A DNA stretch of 64,000 nucleotides, taken from positions 496,001-560,000 of the forward strand of contig NZ_JAUSVO010000002.1 in the NCBI RefSeq assembly GCF_030814715.1. The letters run 5' to 3'. Of this stretch, positions 1 through 64,000 are shown one piece after another. The notes beneath the pieces are model-generated. The model had not been told where the DNA came from, did not search any database, and saw nothing but the letters and a program-made list of their open reading frames with translations. Position numbers and translations under genes: made by a program. The stretch's first letter is position 1. Each line of letters opens with the position of its first letter. The stretch comes from Kaistia dalseonensis (GTDB lineage Bacteria > Pseudomonadota > Alphaproteobacteria > Rhizobiales > Kaistiaceae).

Positions 1-576
1 CCGGCCACGGCCATAGAGCCTCGCGGCCGTGATGAAATCCTCCTGCAGCACGCCCATCGCGGCCGAGCGGATGACGCGCGTGAATGACGGCGTGAAGAAT
101 GCCGTCAGCGCCAGGATGGTGGTGAGCGCGCCCGAGCCGAGCGTCGCCGCCAGCACCAGCGCGGTGACCATGCCGGGGATCGACAGCATGATATCCGCGC
201 CGCGCGAGATCGTTTCGTCGGTGAGCTTGCCGGCCGCGGCCGCCGCAAGACCCGTGATCGTGCCGAACAGCAGGCTCAGCGTGGCGCCGCCGGCCCCGAC
301 GAGGATCGACGTGCGGGCGCCGACCATCAGCTGGGCGACGATGTCGCGGCCGAGAACGTCGGTGCCGAGCCAATGGCCGGGCGCACCGGCGGGCAACAGG
401 CGATGACGGATATCCGGGACGTTCGGGTTCGACGGCAGATAGAAGAACGAAGCGAGCGCGACCAGCAGGAAGATGCCGGTCAGGACGAGTCCGATGATCA
501 GCGAGGCGTTGCGCGGCAGCCGGCGACGGGTCGGGGGATCAGCCGCCTGCACGGCAGGAATGGCGGAATTGTTCAT
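1..576 (-). CDS. ABC transporter permease, DppC-like (3' truncated by window edge)
   Basis: The visible 192 codons start MNNSAIPAVQ and have a charged cytoplasmic tail, a first membrane span near residues 27-46, and the motif HWLGTDVLGRD typical of DppC/OppC/GsiD permeases. Later come hydrophobic spans and FTRVIRSAAMGVLQEDFITAA, which is the EAA-type loop that contacts the ATPase. The start is 22 nt downstream of the DppB-like permease, so it is the third gene of the minus-strand importer operon. The C-terminus lies beyond position 1. The family imports di/oligopeptides, opines or some glycosides; the substrate cannot be read here. The ATPase genes that normally follow would be to the left of the window. 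Confidence 0.9.
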   Translation of the reverse strand, partial: MNNSAIPAVQAADPPTRRRLPRNASLIIGLVLTGIFLLVALASFFYLPSNPNVPDIRHRLLPAGAPGHWLGTDVLGRDIVAQLMVGARTSILVGAGGATLSLLFGTITGLAAAAAGKLTDETISRGADIMLSIPGMVTALVLAATLGSGALTTILALTAFFTPSFTRVIRSAAMGVLQEDFITAARLYGRGR

Positions 577-598
577 GGTGTCCATCCTGGTGCTGGGC

Positions 599-1546
599 TC
601 AGCGCGTCGCCCGAACGCGCGGGTCGAGAACGCCGTAGAGCAAATCGACCAGCAAATTGACGGTAATGACGAAGACGATGATGATCATGACGGTGGATTG
701 CACCACGATCACCTCGCGGGCCGCCACATTGGCCAGGATCATGCGGCTGAGGCCGGGCAGCGAGAAGACCGTTTCGATGATCACGGTGCCGCCGATCAGT
801 TCGGCGATCTGTAGCCCGATGATGGTGACGAGCGGCAAGGCGGCATTGCGCAGGCCGACATGCAGCAGGGCCTGCGTTCGGGTCATGCCAACCGCGAGCG
901 CGGTGCGCAGATAGTCCTGGTTCATGACGTCGAGAACGGCGGAGCGGACATAGCGGATCAGCGTCGCCGCCATGATCAGGCCGAGCGACAGCACCGGCAA
1001 CACCAGCGAGCGCAGCGCCTCGGTGACGCTCTGCGACCAGGGCGTCCAACCGCCGGTCGGCAGCCAGCCGAGCCGCACGCCGAACAGCAGCGAAAGCAGA
1101 ATGCCGGCCCAGAACACCGGCACGGCAACGCCGACCTGGCTGACCAGCGCCAGCACCGCGCCCGACGGCGTGCCGACATTGCGCGCCGCATAGGTGCCGA
1201 CGGGAATGGCGATGAGCAGTCCGAGGATCAGCCCGGAAAGCGACAGCGGAATGGAGATGGAGAGGCGCGCCGTGACGAGATCGGCGACGCTCTCATTGGT
1301 GCGGAAGGAACGGCCGAAATCGCCCCGCAGCATGTTGGAGATCCAGTCGGCATACTGGACGGGCAAGGGGCGATCGAGGCCATAGACATGGGCGAGCGCA
1401 TTGATCGCCTCGGGCGTGGCGCTCTTGCCGAGCACGACCGCCGCGACATTGCCGCCAGCACCGCGGATCAGGAGGAAGATCGCCACCGAAGCGACGAAGA
1501 CGGCGCCAACGAAGAACGCCAGTTTGCGCAACACATAGATCGTCAT
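599..1546 (-). CDS. ABC transporter permease, DppB/GsiC-like
   Basis: A 315-residue inner-membrane permease beginning MTIYVLRKLAFFVGAVFVAS. The first span is followed by a periplasmic loop and the DppB-type sequence YGLDRPLPVQYADWISNMLRGDFGRSF. About six spans follow. The EAA-type loop is near MNQDYLRTALAVGMTRTQAL and the C-terminus ends VLDPRVRAT, all usual for this family. It sits between the family-5 binding protein (stop 89 nt upstream) and the DppC-like permease (22 nt downstream). It would form the heterodimeric channel with the DppC-like protein. Assignment to the Dpp/Opp class is firm; substrate is unknown. Confidence 0.93.
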   Translation of the reverse strand: MTIYVLRKLAFFVGAVFVASVAIFLLIRGAGGNVAAVVLGKSATPEAINALAHVYGLDRPLPVQYADWISNMLRGDFGRSFRTNESVADLVTARLSISIPLSLSGLILGLLIAIPVGTYAARNVGTPSGAVLALVSQVGVAVPVFWAGILLSLLFGVRLGWLPTGGWTPWSQSVTEALRSLVLPVLSLGLIMAATLIRYVRSAVLDVMNQDYLRTALAVGMTRTQALLHVGLRNAALPLVTIIGLQIAELIGGTVIIETVFSLPGLSRMILANVAAREVIVVQSTVMIIIVFVITVNLLVDLLYGVLDPRVRATR

Positions 1547-1635
1547 TCACCTGTCCCAGCGAAATGCCTATCCAATCAATCGACGGCGCAGCCGCTGCCC
1601 CGAGGCGCAGCGGCTGCGGGTCTAGACCGGCAATT

Positions 1636-3177
1636 CTACCAGTGCAGCTTGGCCAGTTCGATCGCCACGGCGACACGCGGCTCCTGGAAGCCCTTCAGGT
1701 CCTTGTCGAAGAGACCGACGCCCTTCTTGGCGATCAGCGGAATGATGACCGCATCCTTGCGCAGTATATCGGCCGCCTGCTTCATCTTGGCGGCATAGTC
1801 CTGATCGGTCAGCGCGACATCGGCATCAGCCAGCGCCTTGGTGTATTCGGCCGAGCAATAGGTGCTCCATCCGGCCTTCGACGGATCGGGGCAGGCCCAC
1901 TGCACCGGATTGGCGTCGCCCGACATGACCGTGATGTCGAACTGCGGCGGCCGGCCCTGGAAGATCAGCTGCGAATAGCGCGCAAGGTCGATCGCATTGC
2001 GGGTGACGTTGAGGCCGGCGGCCTGCAGCGAGGGGACCATGATATCGGCCGGCAGCGACAGGTCGGGAACGTCGCTGAGCGAGGCGTATTCCAGCGGCGT
2101 GCTGCCATAGCCCTTTTCGGCGATCGTCTTGGTCGCGCCTTCCATGTCATAGGGGAACGGGCAGCTTTCCGGGCTTTCCTTCTCGTACCAGACCTGGTTC
2201 GGCAGCGCGAAGGTACAGGTGTTTTCCGCACCCCAGGCCGCACCGAAGGCATCATTATAGGACTGGCGATCGAAGGTGCGGGCGATGGTCTCGCGTAGCC
2301 CCTTGTCGAGCTTCTGGTTCAGCACCGCATAGGTCGGCTCGCCGACCTGCGGATAGGTCACGAGGGAGTATTTCTTGTCGAGCTCGCGCTTGCCGAGCTG
2401 CTCCCACAGATCGATGGTGATGACCGGCAGCGCATCGACCTCCGAGGCTTCCAGCGCATTCAGGCCGGCGGTGCCATCGGTGATGATGCGGACCGTGACG
2501 TCCTTGATGGCGGGCTTCGCACCCCAATAGGTCGGATTCGCGGTGAATTCGAAGGCGCTGTTGGTCGTATAGTTCACGAGCTTGTAGGGGCCGGTGCCGA
2601 TCGGCTTGGTGGCGATGTTCGCCGCATTCGCCTGCGGCTGGACAAGGCCCGAGATCGAGCCCATGCCCTGCCAGAAATTCTGGCTCGGACGCGAAAGCGT
2701 GACCTTCACGGTGTGATCGTCGACCTTCTCGATCGATTTCACCGCTTCATAGGCGGCGGCATAATCGACGACCGGGCTCCCCTGCATGGTCTTGAGCGAA
2801 TAGACCACGTCGTCCGCGGTGACGGGCGTGCCGTCCGAGAAGGTGGTCTCCCGGATCTTGAAGACATAGGTCAGCTTGTCATCGCTGATGGTCCAGGATT
2901 CGGCGACCCCCGGCTCGACGCTGCCGTCCTTGTTGAAATAGACCAGCGGCTCGACGACGTTGGCGGGGATCCACAGCCGCATCGCCGTCAGGTTGCTCTT
3001 GACGAAATCGAGCGTACCGGGGTCCTGCCGGGCCACGAGGATCATCTTGTTCTCGGCGGCACGCGGCGAAGCGGCCTGCGCGAGCGAATCGAGGCCGCCG
3101 AGGGCCGTCGCGACGATCGCTGCTGCCGCCATGAGGCGGACGATACGCCGATGGATAGGTCGCATTCTGGACTGCAT
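1636..3177 (-). CDS. Periplasmic substrate-binding protein, family 5 (DppA/OppA-like)
   Basis: A 513-residue SBP_bac_5 protein. I start it at MQSRMRPIHRR because AGAAGGG lies about 9 nt upstream and a signal peptide follows at once (arginine-rich n-region, hydrophobic stretch, cleavage near AQA-ASPRAA). A further 98 codons upstream are open but read as arginine-rich noise and include the regulatory region. Family marks are LVARQDPGTLDFV, the PLVYFNKDGSVEPGVAESW block and FSDGTPVTADDVVYSL. It captures the ligand in the periplasm for the two downstream permeases. Peptides, opines or glycosides are all possible ligands. Confidence 0.93.
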   Translation of the reverse strand: MQSRMRPIHRRIVRLMAAAAIVATALGGLDSLAQAASPRAAENKMILVARQDPGTLDFVKSNLTAMRLWIPANVVEPLVYFNKDGSVEPGVAESWTISDDKLTYVFKIRETTFSDGTPVTADDVVYSLKTMQGSPVVDYAAAYEAVKSIEKVDDHTVKVTLSRPSQNFWQGMGSISGLVQPQANAANIATKPIGTGPYKLVNYTTNSAFEFTANPTYWGAKPAIKDVTVRIITDGTAGLNALEASEVDALPVITIDLWEQLGKRELDKKYSLVTYPQVGEPTYAVLNQKLDKGLRETIARTFDRQSYNDAFGAAWGAENTCTFALPNQVWYEKESPESCPFPYDMEGATKTIAEKGYGSTPLEYASLSDVPDLSLPADIMVPSLQAAGLNVTRNAIDLARYSQLIFQGRPPQFDITVMSGDANPVQWACPDPSKAGWSTYCSAEYTKALADADVALTDQDYAAKMKQAADILRKDAVIIPLIAKKGVGLFDKDLKGFQEPRVAVAIELAKLHW

Positions 3178-3381
3178 CTCGGTTTTCCCTTCTGGAAGTA
3201 CTGGACGTTTAGACGTCTCTGCATGGCGCGGACTGCATCGGCACGATGCCGTCCGCTTCGGCGCGTGCGCCCGCGGCTCGCGCCGCCGGCGGCATTTCGT
3301 GGCACGTTCTGCCTCTGCCGCACGCCGGCTGCCCGACATGCGACATGGAAGCTCGCGGCTTCCGATTTCGATCCCCGGAAG

Positions 3382-3533
3382 ATCGTCCCATATTGTGGAA
3401 CGAGAATTCCTATTCATGACGTCAGTTTGAATAGAGGAATGGCGATTTGCAAGTAATATCATCCACACCAATCAAATGCGGCGCCGAAATAGTAGAACCT
3501 CGCAGTCCAATCATCCCATAATATAGAACGATG
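3382..3533. promoter_or_regulatory. Pair of repeated dyad boxes, possible IclR-type operators
   Basis: Two copies of ATCRTCCCATAWTRTRGAACGA stand 128 bp apart, at 3382-3403 and 3510-3531 (18 of 22 positions identical). The first contains the near-perfect dyad GTCCCA-tattg-TGGAAC (3385-3401), close to the TGGAAC/GTTCCA half-sites seen at IclR-family operators. They lie 205 and 333 bp upstream of the binding-protein start. No IclR gene is in the window, so the regulator would be outside it. Recurrence is visible; the factor is inferred. Confidence 0.4.
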
Positions 3534-3900
3534 ATCATGACGCCTCGGCATCTTCACAACAGGCGCGGGCGTTCCGCCACGGTTCGGTCCTCGGACCGTC
3601 CCTGCAATGAGCATCGTGATGTCGGTGACCTATGGCAGCGACGGGCCTCTGCCTGAACGTTCACCCATCGGATATCCGGTTCCATCGCGACCCATTGGGG
3701 CCGCTGTCCCGATCCGATTGGGAGCCGAAGGCTACGCACCGGCCCGAGCAATCGACCCGTGGCGACGCAGCGATAGATCTCGTGCCGTCGCACGCGCGGC
3801 GATCCGCGAGCGCCGTCGGAAGATCGCGCCTTCGCCGATGCCAGGCGGCGCCGTCCGCCACGTTATGCGCACTTGCGAAGCCTCGTCCGACCCCAAAACA

Positions 3901-3925
3901 AAACCCCGCCAAGATGACGGGGTTT
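3901..3925 (-). terminator. Rho-independent terminator of the ALDH-SDR operon
   Basis: Perfect 8-bp stem AAACCCCG (3901-3908) / CGGGGTTT (3918-3925) with a 9-nt loop. Read on the minus strand it ends in TTTTGTTTTGG, a good U-tract. It is 110 nt beyond the SDR stop codon, in the right orientation to end the minus-strand operon. Confidence 0.85.
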
Positions 3926-4034
3926 GTCGACAGTCTGACGGTGGTCGATTACGGCGGCTCGCAGCGTCTTGGCGCGTTCGCACCGATGCCATGAACATCG
4001 ATGCGAAACGCACGCCGGAACCGGCTATCGCGCC

Positions 4035-4814
4035 TCAGCGATAGACGATGCCGCCATCGGTCAGGATCGCCTGGCCAGTGATGTAATCGGAATCAGCGCT
4101 CGCCAGGAACGAGACCAGCGCCGCGACGTCGTCCGGCGTCTGGGCGCGGCCGAGCGCGATGCCTTCGACATATTTCTTGTAGGTCTCGCCCTTCGGAGCG
4201 CCGGTGAGCTCGGAAAAGCGCTCGTCGATCTCGACCCACATGTCGGTGCCGACGATGCCCGGGCAATAGGCGTTCACCGTAATGCCGGCCGAGGCATATT
4301 CCTTGGCCGCCGCCTGGGTCAGCGCGCGGACGGCGAATTTGGTCGCCGAATAAACGCCGAGCAGCGCGAAGCCGTCATGGCCGGCGATCGAGGAGGCATT
4401 GATGATCTTGCCCTTCTGGCCGCGCGCCTTGAACTTCGCCGCAGCCGCCTGGATGCCCCAGAGCACGCCCTCAATATTGATCTTGAAGATGCGATCGACT
4501 TCTTCCGGGGTCACGTCGGCGATCGGGTTCACCTGGGCGATGCCGGCATTGTTGACGATCACGTCGAAGCCGCCCAGCGCCTTTTCGGCGTGCTCGATCG
4601 CGGCATAGACCTCGTCGCGCTTGCTGACATCGGCGGTGAAGGTCGTCGCCTTGCGGCCGAGCGCCTCGATTTCCTTGGCCACCGCCGCGATCTTGTCGGT
4701 CTTGAGGTCGACCAGCGCGATATCCGCGCCGTCCTTCGCAAGCCGCAGCGCGATGCCGCGCCCGATGCCCTGCCCCGCGCCTGTCACCAGCGCCACTTTG
4801 CCATTGATCGCCAT
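4035..4814 (-). CDS. Short-chain dehydrogenase, acetoin/diacetyl reductase-like (BudC type)
   Basis: A 259-residue classical SDR. It has the [11 protein letters not shown](P) motif (residues 11-18), D36 at the end of beta-2 (NAD preference), NNAG (88-91), catalytic S141/S142, Y155 and K159, and a C-terminal [11 protein letters not shown]. The N-terminus ([33 protein letters not shown]) and overall length match (S)-acetoin-forming diacetyl reductase / meso-butanediol dehydrogenase. It follows the aldehyde dehydrogenase by 74 nt and is probably co-transcribed. SDR substrate calls are loose: a polyol or hydroxy-acid substrate from sugar catabolism is also possible. Confidence 0.8.
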
Positions 4815-4888
4815 GTCTTTATCCTTTCAGTGAATTGGATGAGGAGGACGCGCCCGCTCCCGCGCGGCAACCGGCGCACCGAGCCGGC

Positions 4889-6280
4889 TCAGAACGGCGC
4901 GTCGATATCGACGACGTCGATGAGCTTGTGGTTCACGAATTCCTTGATGCCGAGGCCGATCAGTTCGCGGCCATAGCCGGAGCGCCGAACGCCGCCAAAG
5001 GGCAGATCCGCCTTGACCATGGTCGGGTGGTTCACGAACACCATGCCGGTCGAGATCTTCTTCGCGACCTCCGCGCCATGCGCCGTGTCCGCGGTGAAGA
5101 CCGAGCCGCCGAGTCCGAAGGGCGAATCATTGGCGATGCGCACGGCGTCATCCTCGTCCTTCGCGCGGAACAGCATCGAGACGGGGCCGAAGAATTCCCA
5201 ATAGCGCGCCGGATTGTCCTCGCCGACATCGGTCAGGATCGTCGGCTGCACGAAGGCGCCCTGGTTGGGCACGCTCGGACCGACTTCCTCGGCCTTGGCG
5301 CCGAGCGCAGCCGCCTGGCGGATCTTGTCCTTGATCTCGTCGGCTGCGCCCTGCGAGGAGAGCGGCGCCAGCGTCGTCTTCGCGTCCAGCGGGTCGCCGG
5401 CCACGAGATTGGCGACGCCCTTGCGATAGCGCTCCAGGAACGCGTCATAGACCTCGTCGACGATGATCATCCGCTTGGAGGACACGCAGACCTGGCCACC
5501 ATTCCAGTGCCGGCCGAACACCGCCCAATCGACGGTCTTCTTCATGTCGGCATCGGCGAGGACGACGAAGGCATCGGCGCCGCCGAGCTCCATCGTCGAT
5601 TTCTTCAACGCCTTGCCAGCCTGCGCCGCGACGACCGAGCCGGCGCCCTCCGAGCCCGTCAGCGCCACGCCATGGACGCGCGGATCGTTGAGGATCAGCT
5701 CGATCTGCGAGCGCGTGGCATAGAGGTTCTTGAAGGCGCCGTCGGGGAGGCCCGCTTCCTTCATCAGGTTTTCGAAGGCGGCCGCGCTCTGCGGCACGTT
5801 GGAGGCGTGCTTCAGCAGCGTCGTATTGCCGGCGGAGAGCTGCGGCGCGATGATGCGCGCGATCTGGTAATAGGGGAAATTCCAGGGCTCGATGCAGAGC
5901 AGCACACCGAGCGGCTCGTGCACGAGCATCGCCTTGCCCTCGGCCGGATTGGCGACAGGCAGCGCCTCCGGCGCCAGCAGCTTCTCGGCATGGGCGGCAT
6001 AATATTCGAAAATCTCGGCGGAAAGCTCGACTTCCGCCTTCGCCTCGGCGAGTAGCTTGCCCATCTCGGTCGTCAGGATCCTGGCATAGCCCTCGCTATC
6101 CCGACGCAGGAGATCGGCCGCCTTCTGCATGACCTTGGCGCGATCGGCAAACGATGTTTCCCGCCAGGACAGAAACGCCTTGTGCGCGTTGTCGATCGCC
6201 AGCATCACATCGGCGTCGGTCGCATCCGGAAACGTCTTCAGCACTTCGCCGGTATAGGGATTGGTCGTTGCATAGGCCAT
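4889..6280 (-). CDS. NAD(P)-dependent aldehyde dehydrogenase (succinate-semialdehyde dehydrogenase-like)
   Basis: A 463-residue ALDH. Visible signatures are PWNFP (132-136), the NAD-site TGSEGAG (from 208), catalytic E231 in MELGGADAF and nucleophile C265 in GGQVCVSSKR. The short N-terminus beginning MAYATTNPYTGE and total length fit the GabD/Sad (YneI) branch, which oxidises succinic semialdehyde or related small aldehydes such as lactaldehyde. First gene of an operon with the downstream SDR. A FNR/FixK-like box lies 184 nt upstream. Family is certain; the aldehyde is not. Confidence 0.85.
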   Translation of the reverse strand: MAYATTNPYTGEVLKTFPDATDADVMLAIDNAHKAFLSWRETSFADRAKVMQKAADLLRRDSEGYARILTTEMGKLLAEAKAEVELSAEIFEYYAAHAEKLLAPEALPVANPAEGKAMLVHEPLGVLLCIEPWNFPYYQIARIIAPQLSAGNTTLLKHASNVPQSAAAFENLMKEAGLPDGAFKNLYATRSQIELILNDPRVHGVALTGSEGAGSVVAAQAGKALKKSTMELGGADAFVVLADADMKKTVDWAVFGRHWNGGQVCVSSKRMIIVDEVYDAFLERYRKGVANLVAGDPLDAKTTLAPLSSQGAADEIKDKIRQAAALGAKAEEVGPSVPNQGAFVQPTILTDVGEDNPARYWEFFGPVSMLFRAKDEDDAVRIANDSPFGLGGSVFTADTAHGAEVAKKISTGMVFVNHPTMVKADLPFGGVRRSGYGRELIGLGIKEFVNHKLIDVVDIDAPF

Positions 6281-6794
6281 GACTGGCTCCTTTCACGATA
6301 TGTCCGTCGCGCCTGCGCATCGTCAGCATGGCGAGCCAGCGGATCCGGCTCCGGCCATGGTGAGGCCGAGCGGGACCCGCTCCCGGGGGGCATGACGACG
6401 GATCGCCTTCCGATCAGGCGGGCGTCGATGGGACAATCATTAAGGCTTACATACCGATCCGCCTTGACCCAGATCATGGGCGCCGACGATTCAACGTCCG
6501 GCGCGGGTCAGTGGTCGGCGGGGGTCGGCCGGCAAGGGCACGGCCAGCAAGGGCATGGCCGGGTACAGGAATTCGCTCCGGAAGGGCGGCAATCTTGCCA
6601 CGCCGGAGAAAGCGGGCCGTCGCCCGCGTCCGGCGCCAGGCCCAGCCCGCGCCGTCTCGGCCCGAGAGACATCCGGCGCCTTGGGCCGAGCGGCCGAGAC
6701 GAGCGCCATGGTGCAGCCTGTTGCGGGCTGCGGTTCGCCTCGGCGCCGGGGTCGGATCGCGCACGGACGGCCGTGGCGATCCCCGCAACGGCGA
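6281..6794. other. 514-bp intergenic region upstream of the ALDH-SDR operon
   Basis: No supported gene. The open frames here are arginine/proline-rich and have no ribosome-binding site. The only clear signal is the FNR/FixK-like box at 6464-6477. The section 6500-6790 is extremely GC-rich and low in recognisable features. Confidence 0.6.
6464..6477. promoter_or_regulatory. FNR/FixK-like box upstream of the ALDH-SDR operon
   Basis: TTGACCCAGATCAT matches the alphaproteobacterial FNR/FixK consensus TTGAYNYAGRTCAA at all but the last base. About 20 nt further in the direction of the aldehyde dehydrogenase gene a weak -10 (CTTAAT on the minus strand, 6444-6439) would put the box near -39 to -42, the activating position. 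The match is seen; oxygen control is inferred. Confidence 0.5.
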
Positions 6795-7634
6795 CTAGAG
6801 CTTCACCATATCCATGCCGGTGACGCGCAGCGCCCGTCCGTCCCGCTCCACGATCCCGGCCATGTCGCGTTCCAGCACGTCGCGATCATCGACGCCGCAC
6901 AGCATCCGCCCGGCGAGCGGGTCGAACCGGCCGGCGGCGATATCGGCGATCAGGGACGCGGCGCGCGTCGGAGGAACGTTGATGCCGTCGTCGAACAGTT
7001 GCTGGATGGCGGGCAGATGCGTCTTCCCCGCCTCCGAATAGAGCTGCAGCTCGGTCATCGCCGTCCGGACGAGGCCGGGATCGACGGCGAAGGCGAGCAC
7101 GCCACCTTCCTTCGTCGTGTCGTTCAGGCATTCGGTGAAGCGCATGATACCGGCCTTGCTCGACGCATAGCCGGAACCGTTGGGGAAACTCGTCCCCGTG
7201 CCGCCACCGACGAGATTGACGATGCGGCCCCTGCCCCGCGCCAGCATGGCGGGCGCCACGACGCGGCAGGTGTGGAACGTGCCGCGAAGATTGATCTCGA
7301 TATCGTCCCACCAGAGCTCGGGATCGCACTCCCAGATCGGGCCAAAGGCCCGAAACGAGCCATGATTGTTGACGAGCGTATCGATCGGCCCCAACTCGGC
7401 CACGACGCTCTTCAACGTCTCTTCCACGGCCGCCCGATCGACGAGATCAACGGCCCTGGCGATCGCCGTGCCGCCTTCGGTCGCGATCAACGCCGCCGTC
7501 TCCTCGATCTCGCGCGCCGTTCGCGCCAGCACGGCCACACGGGCGCCGAAGCGCGCCTGATGCAGCGCGATCTCCCGTCCGATGCCGCGGCCCCCGCCGG
7601 TTACGACGGCGACCGTGTCCTGCAAACTCGTCAT
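6795..7634 (-). CDS. SDR-family oxidoreductase, candidate aldose 1-dehydrogenase
   Basis: A 279-residue SDR starting MTSLQDTVAVVTGGG, with GGAGGAGG 6 nt upstream of the ATG (an upstream in-frame start adding 28 residues has no such site). It has TGGGRGIG (12-19), NNHG (89-92), Y156 and K160. The residue usually a catalytic serine (13 before Tyr) is glycine in LVGGGTGT, so catalysis may use T147/T149 or differ. It is downstream of the lactonase-like gene (129 nt gap) in the GH95/importer region. That context suggests oxidation of the released sugar at C1, the step before a lactonase. This role is inference; only the SDR fold is firm. Confidence 0.72.
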   Translation of the reverse strand: MTSLQDTVAVVTGGGRGIGREIALHQARFGARVAVLARTAREIEETAALIATEGGTAIARAVDLVDRAAVEETLKSVVAELGPIDTLVNNHGSFRAFGPIWECDPELWWDDIEINLRGTFHTCRVVAPAMLARGRGRIVNLVGGGTGTSFPNGSGYASSKAGIMRFTECLNDTTKEGGVLAFAVDPGLVRTAMTELQLYSEAGKTHLPAIQQLFDDGINVPPTRAASLIADIAAGRFDPLAGRMLCGVDDRDVLERDMAGIVERDGRALRVTGMDMVKL

Positions 7635-7763
7635 GGCGTCCTCCTCCAGAAATCCGGCCACCGAAAACCCCTGCCCCAGGGATTGGTAAGCCGACAAAAT
7701 ATCGAGCGATACCGGCAACGAAGCTGACCGCAGCCGACCGATGCACGCCGAGGCGCCGCGCGA

Positions 7764-8678
7764 TCAGCGCGCGAAAGCCTCGAACGGATTGGTATGGGTC
7801 AGAAGCGTGATGACGGGCTCCTCCACGCCGCGCCGGCGCAATTCGGGCAGGAGCACGGTGGAGAGATGGGTGTAGGGCAGCGGCGTTCCGCCATCCGGCA
7901 GCGCTGGGTCAAACCAGCCGCGATCATGGCTGAGCAGCAATTGGTCGGCATAGCCGGCATCGAGCACGCTCATGATCAGATCGGCGACCGCGCCATCCTC
8001 GCTCCGTCCGACATGGTCATATTCGATCCAGGCCCCGCGCTCCGCCACGGCGATATTGAGCGCGAAGTCCTTCTCTTCCTGGGTATGGATCGAGATGAAG
8101 CGATCGGCGCGATAGCCCTCCGCCTCGATGATATCGAGCTGGTCCATGACGACGCTGCCCTTGATGGTGTGGCTGCCGATGACGGCGCCGGTCTGTGCGC
8201 CGGCCCGGGCCGCCGCCCGCAGGATCTTCGCCTCGAGCGGCGTTATCCCGTCATCGCCGGCGCTCAGCTTGATCCACCCGGCGCGCACGCCGGTATCCTC
8301 AATGCCGTCATTCAATTCGCCCAGCATCCAGGCTTCGAGCTCCGCCTCGGTGGCGGACCGCACCCAATCGGGAATCCAGGGTTCGCGATAATTGCCGGTC
8401 GGAACGACGATCGGAAAGTTCGTGGCGAGAGACACGGCGAGGTCGAGATCCGCCCGCCGGCCGACGCCGCCGGTCGAACATTCGACGAGGGCGGTGACCC
8501 CGAGCGCCTTGATGCGCTCGATCTCCGGCGCCATCAGCCGCACGACATCCGCGCTCTCGGCCCGCGCATAGCCCGGCTGATCCGGCGTCCGCAGGTCGAC
8601 GAAGACGTGCTCGTGCGGCAGGATCATGCCCAGCTCCGCCTTGCCCCTCGGTCCGAGCGTCGTAAAGAGCTGTTTCAT
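7764..8678 (-). CDS. Phosphotriesterase-family metal hydrolase, candidate sugar lactonase
   Basis: A 304-residue TIM-barrel amidohydrolase of the phosphotriesterase-related family. The ATG is set by GAGGAGG 7 nt upstream. Metal ligands are visible: H22 and H24 (PHEHVF), the bridging lysine K137 (GWIKLSAG), H170 (GSHT), H198 (IHTQ) and D252 (SHDRGW). Natural substrates in this family are often lactones rather than phosphotriesters. Located between a GH95 glycosidase and an SDR dehydrogenase, it fits hydrolysis of an aldonolactone to the aldonate. No signal peptide, so cytoplasmic. Family firm, substrate inferred. Confidence 0.8.
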   Translation of the reverse strand: MKQLFTTLGPRGKAELGMILPHEHVFVDLRTPDQPGYARAESADVVRLMAPEIERIKALGVTALVECSTGGVGRRADLDLAVSLATNFPIVVPTGNYREPWIPDWVRSATEAELEAWMLGELNDGIEDTGVRAGWIKLSAGDDGITPLEAKILRAAARAGAQTGAVIGSHTIKGSVVMDQLDIIEAEGYRADRFISIHTQEEKDFALNIAVAERGAWIEYDHVGRSEDGAVADLIMSVLDAGYADQLLLSHDRGWFDPALPDGGTPLPYTHLSTVLLPELRRRGVEEPVITLLTHTNPFEAFAR

Positions 8679-8814
8679 CGATTCCTCCTCAATCGAGCCA
8701 ATCCGTTTGACGGCAGATCTTCCCCAAGGGCATGCCAGCACGGATAGCCGCCCGCTTCAACCACCGTTCCCGTGCCGGGGCGAGCGCGAGCGCCGGTAAG
8801 GCGCTCAATTCATC

Positions 8815-8827
8815 GTTTCGTCGAAAC
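8815..8827. promoter_or_regulatory. Short perfect dyad upstream of the lactonase-like gene
   Basis: GTTTCG-T-CGAAAC is a perfect 13-bp inverted repeat in the 222-bp gap between the GH95 gene and the lactonase-like gene, 137 nt before the latter's ATG. It could be an operator for an internal promoter, or chance. It resembles but does not equal the TTTCGAT-G-ATCGAAA dyad before the GntR gene (different arm spacing). Confidence 0.25.
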
Positions 8828-8900
8828 CGTGAATGGATCCCACCTCTCGATTTATCGCACTTTCCTGCCGCACAGCCCCTCCGCGCCGCCCGGACGCCGA

Positions 8901-11123
8901 CTAGACGATCCGGCTCCACGCGCCGGCAACGACCTCCAGCACCTTCACCTCACCGCCGAACCGCGCGGTCAGTTGCCCGCCATGCACGGCACGGACCTGG
9001 CATGACGTCACGCGGCCGGCGCTCCAGGCCATGTCGAGTTCGATCCCGCCACGCAGTCGCAGGCCGCGGACGGACCCGTTCGACAATGCCTTGGGCAGCG
9101 CCGGCAGCAGGCGGATTTCGCCGATCCGGCTCTGCGCGATCATCTCGCAAATGCCGGCGGCGCCGCCGAAATTGCCGTCGATCTGGAACGGCGGATGCGC
9201 GTCGAACAGATTGGTATAGGTGCGATCGGGCGAGAGCTGGCGCTTCAGCACCGTCCAGGCGCGTTCGCCGTCGCCGAGCCGGGCCCAGAGGCAGATGCGC
9301 CAGCCAATGCCCCAGCCGGTTGCCTCGTCGCCGCGAATCTCGAGCGAGCGGCGCGCGGCCGCCGCCAGTTCCGGCGTCTCGATCGGATCGATGGCGAGGC
9401 CCGGGAAGAGCGCATAGAGATGCGAGACGTGGCGATGGTCCATCTCGCGCGCCTCCATGTCCCAGTCCTCGAGCCATTCCTGCAACTGGCCGGCCTTGCC
9501 GATCTGGTCCGGCATCAGGCGGCTGCGGGTCTCGCGCACCCGGGCGAGGAAGCTCTCATCCTCTTCCACCCCGGCGGCCAGGATCGCATCGAAGAGATCG
9601 CGCCCGAGCTGGTTGTCCATGGCGCAGCCGACCGACAGGCTCGCGCCGAAAGGATGGACATTCTCGGGCGAATTGGTCGGAACCGTCACGAGCCAGTCGC
9701 TTCCCGGCAATTCGACCAGGAAGTCGAGCAGGAACTCGGCCGCGCCGCGCATCAGCGGGTAGATCCGGCGGAGCAGATCGTCCGGCCAGCCGGCATAGAC
9801 GCAGTGATCCCAGAGCTGGCAGCAGAGCCAGACGCCGCCCATCGGCCAGAGCCCGGGATCCGCCTGGTCGATCGGACCGGTCGCGCGCCAGAGGTCGGTG
9901 TTGTGGTGGAGCACCCAGCCGCCCGTGCCATAATGCTCGCGCGCAACCTCCCGCCCCGTCTCCGCGACATCCTCCACCAGGCTGATCAGCGGCTCGAAGC
10001 ACGCGGCCAGATTGGTCGGGTCCGGTAGCCAGTAGTTCATCTCGGCGTTGATATTGACCGTATATTTGGAGTTCCAAGCCGGTCGGAACTCCGCATTCCA
10101 GATACCCTGCAGGTTCGCCGGCTGCGTTCCCGGCCGCGACGCGCTGATCATGAGATAGCGGCCATAGTTCACATAGAGCGCCGCGAGCGACGGATCTGTC
10201 TCCTTGACGGGATCGGCGACCCGGCGATCGGTCGGAAGATCGTCCTTGCCCGCGCCGAAGCTGAGCGCGAAGCGGCCATAGAGGCTCTGATAATCGGCGA
10301 TGTGATCGGCCCGGATCGCATCCCACCCGCGCGCGACGGCGGCATCGAGCCGGCGTGTCGTCGCGGCTTCCGGATCGCCGGAGACGTCGTCATAGCGCAC
10401 GAAGCTCGTGCCGACATCGACCCAGATCGTGAAGCCCCTGACTCCGGCAAGCCTCAGCCCGCTATCATAGACGCTCATCGCGCCCCCATCGGGAACCACG
10501 CGCAGCCGGGCGACCCAGTCGAGCCCGGCGGGCACGCCATATTCGGCGCGGTTCCGCCCGCGGCAGACGATCTCGCCCAGCACGGCGTCCAGCTCCGGCG
10601 CGAAAGGCTGCTCGATATCATAGCTGATGTCGCTGTCGAACCGTTCGCCGCCTTCGGTCCACATCCGGATGCCGATGACATTGTCCGGCGCCGAGGCGAT
10701 GATCTCGCGGCGATAATGGATGCCGTGATGGCGATAATCGATGGAGGCGACCGCCGAGGCGAGATCGAGCTCGCGCCGATACGAGCCGGGCTCGGGCCGG
10801 TGACGCGTCTCGATGAAGATCCAGCCGGCGGATTGATACGTCATCTGGACGCGCGGACGCGCCATCATGCTGGCGTCGGCGAGACGCTCGGCCGCCGCAT
10901 ATTCGCCGGCGAAGAGCAGTTGCCGCAAAGCGCCCAGATTCGCGTGCGCGCCCTTGTTAGCGGCGCTGTAGGGCGAGCCGGTCCAGAGCGTATCCTCGTT
11001 GAGCTGGATGCGCTCCTTACGGCTGTTGCCATAGACCATCGCGCCCAGGCGTCCATTGCCGACGGGCAAGGCCGCCGTCCACTCGACCCAAGATTCCTTC
11101 GGATACCAAAGACTGTCGGACAT
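8901..11123 (-). CDS. Glycoside hydrolase family 95 (alpha-L-fucosidase / alpha-L-galactosidase), copy 1
   Basis: A 740-residue protein beginning MSDSLWYPKESWVEW; an upstream in-frame start adds 12 unlike residues. GH95 features in order: N-terminal beta domain with PVGNGRLGAMVYG, then the (alpha/alpha)6 barrel with SRPGTQPANLQG, the N357-I-N359 pair (SKYTVNINAEMNYW), acid candidate E549 (GQLQEWLEDWD) and D649 (PFQIDGNFGG), which activates the water via asparagine. All three key positions are present. No signal peptide, so it acts on imported oligosaccharides. It follows the CUT1 permeases (99 nt gap with a hairpin). Strongly similar to the second GH95 at 17930. Fucosidase and L-galactosidase activities both occur in this family. 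Confidence 0.93.
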   Translation of the reverse strand: MSDSLWYPKESWVEWTAALPVGNGRLGAMVYGNSRKERIQLNEDTLWTGSPYSAANKGAHANLGALRQLLFAGEYAAAERLADASMMARPRVQMTYQSAGWIFIETRHRPEPGSYRRELDLASAVASIDYRHHGIHYRREIIASAPDNVIGIRMWTEGGERFDSDISYDIEQPFAPELDAVLGEIVCRGRNRAEYGVPAGLDWVARLRVVPDGGAMSVYDSGLRLAGVRGFTIWVDVGTSFVRYDDVSGDPEAATTRRLDAAVARGWDAIRADHIADYQSLYGRFALSFGAGKDDLPTDRRVADPVKETDPSLAALYVNYGRYLMISASRPGTQPANLQGIWNAEFRPAWNSKYTVNINAEMNYWLPDPTNLAACFEPLISLVEDVAETGREVAREHYGTGGWVLHHNTDLWRATGPIDQADPGLWPMGGVWLCCQLWDHCVYAGWPDDLLRRIYPLMRGAAEFLLDFLVELPGSDWLVTVPTNSPENVHPFGASLSVGCAMDNQLGRDLFDAILAAGVEEDESFLARVRETRSRLMPDQIGKAGQLQEWLEDWDMEAREMDHRHVSHLYALFPGLAIDPIETPELAAAARRSLEIRGDEATGWGIGWRICLWARLGDGERAWTVLKRQLSPDRTYTNLFDAHPPFQIDGNFGGAAGICEMIAQSRIGEIRLLPALPKALSNGSVRGLRLRGGIELDMAWSAGRVTSCQVRAVHGGQLTARFGGEVKVLEVVAGAWSRIV

Positions 11124-11171
11124 CGTTCTCGTACCTGTGACGGAAGCCAATTGGCGCAAGCCGGGCCTGCG

Positions 11172-11198
11172 CCGCCGCGCGCGAAATGCGCGAGGCGG
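11172..11198 (-). other. Intercistronic hairpin between permease and GH95 genes
   Basis: CCGCC (11172-11176)/GGCGG (11194-11198) stacked on CGCGC (11178-11182)/GCGCG (11188-11192) with one mismatch and a GAAAT loop. It lies in the 99-nt gap between the permease stop and the GH95 start on the minus strand, with no U-tract. It may set differential mRNA stability or partial termination within the operon. Confidence 0.4.
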
Positions 11199-11222
11199 AC
11201 CTGCGATGGCGCTGCGGCGAGC

Positions 11223-12044
11223 CTATTCCTTGCCGCCGCTCGAGACGCGGTTGCCGACGGCGAACTGGCGCTGGAAGATCAGGAACACGAGCAGCGGCAC
11301 GATCGCGGTGACGATCGCCGCCACGGCCTGCTGGTCGACATTGGGATCATAGGTGCCCGAAATGCGCGCGAGCAGCACCGTCAGCGTGACGTCGTTGCGC
11401 AGGAACAGCATGGGCAGCAGCAGCGAGTTCCAGCACCACAGGAACTGCAGGATGCCGCAGGCGAAGATCGGCGACAGCAGATTGGGCAGCACCACGCGCG
11501 TGAACGTGCTGATCGGGCCGCATCCGTCGATCCGCGCGGCCTCGATCAGGTCCTTGGGGAAATCCTCCAGGAACGACTTCACCAGGAACACCGACCAAGC
11601 ATAGCTCAGTCCGACATACGGGATGATGACAGCCCAGATATTGTCGAGCATGCCCATTTCGCGCCAGAGGCGGAACAGCGGGATGATCACGACCTGCTGC
11701 GGCAGCACGAACGCATTGATGATGATGATGAGCGTCGTGCGGCGAAGGGGAAACTTCAGATAGTGGAAGGCATAGGCCGCCGCCGGCGCCGTGACCATGG
11801 TCAGGACTGTTGCGATCAGCGTGACCTTGGTCGAGACCCAGAGGCTGTTGGCGAGCGGATAATCGGTCCAGACCTTCCGCCACGCATTCAGCGTGAACTG
11901 GTTCTGGCTGAAGTGCCACCAGCCGCGCGCGATCGAATCCGGCGTCTGGAAGGAGGTGGCGACGATGCCGATGATCGGCACCACCCAGATGAGGGCGATG
12001 ATGCCGACGACGAAGACGATCCATTTCGGGGCACGATAGACCAT
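11223..12044 (-). CDS. CUT1 ABC sugar permease, MalG-like
   Basis: A 273-residue permease starting MVYRAPKWIVFVV, with about six membrane spans. The EAA loop is DLIEAARIDGCGPISTFTRVVLPNL. The start overlaps the stop of the MalF-like gene by one base (TGATG), showing translational coupling. Second permease of the importer 11223-14271. It should form the channel with the upstream permease and use a shared ATPase, since none is encoded here. Context with two GH95 enzymes suggests fucosyl- or L-galactosyl-containing oligosaccharides. Confidence 0.92.
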   Translation of the reverse strand: MVYRAPKWIVFVVGIIALIWVVPIIGIVATSFQTPDSIARGWWHFSQNQFTLNAWRKVWTDYPLANSLWVSTKVTLIATVLTMVTAPAAAYAFHYLKFPLRRTTLIIIINAFVLPQQVVIIPLFRLWREMGMLDNIWAVIIPYVGLSYAWSVFLVKSFLEDFPKDLIEAARIDGCGPISTFTRVVLPNLLSPIFACGILQFLWCWNSLLLPMLFLRNDVTLTVLLARISGTYDPNVDQQAVAAIVTAIVPLLVFLIFQRQFAVGNRVSSGGKE

Positions 12045-12985
12045 CAGTGGGCTCCCTTCGTACGCTGCGCGATGGCCGGTATCGCGACGACGAGGACCGC
12101 GACCAGCAGCACGATGGTCGCCGCGGCGCCGTAGCCCAGATTGAACTGGGTCATCGATTCCCGGTACATGAAGAAGCCGACCGTTTCGGTCGCCCGCGCC
12201 GGACCACCATTCGTCAGCACGAAGATGATGTCGAAGGCGCGGAGCGCGCTCAGCAGGTTGATGAAGATGGCGACGCGCGCGCCGGCCGTCGAAAGCGGCA
12301 TCATGATGTACCAGACGACGGCGAGCGGCTTGGCGCCGTCCATCTGGGCGGCTTCCAGCACGGTGCGGGGAATGGTCTGCACGGCCGCGAAGCTCAGCAG
12401 CAAGGGCAGGCCGACCGAGCTCCACGACGCCGCGACGATCAGCGCCATCAGCGCGGAATGGGCCGATCCGAGCCAGGCCTGGCTCCAGTCGCCGAGCCCG
12501 AGCGCGATCAGCACGCCGTTCAGCAGGCCGGACTCACCCGGCCTGAAGATGCCGATCCAGATATAGCCGGCGACGGCCTCCGATATGCCGAAGGTGGCGA
12601 AGATCATCAGGCGGAAGATCGAGGTCTGCTTCGGTGCAAACGAGCACAGCATCGCCAGGAACCAGCCGATCGCCACCGAAATGACGGTCACCCCGATCGT
12701 GAAGATCAGCGTGGTCCAGAGCGTGCCGAGAAAGGTCGGATCCGTGAACAGCCGCTGGTAGTTCGCGATGCCGATGAAGGTGGGCTTGCCAAGACCGCGG
12801 ATCTGCCAGAACGAGATACGGATCGTCTCGAAGAGCGGGTAGATGACCGACAGGCCGAAGAAGATCACGACGGGCGTCAGCAGGGCAAACGCCGCCATCG
12901 ACTGCGGCATGTGAAATCGGGTGGCTCTTGTCGCCGTAGCCGAGCTGGCGTGCGCTCCGCGCACGCCATTGGTTGCGTTGTTCAT
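12044..12985 (-). CDS. CUT1 ABC sugar permease, MalF-like
   Basis: A 313-residue permease. I start at MNNATNGVRG (14 nt after the binding-protein stop, with a GGGG ribosome-binding stretch) rather than 18 nt upstream, which would overlap that stop. It has a cytoplasmic tail, about six spans, and the EAA loop TVLEAAQMDGAKPLAVVWYIMMPL. The region FVLTNGGPARATETVGFFMYRE is typical of MalF/UgpA-type subunits. Operon order on the minus strand is binding protein, MalF-like, MalG-like, GH95. Confidence 0.92.
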   Translation of the reverse strand: MNNATNGVRGAHASSATATRATRFHMPQSMAAFALLTPVVIFFGLSVIYPLFETIRISFWQIRGLGKPTFIGIANYQRLFTDPTFLGTLWTTLIFTIGVTVISVAIGWFLAMLCSFAPKQTSIFRLMIFATFGISEAVAGYIWIGIFRPGESGLLNGVLIALGLGDWSQAWLGSAHSALMALIVAASWSSVGLPLLLSFAAVQTIPRTVLEAAQMDGAKPLAVVWYIMMPLSTAGARVAIFINLLSALRAFDIIFVLTNGGPARATETVGFFMYRESMTQFNLGYGAAATIVLLVAVLVVAIPAIAQRTKGAH

Positions 12986-12999
12986 GCTGAGCCCCGATC

Positions 13000-14271
13000 T
13001 CAATAGGACTGCGCGGCGACGGCTTCGATCTGCTCCAAAGTCGGCATGATCTGCGCCTCGACGGGATTGGCGATGAATTTCTGCAGCGCCACGCGATATT
13101 CGTCGACGAGCTGACCGGGCAGCATGTCGCCGAGCACGAAGTGCACCTTGCCCGCCTTGACGTAGCCGACCGACGACGCGGCGACGGGATCATAGGCCGA
13201 AATATCGACCGCAGAGGTCGGCACGGTGAAGCCCGCCTTGGCGATGATGCCAGCGCCTTCGCCATTGATCAGATAGTCGAGGAAGAGATCCGCCCCTTCG
13301 GCATTCGCGCCGAGATTGGTGGCCAGTACTTCCTTAGAATCGACCAGCGAATCGTCGTCATGGCCGAGGCCGAAGGCCGGGAACTTGCCGAGGGCGTAGT
13401 CCTTGCCGGGCTCCAGATGATATTGCGAGCGGGCGCGGGCGTTGATCCACATGCCGATCAGCAGGTAGTTGGCGCTCCGGTCGACGAAGAGACGGTCGGC
13501 CGCGTCGTCCCAGTGCGAGGCGTAGATCGTCTGGATGTCGGCGCAGCAGCCCTTCGCCATCATCTCGCTGTAGAATTGCAGCGCCTTCACCAGGCGCTCG
13601 TCGGTCCACTTGATCTTGTGACTGGCGAGTTCGTTGATCACTTCCGGGCCGCCGACACGCAGCAGCAGCGATTCGAACCATTCGCTATGGCCGTAGATCT
13701 TGCCGGGCAAGGCGACCGGCTCGGCAAAGCCGGCCTTGCGCAGCGGCTCGAAGGTGGCCGTGAAACCGTTCCAGTCGGCCGGGAACGCGGTCAGCCCGAT
13801 GCGGGTCAGATCCTGCGGCTCATGCCAGATTCCGCTCCGATAACCGAAGATATAGGGAACGCCGTAGACGGCGCCATCGGTCGTGCTCAGCTCACGCCAG
13901 GTCGGCGACAGCAGGCTGTCCCAGTTCTTCTCGGTCCAGACGGAGGAGACGTCGCGCAGCATTCCGGCATCGGCGAGTTCCTTGCGGAAGGCCGGCCAGG
14001 CATTGATGATGAGATCGACCTTCTGGCCCCCGAGCAGCGCCGTGCGGATACCGCCGCGCTGATCGCCCGATGTCGTGACGGGAACCTGCTTGATGGTCAG
14101 ATCCGGATATTTGGCTTCGAAGCCGGCGATGACCTGCTTGATGACGGCCGCATCGGCTCCTCCGAGCCAGTTCATCAAGGAAATCTCGCCGGTTGGCTGC
14201 GCGGATGCCGGTTGGCAGGCCATGGTCACGGCAATGCCGAGCGCGCCGAGCACGCGTCCCAATCGAATCAT
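13000..14271 (-). CDS. CUT1 sugar-binding protein (family 1), copy 1
   Basis: A 423-residue periplasmic binding protein. The signal peptide is MIRLGRVLGALGIAVTMACQ, with cleavage near ASA-QPTG. The mature start EISLMNWLGGADAAVIKQVIAGFEAK is the usual SBP_bac_1 beginning. It is clearly paralogous to the binding protein at 23665: both have SGDQRG.IRTAL.GGQK, NxWPAFRKELADAGML and a CC pair (KGCCAD here). It heads the importer operon and delivers an oligosaccharide to the permeases at 12985 and 12044. Confidence 0.93.
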   Translation of the reverse strand: MIRLGRVLGALGIAVTMACQPASAQPTGEISLMNWLGGADAAVIKQVIAGFEAKYPDLTIKQVPVTTSGDQRGGIRTALLGGQKVDLIINAWPAFRKELADAGMLRDVSSVWTEKNWDSLLSPTWRELSTTDGAVYGVPYIFGYRSGIWHEPQDLTRIGLTAFPADWNGFTATFEPLRKAGFAEPVALPGKIYGHSEWFESLLLRVGGPEVINELASHKIKWTDERLVKALQFYSEMMAKGCCADIQTIYASHWDDAADRLFVDRSANYLLIGMWINARARSQYHLEPGKDYALGKFPAFGLGHDDDSLVDSKEVLATNLGANAEGADLFLDYLINGEGAGIIAKAGFTVPTSAVDISAYDPVAASSVGYVKAGKVHFVLGDMLPGQLVDEYRVALQKFIANPVEAQIMPTLEQIEAVAAQSY

Positions 14272-14384
14272 GTGATTCCTCCACAGGATCGCGGCCTATC
14301 GACCGCCATTGCCGGATGTATATTTCGATTTTAGACCATCGGCAATACCGTTTCCCCGCGAACGGCACATGCGCAAAGCCGTGC

Positions 14385-15287
14385 TCAGACCAGGCGGTGG
14401 TCGCGCAACGAGGAGAGCAGCGTGGTCATGGAGGTTTTCAGATGGCGCCGGGCCGCCGCCAGAGCCGCATCCTCGTCTCGGGATTGCAGCGCCGCGATGA
14501 TGGCGAGGTGCTCGCGAATGGCGGCCGCATTGCGGGCCTTTTCATCGCGCTTGTCCCACATATAGTGATAGTGGAATATCAGCGAGATGACCTTCTGGAA
14601 TTCAGAAGCAAACCTGTTCTTCACGACAGAATTGATCGCAGCATGAAACTGCTCATCCAGCCGTGAAAAATCATGATAGTTCGTGTCTATATTGGCTTCC
14701 AGCTCGAGATGTGCGCGCCGCAGCGCTTCGAGCTCGGTCCATATTTCATGATCGACGTGACTGCCGAGGACATGCTGGATCGCATTGAGTTCGAGGACTG
14801 ATCGAAACTCCGACAGTTCAACCGCGAAATCGGCGGTGAAGCCGAGCAGGAGCCAGCCACCCTTGGCGCCGCGCTCGACCAGGCCGAAACGGCTCAGGCT
14901 CGCGAGAAACTCCTGCAGGATGTGCGGCGTAACAGCGAATTCGCGCGCCAGTTGTGCGATGTTCAGCGGTGTTCCGGCCGGAACGTCGAAGCGAAGCACC
15001 CATTCGAGAAAGGCGCCCTCCAGATCGGCGGGCTTGAGCGATTCGTCCTTGATGCTCAGCCGATCCTCGGGCGTGGCGGACCGCAGTACGGTCTTCTGCC
15101 GGCCCTCCCAGGTGACGATGCCGACATCCTCCAGCCGCTGCAGCACCGATCGGATGACGGTTCGGCTGACGCCCGTGCGTTCGGCGAGCGCATTCTCGGA
15201 GGGAAGCGCGCTTCCCGGCGCTGAAGTCGAGCACAGATCGATCAAGGCGTTATAGGTCTCCCTGAACCGCTTGTCGCTCCGTGCCAT
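14385..15287 (-). CDS. GntR-family transcriptional regulator (FadR/FCD-like)
   Basis: A 300-residue regulator. The N-terminal winged helix reads LPSENALAERTGVSRTVIRSVLQRLEDVGIV. A long all-helical C-terminal part has SRLDEQFHAAINSVVKNRFASEF and IREHLAIIAALQSRDEDAALAAARRHL, as in FCD ligand-binding domains, which often use histidines and a metal to bind carboxylic acids. Between them is a second wHTH-like segment (IAQLAREFAVTPHILQEFLASL). It precedes the binding-protein gene by 113 nt and is divergent from the LgoD-like gene. A sugar acid (galactonate/tagaturonate type) is a plausible effector. Confidence 0.88.
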   Translation of the reverse strand: MARSDKRFRETYNALIDLCSTSAPGSALPSENALAERTGVSRTVIRSVLQRLEDVGIVTWEGRQKTVLRSATPEDRLSIKDESLKPADLEGAFLEWVLRFDVPAGTPLNIAQLAREFAVTPHILQEFLASLSRFGLVERGAKGGWLLLGFTADFAVELSEFRSVLELNAIQHVLGSHVDHEIWTELEALRRAHLELEANIDTNYHDFSRLDEQFHAAINSVVKNRFASEFQKVISLIFHYHYMWDKRDEKARNAAAIREHLAIIAALQSRDEDAALAAARRHLKTSMTTLLSSLRDHRLV

Positions 15288-15698
15288 GCCCCGAGATCCG
15301 ATCTGTTTTACTTTCGATGATCGAAATTAATAAGAACAATCAGCGCGGTCAACGGCGCTCGCCATGGTTGTCCCCAAGCCTGTCCGGCGGCCCGCAGCAT
15401 TCGCAGAGCCCCGCTCAAGGGCGCCGCGGCACCGATCGCGCCGCGCGGCGATGGACGAGACATGCCGGCGCCGCTGCATACAATCCTCACCGCCCCAGTT
15501 CGGCCCGGCTCCGGGCCGTGTTTCGAGCCATGGCGTATCATGGCGCGCCCTGCGGATGAAGGAAATGCACGGAAAAAATAAAAACATTTGACAGCGGCGC
15601 AGAGCTCGCTGTTCTTTCGGCCAAAGCAATGAGCGAGGCGGCTGGTTGGAGCGCGCCTGGCGCCGCGGCCGCTGGCCGCCGATCTAGAGCGAGGCAGC
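15288..15698. other. 411-bp divergent control region between GntR and LgoD-like genes
   Basis: No gene is supported here. It contains the dyad at 15312-15326 near the GntR start and an AT-rich patch (15310-15340). A TTGACA hexamer lies at 15588-15593 on the plus strand, but no good -10 follows at the right distance. The LgoD-like start is preceded by GCGAGG. Promoters for both directions must lie here. Confidence 0.55.
15312..15326. promoter_or_regulatory. Perfect dyad before the GntR gene, likely autoregulatory operator
   Basis: TTTCGAT-G-ATCGAAA is a 15-bp perfect inverted repeat 25 nt upstream of the GntR ATG, in an AT-rich patch of the divergent promoter region. A half copy, TTTCGAT, recurs at 14323-14329 upstream of the binding-protein start. 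Size and position suit a GntR dimer; the factor is inferred. Confidence 0.45.
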
Positions 15699-16709
15699 AT
15701 GCGCGCAATTGTGGTTCAGCAACCGGGTTCGATCGAACTGGTCCACCGGCCCGAGCCGGCAGCACCCGAGCCGGGCTGGGTCGCGATCGACATCACCCAT
15801 GTCGGCATTTGCGGCACCGACTATCACATCTTCGAAGGCAAGCACCCCTATCTCAACTATCCCCGGGTCATCGGCCATGAGCTGAGCGGCGTGGTCGCCG
15901 CCGATGCGGCCGGCTGGCAGAAGGGCGCGCGCATCATCGTCAACCCCTACATCGCCTGCGGCCAGTGCCACGCCTGCCTGAGGGGCAAGCCGAATTGCTG
16001 CATGCAGATCGGCGTCCTCGGCGTGCACCGCGATGGCGGCCTCTGCGAGCGCATCAACGTGCCCGCGCAGAACCTCATCGCCGCCGACGGGCTAGAGCAG
16101 GCCGAGGCCGCGACGGTCGAGTTCCTGGCGATCGGGGCGCATGCCGTGCGCCGGTCGGGCATCGGCGCGGCCGATCGCGCCCTCGTCGTCGGCGCCGGCC
16201 CGATCGGACTCGGCGCCGCCCTCTTTGCCCGGCTGCGCGGCGCGGAGGTACACCTCCTCGATGCCAGCGCGGAGCGGCTCGCCATGGTCGCCGACCGCTT
16301 CGGCTTCGACGGCATCCACACCGTGGCCGAGGGTCCCGAGGCGCTGATGCAGGCGACGCAGGGCGACGGATTCGACGTCGTCTTCGACGCCACCGGCAGC
16401 GTGCGCGCCATGCAGGCGAGCTTTCGCTATGTCGCCCATGGCGGCACCATGGTGCTCGTCGGCGTGGTGCCCGACGACATCATTTTCAACGATGCCGAGT
16501 TTCACAAGCGCGAGATGAGCCTCCTCGGCAGCCGCAACGCGACGTCGGAGGATTTCAGCGCCGTGGTCTCGGCGCTGGCGAGCGGCGCGATCGACTATCG
16601 CAAGCTGATCACGCATACGACGACGCTCGAAGGCTTGCCCGAGAGCATCGCCGCCTGGGCGGCTGACCGCAGCCAGGTGATCAAGGCGATGGTGAGCGTG
16701 GCGGGATGA
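15699..16709 (+). CDS. Zinc-dependent dehydrogenase, LgoD/RspB-like (L-galactonate/L-gulonate 5-dehydrogenase candidate)
   Basis: A 336-residue medium-chain dehydrogenase. Catalytic-zinc ligands are C38 (GICGTD), H60 and E61. Structural-zinc cysteines are C87, C90, C93 and C101. The Rossmann motif is GAGPIG (165-170). Beyond the fold it shares LgoD (YjjN)-type blocks: PRVIGHELSG, GVHRDGG, FHKREMSLLGSRNATSEDF. LgoD oxidises L-galactonate at C5 to D-tagaturonate. The start of the next gene, a tagaturonate-reductase-like protein, overlaps this stop (ATGA). That pairing is exactly what the L-galactonate route needs, which raises confidence in the function. Confidence 0.8.
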   Translation: MRAIVVQQPGSIELVHRPEPAAPEPGWVAIDITHVGICGTDYHIFEGKHPYLNYPRVIGHELSGVVAADAAGWQKGARIIVNPYIACGQCHACLRGKPNCCMQIGVLGVHRDGGLCERINVPAQNLIAADGLEQAEAATVEFLAIGAHAVRRSGIGAADRALVVGAGPIGLGAALFARLRGAEVHLLDASAERLAMVADRFGFDGIHTVAEGPEALMQATQGDGFDVVFDATGSVRAMQASFRYVAHGGTMVLVGVVPDDIIFNDAEFHKREMSLLGSRNATSEDFSAVVSALASGAIDYRKLITHTTTLEGLPESIAAWAADRSQVIKAMVSVAG

Positions 16710-17812
16710 CCGCGCCGACGATCATCCAGTTCGGCACGAGCCGGTTTCTCCAGGCCCATGTCGACCTGATGCTCTCGGAGGCGGCGGCGGGCGAAGCCGT
16801 CGGCTCGGTCTGCATCGTGGAGACCACCGGCTCGCCGGCGTCACAGGCGCGCGTCAAGGCATTCCGAACGCAAGCGGCCTACCCGGTCAGGATTCGCGGT
16901 CTGGTGAATGGCCGTCCCGTCGATGTCGACCGTCGCGTCACGGCCGTGACCGACGGCCTTTCGGCGCGGGCGGATTGGGAGCGGTTGCGGACCCTTTTCG
17001 TCGACCATGCCGATTACGTCATCTCCAATACCGGCGACCGCGGCTTCGACGTCCCCGAAAAGCCCGATTCGACACCGGCCGGATGGACGACCTTTCCCGA
17101 ACTGCTGACCAGCCTGCTCTATGAACGGTTCCGTGCCGGCAGGCCCGGCCTCACCATCATGCCGTGCGAACTCGTCGAGCGTAACGGCGACAGGCTGCGC
17201 GCGCTCGTGCTGACGCTCGCCGGCGCGGCATCGCCATCCGCCGACTTCCGCGCCTGGATCGAGACCGCATGCATCTGGGCGAACTCGCTGGTCGATCGCA
17301 TCGTCTCGGAGCCGATCGAACCGATCGGCGCCGTGGCCGAACCCTATGCGCTCTGGGCGATCGAGCGGACGGACGGGCTGGTGCCGCCCTGCTCCCACGC
17401 CGATATCCAACTGGTCGACGATCTCGACTTCATCGAGAAGCGCAAGCTGTTCCTGCTCAATCTCGGCCACACGCTGATGGCGGAGCGCTGGCGCGAGAGC
17501 GGCCGGGCGGCCGACGAAACGGTCCGCGCGATGATCGCCGATCCGACGGTGCGCGGCTGGCTCGACGAGATCATGATCGGCGAGGTGGTTCCGGCCTTCG
17601 GCGACAGGCAGGCCGAGGCGAGCGACTATTGGCGCATCTGTCTCGACCGGTTCGGCAATCCGTTTCTCGATCATCGTCTTGCCGATATCGGGCAGAACCA
17701 TGCGGCCAAGATCGACCGACGGGCCGGCGGTCTGGTGCGCTGGGCGCGGCGCGTGCGGCCCGATGTCGGCTTTCCCCGGCTCGCGGCGATCTTCCCGGGC
17801 CTCGGCGGCTGA
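16706..17812 (+). CDS. Mannitol-dehydrogenase-family reductase, UxaB-like (tagaturonate reductase candidate)
   Basis: A 368-residue member of the polyol/mannonate dehydrogenase family. N-terminal IQFGTSRFLQAHVD is the nucleotide-binding GxxxFxRAH-type motif. Other blocks are ISNTGDRGFDV, MPCELVERNGDRLRALV and the catalytic-region KLFLLNLGHTLMAERW (Lys, Asn and His retained). Length is below the ~480 of UxaB, mainly in the C-terminal helical part, but the core is intact. Expected reaction: D-tagaturonate + NADH to D-altronate. Its ATGA overlap with the LgoD-like gene argues for consecutive steps. Fructuronate or another keto-acid is the main alternative. Confidence 0.78.
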   Translation: MTAPTIIQFGTSRFLQAHVDLMLSEAAAGEAVGSVCIVETTGSPASQARVKAFRTQAAYPVRIRGLVNGRPVDVDRRVTAVTDGLSARADWERLRTLFVDHADYVISNTGDRGFDVPEKPDSTPAGWTTFPELLTSLLYERFRAGRPGLTIMPCELVERNGDRLRALVLTLAGAASPSADFRAWIETACIWANSLVDRIVSEPIEPIGAVAEPYALWAIERTDGLVPPCSHADIQLVDDLDFIEKRKLFLLNLGHTLMAERWRESGRAADETVRAMIADPTVRGWLDEIMIGEVVPAFGDRQAEASDYWRICLDRFGNPFLDHRLADIGQNHAAKIDRRAGGLVRWARRVRPDVGFPRLAAIFPGLGG

Positions 17813-17851
17813 CCGCCACGGCCGGAAACGGCCGGGACGGCGCTCAAACTC

Positions 17852-17871
17852 AGTTGATATCGATATCAACT
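17852..17871. promoter_or_regulatory. Perfect 20-bp palindrome, probable LacI-family operator
   Basis: AGTTGATATCGATATCAACT is a complete palindrome with a central CG, the usual layout of LacI-family operators. It lies 58 nt upstream of the second GH95 start, in the 117-nt gap after the UxaB-like gene. The 11-bp right half CGATATCAACT recurs at 25018-25028, upstream of the orphan binding protein. The LacI gene at 20181 is the obvious candidate factor. Confidence 0.65.
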
Positions 17872-17929
17872 TTGTTGACCTTTGCGTCGTCCGCCTGCAA
17901 GCTTCTCTCGTCATGGAGAGGAACAGCAG

Positions 17930-20161
17930 ATGACCGCTTTGGAGCTTTGGTATCCACGTCCGGCAGCGCTCTGGACCGAGGCCCTGCCGATCGGCAATGG
18001 CCGCCTCGGCGCCATGGTGTTCGGCGGATACCCCGAAGAGCGGATCCAGCTCAATGAGAGCACGTTCTGGTCCGGCGGCCCCTACCAGCCGGTCAATCCC
18101 GATGCCCTCAAATACCTCCCCGAAGTTCGTGCGCTGATCTTTGCCGGCCGCTATGCCGAAGCGGAGGCCCTCGCCAACCGCTTCCTGATGGCGAAGCCGC
18201 ACGTGCAAATGTCGTATCAGCCGGTGGGCGATGTCCGTATCGCCTTTGAGCATGTGGGTCCGATCGAGGACTACCGTCGCAGCCTGTCCCTCGACCGGGC
18301 CATCGTCACCACAAGCTACCGCTCGGGCGGTGTCGGCTTCACGCGCGAGATCATCGCCTCGGCTGCCTCCGACATCATCATCATGCGGCTGACGGCCGAT
18401 CGACCTGGAGCGCTCACCTTTCGGTTGAACCTGACCAGCCCGCAGTCCGGCGCGGCCATGACCCCGGGTCCCGACTGGAACGGCCTCCGGGGAAAGGGGC
18501 CTGATGCGCATGGCATTTCCGGAGCGCTCGAATTTGCGTTCAAGGCAACGGTGTTGACCACGAATGGCAACATCAACACAACGCTGGAAGAGGTTCGCGT
18601 CGCGGCTGCCACCGAGGCCGTCATCCTGATCAATGCCGCGACGAGCTTCCTGCGCTTCGACGAAGTCGGCGCCGATCCGATAGCGCGTGTCGATGCTGGC
18701 CTCGATGCCTGTCGCGGCCTGTCCTGGGCGGATCTTGTCGCGGCCCATGAGACGGAGCACCGGCGGCTGTTCGACACACTCGCGATCGACCTCGGCACCA
18801 CCGCCGCGGCCGAACGGCCGACAGATGAGCGGGTGGCCCTGTTCGCCGAGGGCGACGATCCGGCTCTCGCCGCGCTCTACCTGCAATATGGCCGCTATCT
18901 GATGATCGCCTCGTCCCGGCCGGGCACCCAACCGGCCAATCTGCAGGGCCTCTGGAACGAGGAAGTCCGTCCGCCCTGGGACAGCAAATATACCGCCAAC
19001 ATCAATCTGCAGATGAACTACTGGCTGCCGGACCCCGCCAATCTGGCCGAGTGCTTCGAGCCGCTGGTCGCCATGGTCGAGGATCTCGCCATCACCGGCG
19101 CGACGATGGCGCGCGCCCATTACGACGCCCCCGGCTGGGTCCTGCACCATAACACCGATCTCTGGCGCGCTACCGGCCCGATCGACGGCGCCCAATGGGG
19201 CCTCTGGCCGATGGGCGGCGCCTGGCTCTGCGTGCAACTGCACGATCACGCTGACTATTCCGGCGATGAGGCCTTGCTGCGGCGGATCTATCCGCTGATG
19301 AAGGGGGCCGCCGAATTCCTGCTCGCCGTGCTCGTTCCCCTGCCGGGCACGGACTTACTGGTGACATCGCCGTCCGTCTCACCCGAAAATGTGCACCCCT
19401 TTGGCGCGACGGTCTGCGCCGGACCGGCGATGGACCGCCAGATCGCCCGCGACCTCTTTGAGCGCACCATCGCGACGGCGGAGCAGCTCGGTATCGATGC
19501 GCCGTTCAGTGCCACGCTCGCGCAGACATTGCCGCGCCTGTCGCCCGACCGCATCGGCGCTGCCGGCCAGCTTCAGGAATGGCTCGAAGACTGGGATCTC
19601 GCCGCGCCAGAGATCCATCATCGGCATGTCTCCCACCTCTACGCGCTCTATCCGAGCTGGCAGATCGACCCCGACACGACGCCGGAACTCGCCGCGGCGG
19701 CTCAGCGCTCGCTCGAGATTCGCGGCGATGACGCCACCGGCTGGGGCATTGGCTGGCGCATCAATCTCTGGTGCCGCCTGCGAGATGGCGCACATGCCTA
19801 TGACGTGCTCGCCATGCTGCTTCATCCCGAGCGGACCTATCCGAACCTCTTCGATGCCCATCCGCCATTCCAGATCGACGGCAATTTCGGCGGAGCGACC
19901 GGCATTCTGGAGATGCTCGTGCAATCCAGACCGGGCGAACTGCTGCTATTGCCGGCACTGCCACCCCAATGGCGGGACGGGCGCGTTGCCGGAGTCAGGG
20001 CGCGGGGCGGATTGTCGCTCGACCTGAGCTGGCGCGCCGGTGTGCCGACCGAGATCGTGATCGAGGCCCGCTTCCCGCAGCGCCTCGTGGTGCAGTTTGC
20101 CGACAAGAGCCTGCCGGTCGAACTATCCGCCGGCGAGAGGCGGACCATTCACATGGGTTGA
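17930..20161 (+). CDS. Glycoside hydrolase family 95 (alpha-L-fucosidase / alpha-L-galactosidase), copy 2
   Basis: A 743-residue GH95 enzyme starting MTALELWYPRPAALW; GGAGAGG sits 10 nt upstream, and the upstream ATG at 17913 runs into a stop. Domain order is as in copy 1: PIGNGRLGAMVFGG, SRPGTQPANLQG, N357-I-N359 (SKYTANINLQMNYW), E550 (GQLQEWLEDWD) and D650 (PFQIDGNFGG). No signal peptide. It is preceded by a perfect palindrome and followed, convergently, by the LacI gene. Keeping two similar but distinct copies suggests different linkages or leaving groups. Confidence 0.93.
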   Translation: MTALELWYPRPAALWTEALPIGNGRLGAMVFGGYPEERIQLNESTFWSGGPYQPVNPDALKYLPEVRALIFAGRYAEAEALANRFLMAKPHVQMSYQPVGDVRIAFEHVGPIEDYRRSLSLDRAIVTTSYRSGGVGFTREIIASAASDIIIMRLTADRPGALTFRLNLTSPQSGAAMTPGPDWNGLRGKGPDAHGISGALEFAFKATVLTTNGNINTTLEEVRVAAATEAVILINAATSFLRFDEVGADPIARVDAGLDACRGLSWADLVAAHETEHRRLFDTLAIDLGTTAAAERPTDERVALFAEGDDPALAALYLQYGRYLMIASSRPGTQPANLQGLWNEEVRPPWDSKYTANINLQMNYWLPDPANLAECFEPLVAMVEDLAITGATMARAHYDAPGWVLHHNTDLWRATGPIDGAQWGLWPMGGAWLCVQLHDHADYSGDEALLRRIYPLMKGAAEFLLAVLVPLPGTDLLVTSPSVSPENVHPFGATVCAGPAMDRQIARDLFERTIATAEQLGIDAPFSATLAQTLPRLSPDRIGAAGQLQEWLEDWDLAAPEIHHRHVSHLYALYPSWQIDPDTTPELAAAAQRSLEIRGDDATGWGIGWRINLWCRLRDGAHAYDVLAMLLHPERTYPNLFDAHPPFQIDGNFGGATGILEMLVQSRPGELLLLPALPPQWRDGRVAGVRARGGLSLDLSWRAGVPTEIVIEARFPQRLVVQFADKSLPVELSAGERRTIHMG

Positions 20162-20181
20162 GGCGCGACTGGCCGGCGCCT
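20161..20181. terminator. Bidirectional hairpin between convergent GH95 and LacI genes
   Basis: AGGCGC (20161-20166)/GCGCCT (20176-20181), 6-bp stem with 9-nt loop, filling the gap between the two facing stop codons. No U-tract on either side, so termination strength is uncertain. Confidence 0.35.
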
Positions 20182-21230
20182 CAATCTGCCGGCGACCAGC
20201 GGCGCGTCGAGCCGCGCAGGATGACGTCGCATTTGAGCACGACCGATCGCAACGGCCGCGACTTGCCGGGATCGAGCCGCGACACGATCAGTGTCGCGAT
20301 CGATTCAGCAATCGCGGCAATCGGTTGGGAGATTGCCGTGATCGCCGGCTCGCGCAGGCGAAACAGCGCGACATCGTCGAAGCTGACGAGCGAGAGATCG
20401 TCGGGCACGCGCAGCCCGTTATCCCTCATCCACTCCAGCACGCCGATGGTCATTCCGTAGTTCGAGACGAAGACCGCCGTCGGCGGCTTGTCCAGCTGCA
20501 TCAACTGTCGCGCCGCGTCATAGCCGCTATCCGGGCGCCATGTGCCCTCGACGACATAGGCGGGGTCGATCGGGATGCCCCGGTCGTGCAAGGCCGCCTC
20601 ATAGCCTTCGAGACGCTGGCGACCCGAAGAATCATACTGCGCGCCCGCAATGATGGCGACGCGTTCGTGCCTGAGGTCAAGCAGATGGCTGACGGCCCGA
20701 TAGCTCGCGCTGCTGTTCTCGACCATTACGCGATCGGCGGCGATGCCCGGAATATCGTTATTGTAGAACACGATCGGGACGCCGTCGGCGGTCATCTGCT
20801 CGAGCCGCGCCCGCACCTCCGCCACACCGTCCATGATCAGGGCATCGACACGCTGCGCGTCGAAGAAATCGAGCGCGTCGTTGATCACCCGCGCATCATG
20901 GCTGTGGCAATAGATGACCAGCGCACGCCCGGACGTGCGCAGCAGCCTGGCGAGATGCTCCACCATGTCGGAGTGGAACTCGTCGAAGGTCGGGATCAGC
21001 AGACCGATCATATGCGTCTTGTCGGTCTTCATCGCCGCGGCAACCGCATTGCGGCGATAGGAGAGCTTCTCGATCGCGGCCTCGATCTGCTCGCGATTTC
21101 CGCGGCGAATCTCGCGCCCGTTCAGGAAGCGGGAGACCGTGCCGATGGCGACGCCCGCCGCCTCCGCGACGTCAGCGATCGTGGCGGCTCTTCGCCTGGT
21201 CCCGTTCTGTGGCAGGTCTTCGTCGGACAT
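20181..21230 (-). CDS. LacI-family transcriptional regulator
   Basis: A 349-residue repressor. The N-terminal helix-turn-helix ATIADVAEAAGVAIGTVSRFLNG is followed by the hinge helix SYRRNAVAAAMKTDKTHMIGLLIP. The periplasmic-binding-protein-like sensor has VIVENSSASYRAVSHLL- and FDDVALFRLREPAITAISQP-type blocks. Convergent with GH95 copy 2 and downstream of the GHL6-like gene. The palindrome at 17852 and the half-copy at 25018 flank this gene, making it the probable repressor of GH95 copy 2 and the orphan binding protein. Confidence 0.93.
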   Translation of the reverse strand: MSDEDLPQNGTRRRAATIADVAEAAGVAIGTVSRFLNGREIRRGNREQIEAAIEKLSYRRNAVAAAMKTDKTHMIGLLIPTFDEFHSDMVEHLARLLRTSGRALVIYCHSHDARVINDALDFFDAQRVDALIMDGVAEVRARLEQMTADGVPIVFYNNDIPGIAADRVMVENSSASYRAVSHLLDLRHERVAIIAGAQYDSSGRQRLEGYEAALHDRGIPIDPAYVVEGTWRPDSGYDAARQLMQLDKPPTAVFVSNYGMTIGVLEWMRDNGLRVPDDLSLVSFDDVALFRLREPAITAISQPIAAIAESIATLIVSRLDPGKSRPLRSVVLKCDVILRGSTRRWSPAD

Positions 21231-21245
21231 CGTGCATCATGCTCT

Positions 21246-21267
21246 CATTCCTGCGGTTGCAGGAATG
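21246..21267. other. Perfect tetraloop hairpin before the LacI gene
   Basis: CATTCCTGC (21246-21254)/GCAGGAATG (21259-21267), a 9-bp perfect stem with loop GGTT, only 15 nt before the LacI start. It could be an operator (autoregulation) or a leader hairpin in the LacI mRNA. Its sequence does not resemble the 17852 palindrome. Confidence 0.4.
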
Positions 21268-21310
21268 CTGCCGCTTCCTAGCTGATCGCACCGATCGATC
21301 CAAGCGTCAC

Positions 21311-21337
21311 GGGGCACCGGCCATGAGCCGGCGCCCC
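21311..21337 (-). terminator. Hairpin after the GHL6-like gene
   Basis: GGGGCACCGGC (21311-21321)/GCCGGCGCCCC (21327-21337), an 11-position stem with one mismatch and a 5-nt loop, 12 nt after the stop codon on the minus strand. It lacks a U-tract but is strong enough to act as a terminator or 3'-end stabiliser. Confidence 0.45.
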
Positions 21338-21348
21338 GCGAGGATTGG

Positions 21349-23400
21349 CTAGACGCCTTCGAGCACGAGGGCGCTGTGGATGTGGAGGCGCGGCAGCGTC
21401 ACTTCCACGCGTCCATCCTGCAGCATCTGCCAGTCGACATCGGCGCCCGTCAGGGCGTCAAAGATGCGCGAAGGACGGCTTCCGAGCCGGACCTTTGCCG
21501 TCACCGGACCGATTGCCGGGACGTCCTCGATCATCTCGAGCACGCGCGTCGGGCCGGCCTCGGTCGGCACGCCCTTGCCGCGCACCTGCGGCGCGCCATA
21601 GAGCAGGTGAAGCACGTGACGGCCTTCGGCTTCCTGGCGCGTCAGCGTCGCGCGCGCGGCCGACGGCAGGTCGGTCACGAGGACCGGGTCCGGCATCAGG
21701 CGACGGATCAGGCCGCGGATGATGTACTTGTAAAGCGGCTGTCCGTAGGCGTGGTACATCTGGAAGATCGGGAACGCGACATAACCAATGCCCTGATATT
21801 CCGTGACGCCCGCTCCGATCGTGCCCGCGGCCGGATCGTCCGGCGTATGCTGGTGCGAACAGAAGTGGCGATAGTTGCGGTTGAAATAGGACGGAACCAC
21901 CGAGGCGAGCACTGTCGCCGCCCCGCTGACGATCGCCTGTCCGGTCCCATACATCACGAAGGGCGAGTGCGGCAGGCTGGCGTCGAGCGCGTCGGGATCG
22001 GCGCGGAGGTAGGATGGCGTGAATTCAACCAGCCCGTTGGCCGCTTCGAGGCCGAGATCGAGGGCAAAGCCATCCGCGCCAATGCCCGACTGGCCGGAAA
22101 GGAGCAGCCGTCCGCCCGCCGCGACATAGCTCTTCAGGCGCGCGGCAAGCGCCGCATCGATCGGAATCGTGTCGGGCAGGATCACCAGCCGGTAGGGCTC
22201 GAACGAGGCTGTTCCATCGATCACGTCGAAGGGCAGCTTCAGCTCCTGCAGCATCTGCGCGGCGCCGTCATCGCTCGCATTATTGCGGTCGCCATTCGGA
22301 TGGAAGTACTCGGCCGCAAGGATCGCCACTTCAGAGACCTGGCGCGCGCCCTTCAGGAACGGCTCCAGCCGCTCGATCCGCTCATAGGCCGGCGCGATCG
22401 AGCGATAGGTGTCGTGGTTGATGGCGCCGTTCGGATGCAGCTGGTCGCCGACAAGGCACTTCGCCCCGAGCGCCACCATCTGCGCCGCCTCATAGGTAAG
22501 CGCCTCGGCATGCTTGAAGCCGCCAAATTCGCCCCAGGCGGTATGGAACTTGCCGGTCTGCCCGAGGAAATCGAAGCCGAGCGTCGCCGCATAGCGGGCG
22601 CTCGACGGGAAATGATCATAGCCCCAGCCGCCGGTCGGCAGGCTTTCGAGCTCCAGATGCGAATAGGTATCGAAGCGATGCCGTCCCATCTTGTGGATGT
22701 GGCCGCAATTATAGAACACGCGCTGCTCCGGATATTCCGCGAACAGTGCGTCCGAAATATAGCGCCGGAACTCCTCGTTCACGGCTTCGTCGTTCTTGAG
22801 CCGGTCGGCGGGGTTCTCGGGGTCGAGGCCTTCGGCGATCATCCGGTCGATGCAGGCCGAACAGACGCAATCGGGCGTCAGGACGATGTCGAAGAAGAGG
22901 CCCTGGGTCTTGTAGTTCGAGGCGACTTCACGAGCCTGGTCGAGGATATAGTCGCGCGCACCCTGATGGTTAAGGCAGATGGTGTGCCAGGCCGGGCTCA
23001 GCTGCTTGAGGCTCGACGGGTCGTTCGCGAGCGCCCGCGAGAACTGGTTCGTAGCGCTCATGACGCGCCATTCCGGATGCTCGCGCGCCGACAGCTCGTC
23101 CCACTGGACGGAGATATAGACGGGCGTCTCGATGTCCGCTGCCGCGCAGGCGCTGATCATCTCGCCCATCAGGTCCGGGCGCGCCAGATTGGGGTGCGGC
23201 TTGCCAACCTTCGTCGGATAGTAAGACCAGCCGTGATGGCACTTGGCAAACACGGTGATCGAGTCGACATGCGCCGCCTTCAGGGTCGCGACGAAGTCCT
23301 CAGCGTCGAACGCAGCGCCGACATCCGGAATATGCTCCGACGTATGGAAGTCCAGGTGGATCTGGCGATAGCGCAGCGGCTTGAATTTCGTCTCGGACAT
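21349..23400 (-). CDS. GHL6-type putative glycosidase with beta-galactosidase-trimerisation-like domain (GH151-like alpha-L-fucosidase candidate)
   Basis: A 683-residue protein starting MSETKFKPLRYRQIHLDFHTSEHI (AAGGA 7 nt upstream). The N-terminal TIM barrel resembles 'hypothetical glycosyl hydrolase 6' proteins (RQIHLDFHTS, AKCHHGWSYYPTKVG). It includes a conserved CVCSAC cysteine cluster and FYNCGHIHKMG. From about residue 370 a Rossmann-like segment (VSEVAILAAEYF, YRLVILPDTIPID, GGRLLLSGQSG) matches the GH42-type trimerisation domain. Proteins of this layout are usually annotated alpha-L-fucosidase, as I recall in GH151. Position amid GH95 genes supports a fucose/L-galactose role. No signal peptide. 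Domain layout is firm, activity is not. Confidence 0.65.
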   Translation of the reverse strand: MSETKFKPLRYRQIHLDFHTSEHIPDVGAAFDAEDFVATLKAAHVDSITVFAKCHHGWSYYPTKVGKPHPNLARPDLMGEMISACAAADIETPVYISVQWDELSAREHPEWRVMSATNQFSRALANDPSSLKQLSPAWHTICLNHQGARDYILDQAREVASNYKTQGLFFDIVLTPDCVCSACIDRMIAEGLDPENPADRLKNDEAVNEEFRRYISDALFAEYPEQRVFYNCGHIHKMGRHRFDTYSHLELESLPTGGWGYDHFPSSARYAATLGFDFLGQTGKFHTAWGEFGGFKHAEALTYEAAQMVALGAKCLVGDQLHPNGAINHDTYRSIAPAYERIERLEPFLKGARQVSEVAILAAEYFHPNGDRNNASDDGAAQMLQELKLPFDVIDGTASFEPYRLVILPDTIPIDAALAARLKSYVAAGGRLLLSGQSGIGADGFALDLGLEAANGLVEFTPSYLRADPDALDASLPHSPFVMYGTGQAIVSGAATVLASVVPSYFNRNYRHFCSHQHTPDDPAAGTIGAGVTEYQGIGYVAFPIFQMYHAYGQPLYKYIIRGLIRRLMPDPVLVTDLPSAARATLTRQEAEGRHVLHLLYGAPQVRGKGVPTEAGPTRVLEMIEDVPAIGPVTAKVRLGSRPSRIFDALTGADVDWQMLQDGRVEVTLPRLHIHSALVLEGV

Positions 23401-23569
23401 CTTGGTTCCTTGGGAGATCATTCCTGGGTTCCGGGGCGCTTCCGCACTCCGGCCCTAGGATAAGGTGAGGACGTCATACGCCGACGTCGGACGGCCAAGG
23501 GTGGCGGATCATCGCGATCGAAGGCCCAGCCGGGCTGGCATCAGGGATCGACCGGAGAGGATAGATTGC

Positions 23570-23637
23570 CCGGGCGGCCAGGGTTGGCTGGCCGCCCGGC
23601 GCTCGCACCGACCGACATGCCGGGAGGGAAGCATGTC
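23570..23637 (-). terminator. Two hairpins after the orphan binding-protein gene
   Basis: First after the stop comes GACATGC/GCATGTC (23614-23620/23631-23637). Then a strong 11-bp perfect stem follows, CCGGGCGGCCA (23570-23580)/TGGCCGCCCGG (23589-23599), with an 8-nt loop. No U-tract. Together they probably end or protect the minus-strand transcript. Confidence 0.5.
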
Positions 23638-23664
23638 GCCTTCGGTCCGGGCAGGTCAGTTGGC

Positions 23665-24957
23665 TCAGTACAGCGTGACGGCCTTGGCCTCGAGCGTGGT
23701 CATCACGGAGTCGATCGTCGCATCGGTCGGGTTCTGCAGGAACTTCTGCAGCTGGACGCGATATTCATCGACCAGGTCGCCCGGCAGCAGGTCGCCCAGC
23801 ACGAACTGAACCTTCGACTTCGCGACATTGTCGACGGCGATCTTCGTCACCGGGCCGTAGAGGCTCGCATCGACCTTGTTGCTCGGCGAGGCGAGACCAT
23901 GCTTGGCGACGATATTGGCAGCTTCCGCCGTTCCGAGGAAGGCGAGGAACGCGTCGGCCGCGGCGGGATTGTCGCCCGAGCTCAGCCCGACGAACTCCTT
24001 GGAGTCGACGCTCGACACGTCGTCATGTCCGGCGCCCATGGTCGGGAACTGGAAGAGCGAGTAGTCGACACCTTCCTTGAGCGCGTAGTCGGACTTCGCC
24101 ATCCCGTTCACCCACATGCCGATCAGCTCATAGCCGGCAGTCGATGCTCTGAGGACGTTGTTGGCCGCATTGTCCCAATCGGTCGCCAGCATGACCGTGG
24201 GATCGCCACAGCAATTCGCCTTCAGGAGCTCGGCATATTTCTGCAGCGTCGTCTTGACGATCGGATCGGTCCACGGGATCTCGTGACGGGCCAGCTTCGC
24301 GGCCGCCTCGGCGCCGGCCGTGCGCAGCAGCAGGTTTTCAAACCACTCCGTCTGCGCCCAGACCTTGGCGGGAACCGCGATCGGCGTCACGCCGATGCCA
24401 TTCAGCTTCGCGAAACTCGCCTTGAACTCGTCCCAATCCTTCGGCGCCGCGTCGATGCCAGCCTTCTTCAGCGTATCCGGCCGGTAGAAGATGCCGCTGC
24501 GATCGCCGAACGTATAGGTGACACCATAGGTCACGCCATCGATCTGACCGAGCTTGCGCCAGCTATCGGGGATATTGTCGCCCCACTTGCCGGCGTCCCA
24601 CTGCTGGTCGAGCGGACGCAGCATGCCGGCATCGGCCAGTTCCTTGCGGAAGGCAGGCCAGGTGTTGGTCAAGAGGTCCGCCTTCTGGCCGCCGATCAGG
24701 GCGGTGCGGATCGCGCCGCGCTGATCGCCAGAAACGGTCAGGTTGATGTTGCGGAACTTGACGCCCGGGTTCTTGGCCGTGAACGCGTCCTCGAGATCCT
24801 GCAGGACCTGGAACTGCGAGCCGGTCTCCCAGTTCAGAAACACCAGCTCGCCGCTGACGTCCTGGGCATGCGCGAGCGGCCCGAACGCTGCCGTGACCAG
24901 CAATCCGGCCATCCATGCAGCAGCATTCCGCCCGATCGCGGGTTTCGTAATCCTCAT
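23665..24957 (-). CDS. CUT1 sugar-binding protein (family 1), copy 2, without adjacent permeases
   Basis: A 430-residue periplasmic protein. The ATG at 24957 has AAGGAGG 8 nt upstream and opens a signal peptide (MRITKPAIGRNAAAWMAGLL, cleavage near AHA-QDVS). It is a close paralogue of the binding protein at 13000: shared SGDQRGAIRTALIGGQK, NTWPAFRKELADAGML, CC pair (ANCCGD), GAGHDD and LLPGDLVDEYRVQLQKF. No permease or ATPase is next to it, so it probably feeds the permeases at 11223-12985. An 11-bp half of the LacI-type palindrome is 61 nt upstream. Confidence 0.92.
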   Translation of the reverse strand: MRITKPAIGRNAAAWMAGLLVTAAFGPLAHAQDVSGELVFLNWETGSQFQVLQDLEDAFTAKNPGVKFRNINLTVSGDQRGAIRTALIGGQKADLLTNTWPAFRKELADAGMLRPLDQQWDAGKWGDNIPDSWRKLGQIDGVTYGVTYTFGDRSGIFYRPDTLKKAGIDAAPKDWDEFKASFAKLNGIGVTPIAVPAKVWAQTEWFENLLLRTAGAEAAAKLARHEIPWTDPIVKTTLQKYAELLKANCCGDPTVMLATDWDNAANNVLRASTAGYELIGMWVNGMAKSDYALKEGVDYSLFQFPTMGAGHDDVSSVDSKEFVGLSSGDNPAAADAFLAFLGTAEAANIVAKHGLASPSNKVDASLYGPVTKIAVDNVAKSKVQFVLGDLLPGDLVDEYRVQLQKFLQNPTDATIDSVMTTLEAKAVTLY

Positions 24958-25312
24958 GGTCGCTCCTCCTTGAAGCTGTCGAGAGTGCTTCTTCCTCCTC
25001 ACACCCTCATAATGAAACGATATCAACTAACTTGCCGATTGAAAAGTCCCGACTCAATTTCGTTCAAGCGATCATGTGCGGGCAAGGGAAGCGCGGGTGC
25101 GACTCGGAGAGCCCGATGCGTCCGAGTTTCAGGCGAGATGGATGATGGGCGTCGGCTTGCGAGGAGCATCATCGAAGCGCCAGCGCGATCGTGCGGGCGC
25201 ATGCGGGCGCCGTCGCGGACAGTGTCCCGTCCGCGATCAAAGCTCGGCTTAGCGGTACAGACGCCCGGTTCGCCCTGAACGGACGAGGAAAGGCGCCAGG
25301 CTCATGAAGACA
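24958..25312. other. 355-bp region upstream of the orphan binding protein
   Basis: Non-coding: no supported ORF. It carries the operator half-site at 25018-25028 within an AT-rich stretch (about 25008-25060). The rest, up to the aldo/keto-reductase stop, is GC-rich with no signal I can name. Confidence 0.55.
25018..25028. promoter_or_regulatory. Half-copy of the LacI-type palindrome
   Basis: CGATATCAACT is identical to the right half of the perfect palindrome at 17852-17871. The left arm (ATAATGAAA) is not conserved. The site is intergenic, in an AT-rich patch 61 nt before the binding-protein start. An 11-bp AT-rich match in a GC-rich window is unlikely by chance. Probable second operator of the LacI regulator at 20181. 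Confidence 0.45.
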
Positions 25313-26242
25313 TTACGGCAGCGTGTATCCGGCAGCCGTAAAGAGGCGGTACCACTCCTGCCGGTCCAGCACGATATCGGCGCCGGCGGCGCTTTCTGCG
25401 AGACGATTCGGATTGGTGGTGCCGAGCACGATCTGGATATTGGCAGGATGCCTCGCGATCCAGGCCACGGCGATTGCGGCCGGCGTGACGGCGTATTTGG
25501 AAGCCATCAGCTCGAGCTGGTGATTGAGCTCCGGATAGTTCTCATGGTCGCCCAGGAAGACGCCGTCGAAGAAACGCTTCTGGAACGGCGACCAGGCCTG
25601 CAAGGTGATGCCGTTGATGCGGGCGTAGTTGATGATCTCATTGTCCCGATCGATCGATTGATCGAGATCGGCCATGTTGGCAGCGACGCCGGACGCGATC
25701 GTCGGCGCGTGGGTGATGCTGAGCTGGATCTGATTGATGACCAGAGGCTGCTTGACCGCCGTCTTGAGCAGGTCGATCTGTCCTGGCGTGTGGTTCGACA
25801 CGCCGAAATGGCGCACCTTCCCGGCGGCATGCAAGGCATCGAACGCGCCGGCGACCTCCTCCGGCTCGACCAGGGCGTCAGGCCGATGCAGTAGCAGGAC
25901 ATCCAGATAGTCGGTTCGCAAGGCGGCCAGCGACCGATCGACCGTCTGCAGGATGTGCTCGCTCGAAAAATCGAAATAGCCGGGCCGGATACCGACCTTG
26001 CTCTGCACGATGATATCTGCGCGTTCGGCGCTCGTGAGGCTGACAGCCTCCCCGAACCGCCTTTCGCATTCATGCGGCGCACCGCCATAGATATCGGCGT
26101 GGTCGAAGATCGTGACGCCGGCGGCGCGCGCCGCCTCATAGAGCGAACGGATCGCGCGATCCTCGAGCTTCGAAATCCGCATCAAACCCAATATGATCCG
26201 CGACGCCAGCATGTCGGAATTGGCGATCTTGATTGTATGCAT
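25313..26242 (-). CDS. Aldo/keto reductase, YdhF-like
   Basis: A 309-residue TIM-barrel oxidoreductase. The catalytic tetrad is D47 and Y52 (FDHADIYGG), K82 (VQSKVG) and H119 (LLLHRPD). The cofactor region LGTTNPNRLAESA near the C-terminus is typical of NADPH-binding AKRs. The sequence resembles the YdhF branch rather than aldose 1-dehydrogenases. It follows the L-galactose-like region but faces its own promoter, divergent from an MFS carrier. Substrate unknown; a sugar-derived aldehyde or ketose is possible. Confidence 0.85.
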   Translation of the reverse strand: MHTIKIANSDMLASRIILGLMRISKLEDRAIRSLYEAARAAGVTIFDHADIYGGAPHECERRFGEAVSLTSAERADIIVQSKVGIRPGYFDFSSEHILQTVDRSLAALRTDYLDVLLLHRPDALVEPEEVAGAFDALHAAGKVRHFGVSNHTPGQIDLLKTAVKQPLVINQIQLSITHAPTIASGVAANMADLDQSIDRDNEIINYARINGITLQAWSPFQKRFFDGVFLGDHENYPELNHQLELMASKYAVTPAAIAVAWIARHPANIQIVLGTTNPNRLAESAAGADIVLDRQEWYRLFTAAGYTLP

Positions 26243-26551
26243 GATGTATTCTCGTCGTTGGATCGTTGATGATCGACTGGCGACAGGGGGAAGTCGCGAC
26301 CAGAGCTGCGTTGGCTGAATCGGCTCGCTAGAGGCGCTGATAGGCCCCCCAGCGCACGATCTCCAGTATCTTTTGCGTCATCGCCCGCTGGCGGTGCGCG
26401 GAGGAGGCCTCAGCCGCTTGTGAATGCAGCTCGGTCAATGCGTGCGAAAAATCCTGGCCGCGCTGTCGCGTTCTGATTTGTCCGTTCGTCTTTCTGGGTA
26501 TGAAGCCGCGTCACGTCCACGGCTTGATCCGCAAATTGGGGAGTGAGCGAG
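26243..26551. other. 309-bp divergent region between AKR and MFS genes
   Basis: Contains both promoters, but I see no distinctive operator, hairpin or small gene. The MFS gene has GGGGAG 8 nt before ATG 26552, which favours that start over the GTG at 26543. Confidence 0.5.
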
Positions 26552-27757
26552 ATGGGTCTTTCCTATCGTTGGGTCATGGTCGGGGCCGGCGCCCTGATGG
26601 GCTGCGTCGCGATCGGCGCGATGTTTTCGCTGGCTGTCTTCCTCGACCCGATGTCAGCCAATACCGGCTGGTCCCGGGCGGGCATATCGAGTGCAATGAC
26701 GCTGAACTTTCTTGTCACGGGTGTGGCCGGGATCGGCTGGGGTGCAGCGAGCGACCGCTTTGGCCCGCGCATTGTCGTGCTGATCGGAGCCGTGCTGCTC
26801 GGCCTTGCCTTGGTTCTCGCGAGCCGTGTTACCTCCCTCCTCGCATTCCAGCTGATTTTCGGCATCCTGGTCGGCCTCGCCGCGAGCGCCTTCTTCGCTC
26901 CGATGGTCTCGGCGGTGACGGGGTGGTTCGATACCAACCGAAGCCTGGCCGTCTCGCTTGTCTCCGCCGGCATGGGCATGGCGCCCATGACGATCTCGCC
27001 CTTCGCACGCTGGTTGATCACGACCTATGACTGGCGCTTCGCCATGCTGGCAATCGGCATCGGCGCTTGGGTGATCATGCTGCCAACGGCGCTTGTCGTT
27101 CGGCGCCCGCCCGCTGCTCTTGCCAACACACACAGCATGACCGGGCCTGCCGCCGACGCCAAGGGCATGTCGACTGCGGCGGCGATCCGTTCACCTCAGT
27201 TCTGGGTGTTGGGCCTGACCTTCTTCGCCTGCTGCGCGGCCCATTCCGGCCCGATCTTCCACATGGTGAGCTATGCAATCGTCTGCGGCGTATCGCCCAT
27301 GGCGGCCGTCAGCATTTATAGCGTCGAGGGACTTGCCGGGCTGGGCGGGCGCCTTCTTCTCGGCGTCGCCGCCGATCGGCTCGGCGTTAAGCCGGTTCTG
27401 ATCGCCGGCCTGCTGGCTCAGGCGCTGGTGATCCTGGCCTATCGCTTCATCGGCGAGCTCAGCCAGTTCTATCTGCTTGCGACCATTTTCGGCGCGGCCT
27501 ATGGCGGCGTGATGCCTCTTTATGCCGTGCTGGCGCGCGACTATTTCGGCCAAAGAAATCTGGGCGCCGTTCTGGGTGCAGCGACCCTGCTGTCGAGCGT
27601 TGGGATGGCGCTTGGCCCGTGGGCCGGCGGCTGGGTATTCGACACGTTCAACGACTATGCCTGGCTCTTCATCGGCTCGTCGATCGTGGGCCTCGGCGCA
27701 GTCGCCATCGCGTTCGCCTTCCCAGCACGGCCCGGCAGCCGACCCGAGGTCGCATAG
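26552..27757 (+). CDS. MFS transporter (oxalate/formate antiporter-like, OFA type)
   Basis: A 401-residue major-facilitator protein starting MGLSYRWVMVGAGALMG, with about 12 spans. The MFS A-motif between TM2 and TM3 appears as GAASDRFGPRIV, with a second copy GVAADRLGVKPV in the C-terminal half. The central loop is short. The N-terminus and GLAASAFFAPMVSAVTGWFDTNRSLA match monocarboxylate/OFA-type carriers. Likely imports a small organic acid. It is divergent from the aldo/keto reductase and 123 nt upstream of a cNMP-binding protein. Confidence 0.88.
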   Translation: MGLSYRWVMVGAGALMGCVAIGAMFSLAVFLDPMSANTGWSRAGISSAMTLNFLVTGVAGIGWGAASDRFGPRIVVLIGAVLLGLALVLASRVTSLLAFQLIFGILVGLAASAFFAPMVSAVTGWFDTNRSLAVSLVSAGMGMAPMTISPFARWLITTYDWRFAMLAIGIGAWVIMLPTALVVRRPPAALANTHSMTGPAADAKGMSTAAAIRSPQFWVLGLTFFACCAAHSGPIFHMVSYAIVCGVSPMAAVSIYSVEGLAGLGGRLLLGVAADRLGVKPVLIAGLLAQALVILAYRFIGELSQFYLLATIFGAAYGGVMPLYAVLARDYFGQRNLGAVLGAATLLSSVGMALGPWAGGWVFDTFNDYAWLFIGSSIVGLGAVAIAFAFPARPGSRPEVA

Positions 27758-27830
27758 CCGGGCACACCTCTGGGGCAGCGCGCCCGTCGCGTCAGATCGC
27801 TGTCGCGTTCGCCTGCTGCAAGTGCGATAG

Positions 27831-27845
27831 TTGTGCTTCGCACAA
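27831..27845. other. Inverted repeat upstream of the cNMP-binding protein
   Basis: TTGTGC-TTC-GCACAA, a 15-bp perfect inverted repeat, 36 nt before the ATG at 27881. It could be an operator (possibly for a CRP-like factor) or a leader hairpin. Confidence 0.35.
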
Positions 27846-27880
27846 TGGATGGCGCGGAATCCCCAGGATGAGGAAAGAAC

Positions 27881-28366
27881 ATGCTGGACGTGCTGGCTCG
27901 ATATGACGAAACGCGCCGGATCGATGTTCCGGCAGGTCGCGAACTATTGACCGAGGGCGTAACCTCCGGCCGCCTTTATGTGCTCGCCGACGGCATGATC
28001 GAAGTCGTGCGCGGCGAGACCCAGGTCATGCTGATCAGTGAGCCGGGTGCGATCTTCGGGGAGATGTCGGTTTTGCTCGATGTGCCCCACACCGCAACGG
28101 TCCGCACGGTTGTACCATCCAGCCTCTACGCCTTCGACGATGCCGCAAAATTCCTGCGCGATGACCCAGAGACGGCACTGGTGGTCGCCCGTCTCCTGGC
28201 ACAGCGGCTCAACGCAGCCACGAGCTACCTCGTCGATCTCAAGCGCCAGTTCGAGAGCCACGGCAACCATCTCAGCATGGTCAGCGACGTGCTCGCCAGC
28301 CTGCTGCACCATCAGGAGACGGCGTTCACGCCGGGCTCTGATCGCCAACCCGATCCGGGGATGTGA
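27881..28366 (+). CDS. Cyclic-nucleotide-binding-domain protein lacking a DNA-binding domain
   Basis: A 161-residue protein covering one CRP-type sensor domain: PAGRELLTEGVTSGRLYVLADGMIEVV, then the phosphate-binding cassette region GAIFGEMSVLLDVPHTATVRT, then a helix (ARLLAQRLNAATSYLVDLKRQFE) like the CRP dimerisation helix. The chain ends without a helix-turn-helix. It could bind cAMP/cGMP or have lost ligand binding (the usual Arg of the cassette is replaced by HTATV). Its 3' end overlaps the facing metallophosphoesterase gene by 41 nt. Confidence 0.82.
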   Translation: MLDVLARYDETRRIDVPAGRELLTEGVTSGRLYVLADGMIEVVRGETQVMLISEPGAIFGEMSVLLDVPHTATVRTVVPSSLYAFDDAAKFLRDDPETALVVARLLAQRLNAATSYLVDLKRQFESHGNHLSMVSDVLASLLHHQETAFTPGSDRQPDPGM

Positions 28367-29132
28367 GCCAGGCCGGCAGGGTGGTCAGTTGGGGGACCGG
28401 CCGTTCGAGCGGCTGGTCGAGCCTGACGGCTTGCACGCCTGCCGCGGACAGCCAGACGGCCTCATTGTTGACGGTATCGAGCACGATGTGCGGTGGCGGT
28501 GCGCCAAAGGTGTGGCCGGCATTGAAGACCCAGGTGGTGTTGATGCGATCGACCCATGAGCCATCGCGCGCGAAGGGCGACTGGTGCACATGGCCGGAGA
28601 ACACGATGTCTGGAGAATATTGCGCGATCCATTCGGCAAGCTCCACATCGCCGAAATAGCGCTGCCCCGTCCAACTCGTGGGCGATTTGTCCGGCGGGGC
28701 ATGATGCAGCCAGAACCAGCGCGTCTTGGGCTTCAGTGCATCAGCGGCGAGTTGCGCGGCCACACGGGCGCGAGCGTTGGGTCCATCCCACCATGGACAG
28801 ATCGTGAAGAGCACGTCCTCCATGACGAAGGACGTGTCGTCGGAGGGAATGCCCTGCCGGCTGAAGTCGCGCACCCAACGAGCCACCTTCTCGCCCGAAG
28901 CATCGCGTGAATCGAGATCATGATTGCCCGAGCAGGTGATCAGACGGGTCCTCGCCGCGATCAGGTCGAGATATTTCCGGATGACGATGGTCTGCGCCCG
29001 CCAGTCGACCGCAGACGAAATATCAAGATGATCGCCGGCGATGATCACGGCATCGAATCGCTCGGCCATGCTCAGCACCCAGTCGTACTGAGCCAGCGAA
29101 TAGTGCAGATCAGCGACGATCAGACATTTCAT
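28326..29132 (-). CDS. Calcineurin-like metallophosphoesterase
   Basis: A 268-residue enzyme with all metal-site motifs: D8-L-H10, G-D34-H, GNHD (69-72), WLHHAPP and GHVH near residue 175. It probably hydrolyses a phosphodiester or phosphomonoester in the cytoplasm using two divalent metals. The overlap with the 3' end of the cyclic-nucleotide-binding gene makes a cNMP phosphodiesterase role attractive but unproven. The preceding 161 bp to the treZ stop hold nothing I can identify. Confidence 0.88.
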   Translation of the reverse strand: MKCLIVADLHYSLAQYDWVLSMAERFDAVIIAGDHLDISSAVDWRAQTIVIRKYLDLIAARTRLITCSGNHDLDSRDASGEKVARWVRDFSRQGIPSDDTSFVMEDVLFTICPWWDGPNARARVAAQLAADALKPKTRWFWLHHAPPDKSPTSWTGQRYFGDVELAEWIAQYSPDIVFSGHVHQSPFARDGSWVDRINTTWVFNAGHTFGAPPPHIVLDTVNNEAVWLSAAGVQAVRLDQPLERPVPQLTTLPAWLTSPDRVGDQSPA

Positions 29133-29293
29133 TTCCGTTGTCGACTCGCGGAACAGAGAAAAACGGAGCCAGACGAACTTGGCATTGCCTGTTTCTGAGC
29201 TATGCCGAGCCTAGCATATTTCGTGTGAATGTCTTGCTCAGCCCAAGGCGACATACACGCCGATAACGTCACGTCGACGCGCGTCAGGCGCGA

Positions 29294-31150
29294 CTACGGA
29301 GCCGCCGCCGCAATCGTCTCGCTGTCCTTATTCTCGGCCACACCGTCGGCCGGTTCGATCCAGATCGCGGCCGACCATGGGCCGAACTCGAGGCCATGCT
29401 CGACGGGATCGACTTGCCCGGTCGTCGCGAACGGGGCGCCGGCGACAAGGTCGAGCGCGCCGGGATGGGGCGACGGGTTCATGGCAAGCACGAGAGTCCT
29501 GTCATCATAACGCCAGCGTATGGCGAGGCTCATCGCGCTCTCGACGGTTTCGGAACCATGATATCGGCTGGCCGTCACGGGCCAGACATGGGCGCGGCGA
29601 AGCGCCACCAATTCCTTGAACCGGGCCATGGCCTCACGGCGCTCGGGAAGTCCGAACTCATCCCAATCGAGCTTGGCCATCGCCACGGTCTCTTCTGCGA
29701 CGGGATCGGGGAGCGGCGTATCGTCCGGTCGATGGTCGTAGAATTCGGCGGCCTGACGCGCCCTGCCCTCGCGGATCGCGTCGCTCAAATGACCTTTCAA
29801 ATCGCCGAAGAAGGGGAAGACCGAACGCATATGCGCTTCCTCGCCCATGAAGAACATCGGGATCTGCGGCGAGAGCATGATGACGAAATGCAGGAAATCG
29901 AGTCGTTCCGCGTCAAGCTCCTCGGCGAGCCGCCGTCCATCCGGCTGATTGCCGATCTGGTCGTGATTCTGGATGAAGGAGACGAAGGCCTCAGGCGGGA
30001 AATGCGCCACGTCATCCTGGCCAGCCGTCTCCCCACTGCGACCAGGCACGCCGTCGGAGAGCGCCTGTCGCGCCCGTAGCATCGGTTCTTCCGCAAAGGC
30101 CCGGTAGTAGCCACCATTCTGCTCCGTCGCGAGCACATGCAGCGAATGATGAATATCGTCGTTCCAGATCGCGTTGAAGAGCGGCACGCCGCCGCCTTCG
30201 TCGCGCTTCACCAGTCCCGCCTCGTAGTGAAGATCCTCCAGCACGAGCAGGGCATCGGGTTTGATCGCACGAGCCGCTTCCGCGATCTCGCACTTGAACG
30301 CAGCAGCCCCGTCGGTCCTGAACTCGTGCACCGCGTCGAAACGCAACCCGTCGAAATCATATTCGCCGAGCCACATCGCGACATTCTCGATGAAGAACCG
30401 CCGAACCAGCGGATGGGCGAGATTGATCGCCGGTCCCCAGGGGGTCGGCTCGCCGCCATCGAAGAACGGGGCGGCATAGTGGGGCAGAAGATTGTCGATC
30501 GGCCCGAAATGATTGTAGACGACGTCGAGCAACACGGCGAGACCGAGCGCATGGGCACGCTCGACTAGGGCGCGCAGCGTGCCCGGGCTGCCGTAGCTGG
30601 CCTCGGGCGCAAAGGGGAGCACGCCGTCATACCCCCAATTGCCCGATCCGGGAAAATCACCGATCGGCATCAGCTCAATGGCGGTGTAGCCGGCATCGGC
30701 AAAATGCGGCAGCCGTTCGGCCAGCGCCTCGAACGTCCCTTCGGGCGTCGCCGTGCCGACATGGATCTCGGCGAGGATCACTTCATGCCAGGGACGGCGC
30801 GACCGGGCCGAGCCCGCTGGCATCGGTGCGACGAGCACGCTCCAGCCATCCGTGTCGTCAGCCTGCGCGCGTGACGCGGGATCGGCAAAAACCAGGTCGC
30901 CTGTAGCAAACCGATAATGCTGGCCGGGCAAGATTCCGGCCACATGACGCTCGAACCAACCGTCTCCCACGGGCGCCAAGTCGATCGGTTCGCGGTCGCG
31001 AAGGATCAGTTGCACATGATCGACACTCGGCGCCCAGAGGCGAAACACGGCCCCCTCGGAATCGAGCATCGGGCCGAAACGCATCGGGCGGTCAATTGCC
31101 TGACGTTGATCGACCGTGTCTTCGTCACGGGGCGCATCGTCCACGAACAT
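29294..31150 (-). CDS. treZ: Malto-oligosyltrehalose trehalohydrolase
   Basis: A 618-residue GH13 enzyme starting MFVDDAPRDEDTVDQ (GGAAGGA 8 nt upstream). Upstream in-frame ATGs exist at 31168 and beyond but add non-family residues. An N-terminal CBM48-like beta domain (RFGPMLDSEGAVFRLWAPSVDHVQL) precedes the catalytic barrel. That barrel has GNWGYDGVLPFAPEASYG, nucleophile D in GLRFDAVHEF, acid E in LLVLEDLHYE and D in SFIQNHDQIGN. It releases trehalose from maltooligosyl-trehalose. The usual partner treY and the glycogen genes are not in the window. Confidence 0.92.
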   Translation of the reverse strand: MFVDDAPRDEDTVDQRQAIDRPMRFGPMLDSEGAVFRLWAPSVDHVQLILRDREPIDLAPVGDGWFERHVAGILPGQHYRFATGDLVFADPASRAQADDTDGWSVLVAPMPAGSARSRRPWHEVILAEIHVGTATPEGTFEALAERLPHFADAGYTAIELMPIGDFPGSGNWGYDGVLPFAPEASYGSPGTLRALVERAHALGLAVLLDVVYNHFGPIDNLLPHYAAPFFDGGEPTPWGPAINLAHPLVRRFFIENVAMWLGEYDFDGLRFDAVHEFRTDGAAAFKCEIAEAARAIKPDALLVLEDLHYEAGLVKRDEGGGVPLFNAIWNDDIHHSLHVLATEQNGGYYRAFAEEPMLRARQALSDGVPGRSGETAGQDDVAHFPPEAFVSFIQNHDQIGNQPDGRRLAEELDAERLDFLHFVIMLSPQIPMFFMGEEAHMRSVFPFFGDLKGHLSDAIREGRARQAAEFYDHRPDDTPLPDPVAEETVAMAKLDWDEFGLPERREAMARFKELVALRRAHVWPVTASRYHGSETVESAMSLAIRWRYDDRTLVLAMNPSPHPGALDLVAGAPFATTGQVDPVEHGLEFGPWSAAIWIEPADGVAENKDSETIAAAAP

Positions 31151-31473
31151 TTGAAATTCCTTCCGCATCTCGACCTCGGGCTGACCACCCCGCCCGATGA
31201 AATGCCGACCAGCGCCAGCCGTTGCGTCGAAGGACGACGAATCCTGATGGCCGTCCGAAATGTCGCGGCGCGACACTATACGACAAGGAGGATCGCTAAC
31301 GCGGTGAGGTGCGGAAGGTGGAGATGAGGAACGATCCCCGCTTCGTCCCATTGGTCAACAGCGTACCCACGCTGCGCGCGACTGCGAAACACGCGTCGAG
31401 CGAAACATAGGGAGAGGCGCAGATGGGCGGCGGGCACGTGTCACGGACACCCGGCAAGAAAAAGGAGGTAATC
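31151..31473. other. 323-bp divergent region between treZ and a small-protein gene
   Basis: No gene seen. A possible EcfG (general stress sigma) promoter faces the small gene: GGAAC at 31328-31332, then 16 nt, then CATT at 31349-31352 (consensus GGAAC-N16/17-CGTT, one mismatch). This would suit both trehalose metabolism and a small hydrophilic stress protein, but the match is weak. Confidence 0.35.
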
Positions 31474-31794
31474 ATGCCCCGCGGAGACAAATCGAAATAC
31501 ACGGACAAGCAGGAACGCAAGGCCGATCATATCGCCACAGGCTACGAGGCACGCGGCGTTCCCGAAAAGGAAGCGGAACGACGCGCCTGGGCAACTGTCA
31601 ACAAAGACGATGGCGGCGGCAACAAGCCCGGCGGCTCAGGACGCGGCACGTCGACAGGCCATCCCGCCGCTCATAAAGGCGGAGAAAAGGGTGGCCAGTC
31701 CTCTGCCGAGCGCCCCGCGGAGGCCCGTTCGGCATCCGCCCGGAAGGCTGCAGCCACGCGCAAGCGTAACGCTGAAGCCCGCACCGTTCACTGA
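31474..31794 (+). CDS. Small hydrophilic protein, stress-protein-like
   Basis: A 106-residue, very charged protein starting MPRGDKSKYTDKQERKADHI, with AAAGGAGGT 5 nt upstream. The first 50 residues form a conserved-looking helix-rich segment (IATGYEARGVPEKEAERRAWATVNK). The rest is Gly/Ser/Lys/Ala low complexity ending in Ala/Arg-rich sequence. Homologues are often labelled 'plasmid stabilization protein', without evidence. No enzyme motif. Possibly DNA-associated or stress-induced; function unknown. Confidence 0.75.
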   Translation: MPRGDKSKYTDKQERKADHIATGYEARGVPEKEAERRAWATVNKDDGGGNKPGGSGRGTSTGHPAAHKGGEKGGQSSAERPAEARSASARKAAATRKRNAEARTVH

Positions 31795-31805
31795 GCCTCG
31801 CCGCC

Positions 31806-32009
31806 TTACGGAAATGCCTTGCCGCCCTGCAGACCGAGGCGGCGGAATATCATGGCTGCGGGGCAGAAACCTGTGATGGACGCCTGAATCAGGTTGAGGC
31901 TGACAAAGGCGCTCAGGAGGAGCCAATATGGGCTCATCCAATAGGCCAGCACCAAGCCGACCAGATTGACGAAGCCTGCGAAAGCCATCACGGCCTTATC
32001 GATATTCAT
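31806..32009 (-). CDS. DUF2892 (YgaP C-terminal-like) small membrane protein
   Basis: A 67-residue protein starting MNIDKAVMAFAGFVNLVGLV, with two predicted membrane spans (about 8-25 and 28-48) and the family sequence LLSAFVSLNLIQASITGFCPA with a membrane-edge cysteine. In E. coli YgaP this domain is fused to a rhodanese; here the rhodanese is separate, at 32916. It follows trxC by 30 nt on the minus strand. Probably part of the sulfane-sulfur handling module. Confidence 0.85.
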   Translation of the reverse strand: MNIDKAVMAFAGFVNLVGLVLAYWMSPYWLLLSAFVSLNLIQASITGFCPAAMIFRRLGLQGGKAFP

Positions 32010-32039
32010 TGTCTTGTCCTCGATCGATCCATTGATGCG

Positions 32040-32483
32040 TCAGGCGGCGGCCATGGCTTGCCGCCGCGTCCATTCGATGATGCGGGCTGTCTCCATGACG
32101 CCTGCGCTCTGGCCGATCAGGCGTCCGTCGCGCAGGAGCAGGAGTGCTGGAATGCCGCGTATACCGAAGCGGGCCGAAACATTCGGCGCCTGGTCGGCAT
32201 TGAGCTTGAGCAGCCGCACATCGGGCTGGAGCGCAGCGGCCGCACGCTCGAACATGGGACCCATGACGCGGCAAGGACCGCACCAGGGAGCCCATACATC
32301 GACGAGAATCAGACCGTCGGTACCCGCGACATGCCGCTCGAAGCCCGCTTCGTCGACCTCGATCGGATGGCCGTCGAAGAGGGGCGCGTGGCACTTGCCA
32401 CAGCGCGCCTCGGCCGCCGGTCGGTCGGTCTTGATCCTGTTCTTCTGGCCACAGGCCCCGCAGACGAGATGGCGATCGCCCAT
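32040..32483 (-). CDS. trxC: Thioredoxin 2 (zinc-ribbon thioredoxin)
   Basis: A 147-residue protein starting MGDRHLVCGACGQKNRI (AAGGAG 10 nt upstream; the ORF is open 17 codons further but without homology). The N-terminal zinc ribbon has C8, C11, C28 and C31, as in TrxC. The thioredoxin domain has the active site WCGPC (C68, C71) and the cis-proline loop GIRGIPALLLL. It reduces disulfides or persulfides in the cytoplasm. Divergent from the ArsR regulator, with the dyad operator between. Confidence 0.92.
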   Translation of the reverse strand: MGDRHLVCGACGQKNRIKTDRPAAEARCGKCHAPLFDGHPIEVDEAGFERHVAGTDGLILVDVWAPWCGPCRVMGPMFERAAAALQPDVRLLKLNADQAPNVSARFGIRGIPALLLLRDGRLIGQSAGVMETARIIEWTRRQAMAAA

Positions 32484-32536
32484 CGCACTGTCTCCTTGTT
32501 CAAGGCGCAGCCCGTTGACGACCACGCAATCCATGC

Positions 32537-32565
32537 TTGACTATATATTCAAATATTCGTAGATA
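32537..32565 (+). promoter_or_regulatory. Promoter with embedded ArsR/BigR-type operator
   Basis: TTGACT (32537-32542), 17-nt spacer, TAGATA (32560-32565) facing the ArsR gene. The spacer holds the perfect dyad ATATT-CA-AATAT (32545-32556), AT-rich as in BigR/SqrR boxes. A repressor there would block the -35/-10 interval, and perhaps also the opposite trxC promoter. The ArsR start is only 8 nt after the -10, so the transcript may be nearly leaderless or start translation at ATG 32594. Confidence 0.6.
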
Positions 32566-32572
32566 CGCAACT

Positions 32573-32911
32573 ATGAGAATTGATCCCTTGCAAATGGAAG
32601 TCGCGGCGGGCGCTGCGGTCGAGCTGCTGAAGGCGCTTTCCAATCGCCAGAGGCTTCTGATCCTGTGCCAGCTGATCGACCGCGAGCGGTCCGTCGGCGA
32701 ACTCGCCGCCTTTCTGGACGTTCGCGATTCCAACGTTTCGCAGCATCTTTCGCTCCTACGGAAGGATGGTCTCGTGGCCGCGCGGCGGGATGGCCAGACC
32801 ATCTGGTACCGCATTGAGAGCGCACAGGCCCGCGCCGTGCTCGAATCCCTCTGGGCTGTCTATTGCCAGCCGACCGACTGCAACCCGGCCGCCTCCGGCC
32901 AGAACGAGTAA
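32573..32911 (+). CDS. ArsR-family regulator, SqrR/BigR/YgaV-like persulfide sensor
   Basis: A 112-residue winged-helix repressor. The recognition region is SVGELAAFLDVRDSNVSQHLSLLRKDGLV. Instead of arsenic/metal Cys-x-Cys motifs it has C32 (LLILCQL) and C98 (AVYCQP), 66 residues apart, the same spacing as the redox cysteine pair of SqrR/BigR that forms a tetrasulfide with reactive sulfur species. C103 is extra. The neighbours (rhodanese, TrxC, DUF2892) fit sulfide/persulfide control. An alternative start at M8 (32594) is possible because the promoter is so close. Confidence 0.88.
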   Translation: MRIDPLQMEVAAGAAVELLKALSNRQRLLILCQLIDRERSVGELAAFLDVRDSNVSQHLSLLRKDGLVAARRDGQTIWYRIESAQARAVLESLWAVYCQPTDCNPAASGQNE

Positions 32912-32915
32912 TATC

Positions 32916-33242
32916 ATGAGCCAAGCCAATACCCTGATCGAACTCGAGCCGGCCGAGCTTGCCGATCGCCTCGAGAGCGGCGAAGTCCTCCTCGTCGATG
33001 TTCGCGAAGAAGCGGAATTCGATGCCGTCCACATTGATGGCGCCGTGCTGATGCCCCTCTCGGTCTTCGACCCGGCAGCATTGCCGGATGCCGACGGGCG
33101 CACGATCGTTTTCCAATGCGCCGCGGGAGGCCGTTCGGCGAGGGCCGTCGCGGCTTGCCTTGCTGCTGGCCTGCCGCATAGCCACCATTTGCGCGGCGGC
33201 ATCCGCGCCTGGATGAGTGCGGGTCTGCCGACGGTCGACTGA
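32916..33242 (+). CDS. Single-domain rhodanese (YgaP-type sulfurtransferase)
   Basis: A 108-residue protein starting MSQANTLIELEPAELADRL, 4 nt after the ArsR stop. It has LLVDVREEAEF and the active-site loop FQCAAGGRSA (C68), identical in style to the YgaP rhodanese loop, and ends WMSAGLPTVD. It moves sulfane sulfur from thiosulfate, glutathione persulfide or similar. It lies between the sulfur-sensing repressor and an RND efflux pair (adaptor start 53 nt downstream), all in one direction. Confidence 0.9.
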   Translation: MSQANTLIELEPAELADRLESGEVLLVDVREEAEFDAVHIDGAVLMPLSVFDPAALPDADGRTIVFQCAAGGRSARAVAACLAAGLPHSHHLRGGIRAWMSAGLPTVD

Positions 33243-33295
33243 GGCCGCCTGCCCCGAATCAACCAATGCGACCTTTCCTTCAAGTGGGGCCGATC

Positions 33296-34288
33296 ATGTA
33301 CCGTCACCTATCGAGAGCCATGATCATTCTGGCGACGACCGCCGGAGCGGCCAACGCCGCCGAGAGCCTCACAGTATCGGCCCACGAGATGGCCGATGAG
33401 AAGGCGGTTTATGCAACGGTTGAAAGCGTGCGCACGGTAACCGCCCGCACCCGGATCGGTGGTACCGTCGCAGCGATCAGTGTGCGCGAGGGAGACCGCG
33501 TCGAGACCGGCGCGGTCATTGCGACCATTGTCGACGACAAGCTGGCACTTCAATTGAAGGCTGCCGACTCTGAGATCGCAGCACTGCAGGCGAGCCTCGA
33601 CCAGGCCCGCACGGATCTCGCCCGCGTCGATAATCTCGTGCAGCGCGGCGTCAGCACGCAGGCGCAGCTCGACAATGCCAAGACGGCGCTGTCGATCGCC
33701 GACAACAATTTGAAGGCTCGGACTGCCGCACGCGCCGTCACTGTGCAGCAGGCCAGCGAAGGCAATGTCCTCGCCCCCACCGCCGGCCGCGTCCTGAGCG
33801 TTCCGGTCACCGAGGGTGCCGTGATGCTCGCGGGCGAGACGGTGGCGACGATCGCCGAGCAGAATTTCGTCCTGCGCCTCGAAGTTCCCGAACGCCATGC
33901 GCGCTTCCTGAAGGCGGGCGACCCGATCCGCATGGATGGCGCGCAGATCGGCGTTGACGCGGATGCCCGTGGCACGATCGAACTCGTCTATCCCCAGATC
34001 GAGGATGGGCGGGTGCGCGCCGACGCCGCCGTGACCGGCCTTGGCGACTATTTCGTCGGCGAAAGAGTCCGTGTCTGGGTCTCGGCCGGCGTCAGGCCAG
34101 CCATCGTCATCCCGGCCGATTATGTGACCACGCGCTTTGGCGTCGACACGGTGCAACTGCAGCAGACGGACGGCACGACGATCGAGGTGCCGGTGCAGCG
34201 CGGTGCAACGGCGACGGCAGAGGGTGTTCCGAACGGCCTGGAAATCCTGTCCGGCCTGCATACCGGCGACGTTCTGGTGAAACCATGA
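33296..34288 (+). CDS. RND efflux periplasmic adaptor (membrane-fusion protein)
   Basis: A 330-residue HlyD/AcrA-type protein. I start at MYRHLSRAMIILATT (GGGG 7 nt upstream), which opens directly on a signal peptide cleaved near ANA-AESL. It has a lipoyl-like half-motif (GTVAAISVREGDRVETGAVIATI), a coiled-coil hairpin (LQASLDQARTDLARVDNLVQRG..AQLDNAKTAL), a second lipoyl half (APTAGRVLSVPVTEGAVM) and a beta-barrel. No lipobox cysteine. Its stop overlaps the RND pump start (ATGA). It links the pump to an outer-membrane channel not encoded here. Confidence 0.92.
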   Translation: MYRHLSRAMIILATTAGAANAAESLTVSAHEMADEKAVYATVESVRTVTARTRIGGTVAAISVREGDRVETGAVIATIVDDKLALQLKAADSEIAALQASLDQARTDLARVDNLVQRGVSTQAQLDNAKTALSIADNNLKARTAARAVTVQQASEGNVLAPTAGRVLSVPVTEGAVMLAGETVATIAEQNFVLRLEVPERHARFLKAGDPIRMDGAQIGVDADARGTIELVYPQIEDGRVRADAAVTGLGDYFVGERVRVWVSAGVRPAIVIPADYVTTRFGVDTVQLQQTDGTTIEVPVQRGATATAEGVPNGLEILSGLHTGDVLVKP

Positions 34289-37200
34289 AGCTGGGTCTCT
34301 CGGGTCATCTGACGCAGGCGACGATCCGCTCGCCGCTGACGCCACTCCTGCTGCTGGCCGCGCTCGCCATGGGCCTCGTCGCGCTGATGGTCATCCCGCG
34401 CGAGGAGGAACCGCAGATCAGCGTGCCGATGGTCGACATCATCGTCGAGGCCAATGGCCTCAAGGCGCCCGACGCGGTCGAGCTCGTCACCAAGCCGCTC
34501 GAAGCCATCGTCAAGGGCATCAACGGCGTCGAGCACGTCTACAGCCAGACGCAGGACGACCACGTCATGGTGACGGCGCGTTTCCTCGTCGGGACCTCGT
34601 CCGACGCCGCCATCCTGCGTGTCCACGAGAAGATCCGCGCCAATCTCGACCGCCTGCCCGTCGGCATTCCGGAACCCCAGATCGTCGGGCGGGGCATAGA
34701 CGATGTCGCCATCGTCGCCTTGACGCTCTCACCGAAGCCCGACGCAGCCGCGCGCTGGCAGGACAAGGACCTGTTCCTTCTCGCGGACCAGCTCCGCGCC
34801 GAAGTGATGAAGGTCGACAATGTCGGGCTCACCTATATCCAGGGCGGCGATCGACCGGAAATTCGCGTCGAGCCGGATCCGGAGAAGCTCGCCCTCTATG
34901 GCGTGACGCTGCAGCAGCTGGTTGCCAAGGTCCAGGGAGCCAATCGCGCCTTCGTCGCGGGGACCGTGCGCCAGGATGGCCAAACCAAGGAGGTGGCCGC
35001 CGGACAGACGCTCTCCGGCGTCCCCGATATCGGCCTGCTCCTGCTGACGACGCGTGACGGCCGGCCGGTCTACGTCCGCGACGTCGCCACCATCACGGCC
35101 GGATCGAGCCAGGCGGAACAGCGGATCTGGGACATCACGACGGCAAAGGACGGCAATCTGGAGCGCGTCCCTGCGATCAGCCTCGCCATCGGCAAACGTG
35201 CGGGCGCCAATGCGGTCGTCGTGGCGAGCGACGTCGTTGCACGGGTCGAGGCACTGAAGGGCACGCTGATCCCCGGCGATATCGAGTTGCGCGTCACCCG
35301 CAATTACGGCGAGTCGGCCAATGAGAAGGCGAACGAGCTTCTCTTCCATCTCGGCCTCGCCACGATCTCGATCGTCGTCCTGATCGCCTTCGCAATCGGC
35401 TGGCGCGAGGCGCTGGTGACGCTGATCGTCATCCCCACGACGATCCTGCTCACCCTCTTCGCCGCCAACCTGATGGGCTACACCATCAATCGTGTCAGCC
35501 TGTTCGCGTTGATCTTCTCGATCGGCATTCTCGTCGACGACGCCATCGTGGTCGTCGAGAATATCGCTCGCCATTGGGGCATGGCCGATGGCCGTTCGCG
35601 CCTGCAGGCGGCGATCGAAGCCGTGGCCGAGGTCGGCAACCCGACCGTGGTCGCGACACTCACCGTCGTCGCCGCGCTCCTGCCCATGCTTTTCGTCTCG
35701 GGCCTGATGGGCCCCTACATGGCGCCGATCCCCGCCAATGCCTCGGCGGCAATGCTGTTCTCCTTCTTTGTCGCCATGACGATCGCGCCATGGGCGATGC
35801 TGAAGCTCGCACCAAAGGAAGCTGCCACTGGCGCCCATGCCGCGCACCATGATGGCGGCGCGCTTGGCCGGCTCTACCGTGCCATTGCGACGCCACTGTT
35901 GAAGACCAAGCGACGCGCCTGGAGCTTCATCGCTCTTGTCGGCATCGCGACCCTCGCTGTGTGCACGCTCTTCTATACGCAACATGTCACCGTGAAGCTG
36001 CTGCCGTTCGACAACAAGTCCGAACTCTCGGTCATGGTGGACCTGCCCGAGGGGGCGAGCCTCGAGGATACGGAGCGGGTCCTGTTGGCGGCGGCGAAGC
36101 AGATCGGGCCGCTGCCCGAGCTCGTCTCGATGCAGGCCTATGCGGGCACGCCGGCGCCGTTCAATTTCAACGGCCTCGTTCGCCACTCTTATCTCCGCAC
36201 CTCGCCGGAGCTCGGCGAATTGTCGCTCGAACTGACGCCCAAGGGTGACCGCGACCGTTCCAGCCACGCGATCGCGCTCGAGCTGCGCCAGCGTCTGGCG
36301 GGGCTTGAACTGCCTTCCGGCACCAGCGTCAAGGTCGTGGAGGTGCCGCCCGGACCGCCCGTGCTCTCGACGCTGCTTGCCGAGATCTACGGCCCGGATG
36401 CCGCAACGCGCCGCGCGGTCGCCGCCGAAGTCGAGACGATCTTTCGCCAGGTCCCGTTCATCGTCGATGTCGACAATTCAATCGGCATGCCGAAGCCGCG
36501 CCTGCGCGTCTCGATCGACCAAGATGCGCTCGAATATTTCGGCGTCGAACAATCCGACGTCTATGACAGCCTCACGGCGCTGCTGAACGGAACCACGGTC
36601 GGCTACTCCCATCGTGGCGAGGGGCACGAACCGGTGCCGATCGTCATCCGCCTGCCGAAGAGCGGCCTGGCCTGGGACGAGCGTCTCGCTTCGACCCCGG
36701 TCCCTGCCAATGCGCTTCCGGGAAATCGCTCCATCGTCGAGCTCGGCGAGGTCGTCCGGGTCGGACAGGAGGCTGGCTCGCCGGCGATCTTCCGTCGCGA
36801 CGGCCGCTTTGCCGACATGGTGACGGCTGAACTCGCCGGCGCGTTCGAAGCGCCGATCTATGGCATGCTCGCCGTCGACAAGCTGATTGAGGCCCATGAC
36901 TGGGGCAATTTGCCGAAGCCGACCATCAGCCTGCACGGCCAACCGACCGACGAATCCCGTCCGACCCTGCTCTGGGACGGCGAGTGGGAGATCACCTGGG
37001 TGACCTTCCGCGACATGGGCGCCGCCTTCGCGATCGCGATCGTCGGCATCTACATTCTGGTCGTGGCGCAGTTCGGCTCGTTCAAGCTGCCGCTGGTGAT
37101 CCTGACCCCGATCCCGCTCACGCTGATCGGCATCGTGCTCGGCCACTGGCTGTTCCATGCCCCCTTCACGGCGACCTCCATGATCGGCTTCATCGCGCTG

Positions 37201-37482
37201 GCCGGTATCATCGTGCGCAATTCGATCCTGCTCGTCGATTTCATCCGCCATGGAAGGCGCGAGGGAATGAGCCTCAAGGAGGTGGTCATCGAGGCCGGCG
37301 CCGTCCGCTTCAAGCCGATCCTCCTGACCGCGCTCGCAGCGATGATCGGCGCGGCGACGATCCTGTCCGACCCGATCTTCCAGGGCCTCGCCATCTCGCT
37401 CCTCTTCGGACTCGCTTCGTCGACGCTGCTGACCGTCCTCATCATTCCGGCGATCTATGTCGTCCTGAGATCGCCGGATTGA
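34285..37482 (+). CDS. RND-family efflux transporter, inner-membrane pump
   Basis: A 1065-residue AcrB-superfamily pump. TM1 is followed by IPREEEPQISVPMVDI. The TM4 proton-relay aspartate pair appears in FSIGILVDDAIVVVENIARH. Large periplasmic loops follow TM1 and TM7, and the C-terminal TM10-12 region has FIALAGIIVRNSILLVDFIRHGR. Length is typical. The clear divergence from classic HAE1 pumps and the single-adaptor partner suggest the broader 'efflux RND permease' group. Downstream of a persulfide-type repressor and rhodanese, its substrate may be a thiol or sulfur compound; drugs remain possible. Confidence 0.92.
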   Translation: MKLGLSGHLTQATIRSPLTPLLLLAALAMGLVALMVIPREEEPQISVPMVDIIVEANGLKAPDAVELVTKPLEAIVKGINGVEHVYSQTQDDHVMVTARFLVGTSSDAAILRVHEKIRANLDRLPVGIPEPQIVGRGIDDVAIVALTLSPKPDAAARWQDKDLFLLADQLRAEVMKVDNVGLTYIQGGDRPEIRVEPDPEKLALYGVTLQQLVAKVQGANRAFVAGTVRQDGQTKEVAAGQTLSGVPDIGLLLLTTRDGRPVYVRDVATITAGSSQAEQRIWDITTAKDGNLERVPAISLAIGKRAGANAVVVASDVVARVEALKGTLIPGDIELRVTRNYGESANEKANELLFHLGLATISIVVLIAFAIGWREALVTLIVIPTTILLTLFAANLMGYTINRVSLFALIFSIGILVDDAIVVVENIARHWGMADGRSRLQAAIEAVAEVGNPTVVATLTVVAALLPMLFVSGLMGPYMAPIPANASAAMLFSFFVAMTIAPWAMLKLAPKEAATGAHAAHHDGGALGRLYRAIATPLLKTKRRAWSFIALVGIATLAVCTLFYTQHVTVKLLPFDNKSELSVMVDLPEGASLEDTERVLLAAAKQIGPLPELVSMQAYAGTPAPFNFNGLVRHSYLRTSPELGELSLELTPKGDRDRSSHAIALELRQRLAGLELPSGTSVKVVEVPPGPPVLSTLLAEIYGPDAATRRAVAAEVETIFRQVPFIVDVDNSIGMPKPRLRVSIDQDALEYFGVEQSDVYDSLTALLNGTTVGYSHRGEGHEPVPIVIRLPKSGLAWDERLASTPVPANALPGNRSIVELGEVVRVGQEAGSPAIFRRDGRFADMVTAELAGAFEAPIYGMLAVDKLIEAHDWGNLPKPTISLHGQPTDESRPTLLWDGEWEITWVTFRDMGAAFAIAIVGIYILVVAQFGSFKLPLVILTPIPLTLIGIVLGHWLFHAPFTATSMIGFIALAGIIVRNSILLVDFIRHGRREGMSLKEVVIEAGAVRFKPILLTALAAMIGAATILSDPIFQGLAISLLFGLASSTLLTVLIIPAIYVVLRSPD

Positions 37483-37510
37483 CTCGGGGAACGCTTTGGG
37501 TCATTCCTGA

Positions 37511-37522
37511 GTAAACGATAAC
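37511..37522. promoter_or_regulatory. LacI-type operator before the fructan-locus regulator
   Basis: GTAAACGATAAC, with flanks TGA-GTAAACGATAAC, lies 20 nt before the LacI start. A near-identical copy, GTAAACGATTAC with flank TGG, sits inside the first codons of the neighbouring binding-protein gene (38610-38621). The central CG with A/T arms suits LacI-family binding and autoregulation. Confidence 0.45.
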
Positions 37523-37541
37523 CCAAGCGACGCCAAACCAC

Positions 37542-38558
37542 ATGCCCGACGCCAAGATCTCCCTGCAGGACATAGCCAGACGGCTTGGCGTCTCCGCCAA
37601 AACCGTCTCGGGCGCCCTGCATGGCGACGGCTCGATTCGCATGGCGGAGGGCACGCGCGCCCGCATCAAGGCGCTCGCCGACGAGCTCGGCTATGTGCCC
37701 AACATGGTCGCCCGCGGCATGCGCCAGGGTGTCATGCCGATCATCGGCATCGTCGCCGACGGGCTCATCACGCAACCCTTCGCAACGGAGATCCTGCGCG
37801 CTTTCGACAATTCGGTCCGTACCGAGGGCCTGTCGGTGGTGGTGACGAGCGTGGGTGATCCAAGCACCGTCGAGGCGAGCGTCGCCGAGCTCCAGCGCTT
37901 CATGCCACGCGCCATCGCCTATGCCGCGATGTACCATCAGGTCGTCGATCTCCCCAAGGCTGCGCGTGGCGCGGTCAAGCTGATGATCAACTGCCGCGAC
38001 TCCGAGGGCGAGATTGCCTCGCTGGTTCCGGCGGAGCGCGAAGCCGCAGAAGCGATCGTCAACCATCTGTTCGATCGCGGGCGCAAGAGCATCGCCTTCC
38101 TCAACCTGCCGGGCCTGCTGGCCGGCACGATGCGCGAGGACGGTTTTCGCGCAGCCCACGCCGCCCGAGGCCTTGCTCCCAATGAGGCCTGGATTCGCCC
38201 GGCCACGCGAGGGCCGCTTTATTCCGATCGCGCACGCAGCCTTGTCTTTGCCCATGTCCAGGAGATGTTGTCGGGTCCTGTCCGGCCTGATGCGATCCTC
38301 TGCGGCAATGACCGCGTCGCGCTCGAAGCCTACAATACGCTCCGTCGGATCGGCGCCCGCATCCCCGAGGATGTCGCGGTCGCCAGCTTCGACAATCAGG
38401 TCGAGATTGCTGCTCGGCTCGATCCACCGTTAACGACGATGGCCCTGCCGCACCGGGCGATTGGCCGTCGTGCCGCCGAGATCCTGGCCGGTCAGGGCCG
38501 TCGGGCGAATTCTATCGAGGAAATTCCGTTCCGTCTTGTCGAACGCGCCTCAGTCTGA
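37542..38558 (+). CDS. LacI-family regulator of the GH32/CUT1 locus
   Basis: A 338-residue repressor. The HTH ISLQDIARRLGVSAKTVSGALHG is followed by hinge GYVPNMVARGMRQGVMPIIGIVAD and a sugar-sensing domain with ICGNDRVALEAYNTL, VAVASFDNQVEIAARLDPPLTTMALP. It precedes the binding-protein gene by 35 nt in the same direction and should control the importer and the fructosidase. Effector probably sucrose, fructose or a fructo-oligosaccharide. Confidence 0.92.
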   Translation: MPDAKISLQDIARRLGVSAKTVSGALHGDGSIRMAEGTRARIKALADELGYVPNMVARGMRQGVMPIIGIVADGLITQPFATEILRAFDNSVRTEGLSVVVTSVGDPSTVEASVAELQRFMPRAIAYAAMYHQVVDLPKAARGAVKLMINCRDSEGEIASLVPAEREAAEAIVNHLFDRGRKSIAFLNLPGLLAGTMREDGFRAAHAARGLAPNEAWIRPATRGPLYSDRARSLVFAHVQEMLSGPVRPDAILCGNDRVALEAYNTLRRIGARIPEDVAVASFDNQVEIAARLDPPLTTMALPHRAIGRRAAEILAGQGRRANSIEEIPFRLVERASV

Positions 38559-38593
38559 GACGCGGCGGACCGGTCCAATGGGAGGAGAATGCT

Positions 38594-39904
38594 ATGAATA
38601 CCGTCTTGGGTAAACGATTACTTTCAGTGCTCGGCACCGCCGCGGCGCTGTCGGTCACGTCTCTGGGGCTTTCGGTTGCGCAGGCGGCGGAACTGAAGGT
38701 GATGTTTCAGGGCGACCCCTATGAAGTCACCATCATCACCGATGTGGCCAAGCGCTTCGAAGCCGCCAATCCCGGCACGACGGTGCAGCTGATCAACACG
38801 CCGCACGACGCCTATAACGAAAAGGTCGGCGCGGCTGTCTCGGCCGGTTCGCTGCCCGATATCATGCAGCTCGATGCACCGTTCCTCGCCAACTATGTCT
38901 GGTCCGGCTTCCTGCAGCCGATCGGCGGCGTCATCGACAAGCCCCTGCTCGACGACATGACGGCGTCGAATATCAGCCAGGGCACCTATCCGATCGACAA
39001 GCAGCTCTATGCGATCGGCCTGACCGACAGCACCGTCGCGCTCTATGGCAGCCGCAAGCAGCTTGAGGCGCTCAATATCCGCATTCCCAAGTCGGTCGAC
39101 GACGCCTGGACAAAGGACGAGTTCGAGACGGTCCTGAAGACGCTCGCCGCTCAGCCCGGCACGAAATGGCCGATCGACCTCTTCCGTTCTTATGGCACCA
39201 AGACCGAGTGGATCACCTATGCCTATGAGCCAATGCTGGTCTCGATGGGCTGCGACGTGATCGACCGCACGAGCTGGAAAGCGACGGGTACGCTCGACGG
39301 CGCGGCCTGCGTGGCCGCCGCGACCGAGATGCAGAACTGGGTCAAGCAGGGCTGGGTCGTGCCGCAATCGGCGGGCGGAAACCAGTTCTATGCCGAGGGA
39401 AGGCCGGCGGCTCTCGCCTGGGGTGGACACTGGTTCTATGCCGAAGCGAAGGCGCAGATGGGCGACGACGTGGTCGTGATGCCACTGCCGAAATTCGGCG
39501 AGAAGGGTGCAAGCCCGAACGGTACCTGGATCTGGGCCGTTACCAAGACGGCGTCTGATCCGGCAGAAGCCGGCAAGTTCCTGAGCTTCATGCTGCAGGA
39601 CCCCGCCTATCGGGAGCAGTATAAGGAACATGCCGGTTTCCCCGGCCTGAAGTCCTTCGCTGCGGCCTCGCCGCTCTATGCGCCGGGTGGCGCGATGGCG
39701 GTCGCTTTCGAGCAGGCCAGCAAGAGCGCCGTGCCGCGTCCGCCGCATCCCGCCTATCCGACGATCACGCTCGCCTTCCAGAACGCCATGAACAACATCT
39801 TCGACGGCGCGGATGCGCAGGAAGAACTGAGCAAGGCGGCGAAGAAGATCGACGCCGACATCGAGGACAATGACGGCTACGCGCCGTTCGGCAAGGTCGA
39901 ATAA
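38594..39904 (+). CDS. CUT1 sugar-binding protein of the GH32 locus
   Basis: A 436-residue family-1 binding protein with GGGAGGAG 6 nt upstream. Signal peptide MNTVLGKRLLSVLGTAAALS, cleavage near AQA-AELK. The mature chain begins ELKVMFQGDPYEVTIITDVAKRFEAANPGTTVQL, as in MalE-like proteins, and contains WGGHWFYAEAKAQ and GASPNGTWIWAVTK. It is followed by two permeases and a GH32 enzyme, so the ligand is likely sucrose or fructans. The first codons contain a LacI-operator-like sequence. Confidence 0.93.
   Translation: MNTVLGKRLLSVLGTAAALSVTSLGLSVAQAAELKVMFQGDPYEVTIITDVAKRFEAANPGTTVQLINTPHDAYNEKVGAAVSAGSLPDIMQLDAPFLANYVWSGFLQPIGGVIDKPLLDDMTASNISQGTYPIDKQLYAIGLTDSTVALYGSRKQLEALNIRIPKSVDDAWTKDEFETVLKTLAAQPGTKWPIDLFRSYGTKTEWITYAYEPMLVSMGCDVIDRTSWKATGTLDGAACVAAATEMQNWVKQGWVVPQSAGGNQFYAEGRPAALAWGGHWFYAEAKAQMGDDVVVMPLPKFGEKGASPNGTWIWAVTKTASDPAEAGKFLSFMLQDPAYREQYKEHAGFPGLKSFAAASPLYAPGGAMAVAFEQASKSAVPRPPHPAYPTITLAFQNAMNNIFDGADAQEELSKAAKKIDADIEDNDGYAPFGKVE
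38610..38621. promoter_or_regulatory. Second LacI-type operator copy, inside the binding-protein coding start
   Basis: GTAAACGATTAC, a near-perfect dyad (GTAA-acga-TTAC), spans codons 6-10 of the binding-protein gene. Together with flank TG it shares 14 of 15 positions with 37511-37522. A repressor bound here could block elongation or loop to the upstream site. Coding coincidence cannot be excluded. Confidence 0.35.
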
Positions 39905-39979
39905 GGGCCACGCCCAGGCTGCCGCGCGGCCAGTCCGTCGCGCGGCAGGCAGTGTCCGCTTCTGTTGGAGCTCAGTGCC

Positions 39980-40915
39980 ATGTCGACCCAATCCCTGCCT
40001 GCGGGACAAGATCGCCCGCGTTCTCGACGGTCACCGCCGCTCTGGGGCGGCAAGATCCAGGAACTCGGCATGCTGTTGCCGGCCGTTATCCTGGTGACGA
40101 TCTTTCTGCTCGCGCCGTTCCTCTCTTCGTTCCGGATTGCGCTTACCAATGAGCGGCTGATCCCGCGGCCGGTGCCGCCGCGCTTCGTCGGTCTCGGCAA
40201 TTTCCAACAGATCCTGACAGACCATGATTTCTGGCGCGCGCTCTGGAACGTCGCCCGCTTCACGATCATGGTGCTGCCGGTGCAGTGCGGCTTCGCGCTT
40301 GCGATCGCCCTGCTCCTCAATTCGAAGCTGCCTTTCCGGAACTTCTTCCGAGGCCTGTTCTTCCTGCCGGCGATCACGTCGATGGTGGTGGTCTGCGTGA
40401 TCTGGGCAACGCTGTTCCAATATCCGACCGGCCCCTTCAACCAGATCCTCGGTTTCCTCTCCTTCGGCATGGCAGAGCCGATCGACTGGCTCGGCGACCC
40501 GAACTGGGCCATGCCGTCAATTGTGCTGCTTTCGGCCTGGCAGGCCTATGGCTTCCAGATGATCGTCTATCTCGCGGGCCTGCAGGGCATACCCGAGACG
40601 CTCTACGAGGCGGCCGAACTCGATGGCGCCAATCGCTGGCAGCGTTTCTGGAACGTCACCATGCCAGGACTGCGCCAGACACATATCTTCGTGCTGATCA
40701 TCACGACGATCCAGGCGTTCAAGCTCTTCACACAGGTCAACATCCTGACTCAGGGCGGTCCGCGCGGCACCACCGACACGGTGGTCCACTACATGTTCAC
40801 CGCGGGCTTCGTCGACCAGCGCCTCGGCCTCGCCTCGGCCGTGGCGATCCTGCTCTTCTTCATCGTGCTGGTGGTGTCGATCGTCCAGCGTTTCGTCGTG
40901 AAGGATCGGTCATGA
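39980..40915 (+). CDS. CUT1 ABC sugar permease, MalF-like (GH32 locus)
   Basis: A 311-residue permease. ATG at 39980 (MSTQSLPAGQ) is preferred to the TTG 15 nt upstream. It has a cytoplasmic basic tail and six spans, with EAA loop TLYEAAELDGANRWQRFWNVTMPGL and LTQGGPRGTTDTVVHYMF. Its stop overlaps the next permease start (ATGA). It pairs with that permease to import the ligand of the upstream binding protein. Confidence 0.93.
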   Translation: MSTQSLPAGQDRPRSRRSPPLWGGKIQELGMLLPAVILVTIFLLAPFLSSFRIALTNERLIPRPVPPRFVGLGNFQQILTDHDFWRALWNVARFTIMVLPVQCGFALAIALLLNSKLPFRNFFRGLFFLPAITSMVVVCVIWATLFQYPTGPFNQILGFLSFGMAEPIDWLGDPNWAMPSIVLLSAWQAYGFQMIVYLAGLQGIPETLYEAAELDGANRWQRFWNVTMPGLRQTHIFVLIITTIQAFKLFTQVNILTQGGPRGTTDTVVHYMFTAGFVDQRLGLASAVAILLFFIVLVVSIVQRFVVKDRS

Positions 40916-41799
40916 GCGCCATCTCCGAAACCCGGACTCCCGCCCGGACCGCCGCGATCGGCTGGGACGTCGGCGCGATTGTCAAATTCGTCGCCGTTAC
41001 CGTGATCGCGCTCGTCGTGATCTCGCCACTCTTCCTGCTGGTGGTCGCGAGCCTCAAGCCGGATCGCTTCCAGATCCTCGCCGACATGGGCAGCTTTCGC
41101 GCCTTCTGGGTCTCGAACCCCTCGCTCGACAACTACCGCAACGTCGCGACCTTCTCCGGTGCGCTACCCTTCGGGCGCTATCTGCTGAACTCGCTCGTCA
41201 TCCTGTTCTGCACCGTTCTCGGCGGCATCTTCATCAACTCCATGGCGGCTTTCGTGCTCGCCTGGGGCCGGTTGCCGGGACGCGCGATCATCCTGACCGC
41301 CTTCATCGCGCTCTATATCGTGCCGCAGGAATCGATCGTGCTGCCCCTGCTGACGATCGTGAACAAGGCCGGGCTTTCCGACACCTTTGCGGCGCAGATC
41401 CTGCCCTGGATGGCGAGCCCGCTCTATATCTTCCTGATCTACCAGTTCTTCATCCAGATCCCGCGCGACGTCTATGACGCCGCAACCGTCGATGGCGCTT
41501 CGCCGTTCCGGATCTACTGGTCGGTGTTCCTGCCGATCAGCGGCCCCGTGCTCGCGACCGTCGCGATCCTGCTCGGGATCGAGACCTGGAACCAGTATCT
41601 CTGGCCGCTGATGGTGACGAACACCGACAATGCGCGCCCGATCTCCGTCGGCATTGCCAGCTTCTTCGGCCATGACAGCGTCTACTGGAACAGCGCCATG
41701 GCGGCCTCCGTCATGATGATGGCGCCGGTCCTGATCTTCTACCTCGCGTTCCAGAGATGGTTCGTGAGCTCCTTCATCTCCTCGGCCGTCAAGGGCTGA
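40912..41799 (+). CDS. CUT1 ABC sugar permease, MalG-like (GH32 locus)
   Basis: A 295-residue permease starting MSAISETRTPARTA, with six spans. EAA loop DVYDAATVDGASPFRIYWSVFLPIS (first residue Asp, then AA) and the usual C-terminus FISSAVKG. Translationally coupled to the MalF-like gene by ATGA and followed 21 nt later by the GH32 gene. Confidence 0.93.
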   Translation: MSAISETRTPARTAAIGWDVGAIVKFVAVTVIALVVISPLFLLVVASLKPDRFQILADMGSFRAFWVSNPSLDNYRNVATFSGALPFGRYLLNSLVILFCTVLGGIFINSMAAFVLAWGRLPGRAIILTAFIALYIVPQESIVLPLLTIVNKAGLSDTFAAQILPWMASPLYIFLIYQFFIQIPRDVYDAATVDGASPFRIYWSVFLPISGPVLATVAILLGIETWNQYLWPLMVTNTDNARPISVGIASFFGHDSVYWNSAMAASVMMMAPVLIFYLAFQRWFVSSFISSAVKG

Positions 41800-41820
41800 G
41801 GCACAGACGCGGATAGCGAC

Positions 41821-43485
41821 ATGACCGAACTCAAGTTCCCGCTCGCGGCTGGCGAAGTGCTGCACGTCTTCCAGAAGCCGGTGGACAAGGTCTCGCCCTC
41901 TCATGTGAGCCTGACCGGCGCGGCCGAGGCGGATCTCTTCGGCCCACCCTCGGACGACTTCACCCGCACGACTTATGAAACGTCGGCAAGCGGCGAGGCA
42001 ACGCTCTGCTGGGACGAGGCATCGACCGTTGTCTCTCTCGCCTATGCCTTCGATCCGGCCCGTGTGAGAGAGAACGGCATCCGTGTGCTCTGGACGACCG
42101 AAGCCAACCGTACGGGTGCAGCACGGCACAAGCTTCATCTGAAGACGCCATTCGGCTGGATGAACGACCCGAACGGCCTCTGCGAGGCAGATGGCCTGAC
42201 GCATCTCTTCTACCAGCACTATCCGCACAGCCAGCGCTGGAACACGATGCATTGGGGACATGCGGTCAGCCGCAACGGGACCGACTGGGTGCACCAGCCG
42301 GTCTTCCTCCTGCCACGGAACGAGCTCCTCGCCGACGACAAGAATGGCGGCGTCTTCTCGGGCTCGGCCATGCCCTTGCCGGATGGCCGCCTGCGCGTGT
42401 TCTACACTGATCGCGAGGACGACCGGCTGCCGAACTGGGAATGGCAGATGACAGCGGTCTCCGATGACTGGATCGATGTCGGCCCTTCAACGCCAGTCAT
42501 TACCGCAGCGCCGGATTTGCCCGGCTACCGCAAGGATTTTCGCGATCCCTACGTCTTCCGCGGGCCGGACGGTCGCTGGAAGATGCTGCTCGGTGGCGGC
42601 GACGATGCGGCAGCGCTCGTGCTGCTCTACGACACGGCCGATCCGCAAGGCGCCAGCAATTGGGAATTCGTCGGTGTGCTCCACCGCGAGCCTTCGCAGC
42701 AGAAACTGCCGGCGGAATGCCCCTGCATGGTGGCGCTGGATAGCGAGGGGGCCGGCCTCCATGTGCTGATCTTCGGGCTGCTCGGCTCGCGCGACGAAAT
42801 CACCCGCCGCCGCAACATAACGCTCGCCATTGTCGGCCGATTCGACGGCAGGACCTTCGAGCCGATCCAGCGCGAGGAGATGGATTTCGGCACCGATTGT
42901 TACGCCTTCCAGGGCATAGTCGGCGCCGACGGACCCTATGGCATCGCCTGGGCAGCGAACTGGACCGACGTCTTCAAGGAGCGTGATTTTCCGAGCGCCA
43001 TGACCTTCCCTCGCCGTCTGGTCTGGAGGAATGGCCGCCTCGCGACACCGCCGATCGACGCCGTCGCCACGCTGCGCACCGTCCTCGCCAGCGAGAACCT
43101 GGCGGAGGCAGCATCGCCCGTGTCACTCGAGGACGGGCTCGGCGAGATCGAGCTTGCATGGGCGGAGCCCGGCACACCGTTCAAGCTCGCCTTCCGGCAT
43201 CCAACCCATGCGATCGAACTCGGCTATGACGGCTCGACGCTCGAGCTTCATTTCAAGCCGCCGGGCAGCCGCCCCGTCCCGCGCTACACGATCGAAGACA
43301 TCAAGCCGGAGACGCTGCGCATATTCGTCGATATCGGACTGATCGAAATCTATGTCGATGATGGCCGCTGGTGCCTCACCAAACGCATCGAAAGCGACGA
43401 GCCGGTGAGCGCGATCGAACTCGACACGCTCGGCCGGCCACCGGCGCACGCGCGGCTCTGGCAGCTCCGGCCGCAGCGCGCATAG
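41821..43485 (+). CDS. Glycoside hydrolase family 32 (fructosidase/sucrose hydrolase)
   Basis: A 554-residue cytoplasmic enzyme. Catalytic motifs: WMNDPNG (113-119, nucleophile D116), RDP (241-243, transition-state stabiliser) and EC (E299, acid/base). A C-terminal beta-sandwich follows (LGEIELAWAEPGTPFKLAF.., FVDIGLIEIYVDDGRWCLTKRI). About 110 residues precede the first motif, much more than the usual 20-40; they look like a small beta domain rather than a signal peptide. It cleaves beta-fructosyl bonds of imported sucrose or fructan. Confidence 0.93.
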   Translation: MTELKFPLAAGEVLHVFQKPVDKVSPSHVSLTGAAEADLFGPPSDDFTRTTYETSASGEATLCWDEASTVVSLAYAFDPARVRENGIRVLWTTEANRTGAARHKLHLKTPFGWMNDPNGLCEADGLTHLFYQHYPHSQRWNTMHWGHAVSRNGTDWVHQPVFLLPRNELLADDKNGGVFSGSAMPLPDGRLRVFYTDREDDRLPNWEWQMTAVSDDWIDVGPSTPVITAAPDLPGYRKDFRDPYVFRGPDGRWKMLLGGGDDAAALVLLYDTADPQGASNWEFVGVLHREPSQQKLPAECPCMVALDSEGAGLHVLIFGLLGSRDEITRRRNITLAIVGRFDGRTFEPIQREEMDFGTDCYAFQGIVGADGPYGIAWAANWTDVFKERDFPSAMTFPRRLVWRNGRLATPPIDAVATLRTVLASENLAEAASPVSLEDGLGEIELAWAEPGTPFKLAFRHPTHAIELGYDGSTLELHFKPPGSRPVPRYTIEDIKPETLRIFVDIGLIEIYVDDGRWCLTKRIESDEPVSAIELDTLGRPPAHARLWQLRPQRA

Positions 43486-43489
43486 ATCA

Positions 43490-43512
43490 GCGCCCGCATA
43501 GAAGACGGGCGC
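43490..43512. terminator. Bidirectional hairpin between GH32 and FGE genes
   Basis: GCGCCCG (43490-43496)/CGGGCGC (43506-43512), perfect 7-bp stem with a 9-nt loop, between two converging stop codons. No U-tract. Confidence 0.5.
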
Positions 43513-43530
43513 GGGGCGGAATCGTGCAGA

Positions 43531-44562
43531 TCAGGCCGGGGCGGCTCCCCGCCTGACGCAACGAAATCCGACATGGCTGGTCGACGTATCGATCGGCTCG
43601 GCATGACGCGCCGACGGGCGGTAGCGCCGGCAATAGTTCGGCGCGCAGAGATGGGAGCCGCCCTTCAGCACCTTGCGCGGGATCCTGATGCGCGGCTGGG
43701 TCGGGTCATAGCTTGCCGTCTCGGAGCCGCCGCGCGGGTTCTCCGGGATACAGCAGGCCTTGGGCGCATCGGCCTCATGATGGGCCGACCACCAGTCATC
43801 GGTCCACTCCCAGACATTGCCGATCATGTCGTAGAGGCCATAGCCGTTCGGCGGGAAGGCCCTGACCGGTGAGGTCCGTTCATATCCGTCGGTCTTGAGG
43901 TTCTCCGAAGGGAACTGGCCCTGCCAGGTGTTGGCGAGCTGCCGCCCGCCCGGATTGAGTTCGTCACCCCAGGCATATTCCGCACCGTCGAGACCACCCC
44001 GCGCGGCGAATTCCCACTCCGCCTCGGTCGCAAGCGACTTGCCCGCCCAGGCGGCGTAAGCAGCCGCATCGGGGTAGGCGACATGGACAACGGGGTGATC
44101 GTCGAGTCCCCTGATCGAGCTTCCCGGGCCATAGGGCCGGCGCCAGTTGGCGCGGAAGCGGAAGTCCCACCATTGACCCCAGTTTCTGAGATCGACCGGA
44201 CGGTCGGGGGGCGAGAAGACCAACGAGCCGGCTTTCAGCATATGCGGCAGCGCACCGGGATAGTCCTTCGGATCTGGCGCCTTCTCCGCGACGGTGACAT
44301 GACCGGTCGCCTCTACAAATGCCCTGAACTGCGCGTTGGTCACCGGAGTCGGATCGATATAGAAGCCGTCCACAGTCACGCGATGAACGGGCTTTTCCTC
44401 GGCATAATGATTGTCCGAACCCATCCGGAACGTTCCGCCCTCGATCCAGACCATCGGATCGGTCGGCGGGGCTGGGGCCACAGACGGCCGGTCGTCACCG
44501 GACCGTGACTTCATATGGGTGCTCAAGGCGGACCTCTCGGGCAGCGCAAGCCGGGCCCGCAT
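43531..44562 (-). CDS. Formylglycine-generating enzyme (sulfatase-modifying factor family)
   Basis: About 343 residues from ATG 44562 (GGGG 9 nt upstream); starts at 44613 or 44514 are also possible. The catalytic domain begins MVWIEGGTFRMGSDNHYAEEKPVHRVTVDGFYID. It has GNVWEWTDDWW and ends with GGSHLCAPNYCRRYRPSAR. There C306 and C311 match the redox pair that binds copper and turns a sulfatase Cys into formylglycine, so this is a true FGE rather than a distant SUMF1-fold protein. No sulfatase is in the window. It sits between the fructan and rhamnosidase loci, minus strand. Confidence 0.85.
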   Translation of the reverse strand: MRARLALPERSALSTHMKSRSGDDRPSVAPAPPTDPMVWIEGGTFRMGSDNHYAEEKPVHRVTVDGFYIDPTPVTNAQFRAFVEATGHVTVAEKAPDPKDYPGALPHMLKAGSLVFSPPDRPVDLRNWGQWWDFRFRANWRRPYGPGSSIRGLDDHPVVHVAYPDAAAYAAWAGKSLATEAEWEFAARGGLDGAEYAWGDELNPGGRQLANTWQGQFPSENLKTDGYERTSPVRAFPPNGYGLYDMIGNVWEWTDDWWSAHHEADAPKACCIPENPRGGSETASYDPTQPRIRIPRKVLKGGSHLCAPNYCRRYRPSARHAEPIDTSTSHVGFRCVRRGAAPA

Positions 44563-44764
44563 CGCCCGACACCCCATAATAGCACGCCCTGCGAAGGCGC
44601 AACGACCCGCCATTGCAGCCGTTTGAATCCGTCAAGGCGCACGATGAGCATCGAGGTGCTGCATCAAAGGTTCTACGGCGCCGGGTCAGCAGGGAGGAGG
44701 CGAACCGCCAACCCGGCGCCGGAGATGGCGCATAGAGCGCGCCGATCTCAGAGTTCCATTCGTC

Positions 44765-45592
44765 TCAGCCCTTGACCGCTCCCGCCGTCATGCCGGCCAC
44801 GATCTGTCGATTGAAGAACAGGAAGACGATCAATGGCGGGATCGTAATCAGCAATATGTTCATGAAGAGGAGATTGTAGGACGTGTCGAACATGCTCTGG
44901 AAATTATAGAGCGTGAGCTGCACCGTTACGTTCTGCTTGCCGGGCAAATAATAGAGCGGATTGGTGAAATCGTTGAAGATCGCGACCGACTGGACCACGA
45001 TCACGGTGACGACCACGGGCTTCAGCAGCGGCAGGATGATCAGGAAGAAAAGCTTGAGCGGCCCGGCGCCGTCGATTGTGGCAGCCTCGTCCAGTTCGCG
45101 CGGAATCGTCGCCACGAAGGCACGGAAGAGGAGCACCGTGAACGACAGGCCGTAGGCGACCTCGATCAGGATCATGCCATGCAGGGTCTTGAAGAGGCCG
45201 ACGCCCTGCAGAACCCAGATCGTCGGCACGACGGCAGGCGGAATGATCAGGCCGGCGAGAATGAGAAAGTTCGCGATCGGCGTCCAGGCCGACGGCCTGC
45301 GCTGCAGCACGAACCCGACCATCGCGCCCAGCACGACGAGGAGGGTGACACTCGCCACGGTCAGGATCGCGCTGTTCACGAACGCGGTCAGCAGCATGTA
45401 GTCGCGCGCCTGGATGACCTGGATCAGATTATCCCAGAAATGGAAGCTCGTCGGCCAGGAGAACGCGCGCAGCGACGCCTCCTTCTTGTCCTTGAGCGCC
45501 GTCAGCAGGATGAAGACGAAGGGGACGATGAAAATGACGACCGAGACCAGGATCGCGAGGAGCCCGAGGCCGTGCCTTCTGGTGATCCTCAC
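44765..45592 (-). CDS. CUT1 ABC sugar permease, MalG-like (rhamnosidase locus)
   Basis: A 275-residue permease starting with GTG (45592), overlapping the MalF-like stop (GTGA). Six spans, EAA loop ELDEAATIDGAGPLKLFFLIILPLL, end VAGMTAGAVKG. Last gene of the importer in a minus-strand run from the GH78 gene. The 151 nt between it and the FGE gene carry no clear terminator. Confidence 0.92.
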   Translation of the reverse strand: MRITRRHGLGLLAILVSVVIFIVPFVFILLTALKDKKEASLRAFSWPTSFHFWDNLIQVIQARDYMLLTAFVNSAILTVASVTLLVVLGAMVGFVLQRRPSAWTPIANFLILAGLIIPPAVVPTIWVLQGVGLFKTLHGMILIEVAYGLSFTVLLFRAFVATIPRELDEAATIDGAGPLKLFFLIILPLLKPVVVTVIVVQSVAIFNDFTNPLYYLPGKQNVTVQLTLYNFQSMFDTSYNLLFMNILLITIPPLIVFLFFNRQIVAGMTAGAVKG

Positions 45593-46500
45593 GGCGTGCG
45601 CTCCTTCCGGTTGAGGAAGATCGAGACCGGCACGATGATGATCGCGACCAGAATGAAGAGGACGACATTGCCCGCCGTCGACAGGCCGTAGAAACCGGCC
45701 TGATATTGCTTGTAGATCACCGAGGCGAGGACATCGGAGGTGAAGCCGGGACCACCGCGCGTCATCGACCAGATCAGGTCGAATGACCGCAAGCCACCGA
45801 TCAGGCTGAGGATCACGACGGTGATGGTCGCTGGGCGCGCCAGCGGAAGCGTCACGTTCCAGAAGCGCTGGAAGGCATTGGCGCCGTCGATCTTGGCCGC
45901 TTCGTAGAAGTCCTGCGGGATCGACACGATACCGGCGATGTAGATCACCGTCGCAAGGCCAAGCCCCTTCCAGACATCGACGAGCGCGACCGAGATGAGT
46001 GCAAGGCGCGGATCGGTGAGCCAGCCGGGGCCCTTAATGCCGAAGAGCGCGAGCGTCTCGTTGATCGCGCCAGTGGTCGGATGCATCAGCACCGTGAAGG
46101 TGATGCCGACGCCGACGGTGCTGACCAGCACCGGGAAGAAGATGACCGATCGCAGGAAGTCACGCGCCATGATCTCCGATGTCAGGAACACGGCGAGGAG
46201 CAGTCCGAGGACGACCTTGAGGCCGGAGGTGAGGGCCGCATAGATCAACGTGTTGATCAGGCCCTGGACGAGGAATGGCTCGCGGAAAAACTGGACGAAA
46301 TTGTCGAGCCCGATGAAGGTCCAGTTGAACAAGGTCCAGCGCGTCAGGCTGAAGAACAGAGAGGCCAGCGTCGGCACGAGGAACAGGACGGCATAGATGA
46401 TGGCGGCCGGCAGGAAGAACCAGGTCGGATAGGGCGATCTCTGGGCCGGCCTTCGGGCAGGAACCGCAATCGCGACGGCGGCTGGGCTTGCGAGAGCCAT
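45589..46500 (-). CDS. CUT1 ABC sugar permease, MalF-like (rhamnosidase locus)
   Basis: A 303-residue permease starting MALASPAAVAIAVPARRP (GGAGGAG 9 nt upstream). Six spans with EAA loop DFYEAAKIDGANAFQRFWNVTLPLARP and SMTRGGPGFTSDVLASVIYKQ. The 76-nt gap to the binding-protein stop is short, so it is co-transcribed. It ends IFLNRKERTP, overlapping the next permease. Confidence 0.92.
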   Translation of the reverse strand: MALASPAAVAIAVPARRPAQRSPYPTWFFLPAAIIYAVLFLVPTLASLFFSLTRWTLFNWTFIGLDNFVQFFREPFLVQGLINTLIYAALTSGLKVVLGLLLAVFLTSEIMARDFLRSVIFFPVLVSTVGVGITFTVLMHPTTGAINETLALFGIKGPGWLTDPRLALISVALVDVWKGLGLATVIYIAGIVSIPQDFYEAAKIDGANAFQRFWNVTLPLARPATITVVILSLIGGLRSFDLIWSMTRGGPGFTSDVLASVIYKQYQAGFYGLSTAGNVVLFILVAIIIVPVSIFLNRKERTP

Positions 46501-46576
46501 CCTCGTATCTCCTCCACAATCGGGCTCGATCCGGCCTTCACCGGACCGAGCCCAATTCACTGTCCCCGGATCGATT

Positions 46577-47875
46577 CTACCAGCCCGGCAGACCGAGCTG
46601 CTGTGCCTGCTTCCTGACATCCTCGTCATAAAGCGCAGCACCATCCGCCGGCGGGCGGATACCCGAGCCCACTTCGACCGTAATCTGCTCGAGGGCCGGC
46701 CCCTTGATCGGAGAGACGAATTCGAGCGCCGGCGCATTGCCGTCGGCCTTCTCGAAGTAAGGCAGGAGGTCCGTCACGGAAGGCGGCGCATCCGCCGGCA
46801 GGGCGCAGCCCTTGACCAGATAGGGCCCGGTCACGCCGACGGCTTCGGTCTGGATGTCGCAACCCGCGGTGCTTGCGACGAAGGCCAGGAACTTCTTGGC
46901 CTCTTCCTGGTGCTCGGACGTCTTCGGGATGAACAGGCCCGCCGGCATCCATGCCGTCAGTCCGTTCTTCGCGGCGTCATCACCCGGCAAGGCGAAGAAG
47001 CCGATATCCTTCAGATTGTCGGGATAATTCTGCTGCAAGGCCGCGATGGCGAAAGTCAGCATCGGGTAGTGCGCGCCCTCGCCGGCCGACAGCATGCGCA
47101 GGCCGTCCTCGTAGGTCGCCGCGCCATAGTCAGCGTTCAGGTAGCCGCCCTTGAGGACGTCTTCCTGATGCTGGAAGCCCTTGACCGCAGCAGGGCTCGT
47201 GGCGAATTTCGCCTGATTGGCCGTGTACTTCTCGGCAAAATCGGGCTCGGCTGCCTGAACGTTATAGAAATCGCCCAGTACGAACAGCTGTGAGGTCCAG
47301 GTGTCCTTGAAAGTCTGGATCACGGCCGTCTTGCCGGCAGCCTTGATCTTCGCGTTGTTAGCCATGAACTCGGCCCAGGTCTTGGGCACGGAAAGGCCGA
47401 GATCGGCATAGATCTTCTTGTTGTAGAGCACACCGCCGCCCATCGCCGTCTGGATCGGCACGCCATAGACACGGCCGTCCGACGAGACAACTTTCTTGAA
47501 CGAATCGAGGACATTGGCCTCATAGGGCTCGTCGGTCAGATCGACCAGGTTCTGCTGCGGATTGATGGCCTGGAAGAGCGAACCGGAATTGTAGAGGAAG
47601 ATATCGGTCATCTCGCCGGTCGCAAGACGCGTCTTGATCAGATTGTCACCCTCGGTGCCGCCCGGACGAGACTCGACGTCGATCTTGATGCCGGGATTTT
47701 GCGCCTCGAAGGCGGCGGCGAGCTTCTGCGCCACGGGAATGGTCTGCGCCCCGTTGTCGATCAGGAAGCTCAGCGTGACCGGGTCCTGCGCAAAGACCGG
47801 CCCCATCGCCGTCAGTGAAAGCGCGAGGCCCGCGACCGCACCGAGCAGCAAGCGGCGTGTGGTATGAATTGGCAT
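46577..47875 (-). CDS. CUT1 sugar-binding protein (rhamnosidase locus)
   Basis: A 432-residue periplasmic protein starting MPIHTTRRLLLGAVAGLALS (GGGAGGAG 5 nt upstream). The Tat-like RR and hydrophobic core are followed by cleavage near VFA-QDPV. Family-1 binding-protein sequence PVTLSFLIDNGAQTIPVAQKLAAAFEAQNPGIKIDVE. It precedes the two permeases and lies downstream of the GH78 rhamnosidase, so rhamnose-containing glycosides or oligosaccharides are the likely ligands. Confidence 0.92.
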   Translation of the reverse strand: MPIHTTRRLLLGAVAGLALSLTAMGPVFAQDPVTLSFLIDNGAQTIPVAQKLAAAFEAQNPGIKIDVESRPGGTEGDNLIKTRLATGEMTDIFLYNSGSLFQAINPQQNLVDLTDEPYEANVLDSFKKVVSSDGRVYGVPIQTAMGGGVLYNKKIYADLGLSVPKTWAEFMANNAKIKAAGKTAVIQTFKDTWTSQLFVLGDFYNVQAAEPDFAEKYTANQAKFATSPAAVKGFQHQEDVLKGGYLNADYGAATYEDGLRMLSAGEGAHYPMLTFAIAALQQNYPDNLKDIGFFALPGDDAAKNGLTAWMPAGLFIPKTSEHQEEAKKFLAFVASTAGCDIQTEAVGVTGPYLVKGCALPADAPPSVTDLLPYFEKADGNAPALEFVSPIKGPALEQITVEVGSGIRPPADGAALYDEDVRKQAQQLGLPGW

Positions 47876-48024
47876 TGTTCTCCTCCCTGTGTCGTAAACG
47901 GGCGGATCGACCCGAAACGATAGTGCCATGGTCCTGAGGCACCGATCCCGTGCCCGGTCGAATGACCCTGCCGATGCCCCGATGCGGATGTGAATCCGTT
48001 CGGTCGCTCCTCGGCACTCCTCGT

Positions 48025-48053
48025 GGCCGCGCCTTCTCCCATCAGGCGCGGCC
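48025..48053 (-). terminator. Hairpin after the rhamnosidase gene
   Basis: GGCCGCGCC (48025-48033)/GGCGCGGCC (48045-48053), a 9-bp perfect stem with an 11-nt loop, 28 nt past the GH78 stop on the minus strand. No U-tract. It may reduce read-through into the importer genes, which have 150 nt of their own leader. Confidence 0.45.
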
Positions 48054-48080
48054 GCTCGCAGCAAAACGGCGTCCCGCCGA

Positions 48081-50438
48081 TCAGCGAATCCGGAAAGTCG
48101 CTATGTGCTGGCCGGCGGCGAGCGGGGCGCGGGTCGGCTCGCCATTGCCAGCGGCAGTCACCGGTGTCCCGTCGAGCACGATATCGCCATAGCCCGGCGC
48201 GAGGACGAGCGTCCCCGATACGCCGTCAGGCACCGAGACCGTATAGGTCGCGACATCACCATCCAGCGTCCAGCCGGCCGCGATCCGCCCGGTGATCGCG
48301 TCATGATGGGCGGATACGGGCGCCAGTGCCGGCAGGATGGTCGGCTCGAAAATCACATGCTCGAAGCCGGGTGCGTTCGCATCGGGCCTGAACCCGGCCA
48401 CGGCCTCGAACAGCCATTGGCAGACTGCGCCATAGGCATAGTGATTGTAGGAATTCATCGCCGGATCGAAGGGCTTGCCCTTCTTGTCGAGCGCATCCCA
48501 GCGCTCCCAGATCGTCGTGGCGCCCATCTTGATCTGGTAAAGCCAGCCCGGGACTTCCTCCTGCAGGAAGACCGACGCCGCAAGCTCGGGCTCGCCGATC
48601 TTGAGCAAGGCGGGGAGGAGTGCCGGCGTACCGATGAAGCCGGTGCCGATCCGTCCTTCCGAACGCGCGATCGTCGCCTTGAAATATGCCTTGGCGGCGG
48701 GCAGCAGTTCAGCCGGGATCAGGTCGTGCAGGATCGCCAGCGCATAGGAGGTCTGGTCGTCATAGACCAGCCGCCCCGACGGCGCGATGAACTCGCGGGC
48801 GAAAGCCGCCTTGACGATCTCCGCCCGTTCGTTCATCCGCGCGGCGATTTCGACATTGCCGACGACCCTCGCGGCCTTCGCCGTCACGACCGACGAGATG
48901 TAGAGATAGATGGTGGCGGCCGCATCGTCGCCGATGGTCGGCAATGGCTTTTCGCTCGGCCCCTTGGGCTGCAGCCAGTCACCAAAGGAGAAGCCGCGCG
49001 CGCCCCACTGCCTTGGCGGCATGACGATCGGGCCATCGCTGATCGACCAGACGAAATCGACCCATTTGACCATGGCCGGAAGCGTCTCCTGGAGCACGGC
49101 CGCATCGCCATAATGCTCGTAGAGCGTCCACGGAATGGTGCAGATCGCGTCGCCCCAGCCGGTCGAGCCGAAGAAGCCCGGGAAGTTCTGCGGATGCAGG
49201 CGCGTGGGATCGGGCACGACATGGGCGATGGCGCCATCTTCGCGCTGATCAGCCATCACGTCGCGCAACCATTTGGCCAGGAAGCTGTGGCTTTCGTGGA
49301 GATAGCAGGCGGTCGGCGCGAAGACCTGCGCATCGCCGGTCCAGCCGAGCCGCTCGTCGCGCTGCGGGCAATCGGTGGGCACCTCGATGAAATTGGCCCG
49401 CTGCGACCAGATCGTGTTTTGCACCAGCCGGTTCACCAGCGGATGCCCCGAGGTGAAGGTACCGGTCGGGATCTGCGCCGAGCTGATCGGGATCGAGGCG
49501 ATCGACGTGATCTCGCCATGGCCCGCAATCGTCACCCGTGCATAGCGGAAGCCCTGGAAGGTGAAATGGGGGCGGAAGCTCTCCTCGCCCTCTCCCTTCA
49601 GCACATATTCGATCGTCGCCGCCGCCGTGCGGTAATTGGTGTTGTCGAACTTGCCATCCTGATCGAGGATTTCGGCGTGCTCGACAACCACGCGCGTGCC
49701 CTCTTCGCCACGAACGGAGAAGGCGACATAACCGCCGCTGTTCTGGCCGAAATCATAGACGGTCCGCTCCTGGCTGTCCTTCCAGGACGACTGCACAGAG
49801 AGCGGTTCGAGCTCGCGTACCGGCGTCGTCTCGTGCGGCAGAAGCACGGAATGATCGAACGGCACGACCTCGCTGCCCGACCGGGTCTGCAGATCATCGA
49901 GGCGAGCATCATAGATCTCGCCGAAATAGATGCCGGATTTCAGGATCGGCAACAGGCCGCTCTGCCAGCTGATATCGGTCCTGAGCAGCGTCTCGGCCGC
50001 GCCGGGCCCCGAGCGCAGCTCGGCGATGGCGGCAATCTTGTCGCCCCAGGTGTTGTAGATCGCGTTCTTCGCCCACATCATCTGCGAACGGTACCAGCCA
50101 TCGGCGAGCCAGATGTCGATGACATTCTCGCCGGCCTTCAGATAGGGCGCCACCTCATAGGTCTGGTAGGAGAGGCGCTGGTCGTAGCAGGTCCAGCCCG
50201 GCGTCAGCAGATCATTGCCGACACGCTCGCCATTGATGAAGGCGCGGTAGAGGCCGAGCGCGCTGATATGGAGCCGTTCGCTGCCGCCGACGCTGGCCAG
50301 ATTGAACGTCTTGCGGAGAAACGAAGCCTGCGAGCCGACACCGGCATCGGTCAGCGGCCGGACCATCTGGGCGGTCCAGCGGATCGGCTCGACAGCGGCC
50401 GAAACCCTGGTCGCATGCGTCGGCATGGCGTGAAACAT
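48081..50438 (-). CDS. Alpha-L-rhamnosidase, glycoside hydrolase family 78
   Basis: A 785-residue GH78 enzyme. The N-terminal beta domains contain ALGLYRAFINGERVGNDLLTPGWTCYDQRLSYQTY (the rhamnosidase-specific N domain). The (alpha/alpha)6 barrel carries the signature DCPQRDERLGWTGDAQ, with its acidic residues, and later GWGDAICTIPW and GATTIWERWDAL. The C-terminal beta domain ends near TFRIR. No signal peptide, so it acts on imported rhamnosides. Divergent from the LacI gene at 50706, with tandem operators between. Confidence 0.93.
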   Translation of the reverse strand: MFHAMPTHATRVSAAVEPIRWTAQMVRPLTDAGVGSQASFLRKTFNLASVGGSERLHISALGLYRAFINGERVGNDLLTPGWTCYDQRLSYQTYEVAPYLKAGENVIDIWLADGWYRSQMMWAKNAIYNTWGDKIAAIAELRSGPGAAETLLRTDISWQSGLLPILKSGIYFGEIYDARLDDLQTRSGSEVVPFDHSVLLPHETTPVRELEPLSVQSSWKDSQERTVYDFGQNSGGYVAFSVRGEEGTRVVVEHAEILDQDGKFDNTNYRTAAATIEYVLKGEGEESFRPHFTFQGFRYARVTIAGHGEITSIASIPISSAQIPTGTFTSGHPLVNRLVQNTIWSQRANFIEVPTDCPQRDERLGWTGDAQVFAPTACYLHESHSFLAKWLRDVMADQREDGAIAHVVPDPTRLHPQNFPGFFGSTGWGDAICTIPWTLYEHYGDAAVLQETLPAMVKWVDFVWSISDGPIVMPPRQWGARGFSFGDWLQPKGPSEKPLPTIGDDAAATIYLYISSVVTAKAARVVGNVEIAARMNERAEIVKAAFAREFIAPSGRLVYDDQTSYALAILHDLIPAELLPAAKAYFKATIARSEGRIGTGFIGTPALLPALLKIGEPELAASVFLQEEVPGWLYQIKMGATTIWERWDALDKKGKPFDPAMNSYNHYAYGAVCQWLFEAVAGFRPDANAPGFEHVIFEPTILPALAPVSAHHDAITGRIAAGWTLDGDVATYTVSVPDGVSGTLVLAPGYGDIVLDGTPVTAAGNGEPTRAPLAAGQHIATFRIR

Positions 50439-50519
50439 CGTCGTCTCTCCCTCTTCCCGGACCGTTGATCCGGCCTCTGCAACGGTTGTCTCCAGCGCCC
50501 GGCCCTCATCCGCCGTACT

Positions 50520-50547
50520 GTAAACCGTTCAACGTATACCGTTCTAC
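50520..50547. promoter_or_regulatory. Tandem LacI-type operators between GH78 and LacI genes
   Basis: Two abutting 14-bp direct repeats, GTAAACCGTTCAAC (50520-50533) and GTATACCGTTCTAC (50534-50547), agree at 12 of 14 positions and have a central ACCGTT. They lie 82 nt before the GH78 start and 159 nt before the LacI start, in the most AT-rich part of the divergent region. Probable binding sites of the adjacent LacI regulator. Confidence 0.5.
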
Positions 50548-50705
50548 ATTATCGACGAATGACGTCAAGAGGGCATGAACTATCGCGGATGCGCAGCTGG
50601 ATCGCACGGGAAACAGCCAGAGGCTCGCGTTTCGTCGCCGTTTCGCGCCGCACGGCCGCCTGATAAAGCTGGCATTCACACAATGCGAATGTCAGCTGGG
50701 ACGAG

Positions 50706-51761
50706 ATGGCCACGAAGAAGAAGACCGAGCGCGTCACCATCCGGACCGTGGCGGAAGATGCCGGCGTGTCCGTCGCGGCGGTGTCGAAGGTCCTGCGCAG
50801 CGCCTATGGCGTCAGCGACGCGCTGCGCGCCAAGGTCCAGGCCTCGATGGCGAAACTGGGCTACCGGCCACTGGCGGCCGCGCGCGGCATGCGCGGACAG
50901 ACCTATACGCTCGGCGTGCTGCTGTCCGATATCAGCAACCCCTTCTTCTCCGACATCATGGCGGGCATCAATGCCGCGCTGGAGCGCACGGAATACCAGC
51001 CGCTGATCGGCGTCAGCCAATCGGCATCGTCCATCGAGCTGGAACTGATCGACGCGATGCAGGACCGCCAGATGGACGGCCTCATCCTCGTCGCGCCGCG
51101 GATGAAGGCGGCCGACCTCGATACGGTTGCGACGCGGATCCCTTCGGTCCTGATCGGCCATCATCTGCCCGGCGCGACGCTGTTCGACACGGTCAACGAC
51201 AATGACGTGCTGGGCGCCAACCTCGTCGTCAAGCATCTGGCCGGCGTCGGGCATCGCAACATCGTGTTCCTGAGCCTGCAAATGCCGGCGCTGGACGACG
51301 TGCTGATCACGACACAACGCGAGATCGGCTACACGACCGCCATGGCGGAATGCGGACTGGCGCGCTACACGCAGATCGTCCGTGCCGACCAGACCGCGCG
51401 CGAAGCCAGGACATTGGCGCGCCACCTCCTGCAGTCACGGCAGAGGCCGGAGGCGATCTTCTGCTGGACCGATTTCATCGCGCTCGAGGTGCTGAGCGTG
51501 GCGACCGAACTTGGCCTGTCGGTGCCCGGCGACGTCGCCATCGTCGGCTATGACAATACGCGCTACTGCGACATGGCGCAGAACTCGCTGACGAGCGTCG
51601 ACCAGTCGGGCCAATTGCTGGGCCTGCAGGCGGCGCGGTTGCTGATCGAGCGGATCAAGGGCCGCGAGAAGGCTGAGCATCTGGTGCTCACGCCCCGGCT
51701 CGTCGCGCGATCGAGCTCGCTCAAGGTCGCCACCAGCGTGCCGGGGCCGGCCGCGGCATGA
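50706..51761 (+). CDS. LacI-family regulator of the rhamnosidase locus
   Basis: A 351-residue repressor starting MATKKKTERVTIRTVAEDAGVS. HTH TIRTVAEDAGVSVAAVSKVLRSAYG, hinge GYRPLAAARGMRGQTYTLGVLLSDISNPFF, and a sensor domain with FCWTDFIALEVLSVATELGLSVPGDVAIVGYDNT and LTSVDQSGQLLGLQAARLLIERI. Divergent from GH78 and the probable ligand of the tandem sites at 50520. Downstream 112 bp carry no recognised feature before the next regulator. Confidence 0.93.
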   Translation: MATKKKTERVTIRTVAEDAGVSVAAVSKVLRSAYGVSDALRAKVQASMAKLGYRPLAAARGMRGQTYTLGVLLSDISNPFFSDIMAGINAALERTEYQPLIGVSQSASSIELELIDAMQDRQMDGLILVAPRMKAADLDTVATRIPSVLIGHHLPGATLFDTVNDNDVLGANLVVKHLAGVGHRNIVFLSLQMPALDDVLITTQREIGYTTAMAECGLARYTQIVRADQTAREARTLARHLLQSRQRPEAIFCWTDFIALEVLSVATELGLSVPGDVAIVGYDNTRYCDMAQNSLTSVDQSGQLLGLQAARLLIERIKGREKAEHLVLTPRLVARSSSLKVATSVPGPAAA

Positions 51762-51873
51762 CCGCAAGGCCCGACAGTCACGGCAAGCGAGGACTGTTCG
51801 GAATCGTCCCGTCGCTCTAGAAAGGGGCGCGCGGAAGTGGCTGCGCCTCGTTCGCGAGAGACGAAGTCCGGGC

Positions 51874-52656
51874 ATGGATACGATCGAAACCAGCAAGCCT
51901 CAAACCGAAGCGGACGATCTCGTCGCCTATCTGCGCGATACGGCGCGGCTCGACGCCGACACGCCGACAGCGCTCTACCAACGCCTCGAAGACGCCTTGC
52001 GCGGCGCGATCCGGGACAGAGTGCTGCCGCCCGGCGGCGTCATTCCCGGCGAGCGCGAGCTGGCGCAACGCCTTTCGATTTCCCGCGTGACGATCCGCAA
52101 GGCGATCCGCGCGCTCGTCGACGATCGCCTGCTCGTCCAGCGGCAGGGCGCCCGCACGGCCGTCGCCGAGCGCGTCGAAAAGCCGGTTTCGGTGCTGACT
52201 TCCTTTTCGCAGGACATGCTGGCCCGAGGCCTGGCGCCCGGAACGGTCTGGCTCGCCAAGGACATGGGCGTCGCCCTGCCCGCCGAGGCGATGGAACTTG
52301 GCCTTTCGCCCGGCACGGAAGTTTGCCGGCTGAGGCGCCTGCGCACCGCCGACGGCCAGCCGATGGCGCTCGAACTCTCCATCGTTCCCGCCGCCTACCT
52401 GCCCTCGCCCGATCTGGTCGAAACTTCGCTCTATACCGTGCTCGAAGAGCGCGGCCACAGTCCGTCGCGCGCACTGCAGCGCATGCGCTCCTCGATCGTC
52501 GGCGGCAACGAGGCCAAGCTCCTCGGCGTTCCGCCCGGCGCACCGATCCTCGAAATCGAGCGTCGCGTCTTTCTCGAGGGAGGGCAGACGGTCGAATATT
52601 GCCGCAGCCTCTATCGCGGCGACACCTATGATTTCCTGGTCGAGTTGCACCGCTAG
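51874..52656 (+). CDS. GntR-family regulator with UTRA domain (HutC/NagR type)
   Basis: A 260-residue regulator. The winged helix is PTALYQRLEDALRGAIRDRVLPPGGVIPGERELAQRLSISRVTIRKAIRALVDDRLLVQRQG. From about residue 105 a UTRA sensor follows (SQDMLARGLAPGTVW.., EVCRLRRLRTADGQPMALELSIVPAAYLP, ILEIERRVFLEGGQTVEYCRSLYRGDTYDF). UTRA proteins near amino-sugar genes usually sense GlcNAc-6-P or ManNAc-6-P-like phosphates. It lies 99 nt upstream of nanE in the same direction, with repeated half-sites between. Confidence 0.92.
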   Translation: MDTIETSKPQTEADDLVAYLRDTARLDADTPTALYQRLEDALRGAIRDRVLPPGGVIPGERELAQRLSISRVTIRKAIRALVDDRLLVQRQGARTAVAERVEKPVSVLTSFSQDMLARGLAPGTVWLAKDMGVALPAEAMELGLSPGTEVCRLRRLRTADGQPMALELSIVPAAYLPSPDLVETSLYTVLEERGHSPSRALQRMRSSIVGGNEAKLLGVPPGAPILEIERRVFLEGGQTVEYCRSLYRGDTYDFLVELHR

Positions 52657-52674
52657 AGAGCGCGCTTACAAAAA

Positions 52675-52716
52675 GACCATGTGACTGGTCCTAAACTGGT
52701 TGCGTACCGGTATTAT
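52675..52716 (+). promoter_or_regulatory. Repeated ACTGGT half-sites and -10 before nanE
   Basis: Three hexamers, ACTGGT (52684), ACTGGT (52695) and ACCGGT (52706), follow at exact 11-bp steps, one helical turn each. An inverted copy, GACCA, is at 52675-52679. TGGTC/GACCA are the half-sites of GntR/UTRA regulators such as NagR/DasR. TATTAT (52711-52716) is a good -10; no good -35 is visible at 17 nt. Confidence 0.5.
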
Positions 52717-52755
52717 CGTTGCTAGCCTCTCCCTTGCTGAACAGGGAGTGGTGAA

Positions 52756-53442
52756 TTGGCAGTGTCCATCATCGAAGCGCTCAAGGGACGGCTCGTCGTC
52801 TCGTGCCAACCGGTCATTGGCGGCCCGATGGACCGACCCGAGATCGTTGCAGCCTACGCTTTGGCCGCGGAAGCCGGCGGCGCAAGCGCGCTTCGCATCC
52901 AGGGATTGGCCAATCTGCGCGCCGTCCGTGCAGTCACCAAGCTGCCCATCATCGGCCTGATCAAGCGCGACGATCCTTCGACACCGATCATCATCACCGC
53001 CACCATCGCCGATGTCGAAGGCCTCGCCGAGGCCGGTGCCGATATCATCGCCTTCGACGCAACCCTGCGCGACAGGCCCGAAAGTGTGGCCACGCTGAAC
53101 AAGACCGCGCATGCCGCCGGCAAGCTTTCGATGGCCGATTGCGCCTCGATTGCCGATGCCCGCGCGGCACTCGCGGCGGGCTGCGATGTTATCGGCACGA
53201 CATTGTCGGGCTATACGGGCGGGCCCGTGCCGGAGGATCCGGATATCGCCTTTGTCGCTGCGGCGGCCGCCCTCGGCGCGCCGGTCTTCGCCGAGGGACG
53301 ATACCGGACCGTCAGCGAAGTGCGCGCGGCGCGCGAGGCTGGCGCCTGGGCCGTCGTCGTCGGCTCGGCCATCACCCGGCCCGAACATATCACCGGCTGG
53401 TTCGTCGACGCCGTGTCGCTCAAGACCCCCGCCGAGGCCTGA
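52756..53442 (+). CDS. nanE: N-acylglucosamine-6-phosphate 2-epimerase
   Basis: A 228-residue TIM-barrel epimerase converting ManNAc-6-P to GlcNAc-6-P. Start is TTG at 52756, with GGGAG 7 nt before; GTG at 52762 is the alternative. Family blocks: LVVSCQPVIGGPMDRPEIV, ALRIQGLANLRAV, PIIGLIKRD, IIAFDATLRDRP, DVIGTTLSGYTGG (catalytic-region Lys and Glu conserved) and VFAEGRYRTVSE, WAVVVGSAITRPEHIT. First gene of an operon with the ROK kinase and a CUT1 importer. No sialate lyase is in the window. Confidence 0.92.
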   Translation: MAVSIIEALKGRLVVSCQPVIGGPMDRPEIVAAYALAAEAGGASALRIQGLANLRAVRAVTKLPIIGLIKRDDPSTPIIITATIADVEGLAEAGADIIAFDATLRDRPESVATLNKTAHAAGKLSMADCASIADARAALAAGCDVIGTTLSGYTGGPVPEDPDIAFVAAAAALGAPVFAEGRYRTVSEVRAAREAGAWAVVVGSAITRPEHITGWFVDAVSLKTPAEA

Positions 53443-53447
53443 ACACC

Positions 53448-54311
53448 ATGGTGCCGGCCCCCGTCCTTGCGATCGATCTCGGCGGCACCAAGACGGCCGC
53501 GGCACTCGTCGCGGGCTCCGAGATCATCGATAGCCGGCGGAACGATACGCCGCGCCAGGCGGACGCAGGCGCCTGGCTCGACAATATCGCCGAACTGGTC
53601 TCCAACTGGCATGGCCGCTATGCGAGCGCCGGCATTGCGGTGACCGGCGGCGTCGCTGACGGCGCCTGGTATCCGCTCAACCCTGCCACGCTCCCGGTTC
53701 CGCCCGGTTTTCCGCTGGTCCGCGAGCTCTCCGCCCGGCTCGGCGTGCCGGTCGTCGCCGCGAATGACGCACAGGCGGCGGCATGGGGCGAATATCGCTT
53801 CGGCGCCGGCCAGGGCGTCGACCTGATCTTTCTGACGATCTCGACCGGCATCGGCGGCGGCATCGTCCTCGACGGCAAGCTTCGCACCGGTCGCAGCGGA
53901 TTGGGTGGTCACATCGGGGTTACCCGCATCGGCAACGCGCTGCTCGAAGAGCTCGGCTCTGGATCGGCACTGGCACGGCTCGCGGTTCTTGAGGGCCTGC
54001 CCGCCGATCCGCCGGCAATCTTCGCCATGGCCGCTGTCGGCGATGCGCGCGCGACGGGCCTGATCGACCGCGTCGTCGCATCGGTCGCCCGCGCCATCGC
54101 CAATCTCCAGCTCGTGCTCGATCCGGACTGCTTCATCATCGGCGGCGGAATGGGCCTCGTGCCCTTCTATCTCGCCCGGCTCGAGGCAGCCTGCGCCGAT
54201 CTGCCGGACCACCTTCGACCCATCCTTCGCGCCGCCGCGCTCGGCGCGAATGCGGGCCTTGTCGGCATTGCCGATCAGGTCCGGATAATCACGAACGCGC
54301 ATGAGGGGTAA
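53448..54311 (+). CDS. ROK-family sugar kinase, NanK-like, without the zinc-finger motif
   Basis: A 287-residue kinase starting MVPAPVLAIDLGGTKT, 5 nt after nanE. The phosphate-binding loop DLGGTKT starts at residue 10. The catalytic base is D107 (ANDAQAAAWGE), GIGGGIV follows, and the substrate-binding histidine H155 sits in GGHIGV. The usual ROK CxCGxxGC zinc motif after that histidine is absent (RIGNALLEELGSGSAL has no Cys), a real departure from NanK. Expected to phosphorylate ManNAc to feed NanE. The missing metal site may change specificity or stability. Confidence 0.82.
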   Translation: MVPAPVLAIDLGGTKTAAALVAGSEIIDSRRNDTPRQADAGAWLDNIAELVSNWHGRYASAGIAVTGGVADGAWYPLNPATLPVPPGFPLVRELSARLGVPVVAANDAQAAAWGEYRFGAGQGVDLIFLTISTGIGGGIVLDGKLRTGRSGLGGHIGVTRIGNALLEELGSGSALARLAVLEGLPADPPAIFAMAAVGDARATGLIDRVVASVARAIANLQLVLDPDCFIIGGGMGLVPFYLARLEAACADLPDHLRPILRAAALGANAGLVGIADQVRIITNAHEG

Positions 54312-54316
54312 CGACA

Positions 54317-55627
54317 ATGAAGCGACTTAAGTCCGTTCTGCTGGCCTTGGCCGCACTCGCCGCGGCCAGCACGTCATCGCTCGCCGATGTGACCGTACTC
54401 GGCTGGCCCGGCGGCCCCGAAGAAGCGGGTCTGCGCAAGGCGGCGGAAGCCTATAACGGCACCGCCGCAGCCGACGACAAGGTGAAGCTGATATTCTTCA
54501 ACCGCGAAGGCTTCTGGGACAAGCTCCAGGCCGATCTCGCCGCCGGCTCGACCGAGTTCGACATCAACCTGCTCGCCACCTATGCGATCGGCAAATACGC
54601 GCCGTTCATGGAGCCGATCACGCTGCCGGCCTCGGCCAAGGATGTCTTCGGCGAGAAGACGCTGACGACGATGCAGTACGACGGCAAGCAGTATGGCGTG
54701 CCGACCGATCTCTCCATGCATTTCATGTATTACCGCAAGGACCTGATCGAGAAGCTGCTCACCGACAAGGATTGGCAGGCGAAATACGCCGAGATCTCGG
54801 AGAAATATCTCGGCAAGAAGCTGACGCCGGTCGATCCCGACAAGTGGACCTGGGATGACTGGGCTGCCACGGCGCTCTTCTTCACCAAGGCCGTGAATCC
54901 AGAGAGCCCGGTCCGCTACGGCACCGTCCTGCAGATGAAGAACCTGCTCTTCAACATGATGGTCTTCGGCTCGCTGCCGCGTTCTTATGGCGCGAACTGG
55001 ACCGATGCCTCGGGCAATGTCACGGTCGACAGCCCCGCTTATCGCACGGCGCTCGAGCTCTACAAGAAGCTCTATGATGCCGGCGCGACGCCGAAGGATT
55101 CGCTCTCCTACGAATTCGCCGAAACCAACGCCGCCCTCGGTTCCGGCCAGGCCGCGACCGCCCTGCAGTGGAACGCTGCGGCGGCAGACCTGAACGACGC
55201 CACGAAGAGCCCGGCCATTGCCGGCAAGATCGAGGCCGTTGCCCCGCCGGCTGGCCCGGATGGTCGCTTCACGCATATTCACGGCCTCGGATTCGGCCTG
55301 AACAAGGCGTCGACGCATAAGGACAGCGCGCTCAAGTTCCTCGACTGGCTCGCAACCGCCGACGCGATGGAGATCTACGCCAAGGCCGGTGGCTCGCCCG
55401 CCGTCTCGGACGCGATCACCGCCAAGCTGCCGGAGCGTCCCGATCTCGCCAAGCTCGGCGCCTTCGCCAATGCCTATGGCTTCGTGATGAACGGCGCCAC
55501 CTCGGCCAATGCACTTTCGGTCTATGAGGCGCAGGCCAAGGCGTTCACCGGCTATTGGGCCGGCACGCTGACCCTCGACGCAGCACTCGCCCAGGCGCAG
55601 GCCGACATGACCAAGCTGCTGAAGTAG
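54317..55627 (+). CDS. CUT1 sugar-binding protein (amino-sugar locus)
   Basis: A 436-residue periplasmic protein beginning MKRLKSVLLALAALAAASTS, cleaved near SLA-DVTV, 5 nt after the kinase stop. Mature start DVTVLGWPGGPEEAGLRKAAEAYN is unlike the other binding proteins in the window. Further blocks are YGVPTDLSMHFMYYRKDLIEKL and WNAAAADLNDATKSP. In one operon with nanE and the ROK kinase, so an N-acetyl-amino-sugar or an oligosaccharide containing one is the likely ligand. A large palindromic repeat follows the stop. Confidence 0.92.
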   Translation: MKRLKSVLLALAALAAASTSSLADVTVLGWPGGPEEAGLRKAAEAYNGTAAADDKVKLIFFNREGFWDKLQADLAAGSTEFDINLLATYAIGKYAPFMEPITLPASAKDVFGEKTLTTMQYDGKQYGVPTDLSMHFMYYRKDLIEKLLTDKDWQAKYAEISEKYLGKKLTPVDPDKWTWDDWAATALFFTKAVNPESPVRYGTVLQMKNLLFNMMVFGSLPRSYGANWTDASGNVTVDSPAYRTALELYKKLYDAGATPKDSLSYEFAETNAALGSGQAATALQWNAAAADLNDATKSPAIAGKIEAVAPPAGPDGRFTHIHGLGFGLNKASTHKDSALKFLDWLATADAMEIYAKAGGSPAVSDAITAKLPERPDLAKLGAFANAYGFVMNGATSANALSVYEAQAKAFTGYWAGTLTLDAALAQAQADMTKLLK

Positions 55628-55642
55628 GCGGCCTGACCTTCT

Positions 55643-55775
55643 GCTCCCTCCCCCTTGTGGGGAGGGTTGGGGAGGGGGTACCAGCGCGAAATTCTGGGAT
55701 TAGCGCTTATCAGGCGCCTTTCCGGACAGACGGAGCCGGTACCCCTCCCTGTCCCTCCCCACAAGGGGAGGGAAC
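55643..55775. repeat. Palindromic intergenic repeat between binding protein and permease
   Basis: Two C/G-rich arms, 55643-55682 (GCTCCCTCCCCCTTGTGGGG...) and 55738-55775, are imperfect inverted copies ending in GGTACC. Each arm also folds on itself (CCCTCCCC/GGGGAGGG around TTGTG). The 55-bp centre is not repeated. It looks like the palindromic elements scattered in Rhizobiales genomes. Lying between a binding-protein gene and its permeases, it may stabilise the upstream mRNA, as REP sequences do after malE. Confidence 0.65.
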
Positions 55776-55821
55776 GCTCACGCCGAGCCCGGCCTATCTT
55801 CCCTCAATCGGACCAAGCCCC

Positions 55822-56685
55822 ATGGAAATCGCCGACCGGCGCATTCCCTATCTGCTCGTGACGCCGCTGACCGCGTTCCTGCTGGCGCTGCTGGCCGTGC
55901 CGCTCGCGATCGATCTCGTCTATTCGGTATCGCGCGTGACGTTCGAGACGCTGCGCGCGCCGAGACTGATTGGCCTCGGCAATTTCGTCGCCGTGATCCA
56001 GGATGCCGGCTTCTGGCAGGCGCTCTGGTTCTCTCTCAAATTCGCGGTCGCGGCTTCGGTCGCGCAGCTCGTACTCGGGCTGTTTCTAGCGGTTTTCCTT
56101 GCGCCTCTGCTGAAGAAGGTGCCGTGGCTGATGGCGCTCCTGATGCTGCCGATGATGCTGGCGCCGGCCCTGGTCGGCCTGATGTATCGGCTCGTGCTGC
56201 ACGAATTCGTCGGCGTCGTGCCCTATTATCTCTACCTCTATACGGGCGACAGCCCGGCTTTTCTCGATGCTGCCAACGCGTTCAGGACCCTCGTCACCAT
56301 CGAGGTCCTGCAATGGACGCCGTTCGCCCTGCTGATCCTCTACTCGGCCTATGCCGGCATATCCGATGATGTGCGCGAGGCCGCCGCGATCGACGGCGCG
56401 GGCGCGCTGAAGATCCTGCGCCATATCGACCTGCCGCTGATGCTGCCGACCATCGTCATCACCTTCTTCTTCCGCTTCATCGACTCATTCCGCGTCTTCG
56501 ACAATGTCTATGTGCTGACGGGCAGCGGCGCCGGCGGGTCGACGACAACGATCTCGATCTTCATCTACGAGGCCTTCTTCCGCCGCAACGATATCGGGTT
56601 TGCGGTCGCTGCCTCCTTGATTTTCCTCGCACTTTCCTTCCTCGTCCTGATCGGATTGCTGCGCCTTGGCCGGAGGCACGCATGA
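55822..56685 (+). CDS. CUT1 ABC sugar permease, MalF-like (amino-sugar locus)
   Basis: A 287-residue permease starting MEIADRRIPYLLVTPLTAF. Six spans, EAA loop DVREAAAIDGAGALKILRHIDLPLM, and FVYVLTGSGAGGSTTTISIFIYEAF-type sequence near the end. The 194-nt gap to the binding-protein gene is filled by the palindromic repeat. Its stop overlaps the next permease start (ATGA). Confidence 0.92.
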   Translation: MEIADRRIPYLLVTPLTAFLLALLAVPLAIDLVYSVSRVTFETLRAPRLIGLGNFVAVIQDAGFWQALWFSLKFAVAASVAQLVLGLFLAVFLAPLLKKVPWLMALLMLPMMLAPALVGLMYRLVLHEFVGVVPYYLYLYTGDSPAFLDAANAFRTLVTIEVLQWTPFALLILYSAYAGISDDVREAAAIDGAGALKILRHIDLPLMLPTIVITFFFRFIDSFRVFDNVYVLTGSGAGGSTTTISIFIYEAFFRRNDIGFAVAASLIFLALSFLVLIGLLRLGRRHA

Positions 56686-57518
56686 GACAGAACCCGCTCA
56701 TGATGTTCCTGAGGATCGTGGTCTTCGCGATCGCGGTGTTCGTGCTGAACTTCCCGCTGATCGCGACGCTACTGACCTCGTTCAAGTCGGATGCGGAGAT
56801 CTCGGCCAATCCCGCGCTCTGGATCGACCAGCCGACACTCGCGAACTATGCCGGCATCCTCGCCATCCGCGACCGTTTCGACATCTTCCACTACCTCGGC
56901 AACAGCGTGTTCGCCGCCGGCGTCGGTGCGGTGCTCGCCACGCTGCTCGCCTTTCCGGCGGCCTATGCGATCGTTCGCCACGAGGTCGGCGAGAGATGGC
57001 TGCTGCCGATGGTCACCAACCTCCGCGCCATCCCGCTCATCATCTTTTCGATCCCGATCTATCTGGTTTATCAACAGCTTCACCTGCTCGATACCAAGAT
57101 CGGCCTCGCCCTGATCCTCTGCCTCGTCAACCTGCCGCTGGTGCTGGCGCTGATCGTCAACGGCATCCGCTCGCTGCCGATCGAGGTCGAGGAGGCGGCG
57201 CGGGTCGACGGCGCCAACACCTTCGCGATCCTGACGCGGATCGTGCTGCCCATGGCGCTGCCGGCGATCGCCTCGTCGCTGATCCTCGCCTTCATCTATT
57301 CCTGGAACGAGTTCCTGTTCGGCCTGATCCTGACGACGCAGAACGCGGTGCCGATGACCGTCGGGGCCTCGTTCTTCTTCTCGGCCTCGGGCGGTGGCGT
57401 GCAATGGGGCATCGCGTCGGCGGTGATGATCATCTCGACTTTGCCGCCGCTTCTGATCAGCCTCGTCGCCTATCGCTATATCGGTCGCTCGCTCGCCGCC
57501 GGCGCCGTGAAGGGGTAA
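56682..57518 (+). CDS. CUT1 ABC sugar permease, MalG-like (amino-sugar locus)
   Basis: A 278-residue permease starting MRQNPLMMFLRIVVFAI. Six spans, EAA loop EVEEAARVDGANTFAILTRIVLPMA, end SLAAGAVKG. Last gene of the operon that begins with nanE. A strong hairpin follows, between it and the facing importer genes. Confidence 0.92.
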   Translation: MRQNPLMMFLRIVVFAIAVFVLNFPLIATLLTSFKSDAEISANPALWIDQPTLANYAGILAIRDRFDIFHYLGNSVFAAGVGAVLATLLAFPAAYAIVRHEVGERWLLPMVTNLRAIPLIIFSIPIYLVYQQLHLLDTKIGLALILCLVNLPLVLALIVNGIRSLPIEVEEAARVDGANTFAILTRIVLPMALPAIASSLILAFIYSWNEFLFGLILTTQNAVPMTVGASFFFSASGGGVQWGIASAVMIISTLPPLLISLVAYRYIGRSLAAGAVKG

Positions 57519-57526
57519 CAGACGGG

Positions 57527-57551
57527 GGCAACGGGCTCAACGCCCGTTGCC
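57527..57551. terminator. Bidirectional terminator hairpin between two importer operons
   Basis: GGCAACGGGC (57527-57536)/GCCCGTTGCC (57542-57551), perfect 10-bp stem with loop TCAAC, 8 nt past the plus-strand stop and 16 nt past the minus-strand stop. On the plus strand it is followed by GTTCGATTGCGTTTCG, only moderately U-rich. Confidence 0.65.
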
Positions 57552-57567
57552 GTTCGATTGCGTTTCG

Positions 57568-58500
57568 TTAGCCTTTGACTGCGCCCGCCGTCAGTCCCGC
57601 TACGATGTGCTTCTGCGCGGCGAAGAAGACGATGATCGTCGGCAGGATGGTCAGCGTGATGAAGGCCAGGATGAGCTGCCAGGAGCTGGCATACTCGCCC
57701 TGGTACACCATGATGCCGAGCGGCCATGGATACTTCGCGTCGGAGTTGAGAAGGATCAGCGGCAGCAGATAGCTGTTCCAGCTGCCCACGAAAGCGACGA
57801 TGCCGACGGTCGCCAGGATCGGCCGCGAGAGCGGCAACGTGATGTGCCAGAAATAGCCGAGATAGCCGCAGCCATCGACAAAGGCGGCGTCGAAGAGCTC
57901 CTTGGGCACGTTCTGGAAGAAGCGGCGGAAGAGCAGGATGCTCATGCCGAGCCCGAAGGCGACCTGCGGCAGCACCACGCCCCAATAGGTATCGAGCAGG
58001 CCCAAATCGCGGATGCGGATGAAGAGCGGCAGGATCGCGGTCGCGACCGGGAACATCAGCCCGATCAGGAAATAGTTGAGCAGGAAGGCCGAGCCGAAAA
58101 ACGTCACATGGGCGAAGGTGAAGGCGGCCATGGCGGCGACGGCGAGCGTCAGCGCGACGGTGAGCGTCGCGATCAGGAACGAATTGCCGAGCATCTGCCA
58201 GTAGCGGGCGCTCAATAATATGTCGGTGTAGTTGGCCCATTGCCATTCGCCGGGCAGGCCGAACGGGTGCACGCGCAGATCGCCGAGCGTCTTGAAGCCA
58301 CCGAGCGCCGTGGTGATCAGCGGCAGCAGCACCACGGCTGCGACCAGGAACAGGCTCGCATAGAGATAGAGCCACGTCAGGAAGCTCATCCGATGCTCGG
58401 AGAAGGCCGAGGCGCGCCGGGCAGGCACAGCGGGCGCGGTGCGCGGCGCCCGCGTAGTCGAGGTCGATGTCGAGGGCGGGGCAAGGGTCCGGTCAGTCAT
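57568..58500 (-). CDS. CUT1 ABC sugar permease, MalG-like (thu-like locus)
   Basis: A 310-residue permease with a 35-residue Ser/Thr/Ala/Pro-rich cytoplasmic tail (MTDRTLAPPSTSTSTTRAP). Six spans, EAA loop ELFDAAFVDGCGYLGYFWHITLPLSRP, end VAGLTAGAVKG. Its start overlaps the MalF-like stop by 8 nt. Terminal gene of the minus-strand importer. Confidence 0.92.
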   Translation of the reverse strand: MTDRTLAPPSTSTSTTRAPRTAPAVPARRASAFSEHRMSFLTWLYLYASLFLVAAVVLLPLITTALGGFKTLGDLRVHPFGLPGEWQWANYTDILLSARYWQMLGNSFLIATLTVALTLAVAAMAAFTFAHVTFFGSAFLLNYFLIGLMFPVATAILPLFIRIRDLGLLDTYWGVVLPQVAFGLGMSILLFRRFFQNVPKELFDAAFVDGCGYLGYFWHITLPLSRPILATVGIVAFVGSWNSYLLPLILLNSDAKYPWPLGIMVYQGEYASSWQLILAFITLTILPTIIVFFAAQKHIVAGLTAGAVKG

Positions 58501-59398
58501 GGCGCATGAAGATCCTTCTGTAGCCGAAGGCCAGCGTGACGCAGATGATGAAGAGCACGACGCCGATGGCGCTGCCGAATCCGACCTTCATGCGCGTGAT
58601 GCCGTAGGAATAGAGGAAGGTGACCATGGTCTGCGTCGAGTTGGACGGCCCGCCGCCGGTGAGCGGCATGATCATGTCGAAGAGCTGCAGCGAACCGACG
58701 ACCGAGAAGAACACCGACAGGCGGATGGTCGGCGCGAGCAGCGGCAGCGTGATGTTGCGGAAGCGCTGCCAGCGCGAAGCACCGTCGATCTCAGCGGCCT
58801 CGTAATAGCTCTTGTCGATATTCTGCAGTCCGGCGATGAACAGCATCATGTGGAAGCCGAAATACTTCCAGACGATGACGGCGAGCACGGCATAGATCGC
58901 GAGATGGCGATCCGCCAGCACATAGGGCGAGGCGACGTTGAACATGCTGGCGATCGCGGCGAAGAGGCCATAGTCGCCGTCATAGACGAAACGCCAAATC
59001 AGGCCGGCGGCAACATCCGCCAGCACATAGGGCATGAAGAAGATCAGGCGGAACACGACCGCGCCTGGAATGCGATTCGACACCATGGTCGCGAGCCAAA
59101 GCGCGAGCGGCAGCTGGATCAGGATCGAGACCAGGATGATCAGGAAATTGTTGCCGAGCGCCGTCGTGAAGGCGGAGGTGCGCCAGAGCGTCTCGAAATT
59201 CTTGAAGCCGATAAACTTCTCGGGCAGCCCGTAGCCGTTCCAGTCATAGAACGAATACCACGCGGCCTCGCCCATCGGCAGGATGACGAACAGCGTGAAG
59301 AGCAACAGGGCGGGCGGCAGGAACAGGATCAGGACCGGCCATTTGCCCTGAATACCCATGCGCCGGCCGGTCGACGCGGCAGTCATCGTTGAACTCAT
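58493..59398 (-). CDS. CUT1 ABC sugar permease, MalF-like (thu-like locus)
   Basis: A 301-residue permease starting MSSTMTAASTGRRMGIQGKW. Six spans, EAA loop SYYEAAEIDGASRWQRFRNITLPLLAP and PLTGGGPSNSTQTMVTFLYSYG. It follows the binding-protein gene by 79 nt and overlaps the MalG-like gene. Confidence 0.92.
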   Translation of the reverse strand: MSSTMTAASTGRRMGIQGKWPVLILFLPPALLLFTLFVILPMGEAAWYSFYDWNGYGLPEKFIGFKNFETLWRTSAFTTALGNNFLIILVSILIQLPLALWLATMVSNRIPGAVVFRLIFFMPYVLADVAAGLIWRFVYDGDYGLFAAIASMFNVASPYVLADRHLAIYAVLAVIVWKYFGFHMMLFIAGLQNIDKSYYEAAEIDGASRWQRFRNITLPLLAPTIRLSVFFSVVGSLQLFDMIMPLTGGGPSNSTQTMVTFLYSYGITRMKVGFGSAIGVVLFIICVTLAFGYRRIFMRHD

Positions 59399-59477
59399 CG
59401 ATCAGACACCTCCGCAGGAGAGGAGATGGGCGCCGGCCCAGACGGTCCGGCGCCCACAAGGGGACTTTGAGGGCGCG

Positions 59478-60746
59478 TCAGTGGTCGAGCGCCCACGCGT
59501 CCTGGATCTGCTGTGCCGCCTCTTCGGGCGACATCTGGCCCGAGACGATCTCGACCGAGACGTCGTTGACGACGCGGCCGACCGCCGGACCGAGATCCTG
59601 ATCGAGGAAGTTCTGGTGCCAGGTCGAGGCACTGAGCTGTTCCGCGGCCGACTTCACCAGTGGCTGGTTGATCGCGCCCGCGGCGCCGACGGCGGCAGGG
59701 ATGATCAGATCCTTGCCGGCCATCATGGTCTGGTTTTCCTTGTTGGTCAGGTAGGCGGCGAAATCCAGCGCTTCCGGCGGCGCGTTCTTGGTCAGCACCC
59801 AGCCATTGATGCCGCCCATCGTGTCGGTGAGCTTGCCAGCCCCGCCTGTCACTTCCGGGAACGGGAAGGAGCCGATATCGGCCTCGTCGAGGCCCTTGCC
59901 GTCGGCGGCCTGGGTATGCTGCTGGACCGGTGTCGTATCGAAACCGAGCAGCATGGCGGCCTTGCCGTCGGCGAACATGCCGACCGGGATCGGCCATTTC
60001 GTGCCGAGATAACCCTGCTGGAACGGCTCGAGCTTGCCGAGCGCGGCGAGGTCCTGGCCGGCCTTGACGAAGGCCTCGGACTTGAAGCCGTCGCCCTCGC
60101 TGGCCTTGGCCGCATCGAACGCCGCCTTGCCGCCCTCGCGCATCGCCAGATAGCCCCAGTAGAAGTGGATCGGCCACTTGTCGCCGCCGCCGCCGGCGAT
60201 TGGCGTGATGCCGGCATCCTTGAGCTTCTTCACCGCGGCCAGGAAATCATCCCAGGTCTTGATCGAGGCGGCGTCGACGCCGGCTTTCTCGAACAGCTTC
60301 TTGTTGTAGTAGAAGCTGACCAGGCCGGTCTGATATGGCACGGCGTAGATCTTGCCGTCGACGGTCAGGCCATTGACGAGCGCCGGACTGTAGACGGCCT
60401 TGAGCTTGCCGCCATCGGCGTCCATCGCCTCGGTGACGTCCTTGATCGCGCCCGTCGCGGCCTGCGCCGCCAGCACGCCGCCACCCCAGCTGTAGAACAG
60501 ATGCGGCGGGTCGTTCGATTGCAGCAGCGTCGGCAGCTTGGCCTTGAAAGCCTCGTTTTCAAGGAACTGCATCTCGATCTTGACGCCCGGATGCGCGGCC
60601 TCATAGCCCTTGACGATCTCGTCCCAGGCCGCGGCGATACCGGGATCAGTGTTGAGATGCAGCCATTTCACGGTCACGTCGGCGAGTGCCGTCGATGCCG
60701 AAAGGGCAAGCGCGATCGACGCGCCGATCAGCGTTTTCAACTTCAT
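59478..60746 (-). CDS. CUT1 sugar-binding protein (thu-like locus)
   Basis: A 422-residue periplasmic protein starting MKLKTLIGASIALALSASTA, cleavage near ALA-DVTV. Mature start DVTVKWLHLNTDPGIAAAWDEIVKGYEAAHPGVKIEMQF, then LFYSWGGGVLAAQ and DKWPIHFYWGYLAMREGG. Divergent from the ROK repressor, with several dyads between. Linked to a ThuA-like protein and a Gfo/Idh/MocA oxidoreductase, so a disaccharide such as trehalose, or a 3-keto-glycoside, is a reasonable ligand. Confidence 0.92.
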   Translation of the reverse strand: MKLKTLIGASIALALSASTALADVTVKWLHLNTDPGIAAAWDEIVKGYEAAHPGVKIEMQFLENEAFKAKLPTLLQSNDPPHLFYSWGGGVLAAQAATGAIKDVTEAMDADGGKLKAVYSPALVNGLTVDGKIYAVPYQTGLVSFYYNKKLFEKAGVDAASIKTWDDFLAAVKKLKDAGITPIAGGGGDKWPIHFYWGYLAMREGGKAAFDAAKASEGDGFKSEAFVKAGQDLAALGKLEPFQQGYLGTKWPIPVGMFADGKAAMLLGFDTTPVQQHTQAADGKGLDEADIGSFPFPEVTGGAGKLTDTMGGINGWVLTKNAPPEALDFAAYLTNKENQTMMAGKDLIIPAAVGAAGAINQPLVKSAAEQLSASTWHQNFLDQDLGPAVGRVVNDVSVEIVSGQMSPEEAAQQIQDAWALDH

Positions 60747-60791
60747 CGATTGTGTCCTCCCAGACAAAACCGGGTTCCTCGGCCCGGGCAC

Positions 60792-60935
60792 TCATTTAGT
60801 AAATGATGCGGATTAAATCTGGTCCGGTTAATTGCCGTCTGTCAAGAGGACCCTATTGTTTGTGCGATGCAGCAAGGATTTCCCGCATTGACAGCCCTCG
60901 CCCACGGTGGGATTAACTGCCTGATCCAAACTAAT
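60792..60935. promoter_or_regulatory. Cluster of dyads in the divergent ROK/importer promoter region
   Basis: Three AT-rich inverted repeats stand out in a GC-rich setting: TCATTTA-G-TAAATGA (60792-60806, perfect 15 bp), ATTAA-N11-TTAAT (60812-60832, outer arms perfect), and a looser ATTA-N16-TAAT (60912-60935) that ends 14 nt before the ROK start. The second and third share GGATTAA/GGGATTAA and TAATTG edges. They are probable operators of the ROK repressor for the importer (minus) and itself (plus). Confidence 0.5.
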
Positions 60936-60948
60936 TGGTCCCGCCAGA

Positions 60949-62166
60949 ATGAAAACCGCCGATCCCGAATTGATGCGCGCGATCAATCGCTTCCATGTGA
61001 TGGATGCGATTCGGCGCTTCGGTCCGATCGCGCGGGTTGAGATTTCCGACCGCACCGAACTCTCCGCCACGACGGTCTCGGCGATCACGGCGGCGCTGCT
61101 CGATGACGGCCTCATTATCACCCATCAGCTGGGCGGTATTCGCGACGCAGCACGCGGCCGGCCGCGTGTCATGCTCGAACTCAATCCGGCGGCAGCCTAT
61201 GTCGTCGGCGTCAAGCTCGCGCCGGACCAGATCACCATCGCCACCACCAACTTCCGCGCCGACGTGCTGTCGAGCCTGATGCTGCCGATCCGCCTGCAGC
61301 GCCAGCCCGTCTCGGTGATCGCCGATCTCGTCGAGGACGGCATCCGCCGCTGCATCACCGATGCCGGGCTGACGATGGACCAGATCTCGGGCGTGTGCAT
61401 CGGCCTGCCCGGCGTGGTCGAGCGCGTCGCCGGCATCTGCCGCGCCAGCCCGATCTTCGGTGAGAACGACGTGCCCTTCGCCGCCGAACTGACGGCCCGG
61501 CTCGGCGGCGTGGTCGCCACCATCGACAGCGACGTCAATCTGGTGACGTTGGCCGAGCACTGGTTCGGCCAGGCGCGCGGCCTCGACGATTTCCTCGTCA
61601 TTTCGGTGGAGCTCGGCCTCGGCCTCGGCATCATGCACAATGGCGAGCTGTTCCGTGGCGCGAACGGATTGAGCCCGGATCTCGGCGATCTCATGGTGCG
61701 GCCGCCGAGCGGCAACGGATCGGCGCGCCTTGCCAGCGTCGCCTCGGAGACCAGCATCCTCGCCGAGGCACGCGCCTGCCTTACCGGCACCGAGCACGAG
61801 CACGCCTTTCGGCTCGGGCGCGGCATGGAGAAGGTCGTGGAACTGGCCACGACGCGCGAGCCGCATATCATGGCGCTGCTGGAGCACGCCGGCGAAGCGC
61901 TCGGCTTCGCCATTGCCAATCTCATCACACTGTTTGCGCCGCCCAAGGTCATTCTGGCGGGGGCGACCCTTGCCGCCGGCGATGCGCTGGTCGAGCCGCT
62001 GCGGCGCACGGTGGGCGAATTGCTGCCGCCGAGCCTCGCGGACGTCGCCGATATCGTCGTCCATCACTGGAGCGACGACATCTGGGCGCGCGGCGCCGCC
62101 GCCATGACGTTGCGCGACCTCTATGGCGCGCCTTGGAACACCACAGGACCCGCCGTCCACCGCTGA
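60949..62166 (+). CDS. ROK-family transcriptional repressor (NagC/XylR-like)
   Basis: A 405-residue protein. The N-terminal HTH (residues about 5-60) reads MRAINRFHVMDAIRRFGPIARVEISDRTELSATTVSAITAALLDDGLI. A ROK sugar-binding domain follows from about residue 80. That domain has GVCIGLPGVVE, DSDVNLVTLAEHWFGQARG (in place of the kinase ND) and VSVELGLGLGIMHNGELFRG. The zinc CxCG cluster is absent, as in some ROK regulators. It faces the importer and precedes the Gfo/Idh/MocA gene by 37 nt, so it probably represses both sides. Confidence 0.92.
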   Translation: MKTADPELMRAINRFHVMDAIRRFGPIARVEISDRTELSATTVSAITAALLDDGLIITHQLGGIRDAARGRPRVMLELNPAAAYVVGVKLAPDQITIATTNFRADVLSSLMLPIRLQRQPVSVIADLVEDGIRRCITDAGLTMDQISGVCIGLPGVVERVAGICRASPIFGENDVPFAAELTARLGGVVATIDSDVNLVTLAEHWFGQARGLDDFLVISVELGLGLGIMHNGELFRGANGLSPDLGDLMVRPPSGNGSARLASVASETSILAEARACLTGTEHEHAFRLGRGMEKVVELATTREPHIMALLEHAGEALGFAIANLITLFAPPKVILAGATLAAGDALVEPLRRTVGELLPPSLADVADIVVHHWSDDIWARGAAAMTLRDLYGAPWNTTGPAVHR

Positions 62167-62203
62167 CGGCCGACGAGAACAAATCGCTTCAGGGAGAGAA
62201 CGA

Positions 62204-63304
62204 ATGGTTGAACGTGTTGGAATCGGGTTTATCGGCTGCGGCAATATCAGCTCCGCCTATCTGAAGGCGGCGGCCGGCTTTCCGATCCTCGATATCAGGG
62301 GCGTCGCCGATCTGAACGAGGATATCGCGCGCGCCCGTGCGGCCGAATTCGGCCTGAAGGCGGTCTCGATCGACGCGCTGCTCGCCGATCCCTCGATCGA
62401 CATCATCGTCAACCTCACCATCCCCAAGGCGCATGTCGAAGTCGGCCTCAAGGCGGTCGCGGCGGGCAAGCATGTCCATTCCGAAAAGCCGCTCGGCATT
62501 TCGACCGCCGAGGCCCGCCTGCTCGTCGAGGCGGCGAAGGCGAAGGGCGTGCGCCTCGGCTGCGCCCCGGATACGTTCTTCGGTGGCGCGCAGCAGACCA
62601 GCCGCAAGCTGATCGACGAAGGCGCGATCGGAACGCCGATCGCCGGCACGGCCTTCTTCATGTGTCCGGGCCATGAGCGCTGGCATCCGAGCCCCGCCTT
62701 CTACTATCTCAACGGCGGCGGCCCCATGCTCGATATGGGCCCCTATTACGTCACCAGCCTCGTCAACCTGCTCGGACCGATCGCGCGCGTCGCCGGCGTC
62801 GCGACCAAGCTGCGCGACGAGCGGCTGATCACGTCCGAACCGCTGAAGGGCACGAAGATCCCGGTCGAAGTCGCGACCCATGTCGCCGGGACGATGGAGT
62901 TCGTCTCGGGCGCCGTCGTCACCATCGCCATGAGCTTCGACGTCCCGCGCCACCTGCATAGCCCGATCGAGCTCTATGGCTCCGATGCGTCGATCCTGGT
63001 GCCCGATCCCAACTTCTTCGGCGGCGAGATCAAGCTCGCGACCGCCTCGGAGGACTGGCACGCGGTTCCGACCCAGCACGGCTATGCCGACGGCAATTTC
63101 CGCGTCATCGGCGTCGCCGACATGGCGGAGGCGATCCGCACCGGCCGGCCACACCGCGCCAGTGGCGATCTCGCCTTCCACGCGCTCGAAGTCATGGAGG
63201 CGTTCCAGCGCTCGTCCGACACCGGCACCCACATCACGATCGAAAGCCGGCCCGAGCGGCCGGCCGCCCTCGCCGTCGGCGTGCCCGTCGGCGCCATCGG
63301 CTGA
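62204..63304 (+). CDS. Gfo/Idh/MocA-family oxidoreductase (ThuB-like)
   Basis: A 366-residue NAD(P)-dependent sugar oxidoreductase starting MVERVGIGFIGCGNIS (AGGGAGAG 5 nt upstream). Rossmann motif GFIGCGNIS, EKP in HVHSEKPLGIS (the catalytic/binding Lys), and the C-terminal beta-sheet domain with YYLNGGGPMLDMGPYYVTSLVNLLG. Family members oxidise or epimerise pyranoses and inositols. Next to a ThuA-like gene, it fits a ThuB role in converting a disaccharide to, or from, its 3-keto form. Confidence 0.9.
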   Translation: MVERVGIGFIGCGNISSAYLKAAAGFPILDIRGVADLNEDIARARAAEFGLKAVSIDALLADPSIDIIVNLTIPKAHVEVGLKAVAAGKHVHSEKPLGISTAEARLLVEAAKAKGVRLGCAPDTFFGGAQQTSRKLIDEGAIGTPIAGTAFFMCPGHERWHPSPAFYYLNGGGPMLDMGPYYVTSLVNLLGPIARVAGVATKLRDERLITSEPLKGTKIPVEVATHVAGTMEFVSGAVVTIAMSFDVPRHLHSPIELYGSDASILVPDPNFFGGEIKLATASEDWHAVPTQHGYADGNFRVIGVADMAEAIRTGRPHRASGDLAFHALEVMEAFQRSSDTGTHITIESRPERPAALAVGVPVGAIG

Positions 63305-63332
63305 ATGAAATTCCAGAACAGGGAGTGAGACC

Positions 63333-63977
63333 ATGCGCGAGGCACTGATCGTCTGGGGTGGCTGGAGCGGCCACGAGCCGGAACAGGGCGCCCATATCAT
63401 CAGCGCGATGCTGGAGGAGGAAGGCTTCAAGACCTATGTCGAGAACTCGACCGAGGCTTTCGCCGACCCGGCCATCGCCGATATGAGCCTGATCGTCCCG
63501 ATCTACACCATGTCGAAGATCGAGAAGGAAGAACTGGCCAACCTGACCAAGGCGGTCGAGGGCGGCGTCGGCCTCGCCGGCTATCATGGCGGCATGGGCG
63601 ACGCTTTCCGCGAGGCGGTCGAATACCAGTTCATGGTCGGCGGCCAGTGGGTTGCCCATCCCGGCAACATCATCGACTACCATGTCGACATCACCCGGCC
63701 GGACGATCCCGTCATGGAGGGCCTGCCGGCGCGCTTCCCCTACCGGTCCGAGCAATATTACATGCATGTCGACCCCTCCAACGAGGTGCTCGCGACCACG
63801 ACCTTCAAGGGCGACCATGCCTATTGGATCGACGGCGTTGTCATGCCGGTGGTCTGGAAGCGCAAGCACGGCCAGGGGCGCGTGTTCTATTCATCGCTCG
63901 GCCATGTCGCGAGCGAGTTCGACGTGCCAGAGATGAAGACGATCCTGCGCCGCGGCATGCTCTGGGCCGCGCGCTGA
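63333..63977 (+). CDS. ThuA-like domain protein (trehalose utilisation family)
   Basis: A 214-residue protein starting MREALIVWGGWSGHEPEQGA (GGGAG 7 nt upstream), 28 nt after the oxidoreductase. It has the ThuA/glutamine-amidotransferase-like flavodoxin fold: LIVWGGWSGHEP, MSLIVPIYTM, GVGLAGYHGGMGDAFR, the His-rich HVDITRPDDPVMEGLP and HVDPSNEVLATT, and PVVWKRKHGQGRVFYSSLGHVASEFD. ThuA works with ThuB on trehalose/maltitol-type disaccharides. Complete; only 23 nt follow to the window end. Confidence 0.9.
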   Translation: MREALIVWGGWSGHEPEQGAHIISAMLEEEGFKTYVENSTEAFADPAIADMSLIVPIYTMSKIEKEELANLTKAVEGGVGLAGYHGGMGDAFREAVEYQFMVGGQWVAHPGNIIDYHVDITRPDDPVMEGLPARFPYRSEQYYMHVDPSNEVLATTTFKGDHAYWIDGVVMPVVWKRKHGQGRVFYSSLGHVASEFDVPEMKTILRRGMLWAAR

Positions 63978-64000
63978 CAGCACGGTCGCTCAAGCTCCCG

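Follow-up and report, generated by a model that had tools for sequence, protein, structure and literature searches.

A predicted uptake and processing island for short alpha-L-galactosides, possibly also alpha-L-fucosides, in Kaistia dalseonensis

A 64,000-nucleotide stretch of the Kaistia dalseonensis genome (contig NZ_JAUSVO010000002.1, positions 496,001 to 560,000; hereafter the window) carries glycoside hydrolase, sugar import and sugar acid dehydrogenase genes side by side, raising the question of which sugar they serve and by what route. An earlier note had described them as a complete island for alpha-L-galactosides and L-galactose. All of the genes that it named are present, on the strands that it implied, and Pfam and PDB searches recovered the whole set of two GH95 genes, a GHL6/GH151 gene, CUT1 permeases, two binding proteins, an SDR, a phosphotriesterase-fold protein (PTE) and the LgoD-like and UxaB-like enzymes. 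The island proper spans about 8.9-25.0 kb, and we lean towards reading it as an uptake and processing unit for short glycosides. Its features and flanking genes are:

6795..7634, minus strand, SDR dehydrogenase, flanking gene (PF00106, 2.2e-45)
7764..8678, minus strand, phosphotriesterase-fold hydrolase, possible lactonase (PF02126, 5e-44)
8901..11123, minus strand, GH95 copy a, alpha-L-fucosidase/galactosidase family (PF22124, alignments, motifs; 83% relative in L001/G278)
11223..12044, minus strand, CUT1 permease (PF00528)
12044..12985, minus strand, CUT1 permease (PF00528)
13000..14271, minus strand, sugar-binding protein 1 (PF01547)
14385..15287, minus strand, GntR/FCD regulator (PF00392 and PF07729)
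15312..15326, no strand, perfect palindrome TTTCGATGATCGAAA, candidate GntR operator in the gntR-lgoD interval, with an identical copy in K. soli L002
15699-16709, plus strand, LgoD-like L-galactonate 5-dehydrogenase, Zn-ADH (putative, by identity to E. coli LgoD and context)
16706-17812, plus strand, short UxaB-like tagaturonate reductase of the mannitol-DH family (putative; NF002969 below cut-off, LgoD linkage)
17854..17869, no strand, LacI-type operator-like site TTGATATCGATATCAA before the gene of GH95 copy b
17930..20161, plus strand, GH95 copy b (PF22124, alignments, motifs; relatives in G225, G276 and Rhizobium)
20181..21230, minus strand, LacI regulator (LacI family match)
21349..23421, minus strand, GH151 (GHL6), alpha-L-fucosidase-family hydrolase (PF14871; 6TVK match)
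23665..24957, minus strand, sugar-binding protein 2 (PF01547)
25010..25027, no strand, LacI-type operator-like site before the gene of binding protein 2

Both binding proteins belong to the SBP_bac_1 family of Pfam. The ATPase marker had no match in 6701-26600, and because no ABC ATPase, altronate dehydratase, KDG kinase or aldolase is found among the island genes scanned, the word "complete" was mistaken. Scans of 6700-26600 gave nothing usable, with 6 promoter-like sites versus 3.4 (sd 1.9) in shuffles and 6 terminator-like sites versus 9.4.

The most informative genes are lgoD and uxaB, which overlap by 4 bases. The LgoD-like protein is nearer to E. coli LgoD (40.7% identical) than to RspB (31.0% identical), also in a FastTree phylogeny rooted on RspB. 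With NF007489 (Zn-dependent oxidoreductase), the NCBIfam model that matches it best, it scored 199.5 of 376 bits, under the cut-off; it contains the Cys38 and the Cys-rich structural-zinc stretch of the ADH motif. The UxaB-like protein is a short form (368 amino acids, 115 residues shorter than the 483-residue E. coli UxaB, to which it is 27.7% identical) that likewise fell under the NCBIfam cut-off (NF002969, 197.1 of 359 bits). Its KLFLLNLGH segment fits K-x4-N-x2-H, the signature of the polyol-dehydrogenase family and the UxaB motif, and this pattern occurs somewhere within the aligned part of all 32 other copies. In the 397 genomes of the order searched, a LgoD homolog lies near 23 of the 33 occurrences of the short UxaB (UxaB was detected with tblastn markers, the gene caller having missed it in 4 of 20 loci), and a GntR relative is near lgoD in most of the LgoD-linked loci. 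Some of these places also hold altronate dehydratase, AKR or lactonase genes, but enrichment over the 10 LgoD-less places was not significant (Fisher 0.155 for AKR, 0.079 for lactonase and 0.155 for UxaA). Farther afield, Thioclava has GntR-LgoD-UxaB-UxaA-sugar kinase adjoining TRAP transporter genes, Thalassospira has GntR-LgoD-UxaB-UxaA-TRAP, and Paenibacillus has a long UxaB, UxaA and LgoD with, by eye, a KDG-type kinase and an aldolase; these clusters would represent an aldonate route with a kinase that would need a 6-hydroxyl. The LgoD-UxaB core is well supported by its recurrence in the order, and the role predicted by the earlier note, conversion of L-galactonate via D-tagaturonate to D-altronate, is supported by the identities to LgoD over RspB and by relatives that adjoin altronate dehydratase and sugar-kinase genes.

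The coupling of this pair to the hydrolases and importer has also held up, in the form of four genomes in which GH95, GH151 and LgoD-UxaB occur together (that of the window, G278, G225 and G276) and an operator in common in G225. G276 has a single stretch of UxaA, AKR, UxaB, LgoD, GntR, PTE, importer, GH151, LacI, ABC-ATPase match and GH95 genes, and the best matches of its AKR are structures that bear the name L-galactose dehydrogenase (1.3e-29). LacI-type sites stand before the importer, GH95b and lgoD of G225; a search with just the GH95b site recovers the one at lgoD (0 in 200 shuffles), as does a matrix that leaves the lgoD site out. An operator scan found no site at the FucD, UxaA and AKR-amidohydrolase loci of the K. 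dalseonensis genome.

Both GH95 proteins have the PF22124 catalytic domain (1.5e-155 and 2.9e-163), the Asn pair and the general acid that define the family, with T-x-N-x-N, the Glu of SPEN and the Asp of DGNF all kept in alignments to 7KMQ and 4UFC. They have family and catalytic residues in common with the alpha-L-galactosidase BACOVA_03438 (4UFC) and the fucosidase XacAfc95 (7KMQ), but both align better to the fucosidase (734 and 939 bits) than to the galactosidase (580 and 637 bits). A Thr proposed as an L-galactosidase marker is found in both copies and also in XacAfc95, their closest characterized relative, which is L-fucose-specific; the Thr/His marker was dropped as an L-galactose signature on the evidence of text from PMC8245568. 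The sole PDB match of the GH151 protein was the alpha-L-fucosidase 6TVK (1.2e-149), and its D178, E259 and H523 correspond to D154, E235 and H503 of ALfuk2 (numbering hand-counted on the alignment), all three being conserved. Among 385 genomes of the class searched for GH151, that of the window gave the sole match, the other three island genomes not being shown among those searched, which makes this count uninformative. All three hydrolases are probably cytoplasmic, copy a because its N-terminus has, by eye, no signal peptide. With the closest characterized GH95 enzyme fucose-specific, the characterized GH151 enzymes fucosidases and an L-fuconate dehydratase encoded in the genome itself, L-fucose is a possible sugar alongside L-galactose.

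On balance we favor an island that serves short glycosides ending in alpha-L-galactose, possibly alpha-L-fucose too, and we infer L-galactose rather than L-fucose as its sugar; the substrates and enzyme locations that follow are likewise predictions from sequence. The glycosides would be imported by the binding proteins and CUT1 permeases with an ATPase from elsewhere, and cytoplasmic GH95 and GH151 would free the L-sugar. L-galactose would be converted to L-galactonate by an aldose dehydrogenase and a lactonase, LgoD would oxidize C5 to give D-tagaturonate, the short UxaB would yield D-altronate, and a UxaA encoded elsewhere (C2:295 kb) would form KDG. Outside the island, where the earlier note had proposed to look for them, there are indeed an altronate dehydratase (PF04295 at C2:295294, sharing 60% identity with the UxaA linked to LgoD in G237) and two PF01081 aldolases. 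Markers for L-GalDH-like AKRs had no match in the window island. The AKR that recurs in related clusters has best PDB matches named L-galactose dehydrogenase, and the dehydrogenase of the pathway is most likely an AKR and its lactonase an amidohydrolase, both encoded outside the island, as for example by the pair at C2:241500-243363, of which the AKR (C2:241500) is the genome's best match to that of G276 (55% identical).

It is fairly unlikely that the island is instead devoted to fucosides, with GH95 and GH151 supplying L-fucose to a FucD cluster on C1 and LgoD-UxaB being an unrelated or promiscuous neighbor for free L-galactonate. The earlier note had distinguished the locus from L-fucose routes by the lack of fuconate dehydratase and fucose isomerase, which is true within the island but not beyond it: elsewhere the genome encodes a FucD homolog (C1:277074-278357, relatives at 78-80% annotated L-fuconate dehydratase) grouped with a GH29-like gene and an AKR, and also a protein that contains the C domain of fucose isomerase (C8:166735). 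The fucosidase relatives of GH95 and GH151 are in keeping with a fucoside island, as are loci in which the parts are separate. K. soli keeps gntR-lgoD-uxaB-lacI with no hydrolases or importer nearby, and all three Rhizobium/Sinorhizobium plasmid regions examined, of 27 records, have no LgoD or UxaB near their importer-GH151-LacI-GH95 module; FucD is on the same plasmid in Sinorhizobium B11 and Rhizobium BG4 and WYJ-E13, none of which is among 60 plasmid records with a LgoD match at 1e-80. Against it, G278, G225 and G276 possess the joined island with no FucD match at 1e-60, and lgoD of G225 has a LacI-type site; that those three genomes also have no fucose-isomerase match over the cut-off speaks for the L-galactose reading. 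FucD is in none of the 23 LgoD-linked loci of the order. It is near LgoD in three plasmid loci; of five further LgoD plasmid loci examined, four have no UxaB match and two of those four are beside FucD. In Neorhizobium NCHU2750, a UxuB/LgoD/UxaA branch adjoins a FucD branch that includes a D-threo-aldose dehydrogenase and an amidohydrolase, a pairing that is expected if L-fucose and L-galactose have their first steps in common.

The FucD-less genomes might harbor an undescribed L-fucose route, from L-fuconate via a 5-keto acid to 6-deoxy-D-altronate by LgoD and the short UxaB, or, as a smaller claim, the GH151 enzymes of the island might be the first alpha-L-galactosidases of their family; we regard this proposition as unlikely. 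We know of no L-fucose route via LgoD, UxaB and UxaA. A full replacement of FucD, with LgoD acting on C5 of L-fuconate, UxaB giving 6-deoxy-D-altronate, UxaA dehydrating it and an aldolase cleaving the product without phosphorylation, is improbable. It would suit the fucosidase families, the LgoD-like genes beside FucD, and the three of four island genomes with neither a FucD match nor a fucose-isomerase match over the cut-off, but inversion at C5 would be pointless for a 6-deoxy acid, sugar kinases are present in some related clusters, and UxaA-type fuconate dehydratases exist (PMC6336799) that would replace FucD more simply.

The SDR and PTE were central to the earlier note, as L-galactose 1-dehydrogenase and lactonase, respectively. 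The former assignment finds no support: a relative of the SDR adjoins LgoD-UxaB in 1 of 19 genomes (by coordinates), its 60 best PDB matches, out of 597, are to general SDRs, it is the AKR that recurs in related clusters, and no specific sugar dehydrogenase match appeared among the best 25 of 214 NCBIfam or those 60 PDB matches. A role for the SDR in the pathway is not supported. About 0.2 kb separates the start of the PTE gene from the GH95 gene, and the PTE protein has the metal ligands of its family, H-x-H, K158, H191, H219 and D273; it may contribute as a lactonase, an activity of some PTE-family proteins, its match to phospho-furanose lactonase being weak (NF045706, 38 of 630 bits). The window AKR (25313-26242) was rejected as L-galactose dehydrogenase, having no L-GalDH-like AKR marker match and 76% relatives accompanying SDR-PTE pairs in G278 and G099. 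That SDR and PTE together make the island self-sufficient to altronate is very improbable: the two are adjacent in the window and a 66% PTE relative lies inside the G276 LgoD cluster, but a PTE relative is beside LgoD-UxaB in 2 of 21 genomes (by coordinates), and of the four SDR-PTE adjacencies in six genomes holding both, the other three have no LgoD or UxaB within 20 kb, two of them being those with the AKR relative.

To our knowledge, little has been described of soil bacteria that consume L-galactose or of their enzymes. The sugar is present in rhamnogalacturonan II and corn xylan according to PMC6353982 and PMC4491172, respectively. The island connects two glycoside hydrolase families with a defined acid pathway, predicts a possible alpha-L-galactosidase activity for GH151, suggests a likely function for a recurring, poorly named family of short reductases, and offers in its LacI operator an easy handle on which sugar is served.

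Among known systems, the Bacteroides (Phocaeicola) vulgatus pathway (reportedly BVU_0219/0220/0222, Hobbs 2014) resembles the proposed chain in proceeding from L-galactose through the lactone and L-galactonate to D-tagaturonate. It uses an AKR and a cog3618 lactonase, neither of which is in the window island, whereas the island joins import and hydrolase genes to the pathway. The E. coli lgoT-lgoR-lgoD system with uxaB and uxaA has the LgoD and UxaB families in common with the window, but begins at the acid. The non-phosphorylative FucD pathway applies the same type of chemistry, by an aldose dehydrogenase and a lactonase, to the 6-deoxy analog, with FucD missing from the island and encoded elsewhere in the genome. 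The Rhizobium/Sinorhizobium operon (L160-L162) is likened to the island by its gene order (SBP-permease-permease-GH151-LacI-UgpC ATPase-GH95) and by the same LacI-type operator before its SBP gene but, unlike the window, has neither LgoD nor UxaB within the 30 kb examined. Luteolibacter LG18 lguABCDEF (PMC12632266) has L-galactose dehydrogenase, L-galactonate dehydrogenase and tagaturonate reductase like the proposed system, and its cluster includes the altronate dehydratase and aldolase that lie outside the island here; the genes of the figure legend include no GH95, GH151 or ABC importer. The earlier note knew of no described system of this kind, which may be right for this precise combination of genes, though not for the chemistry, published for LG18 and for B. 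vulgatus, whose pathway and two enzymes are quoted in the same paper (PMC12632266). The apparently new part is the coupling of this chemistry, known in other bacteria, to ABC import and to GH95 and GH151 enzymes that are probably cytoplasmic.

The genes named in the earlier note are all present in the window (C2:496001-560000) of the Kaistia dalseonensis genome (5.18 Mb, 11 contigs), with the catalytic residues expected for the island enzymes; seven genes appear to begin downstream of the longest open reading frame start, and the author's choice of start codon was used for coordinates. The window LgoD shares 40.7% identity with E. coli LgoD and 31.0% with RspB, and the window UxaB (27.7% identical to the E. 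coli enzyme) has its nearest named relatives in Mesorhizobium sp. BR1-1-16 (69%) and Kaistia soli (68%). K. dalseonensis also encodes a second short UxaB paralogue without LgoD (C2:847146-848231, 52%), a relative of which has similar neighbours in five genomes of the same genus (L063, L064, L065, L067 and L068).

Joined islands of GH95/GH151 genes with LgoD-UxaB were found in four genomes: K. dalseonensis and three others of the order, G278, G225 and G276. G276 belongs to a different family and has the widest gene set: altronate dehydratase (UxaA), an aldo-keto reductase (AKR), UxaB, LgoD, a CUT2 transporter, GntR, the phosphotriesterase-fold hydrolase (PTE), importer, GH151, LacI and GH95, along with an ABC-ATPase match (28%). 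One GH95 copy is missing in G278 and in G276. Near the G225 island there is neither GntR nor the first binding protein, and again one GH95 copy is absent; Kaistia soli retains gntR-lgoD-uxaB-lacI only. An importer-GH151-LacI-ATPase-GH95 part occurs in plasmid regions of Rhizobium johnstonii, R. leguminosarum and Sinorhizobium B11, the three inspected among 27 records, and LgoD and UxaB are absent from all three.

Short UxaB genes occur at 33 places in 32 of the 397 genomes of the order searched, and inspection of all 33 placed an LgoD homologue within the fetched stretch at 23 and none at 10. The LgoD-positive loci include an AKR dehydrogenase (6 of 23), any lactonase family (8), UxaA (4), GH95 (4), GH151 (4) and the window-type short-chain dehydrogenase (SDR; 1), counts that are biased towards G278 and G276, for which the stretches were longer than the usual 20 kb or so. 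None of the 23 has L-fuconate dehydratase (FucD), and the ten places without LgoD have none of these seven. Fisher tests comparing the 23, joined by four plasmid loci (27 in all), with these ten gave no significant difference. LgoD accompanies UxaB in three of the four inspected plasmid records (of 50), Shinella being without it. The gene order is GntR-LgoD-UxaB-UxaA-sugar kinase in Thioclava, with TRAP genes adjoining, and GntR-LgoD-UxaB-UxaA-TRAP in Thalassospira; Paenibacillus has UxaA, LgoD and a long UxaB, with a kinase and an aldolase assigned by eye. Five plasmid LgoD loci were inspected among 60 records, and four (L175-L178) have no UxaB match while the fifth (L179) has a long UxuB-type gene, which argues against strict LgoD-UxaB pairing. 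LgoD-like zinc dehydrogenases adjoin FucD in Ciceribacter (L175) and Sphingomonas insulae (L176), and others occur in Mesorhizobium huakuii (L177) and Loktanella (L178); these UxaB-less enzymes perhaps catalyze a different step in L-fucose or L-galactose use.

A candidate LacI-type operator, TTGATATCGATATCAA, was first seen upstream of the window GH95b; G225 has an exact copy upstream of its own GH95b and a 2-mismatch copy upstream of lgoD (0 matches in 200 shuffles of the G225 stretch). A matrix built from eight sites finds sites outside its training set upstream of the G225 importer, in the G276 PTE-importer gap and upstream of the R. leguminosarum WSM1325 operon. Across 66 other loci (1,327,953 bases) it gave three matches, two of which are the known G225 sites met again in L173, a stretch that overlaps, leaving one match as background; built without the G225 lgoD site, it recovered that site at 20.9 (threshold 19.6). 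In the window, no site reaches this threshold upstream of lgoD, GH95a, PTE or SDR, and an additional 3-mismatch match to TTGATATCGATATCAA lies inside the SDR gene (0.2 expected). A perfect palindrome between gntR and lgoD (window 15312-15326) has an identical copy in K. soli (L002:8723), and was not found in the fetched stretch L001 with 3 mismatches allowed.

L-fucose is the rival substrate. Both GH95 proteins are closest to XacAfc95, described as specific for L-fucose (PMC8245568), and known GH151 enzymes are described as fucosidases (PMC10154630). FucD shares a plasmid with GH151 in Sinorhizobium B11, Rhizobium BG4 and WYJ-E13, and these plasmids, searched apart from the chromosomes, have no LgoD match at 1e-80. 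A Sphingomonas parapaucimobilis locus (FucP, AKR, amidohydrolase, split UxaA, LgoD, UxaB) may be another fork: PMC6336799 mentions a heteromeric fuconate dehydratase of the UxaA type, and the split UxaA of this locus could be that enzyme. A missing FucD thus leaves room for other fuconate dehydratases. L-galactose is favored by the reasoning that C5 inversion and a kinase step are sensible only given a 6-hydroxyl. FucD matches are absent at 1e-60 from G278, G225 and G276 (10 of 14 tested genomes were negative), and PF02952, the fucose-isomerase family, has no match in G225 or G276 and a single match below cut-off in G278. Neorhizobium NCHU2750 has a UxuB-LgoD-UxaA branch beside FucD, mutarotase, amidohydrolase and D-threo-aldose dehydrogenase, a pathway fork that we count towards L-galactose. 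K. dalseonensis probably has a separate L-fucose route at C1:274-278 kb (L019), where an L-fuconate dehydratase homologue lies with a GH29-like gene and an AKR (the latter two by eye); the presence of FucD and the GH29-like gene there counts towards L-fucose. A fucose-isomerase-like gene at C8:165-171 kb (L174) adjoins a split transketolase, an FGGY-type kinase and a ribose-type ABC transporter (by eye), a set that we take to resemble D-apiose catabolism.

For the first two steps of the L-galactose route, the proposal that the SDR is L-galactose dehydrogenase was not supported: checked against the short-UxaB list, it lies beside LgoD-UxaB in K. dalseonensis only, and is treated as a neighbor. 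The PTE, earlier called L-galactonolactonase, lies beside LgoD-UxaB on that list in K. dalseonensis and G276 only, and is a possible lactonase. SDR relatives occur in 19 of 397 genomes (E 1e-60) and PTE relatives in 21 (1e-70); six genomes have both, adjacent in four (K. dalseonensis, G278, G099 and G230). In at least G278 and G099, the pair is adjoined by a relative (76%) of the AKR found in the window, and LgoD and UxaB are absent from the SDR-PTE stretches of G278, G099 and G230. In two genomes of the same genus (L138, L139), SDR, PTE and AKR genes are grouped together with those for an iron-ADH-like protein, ALDH and GntR. Better candidates than SDR and PTE would be an AKR (55% identical to that of G276) and an adjoining PF04909 amidohydrolase at C2:241500-243363 in K. 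dalseonensis. By eye, the stretch around them, C2:241-249 kb (L137), appears to be another aldose-oxidising locus (AKR, amidohydrolase, second AKR, branched-chain-type ABC transporter, LarA-like gene). An AKR active on D-arabinose, L-fucose and L-galactose is described in PMC6336799.

No account of the joined island was found in the literature, as judged by titles and abstract openings in a search whose coverage takes in few subscription papers. The same chemistry is described in Luteolibacter, in a source that also cites a Bacteroides vulgatus pathway (PMC12632266).
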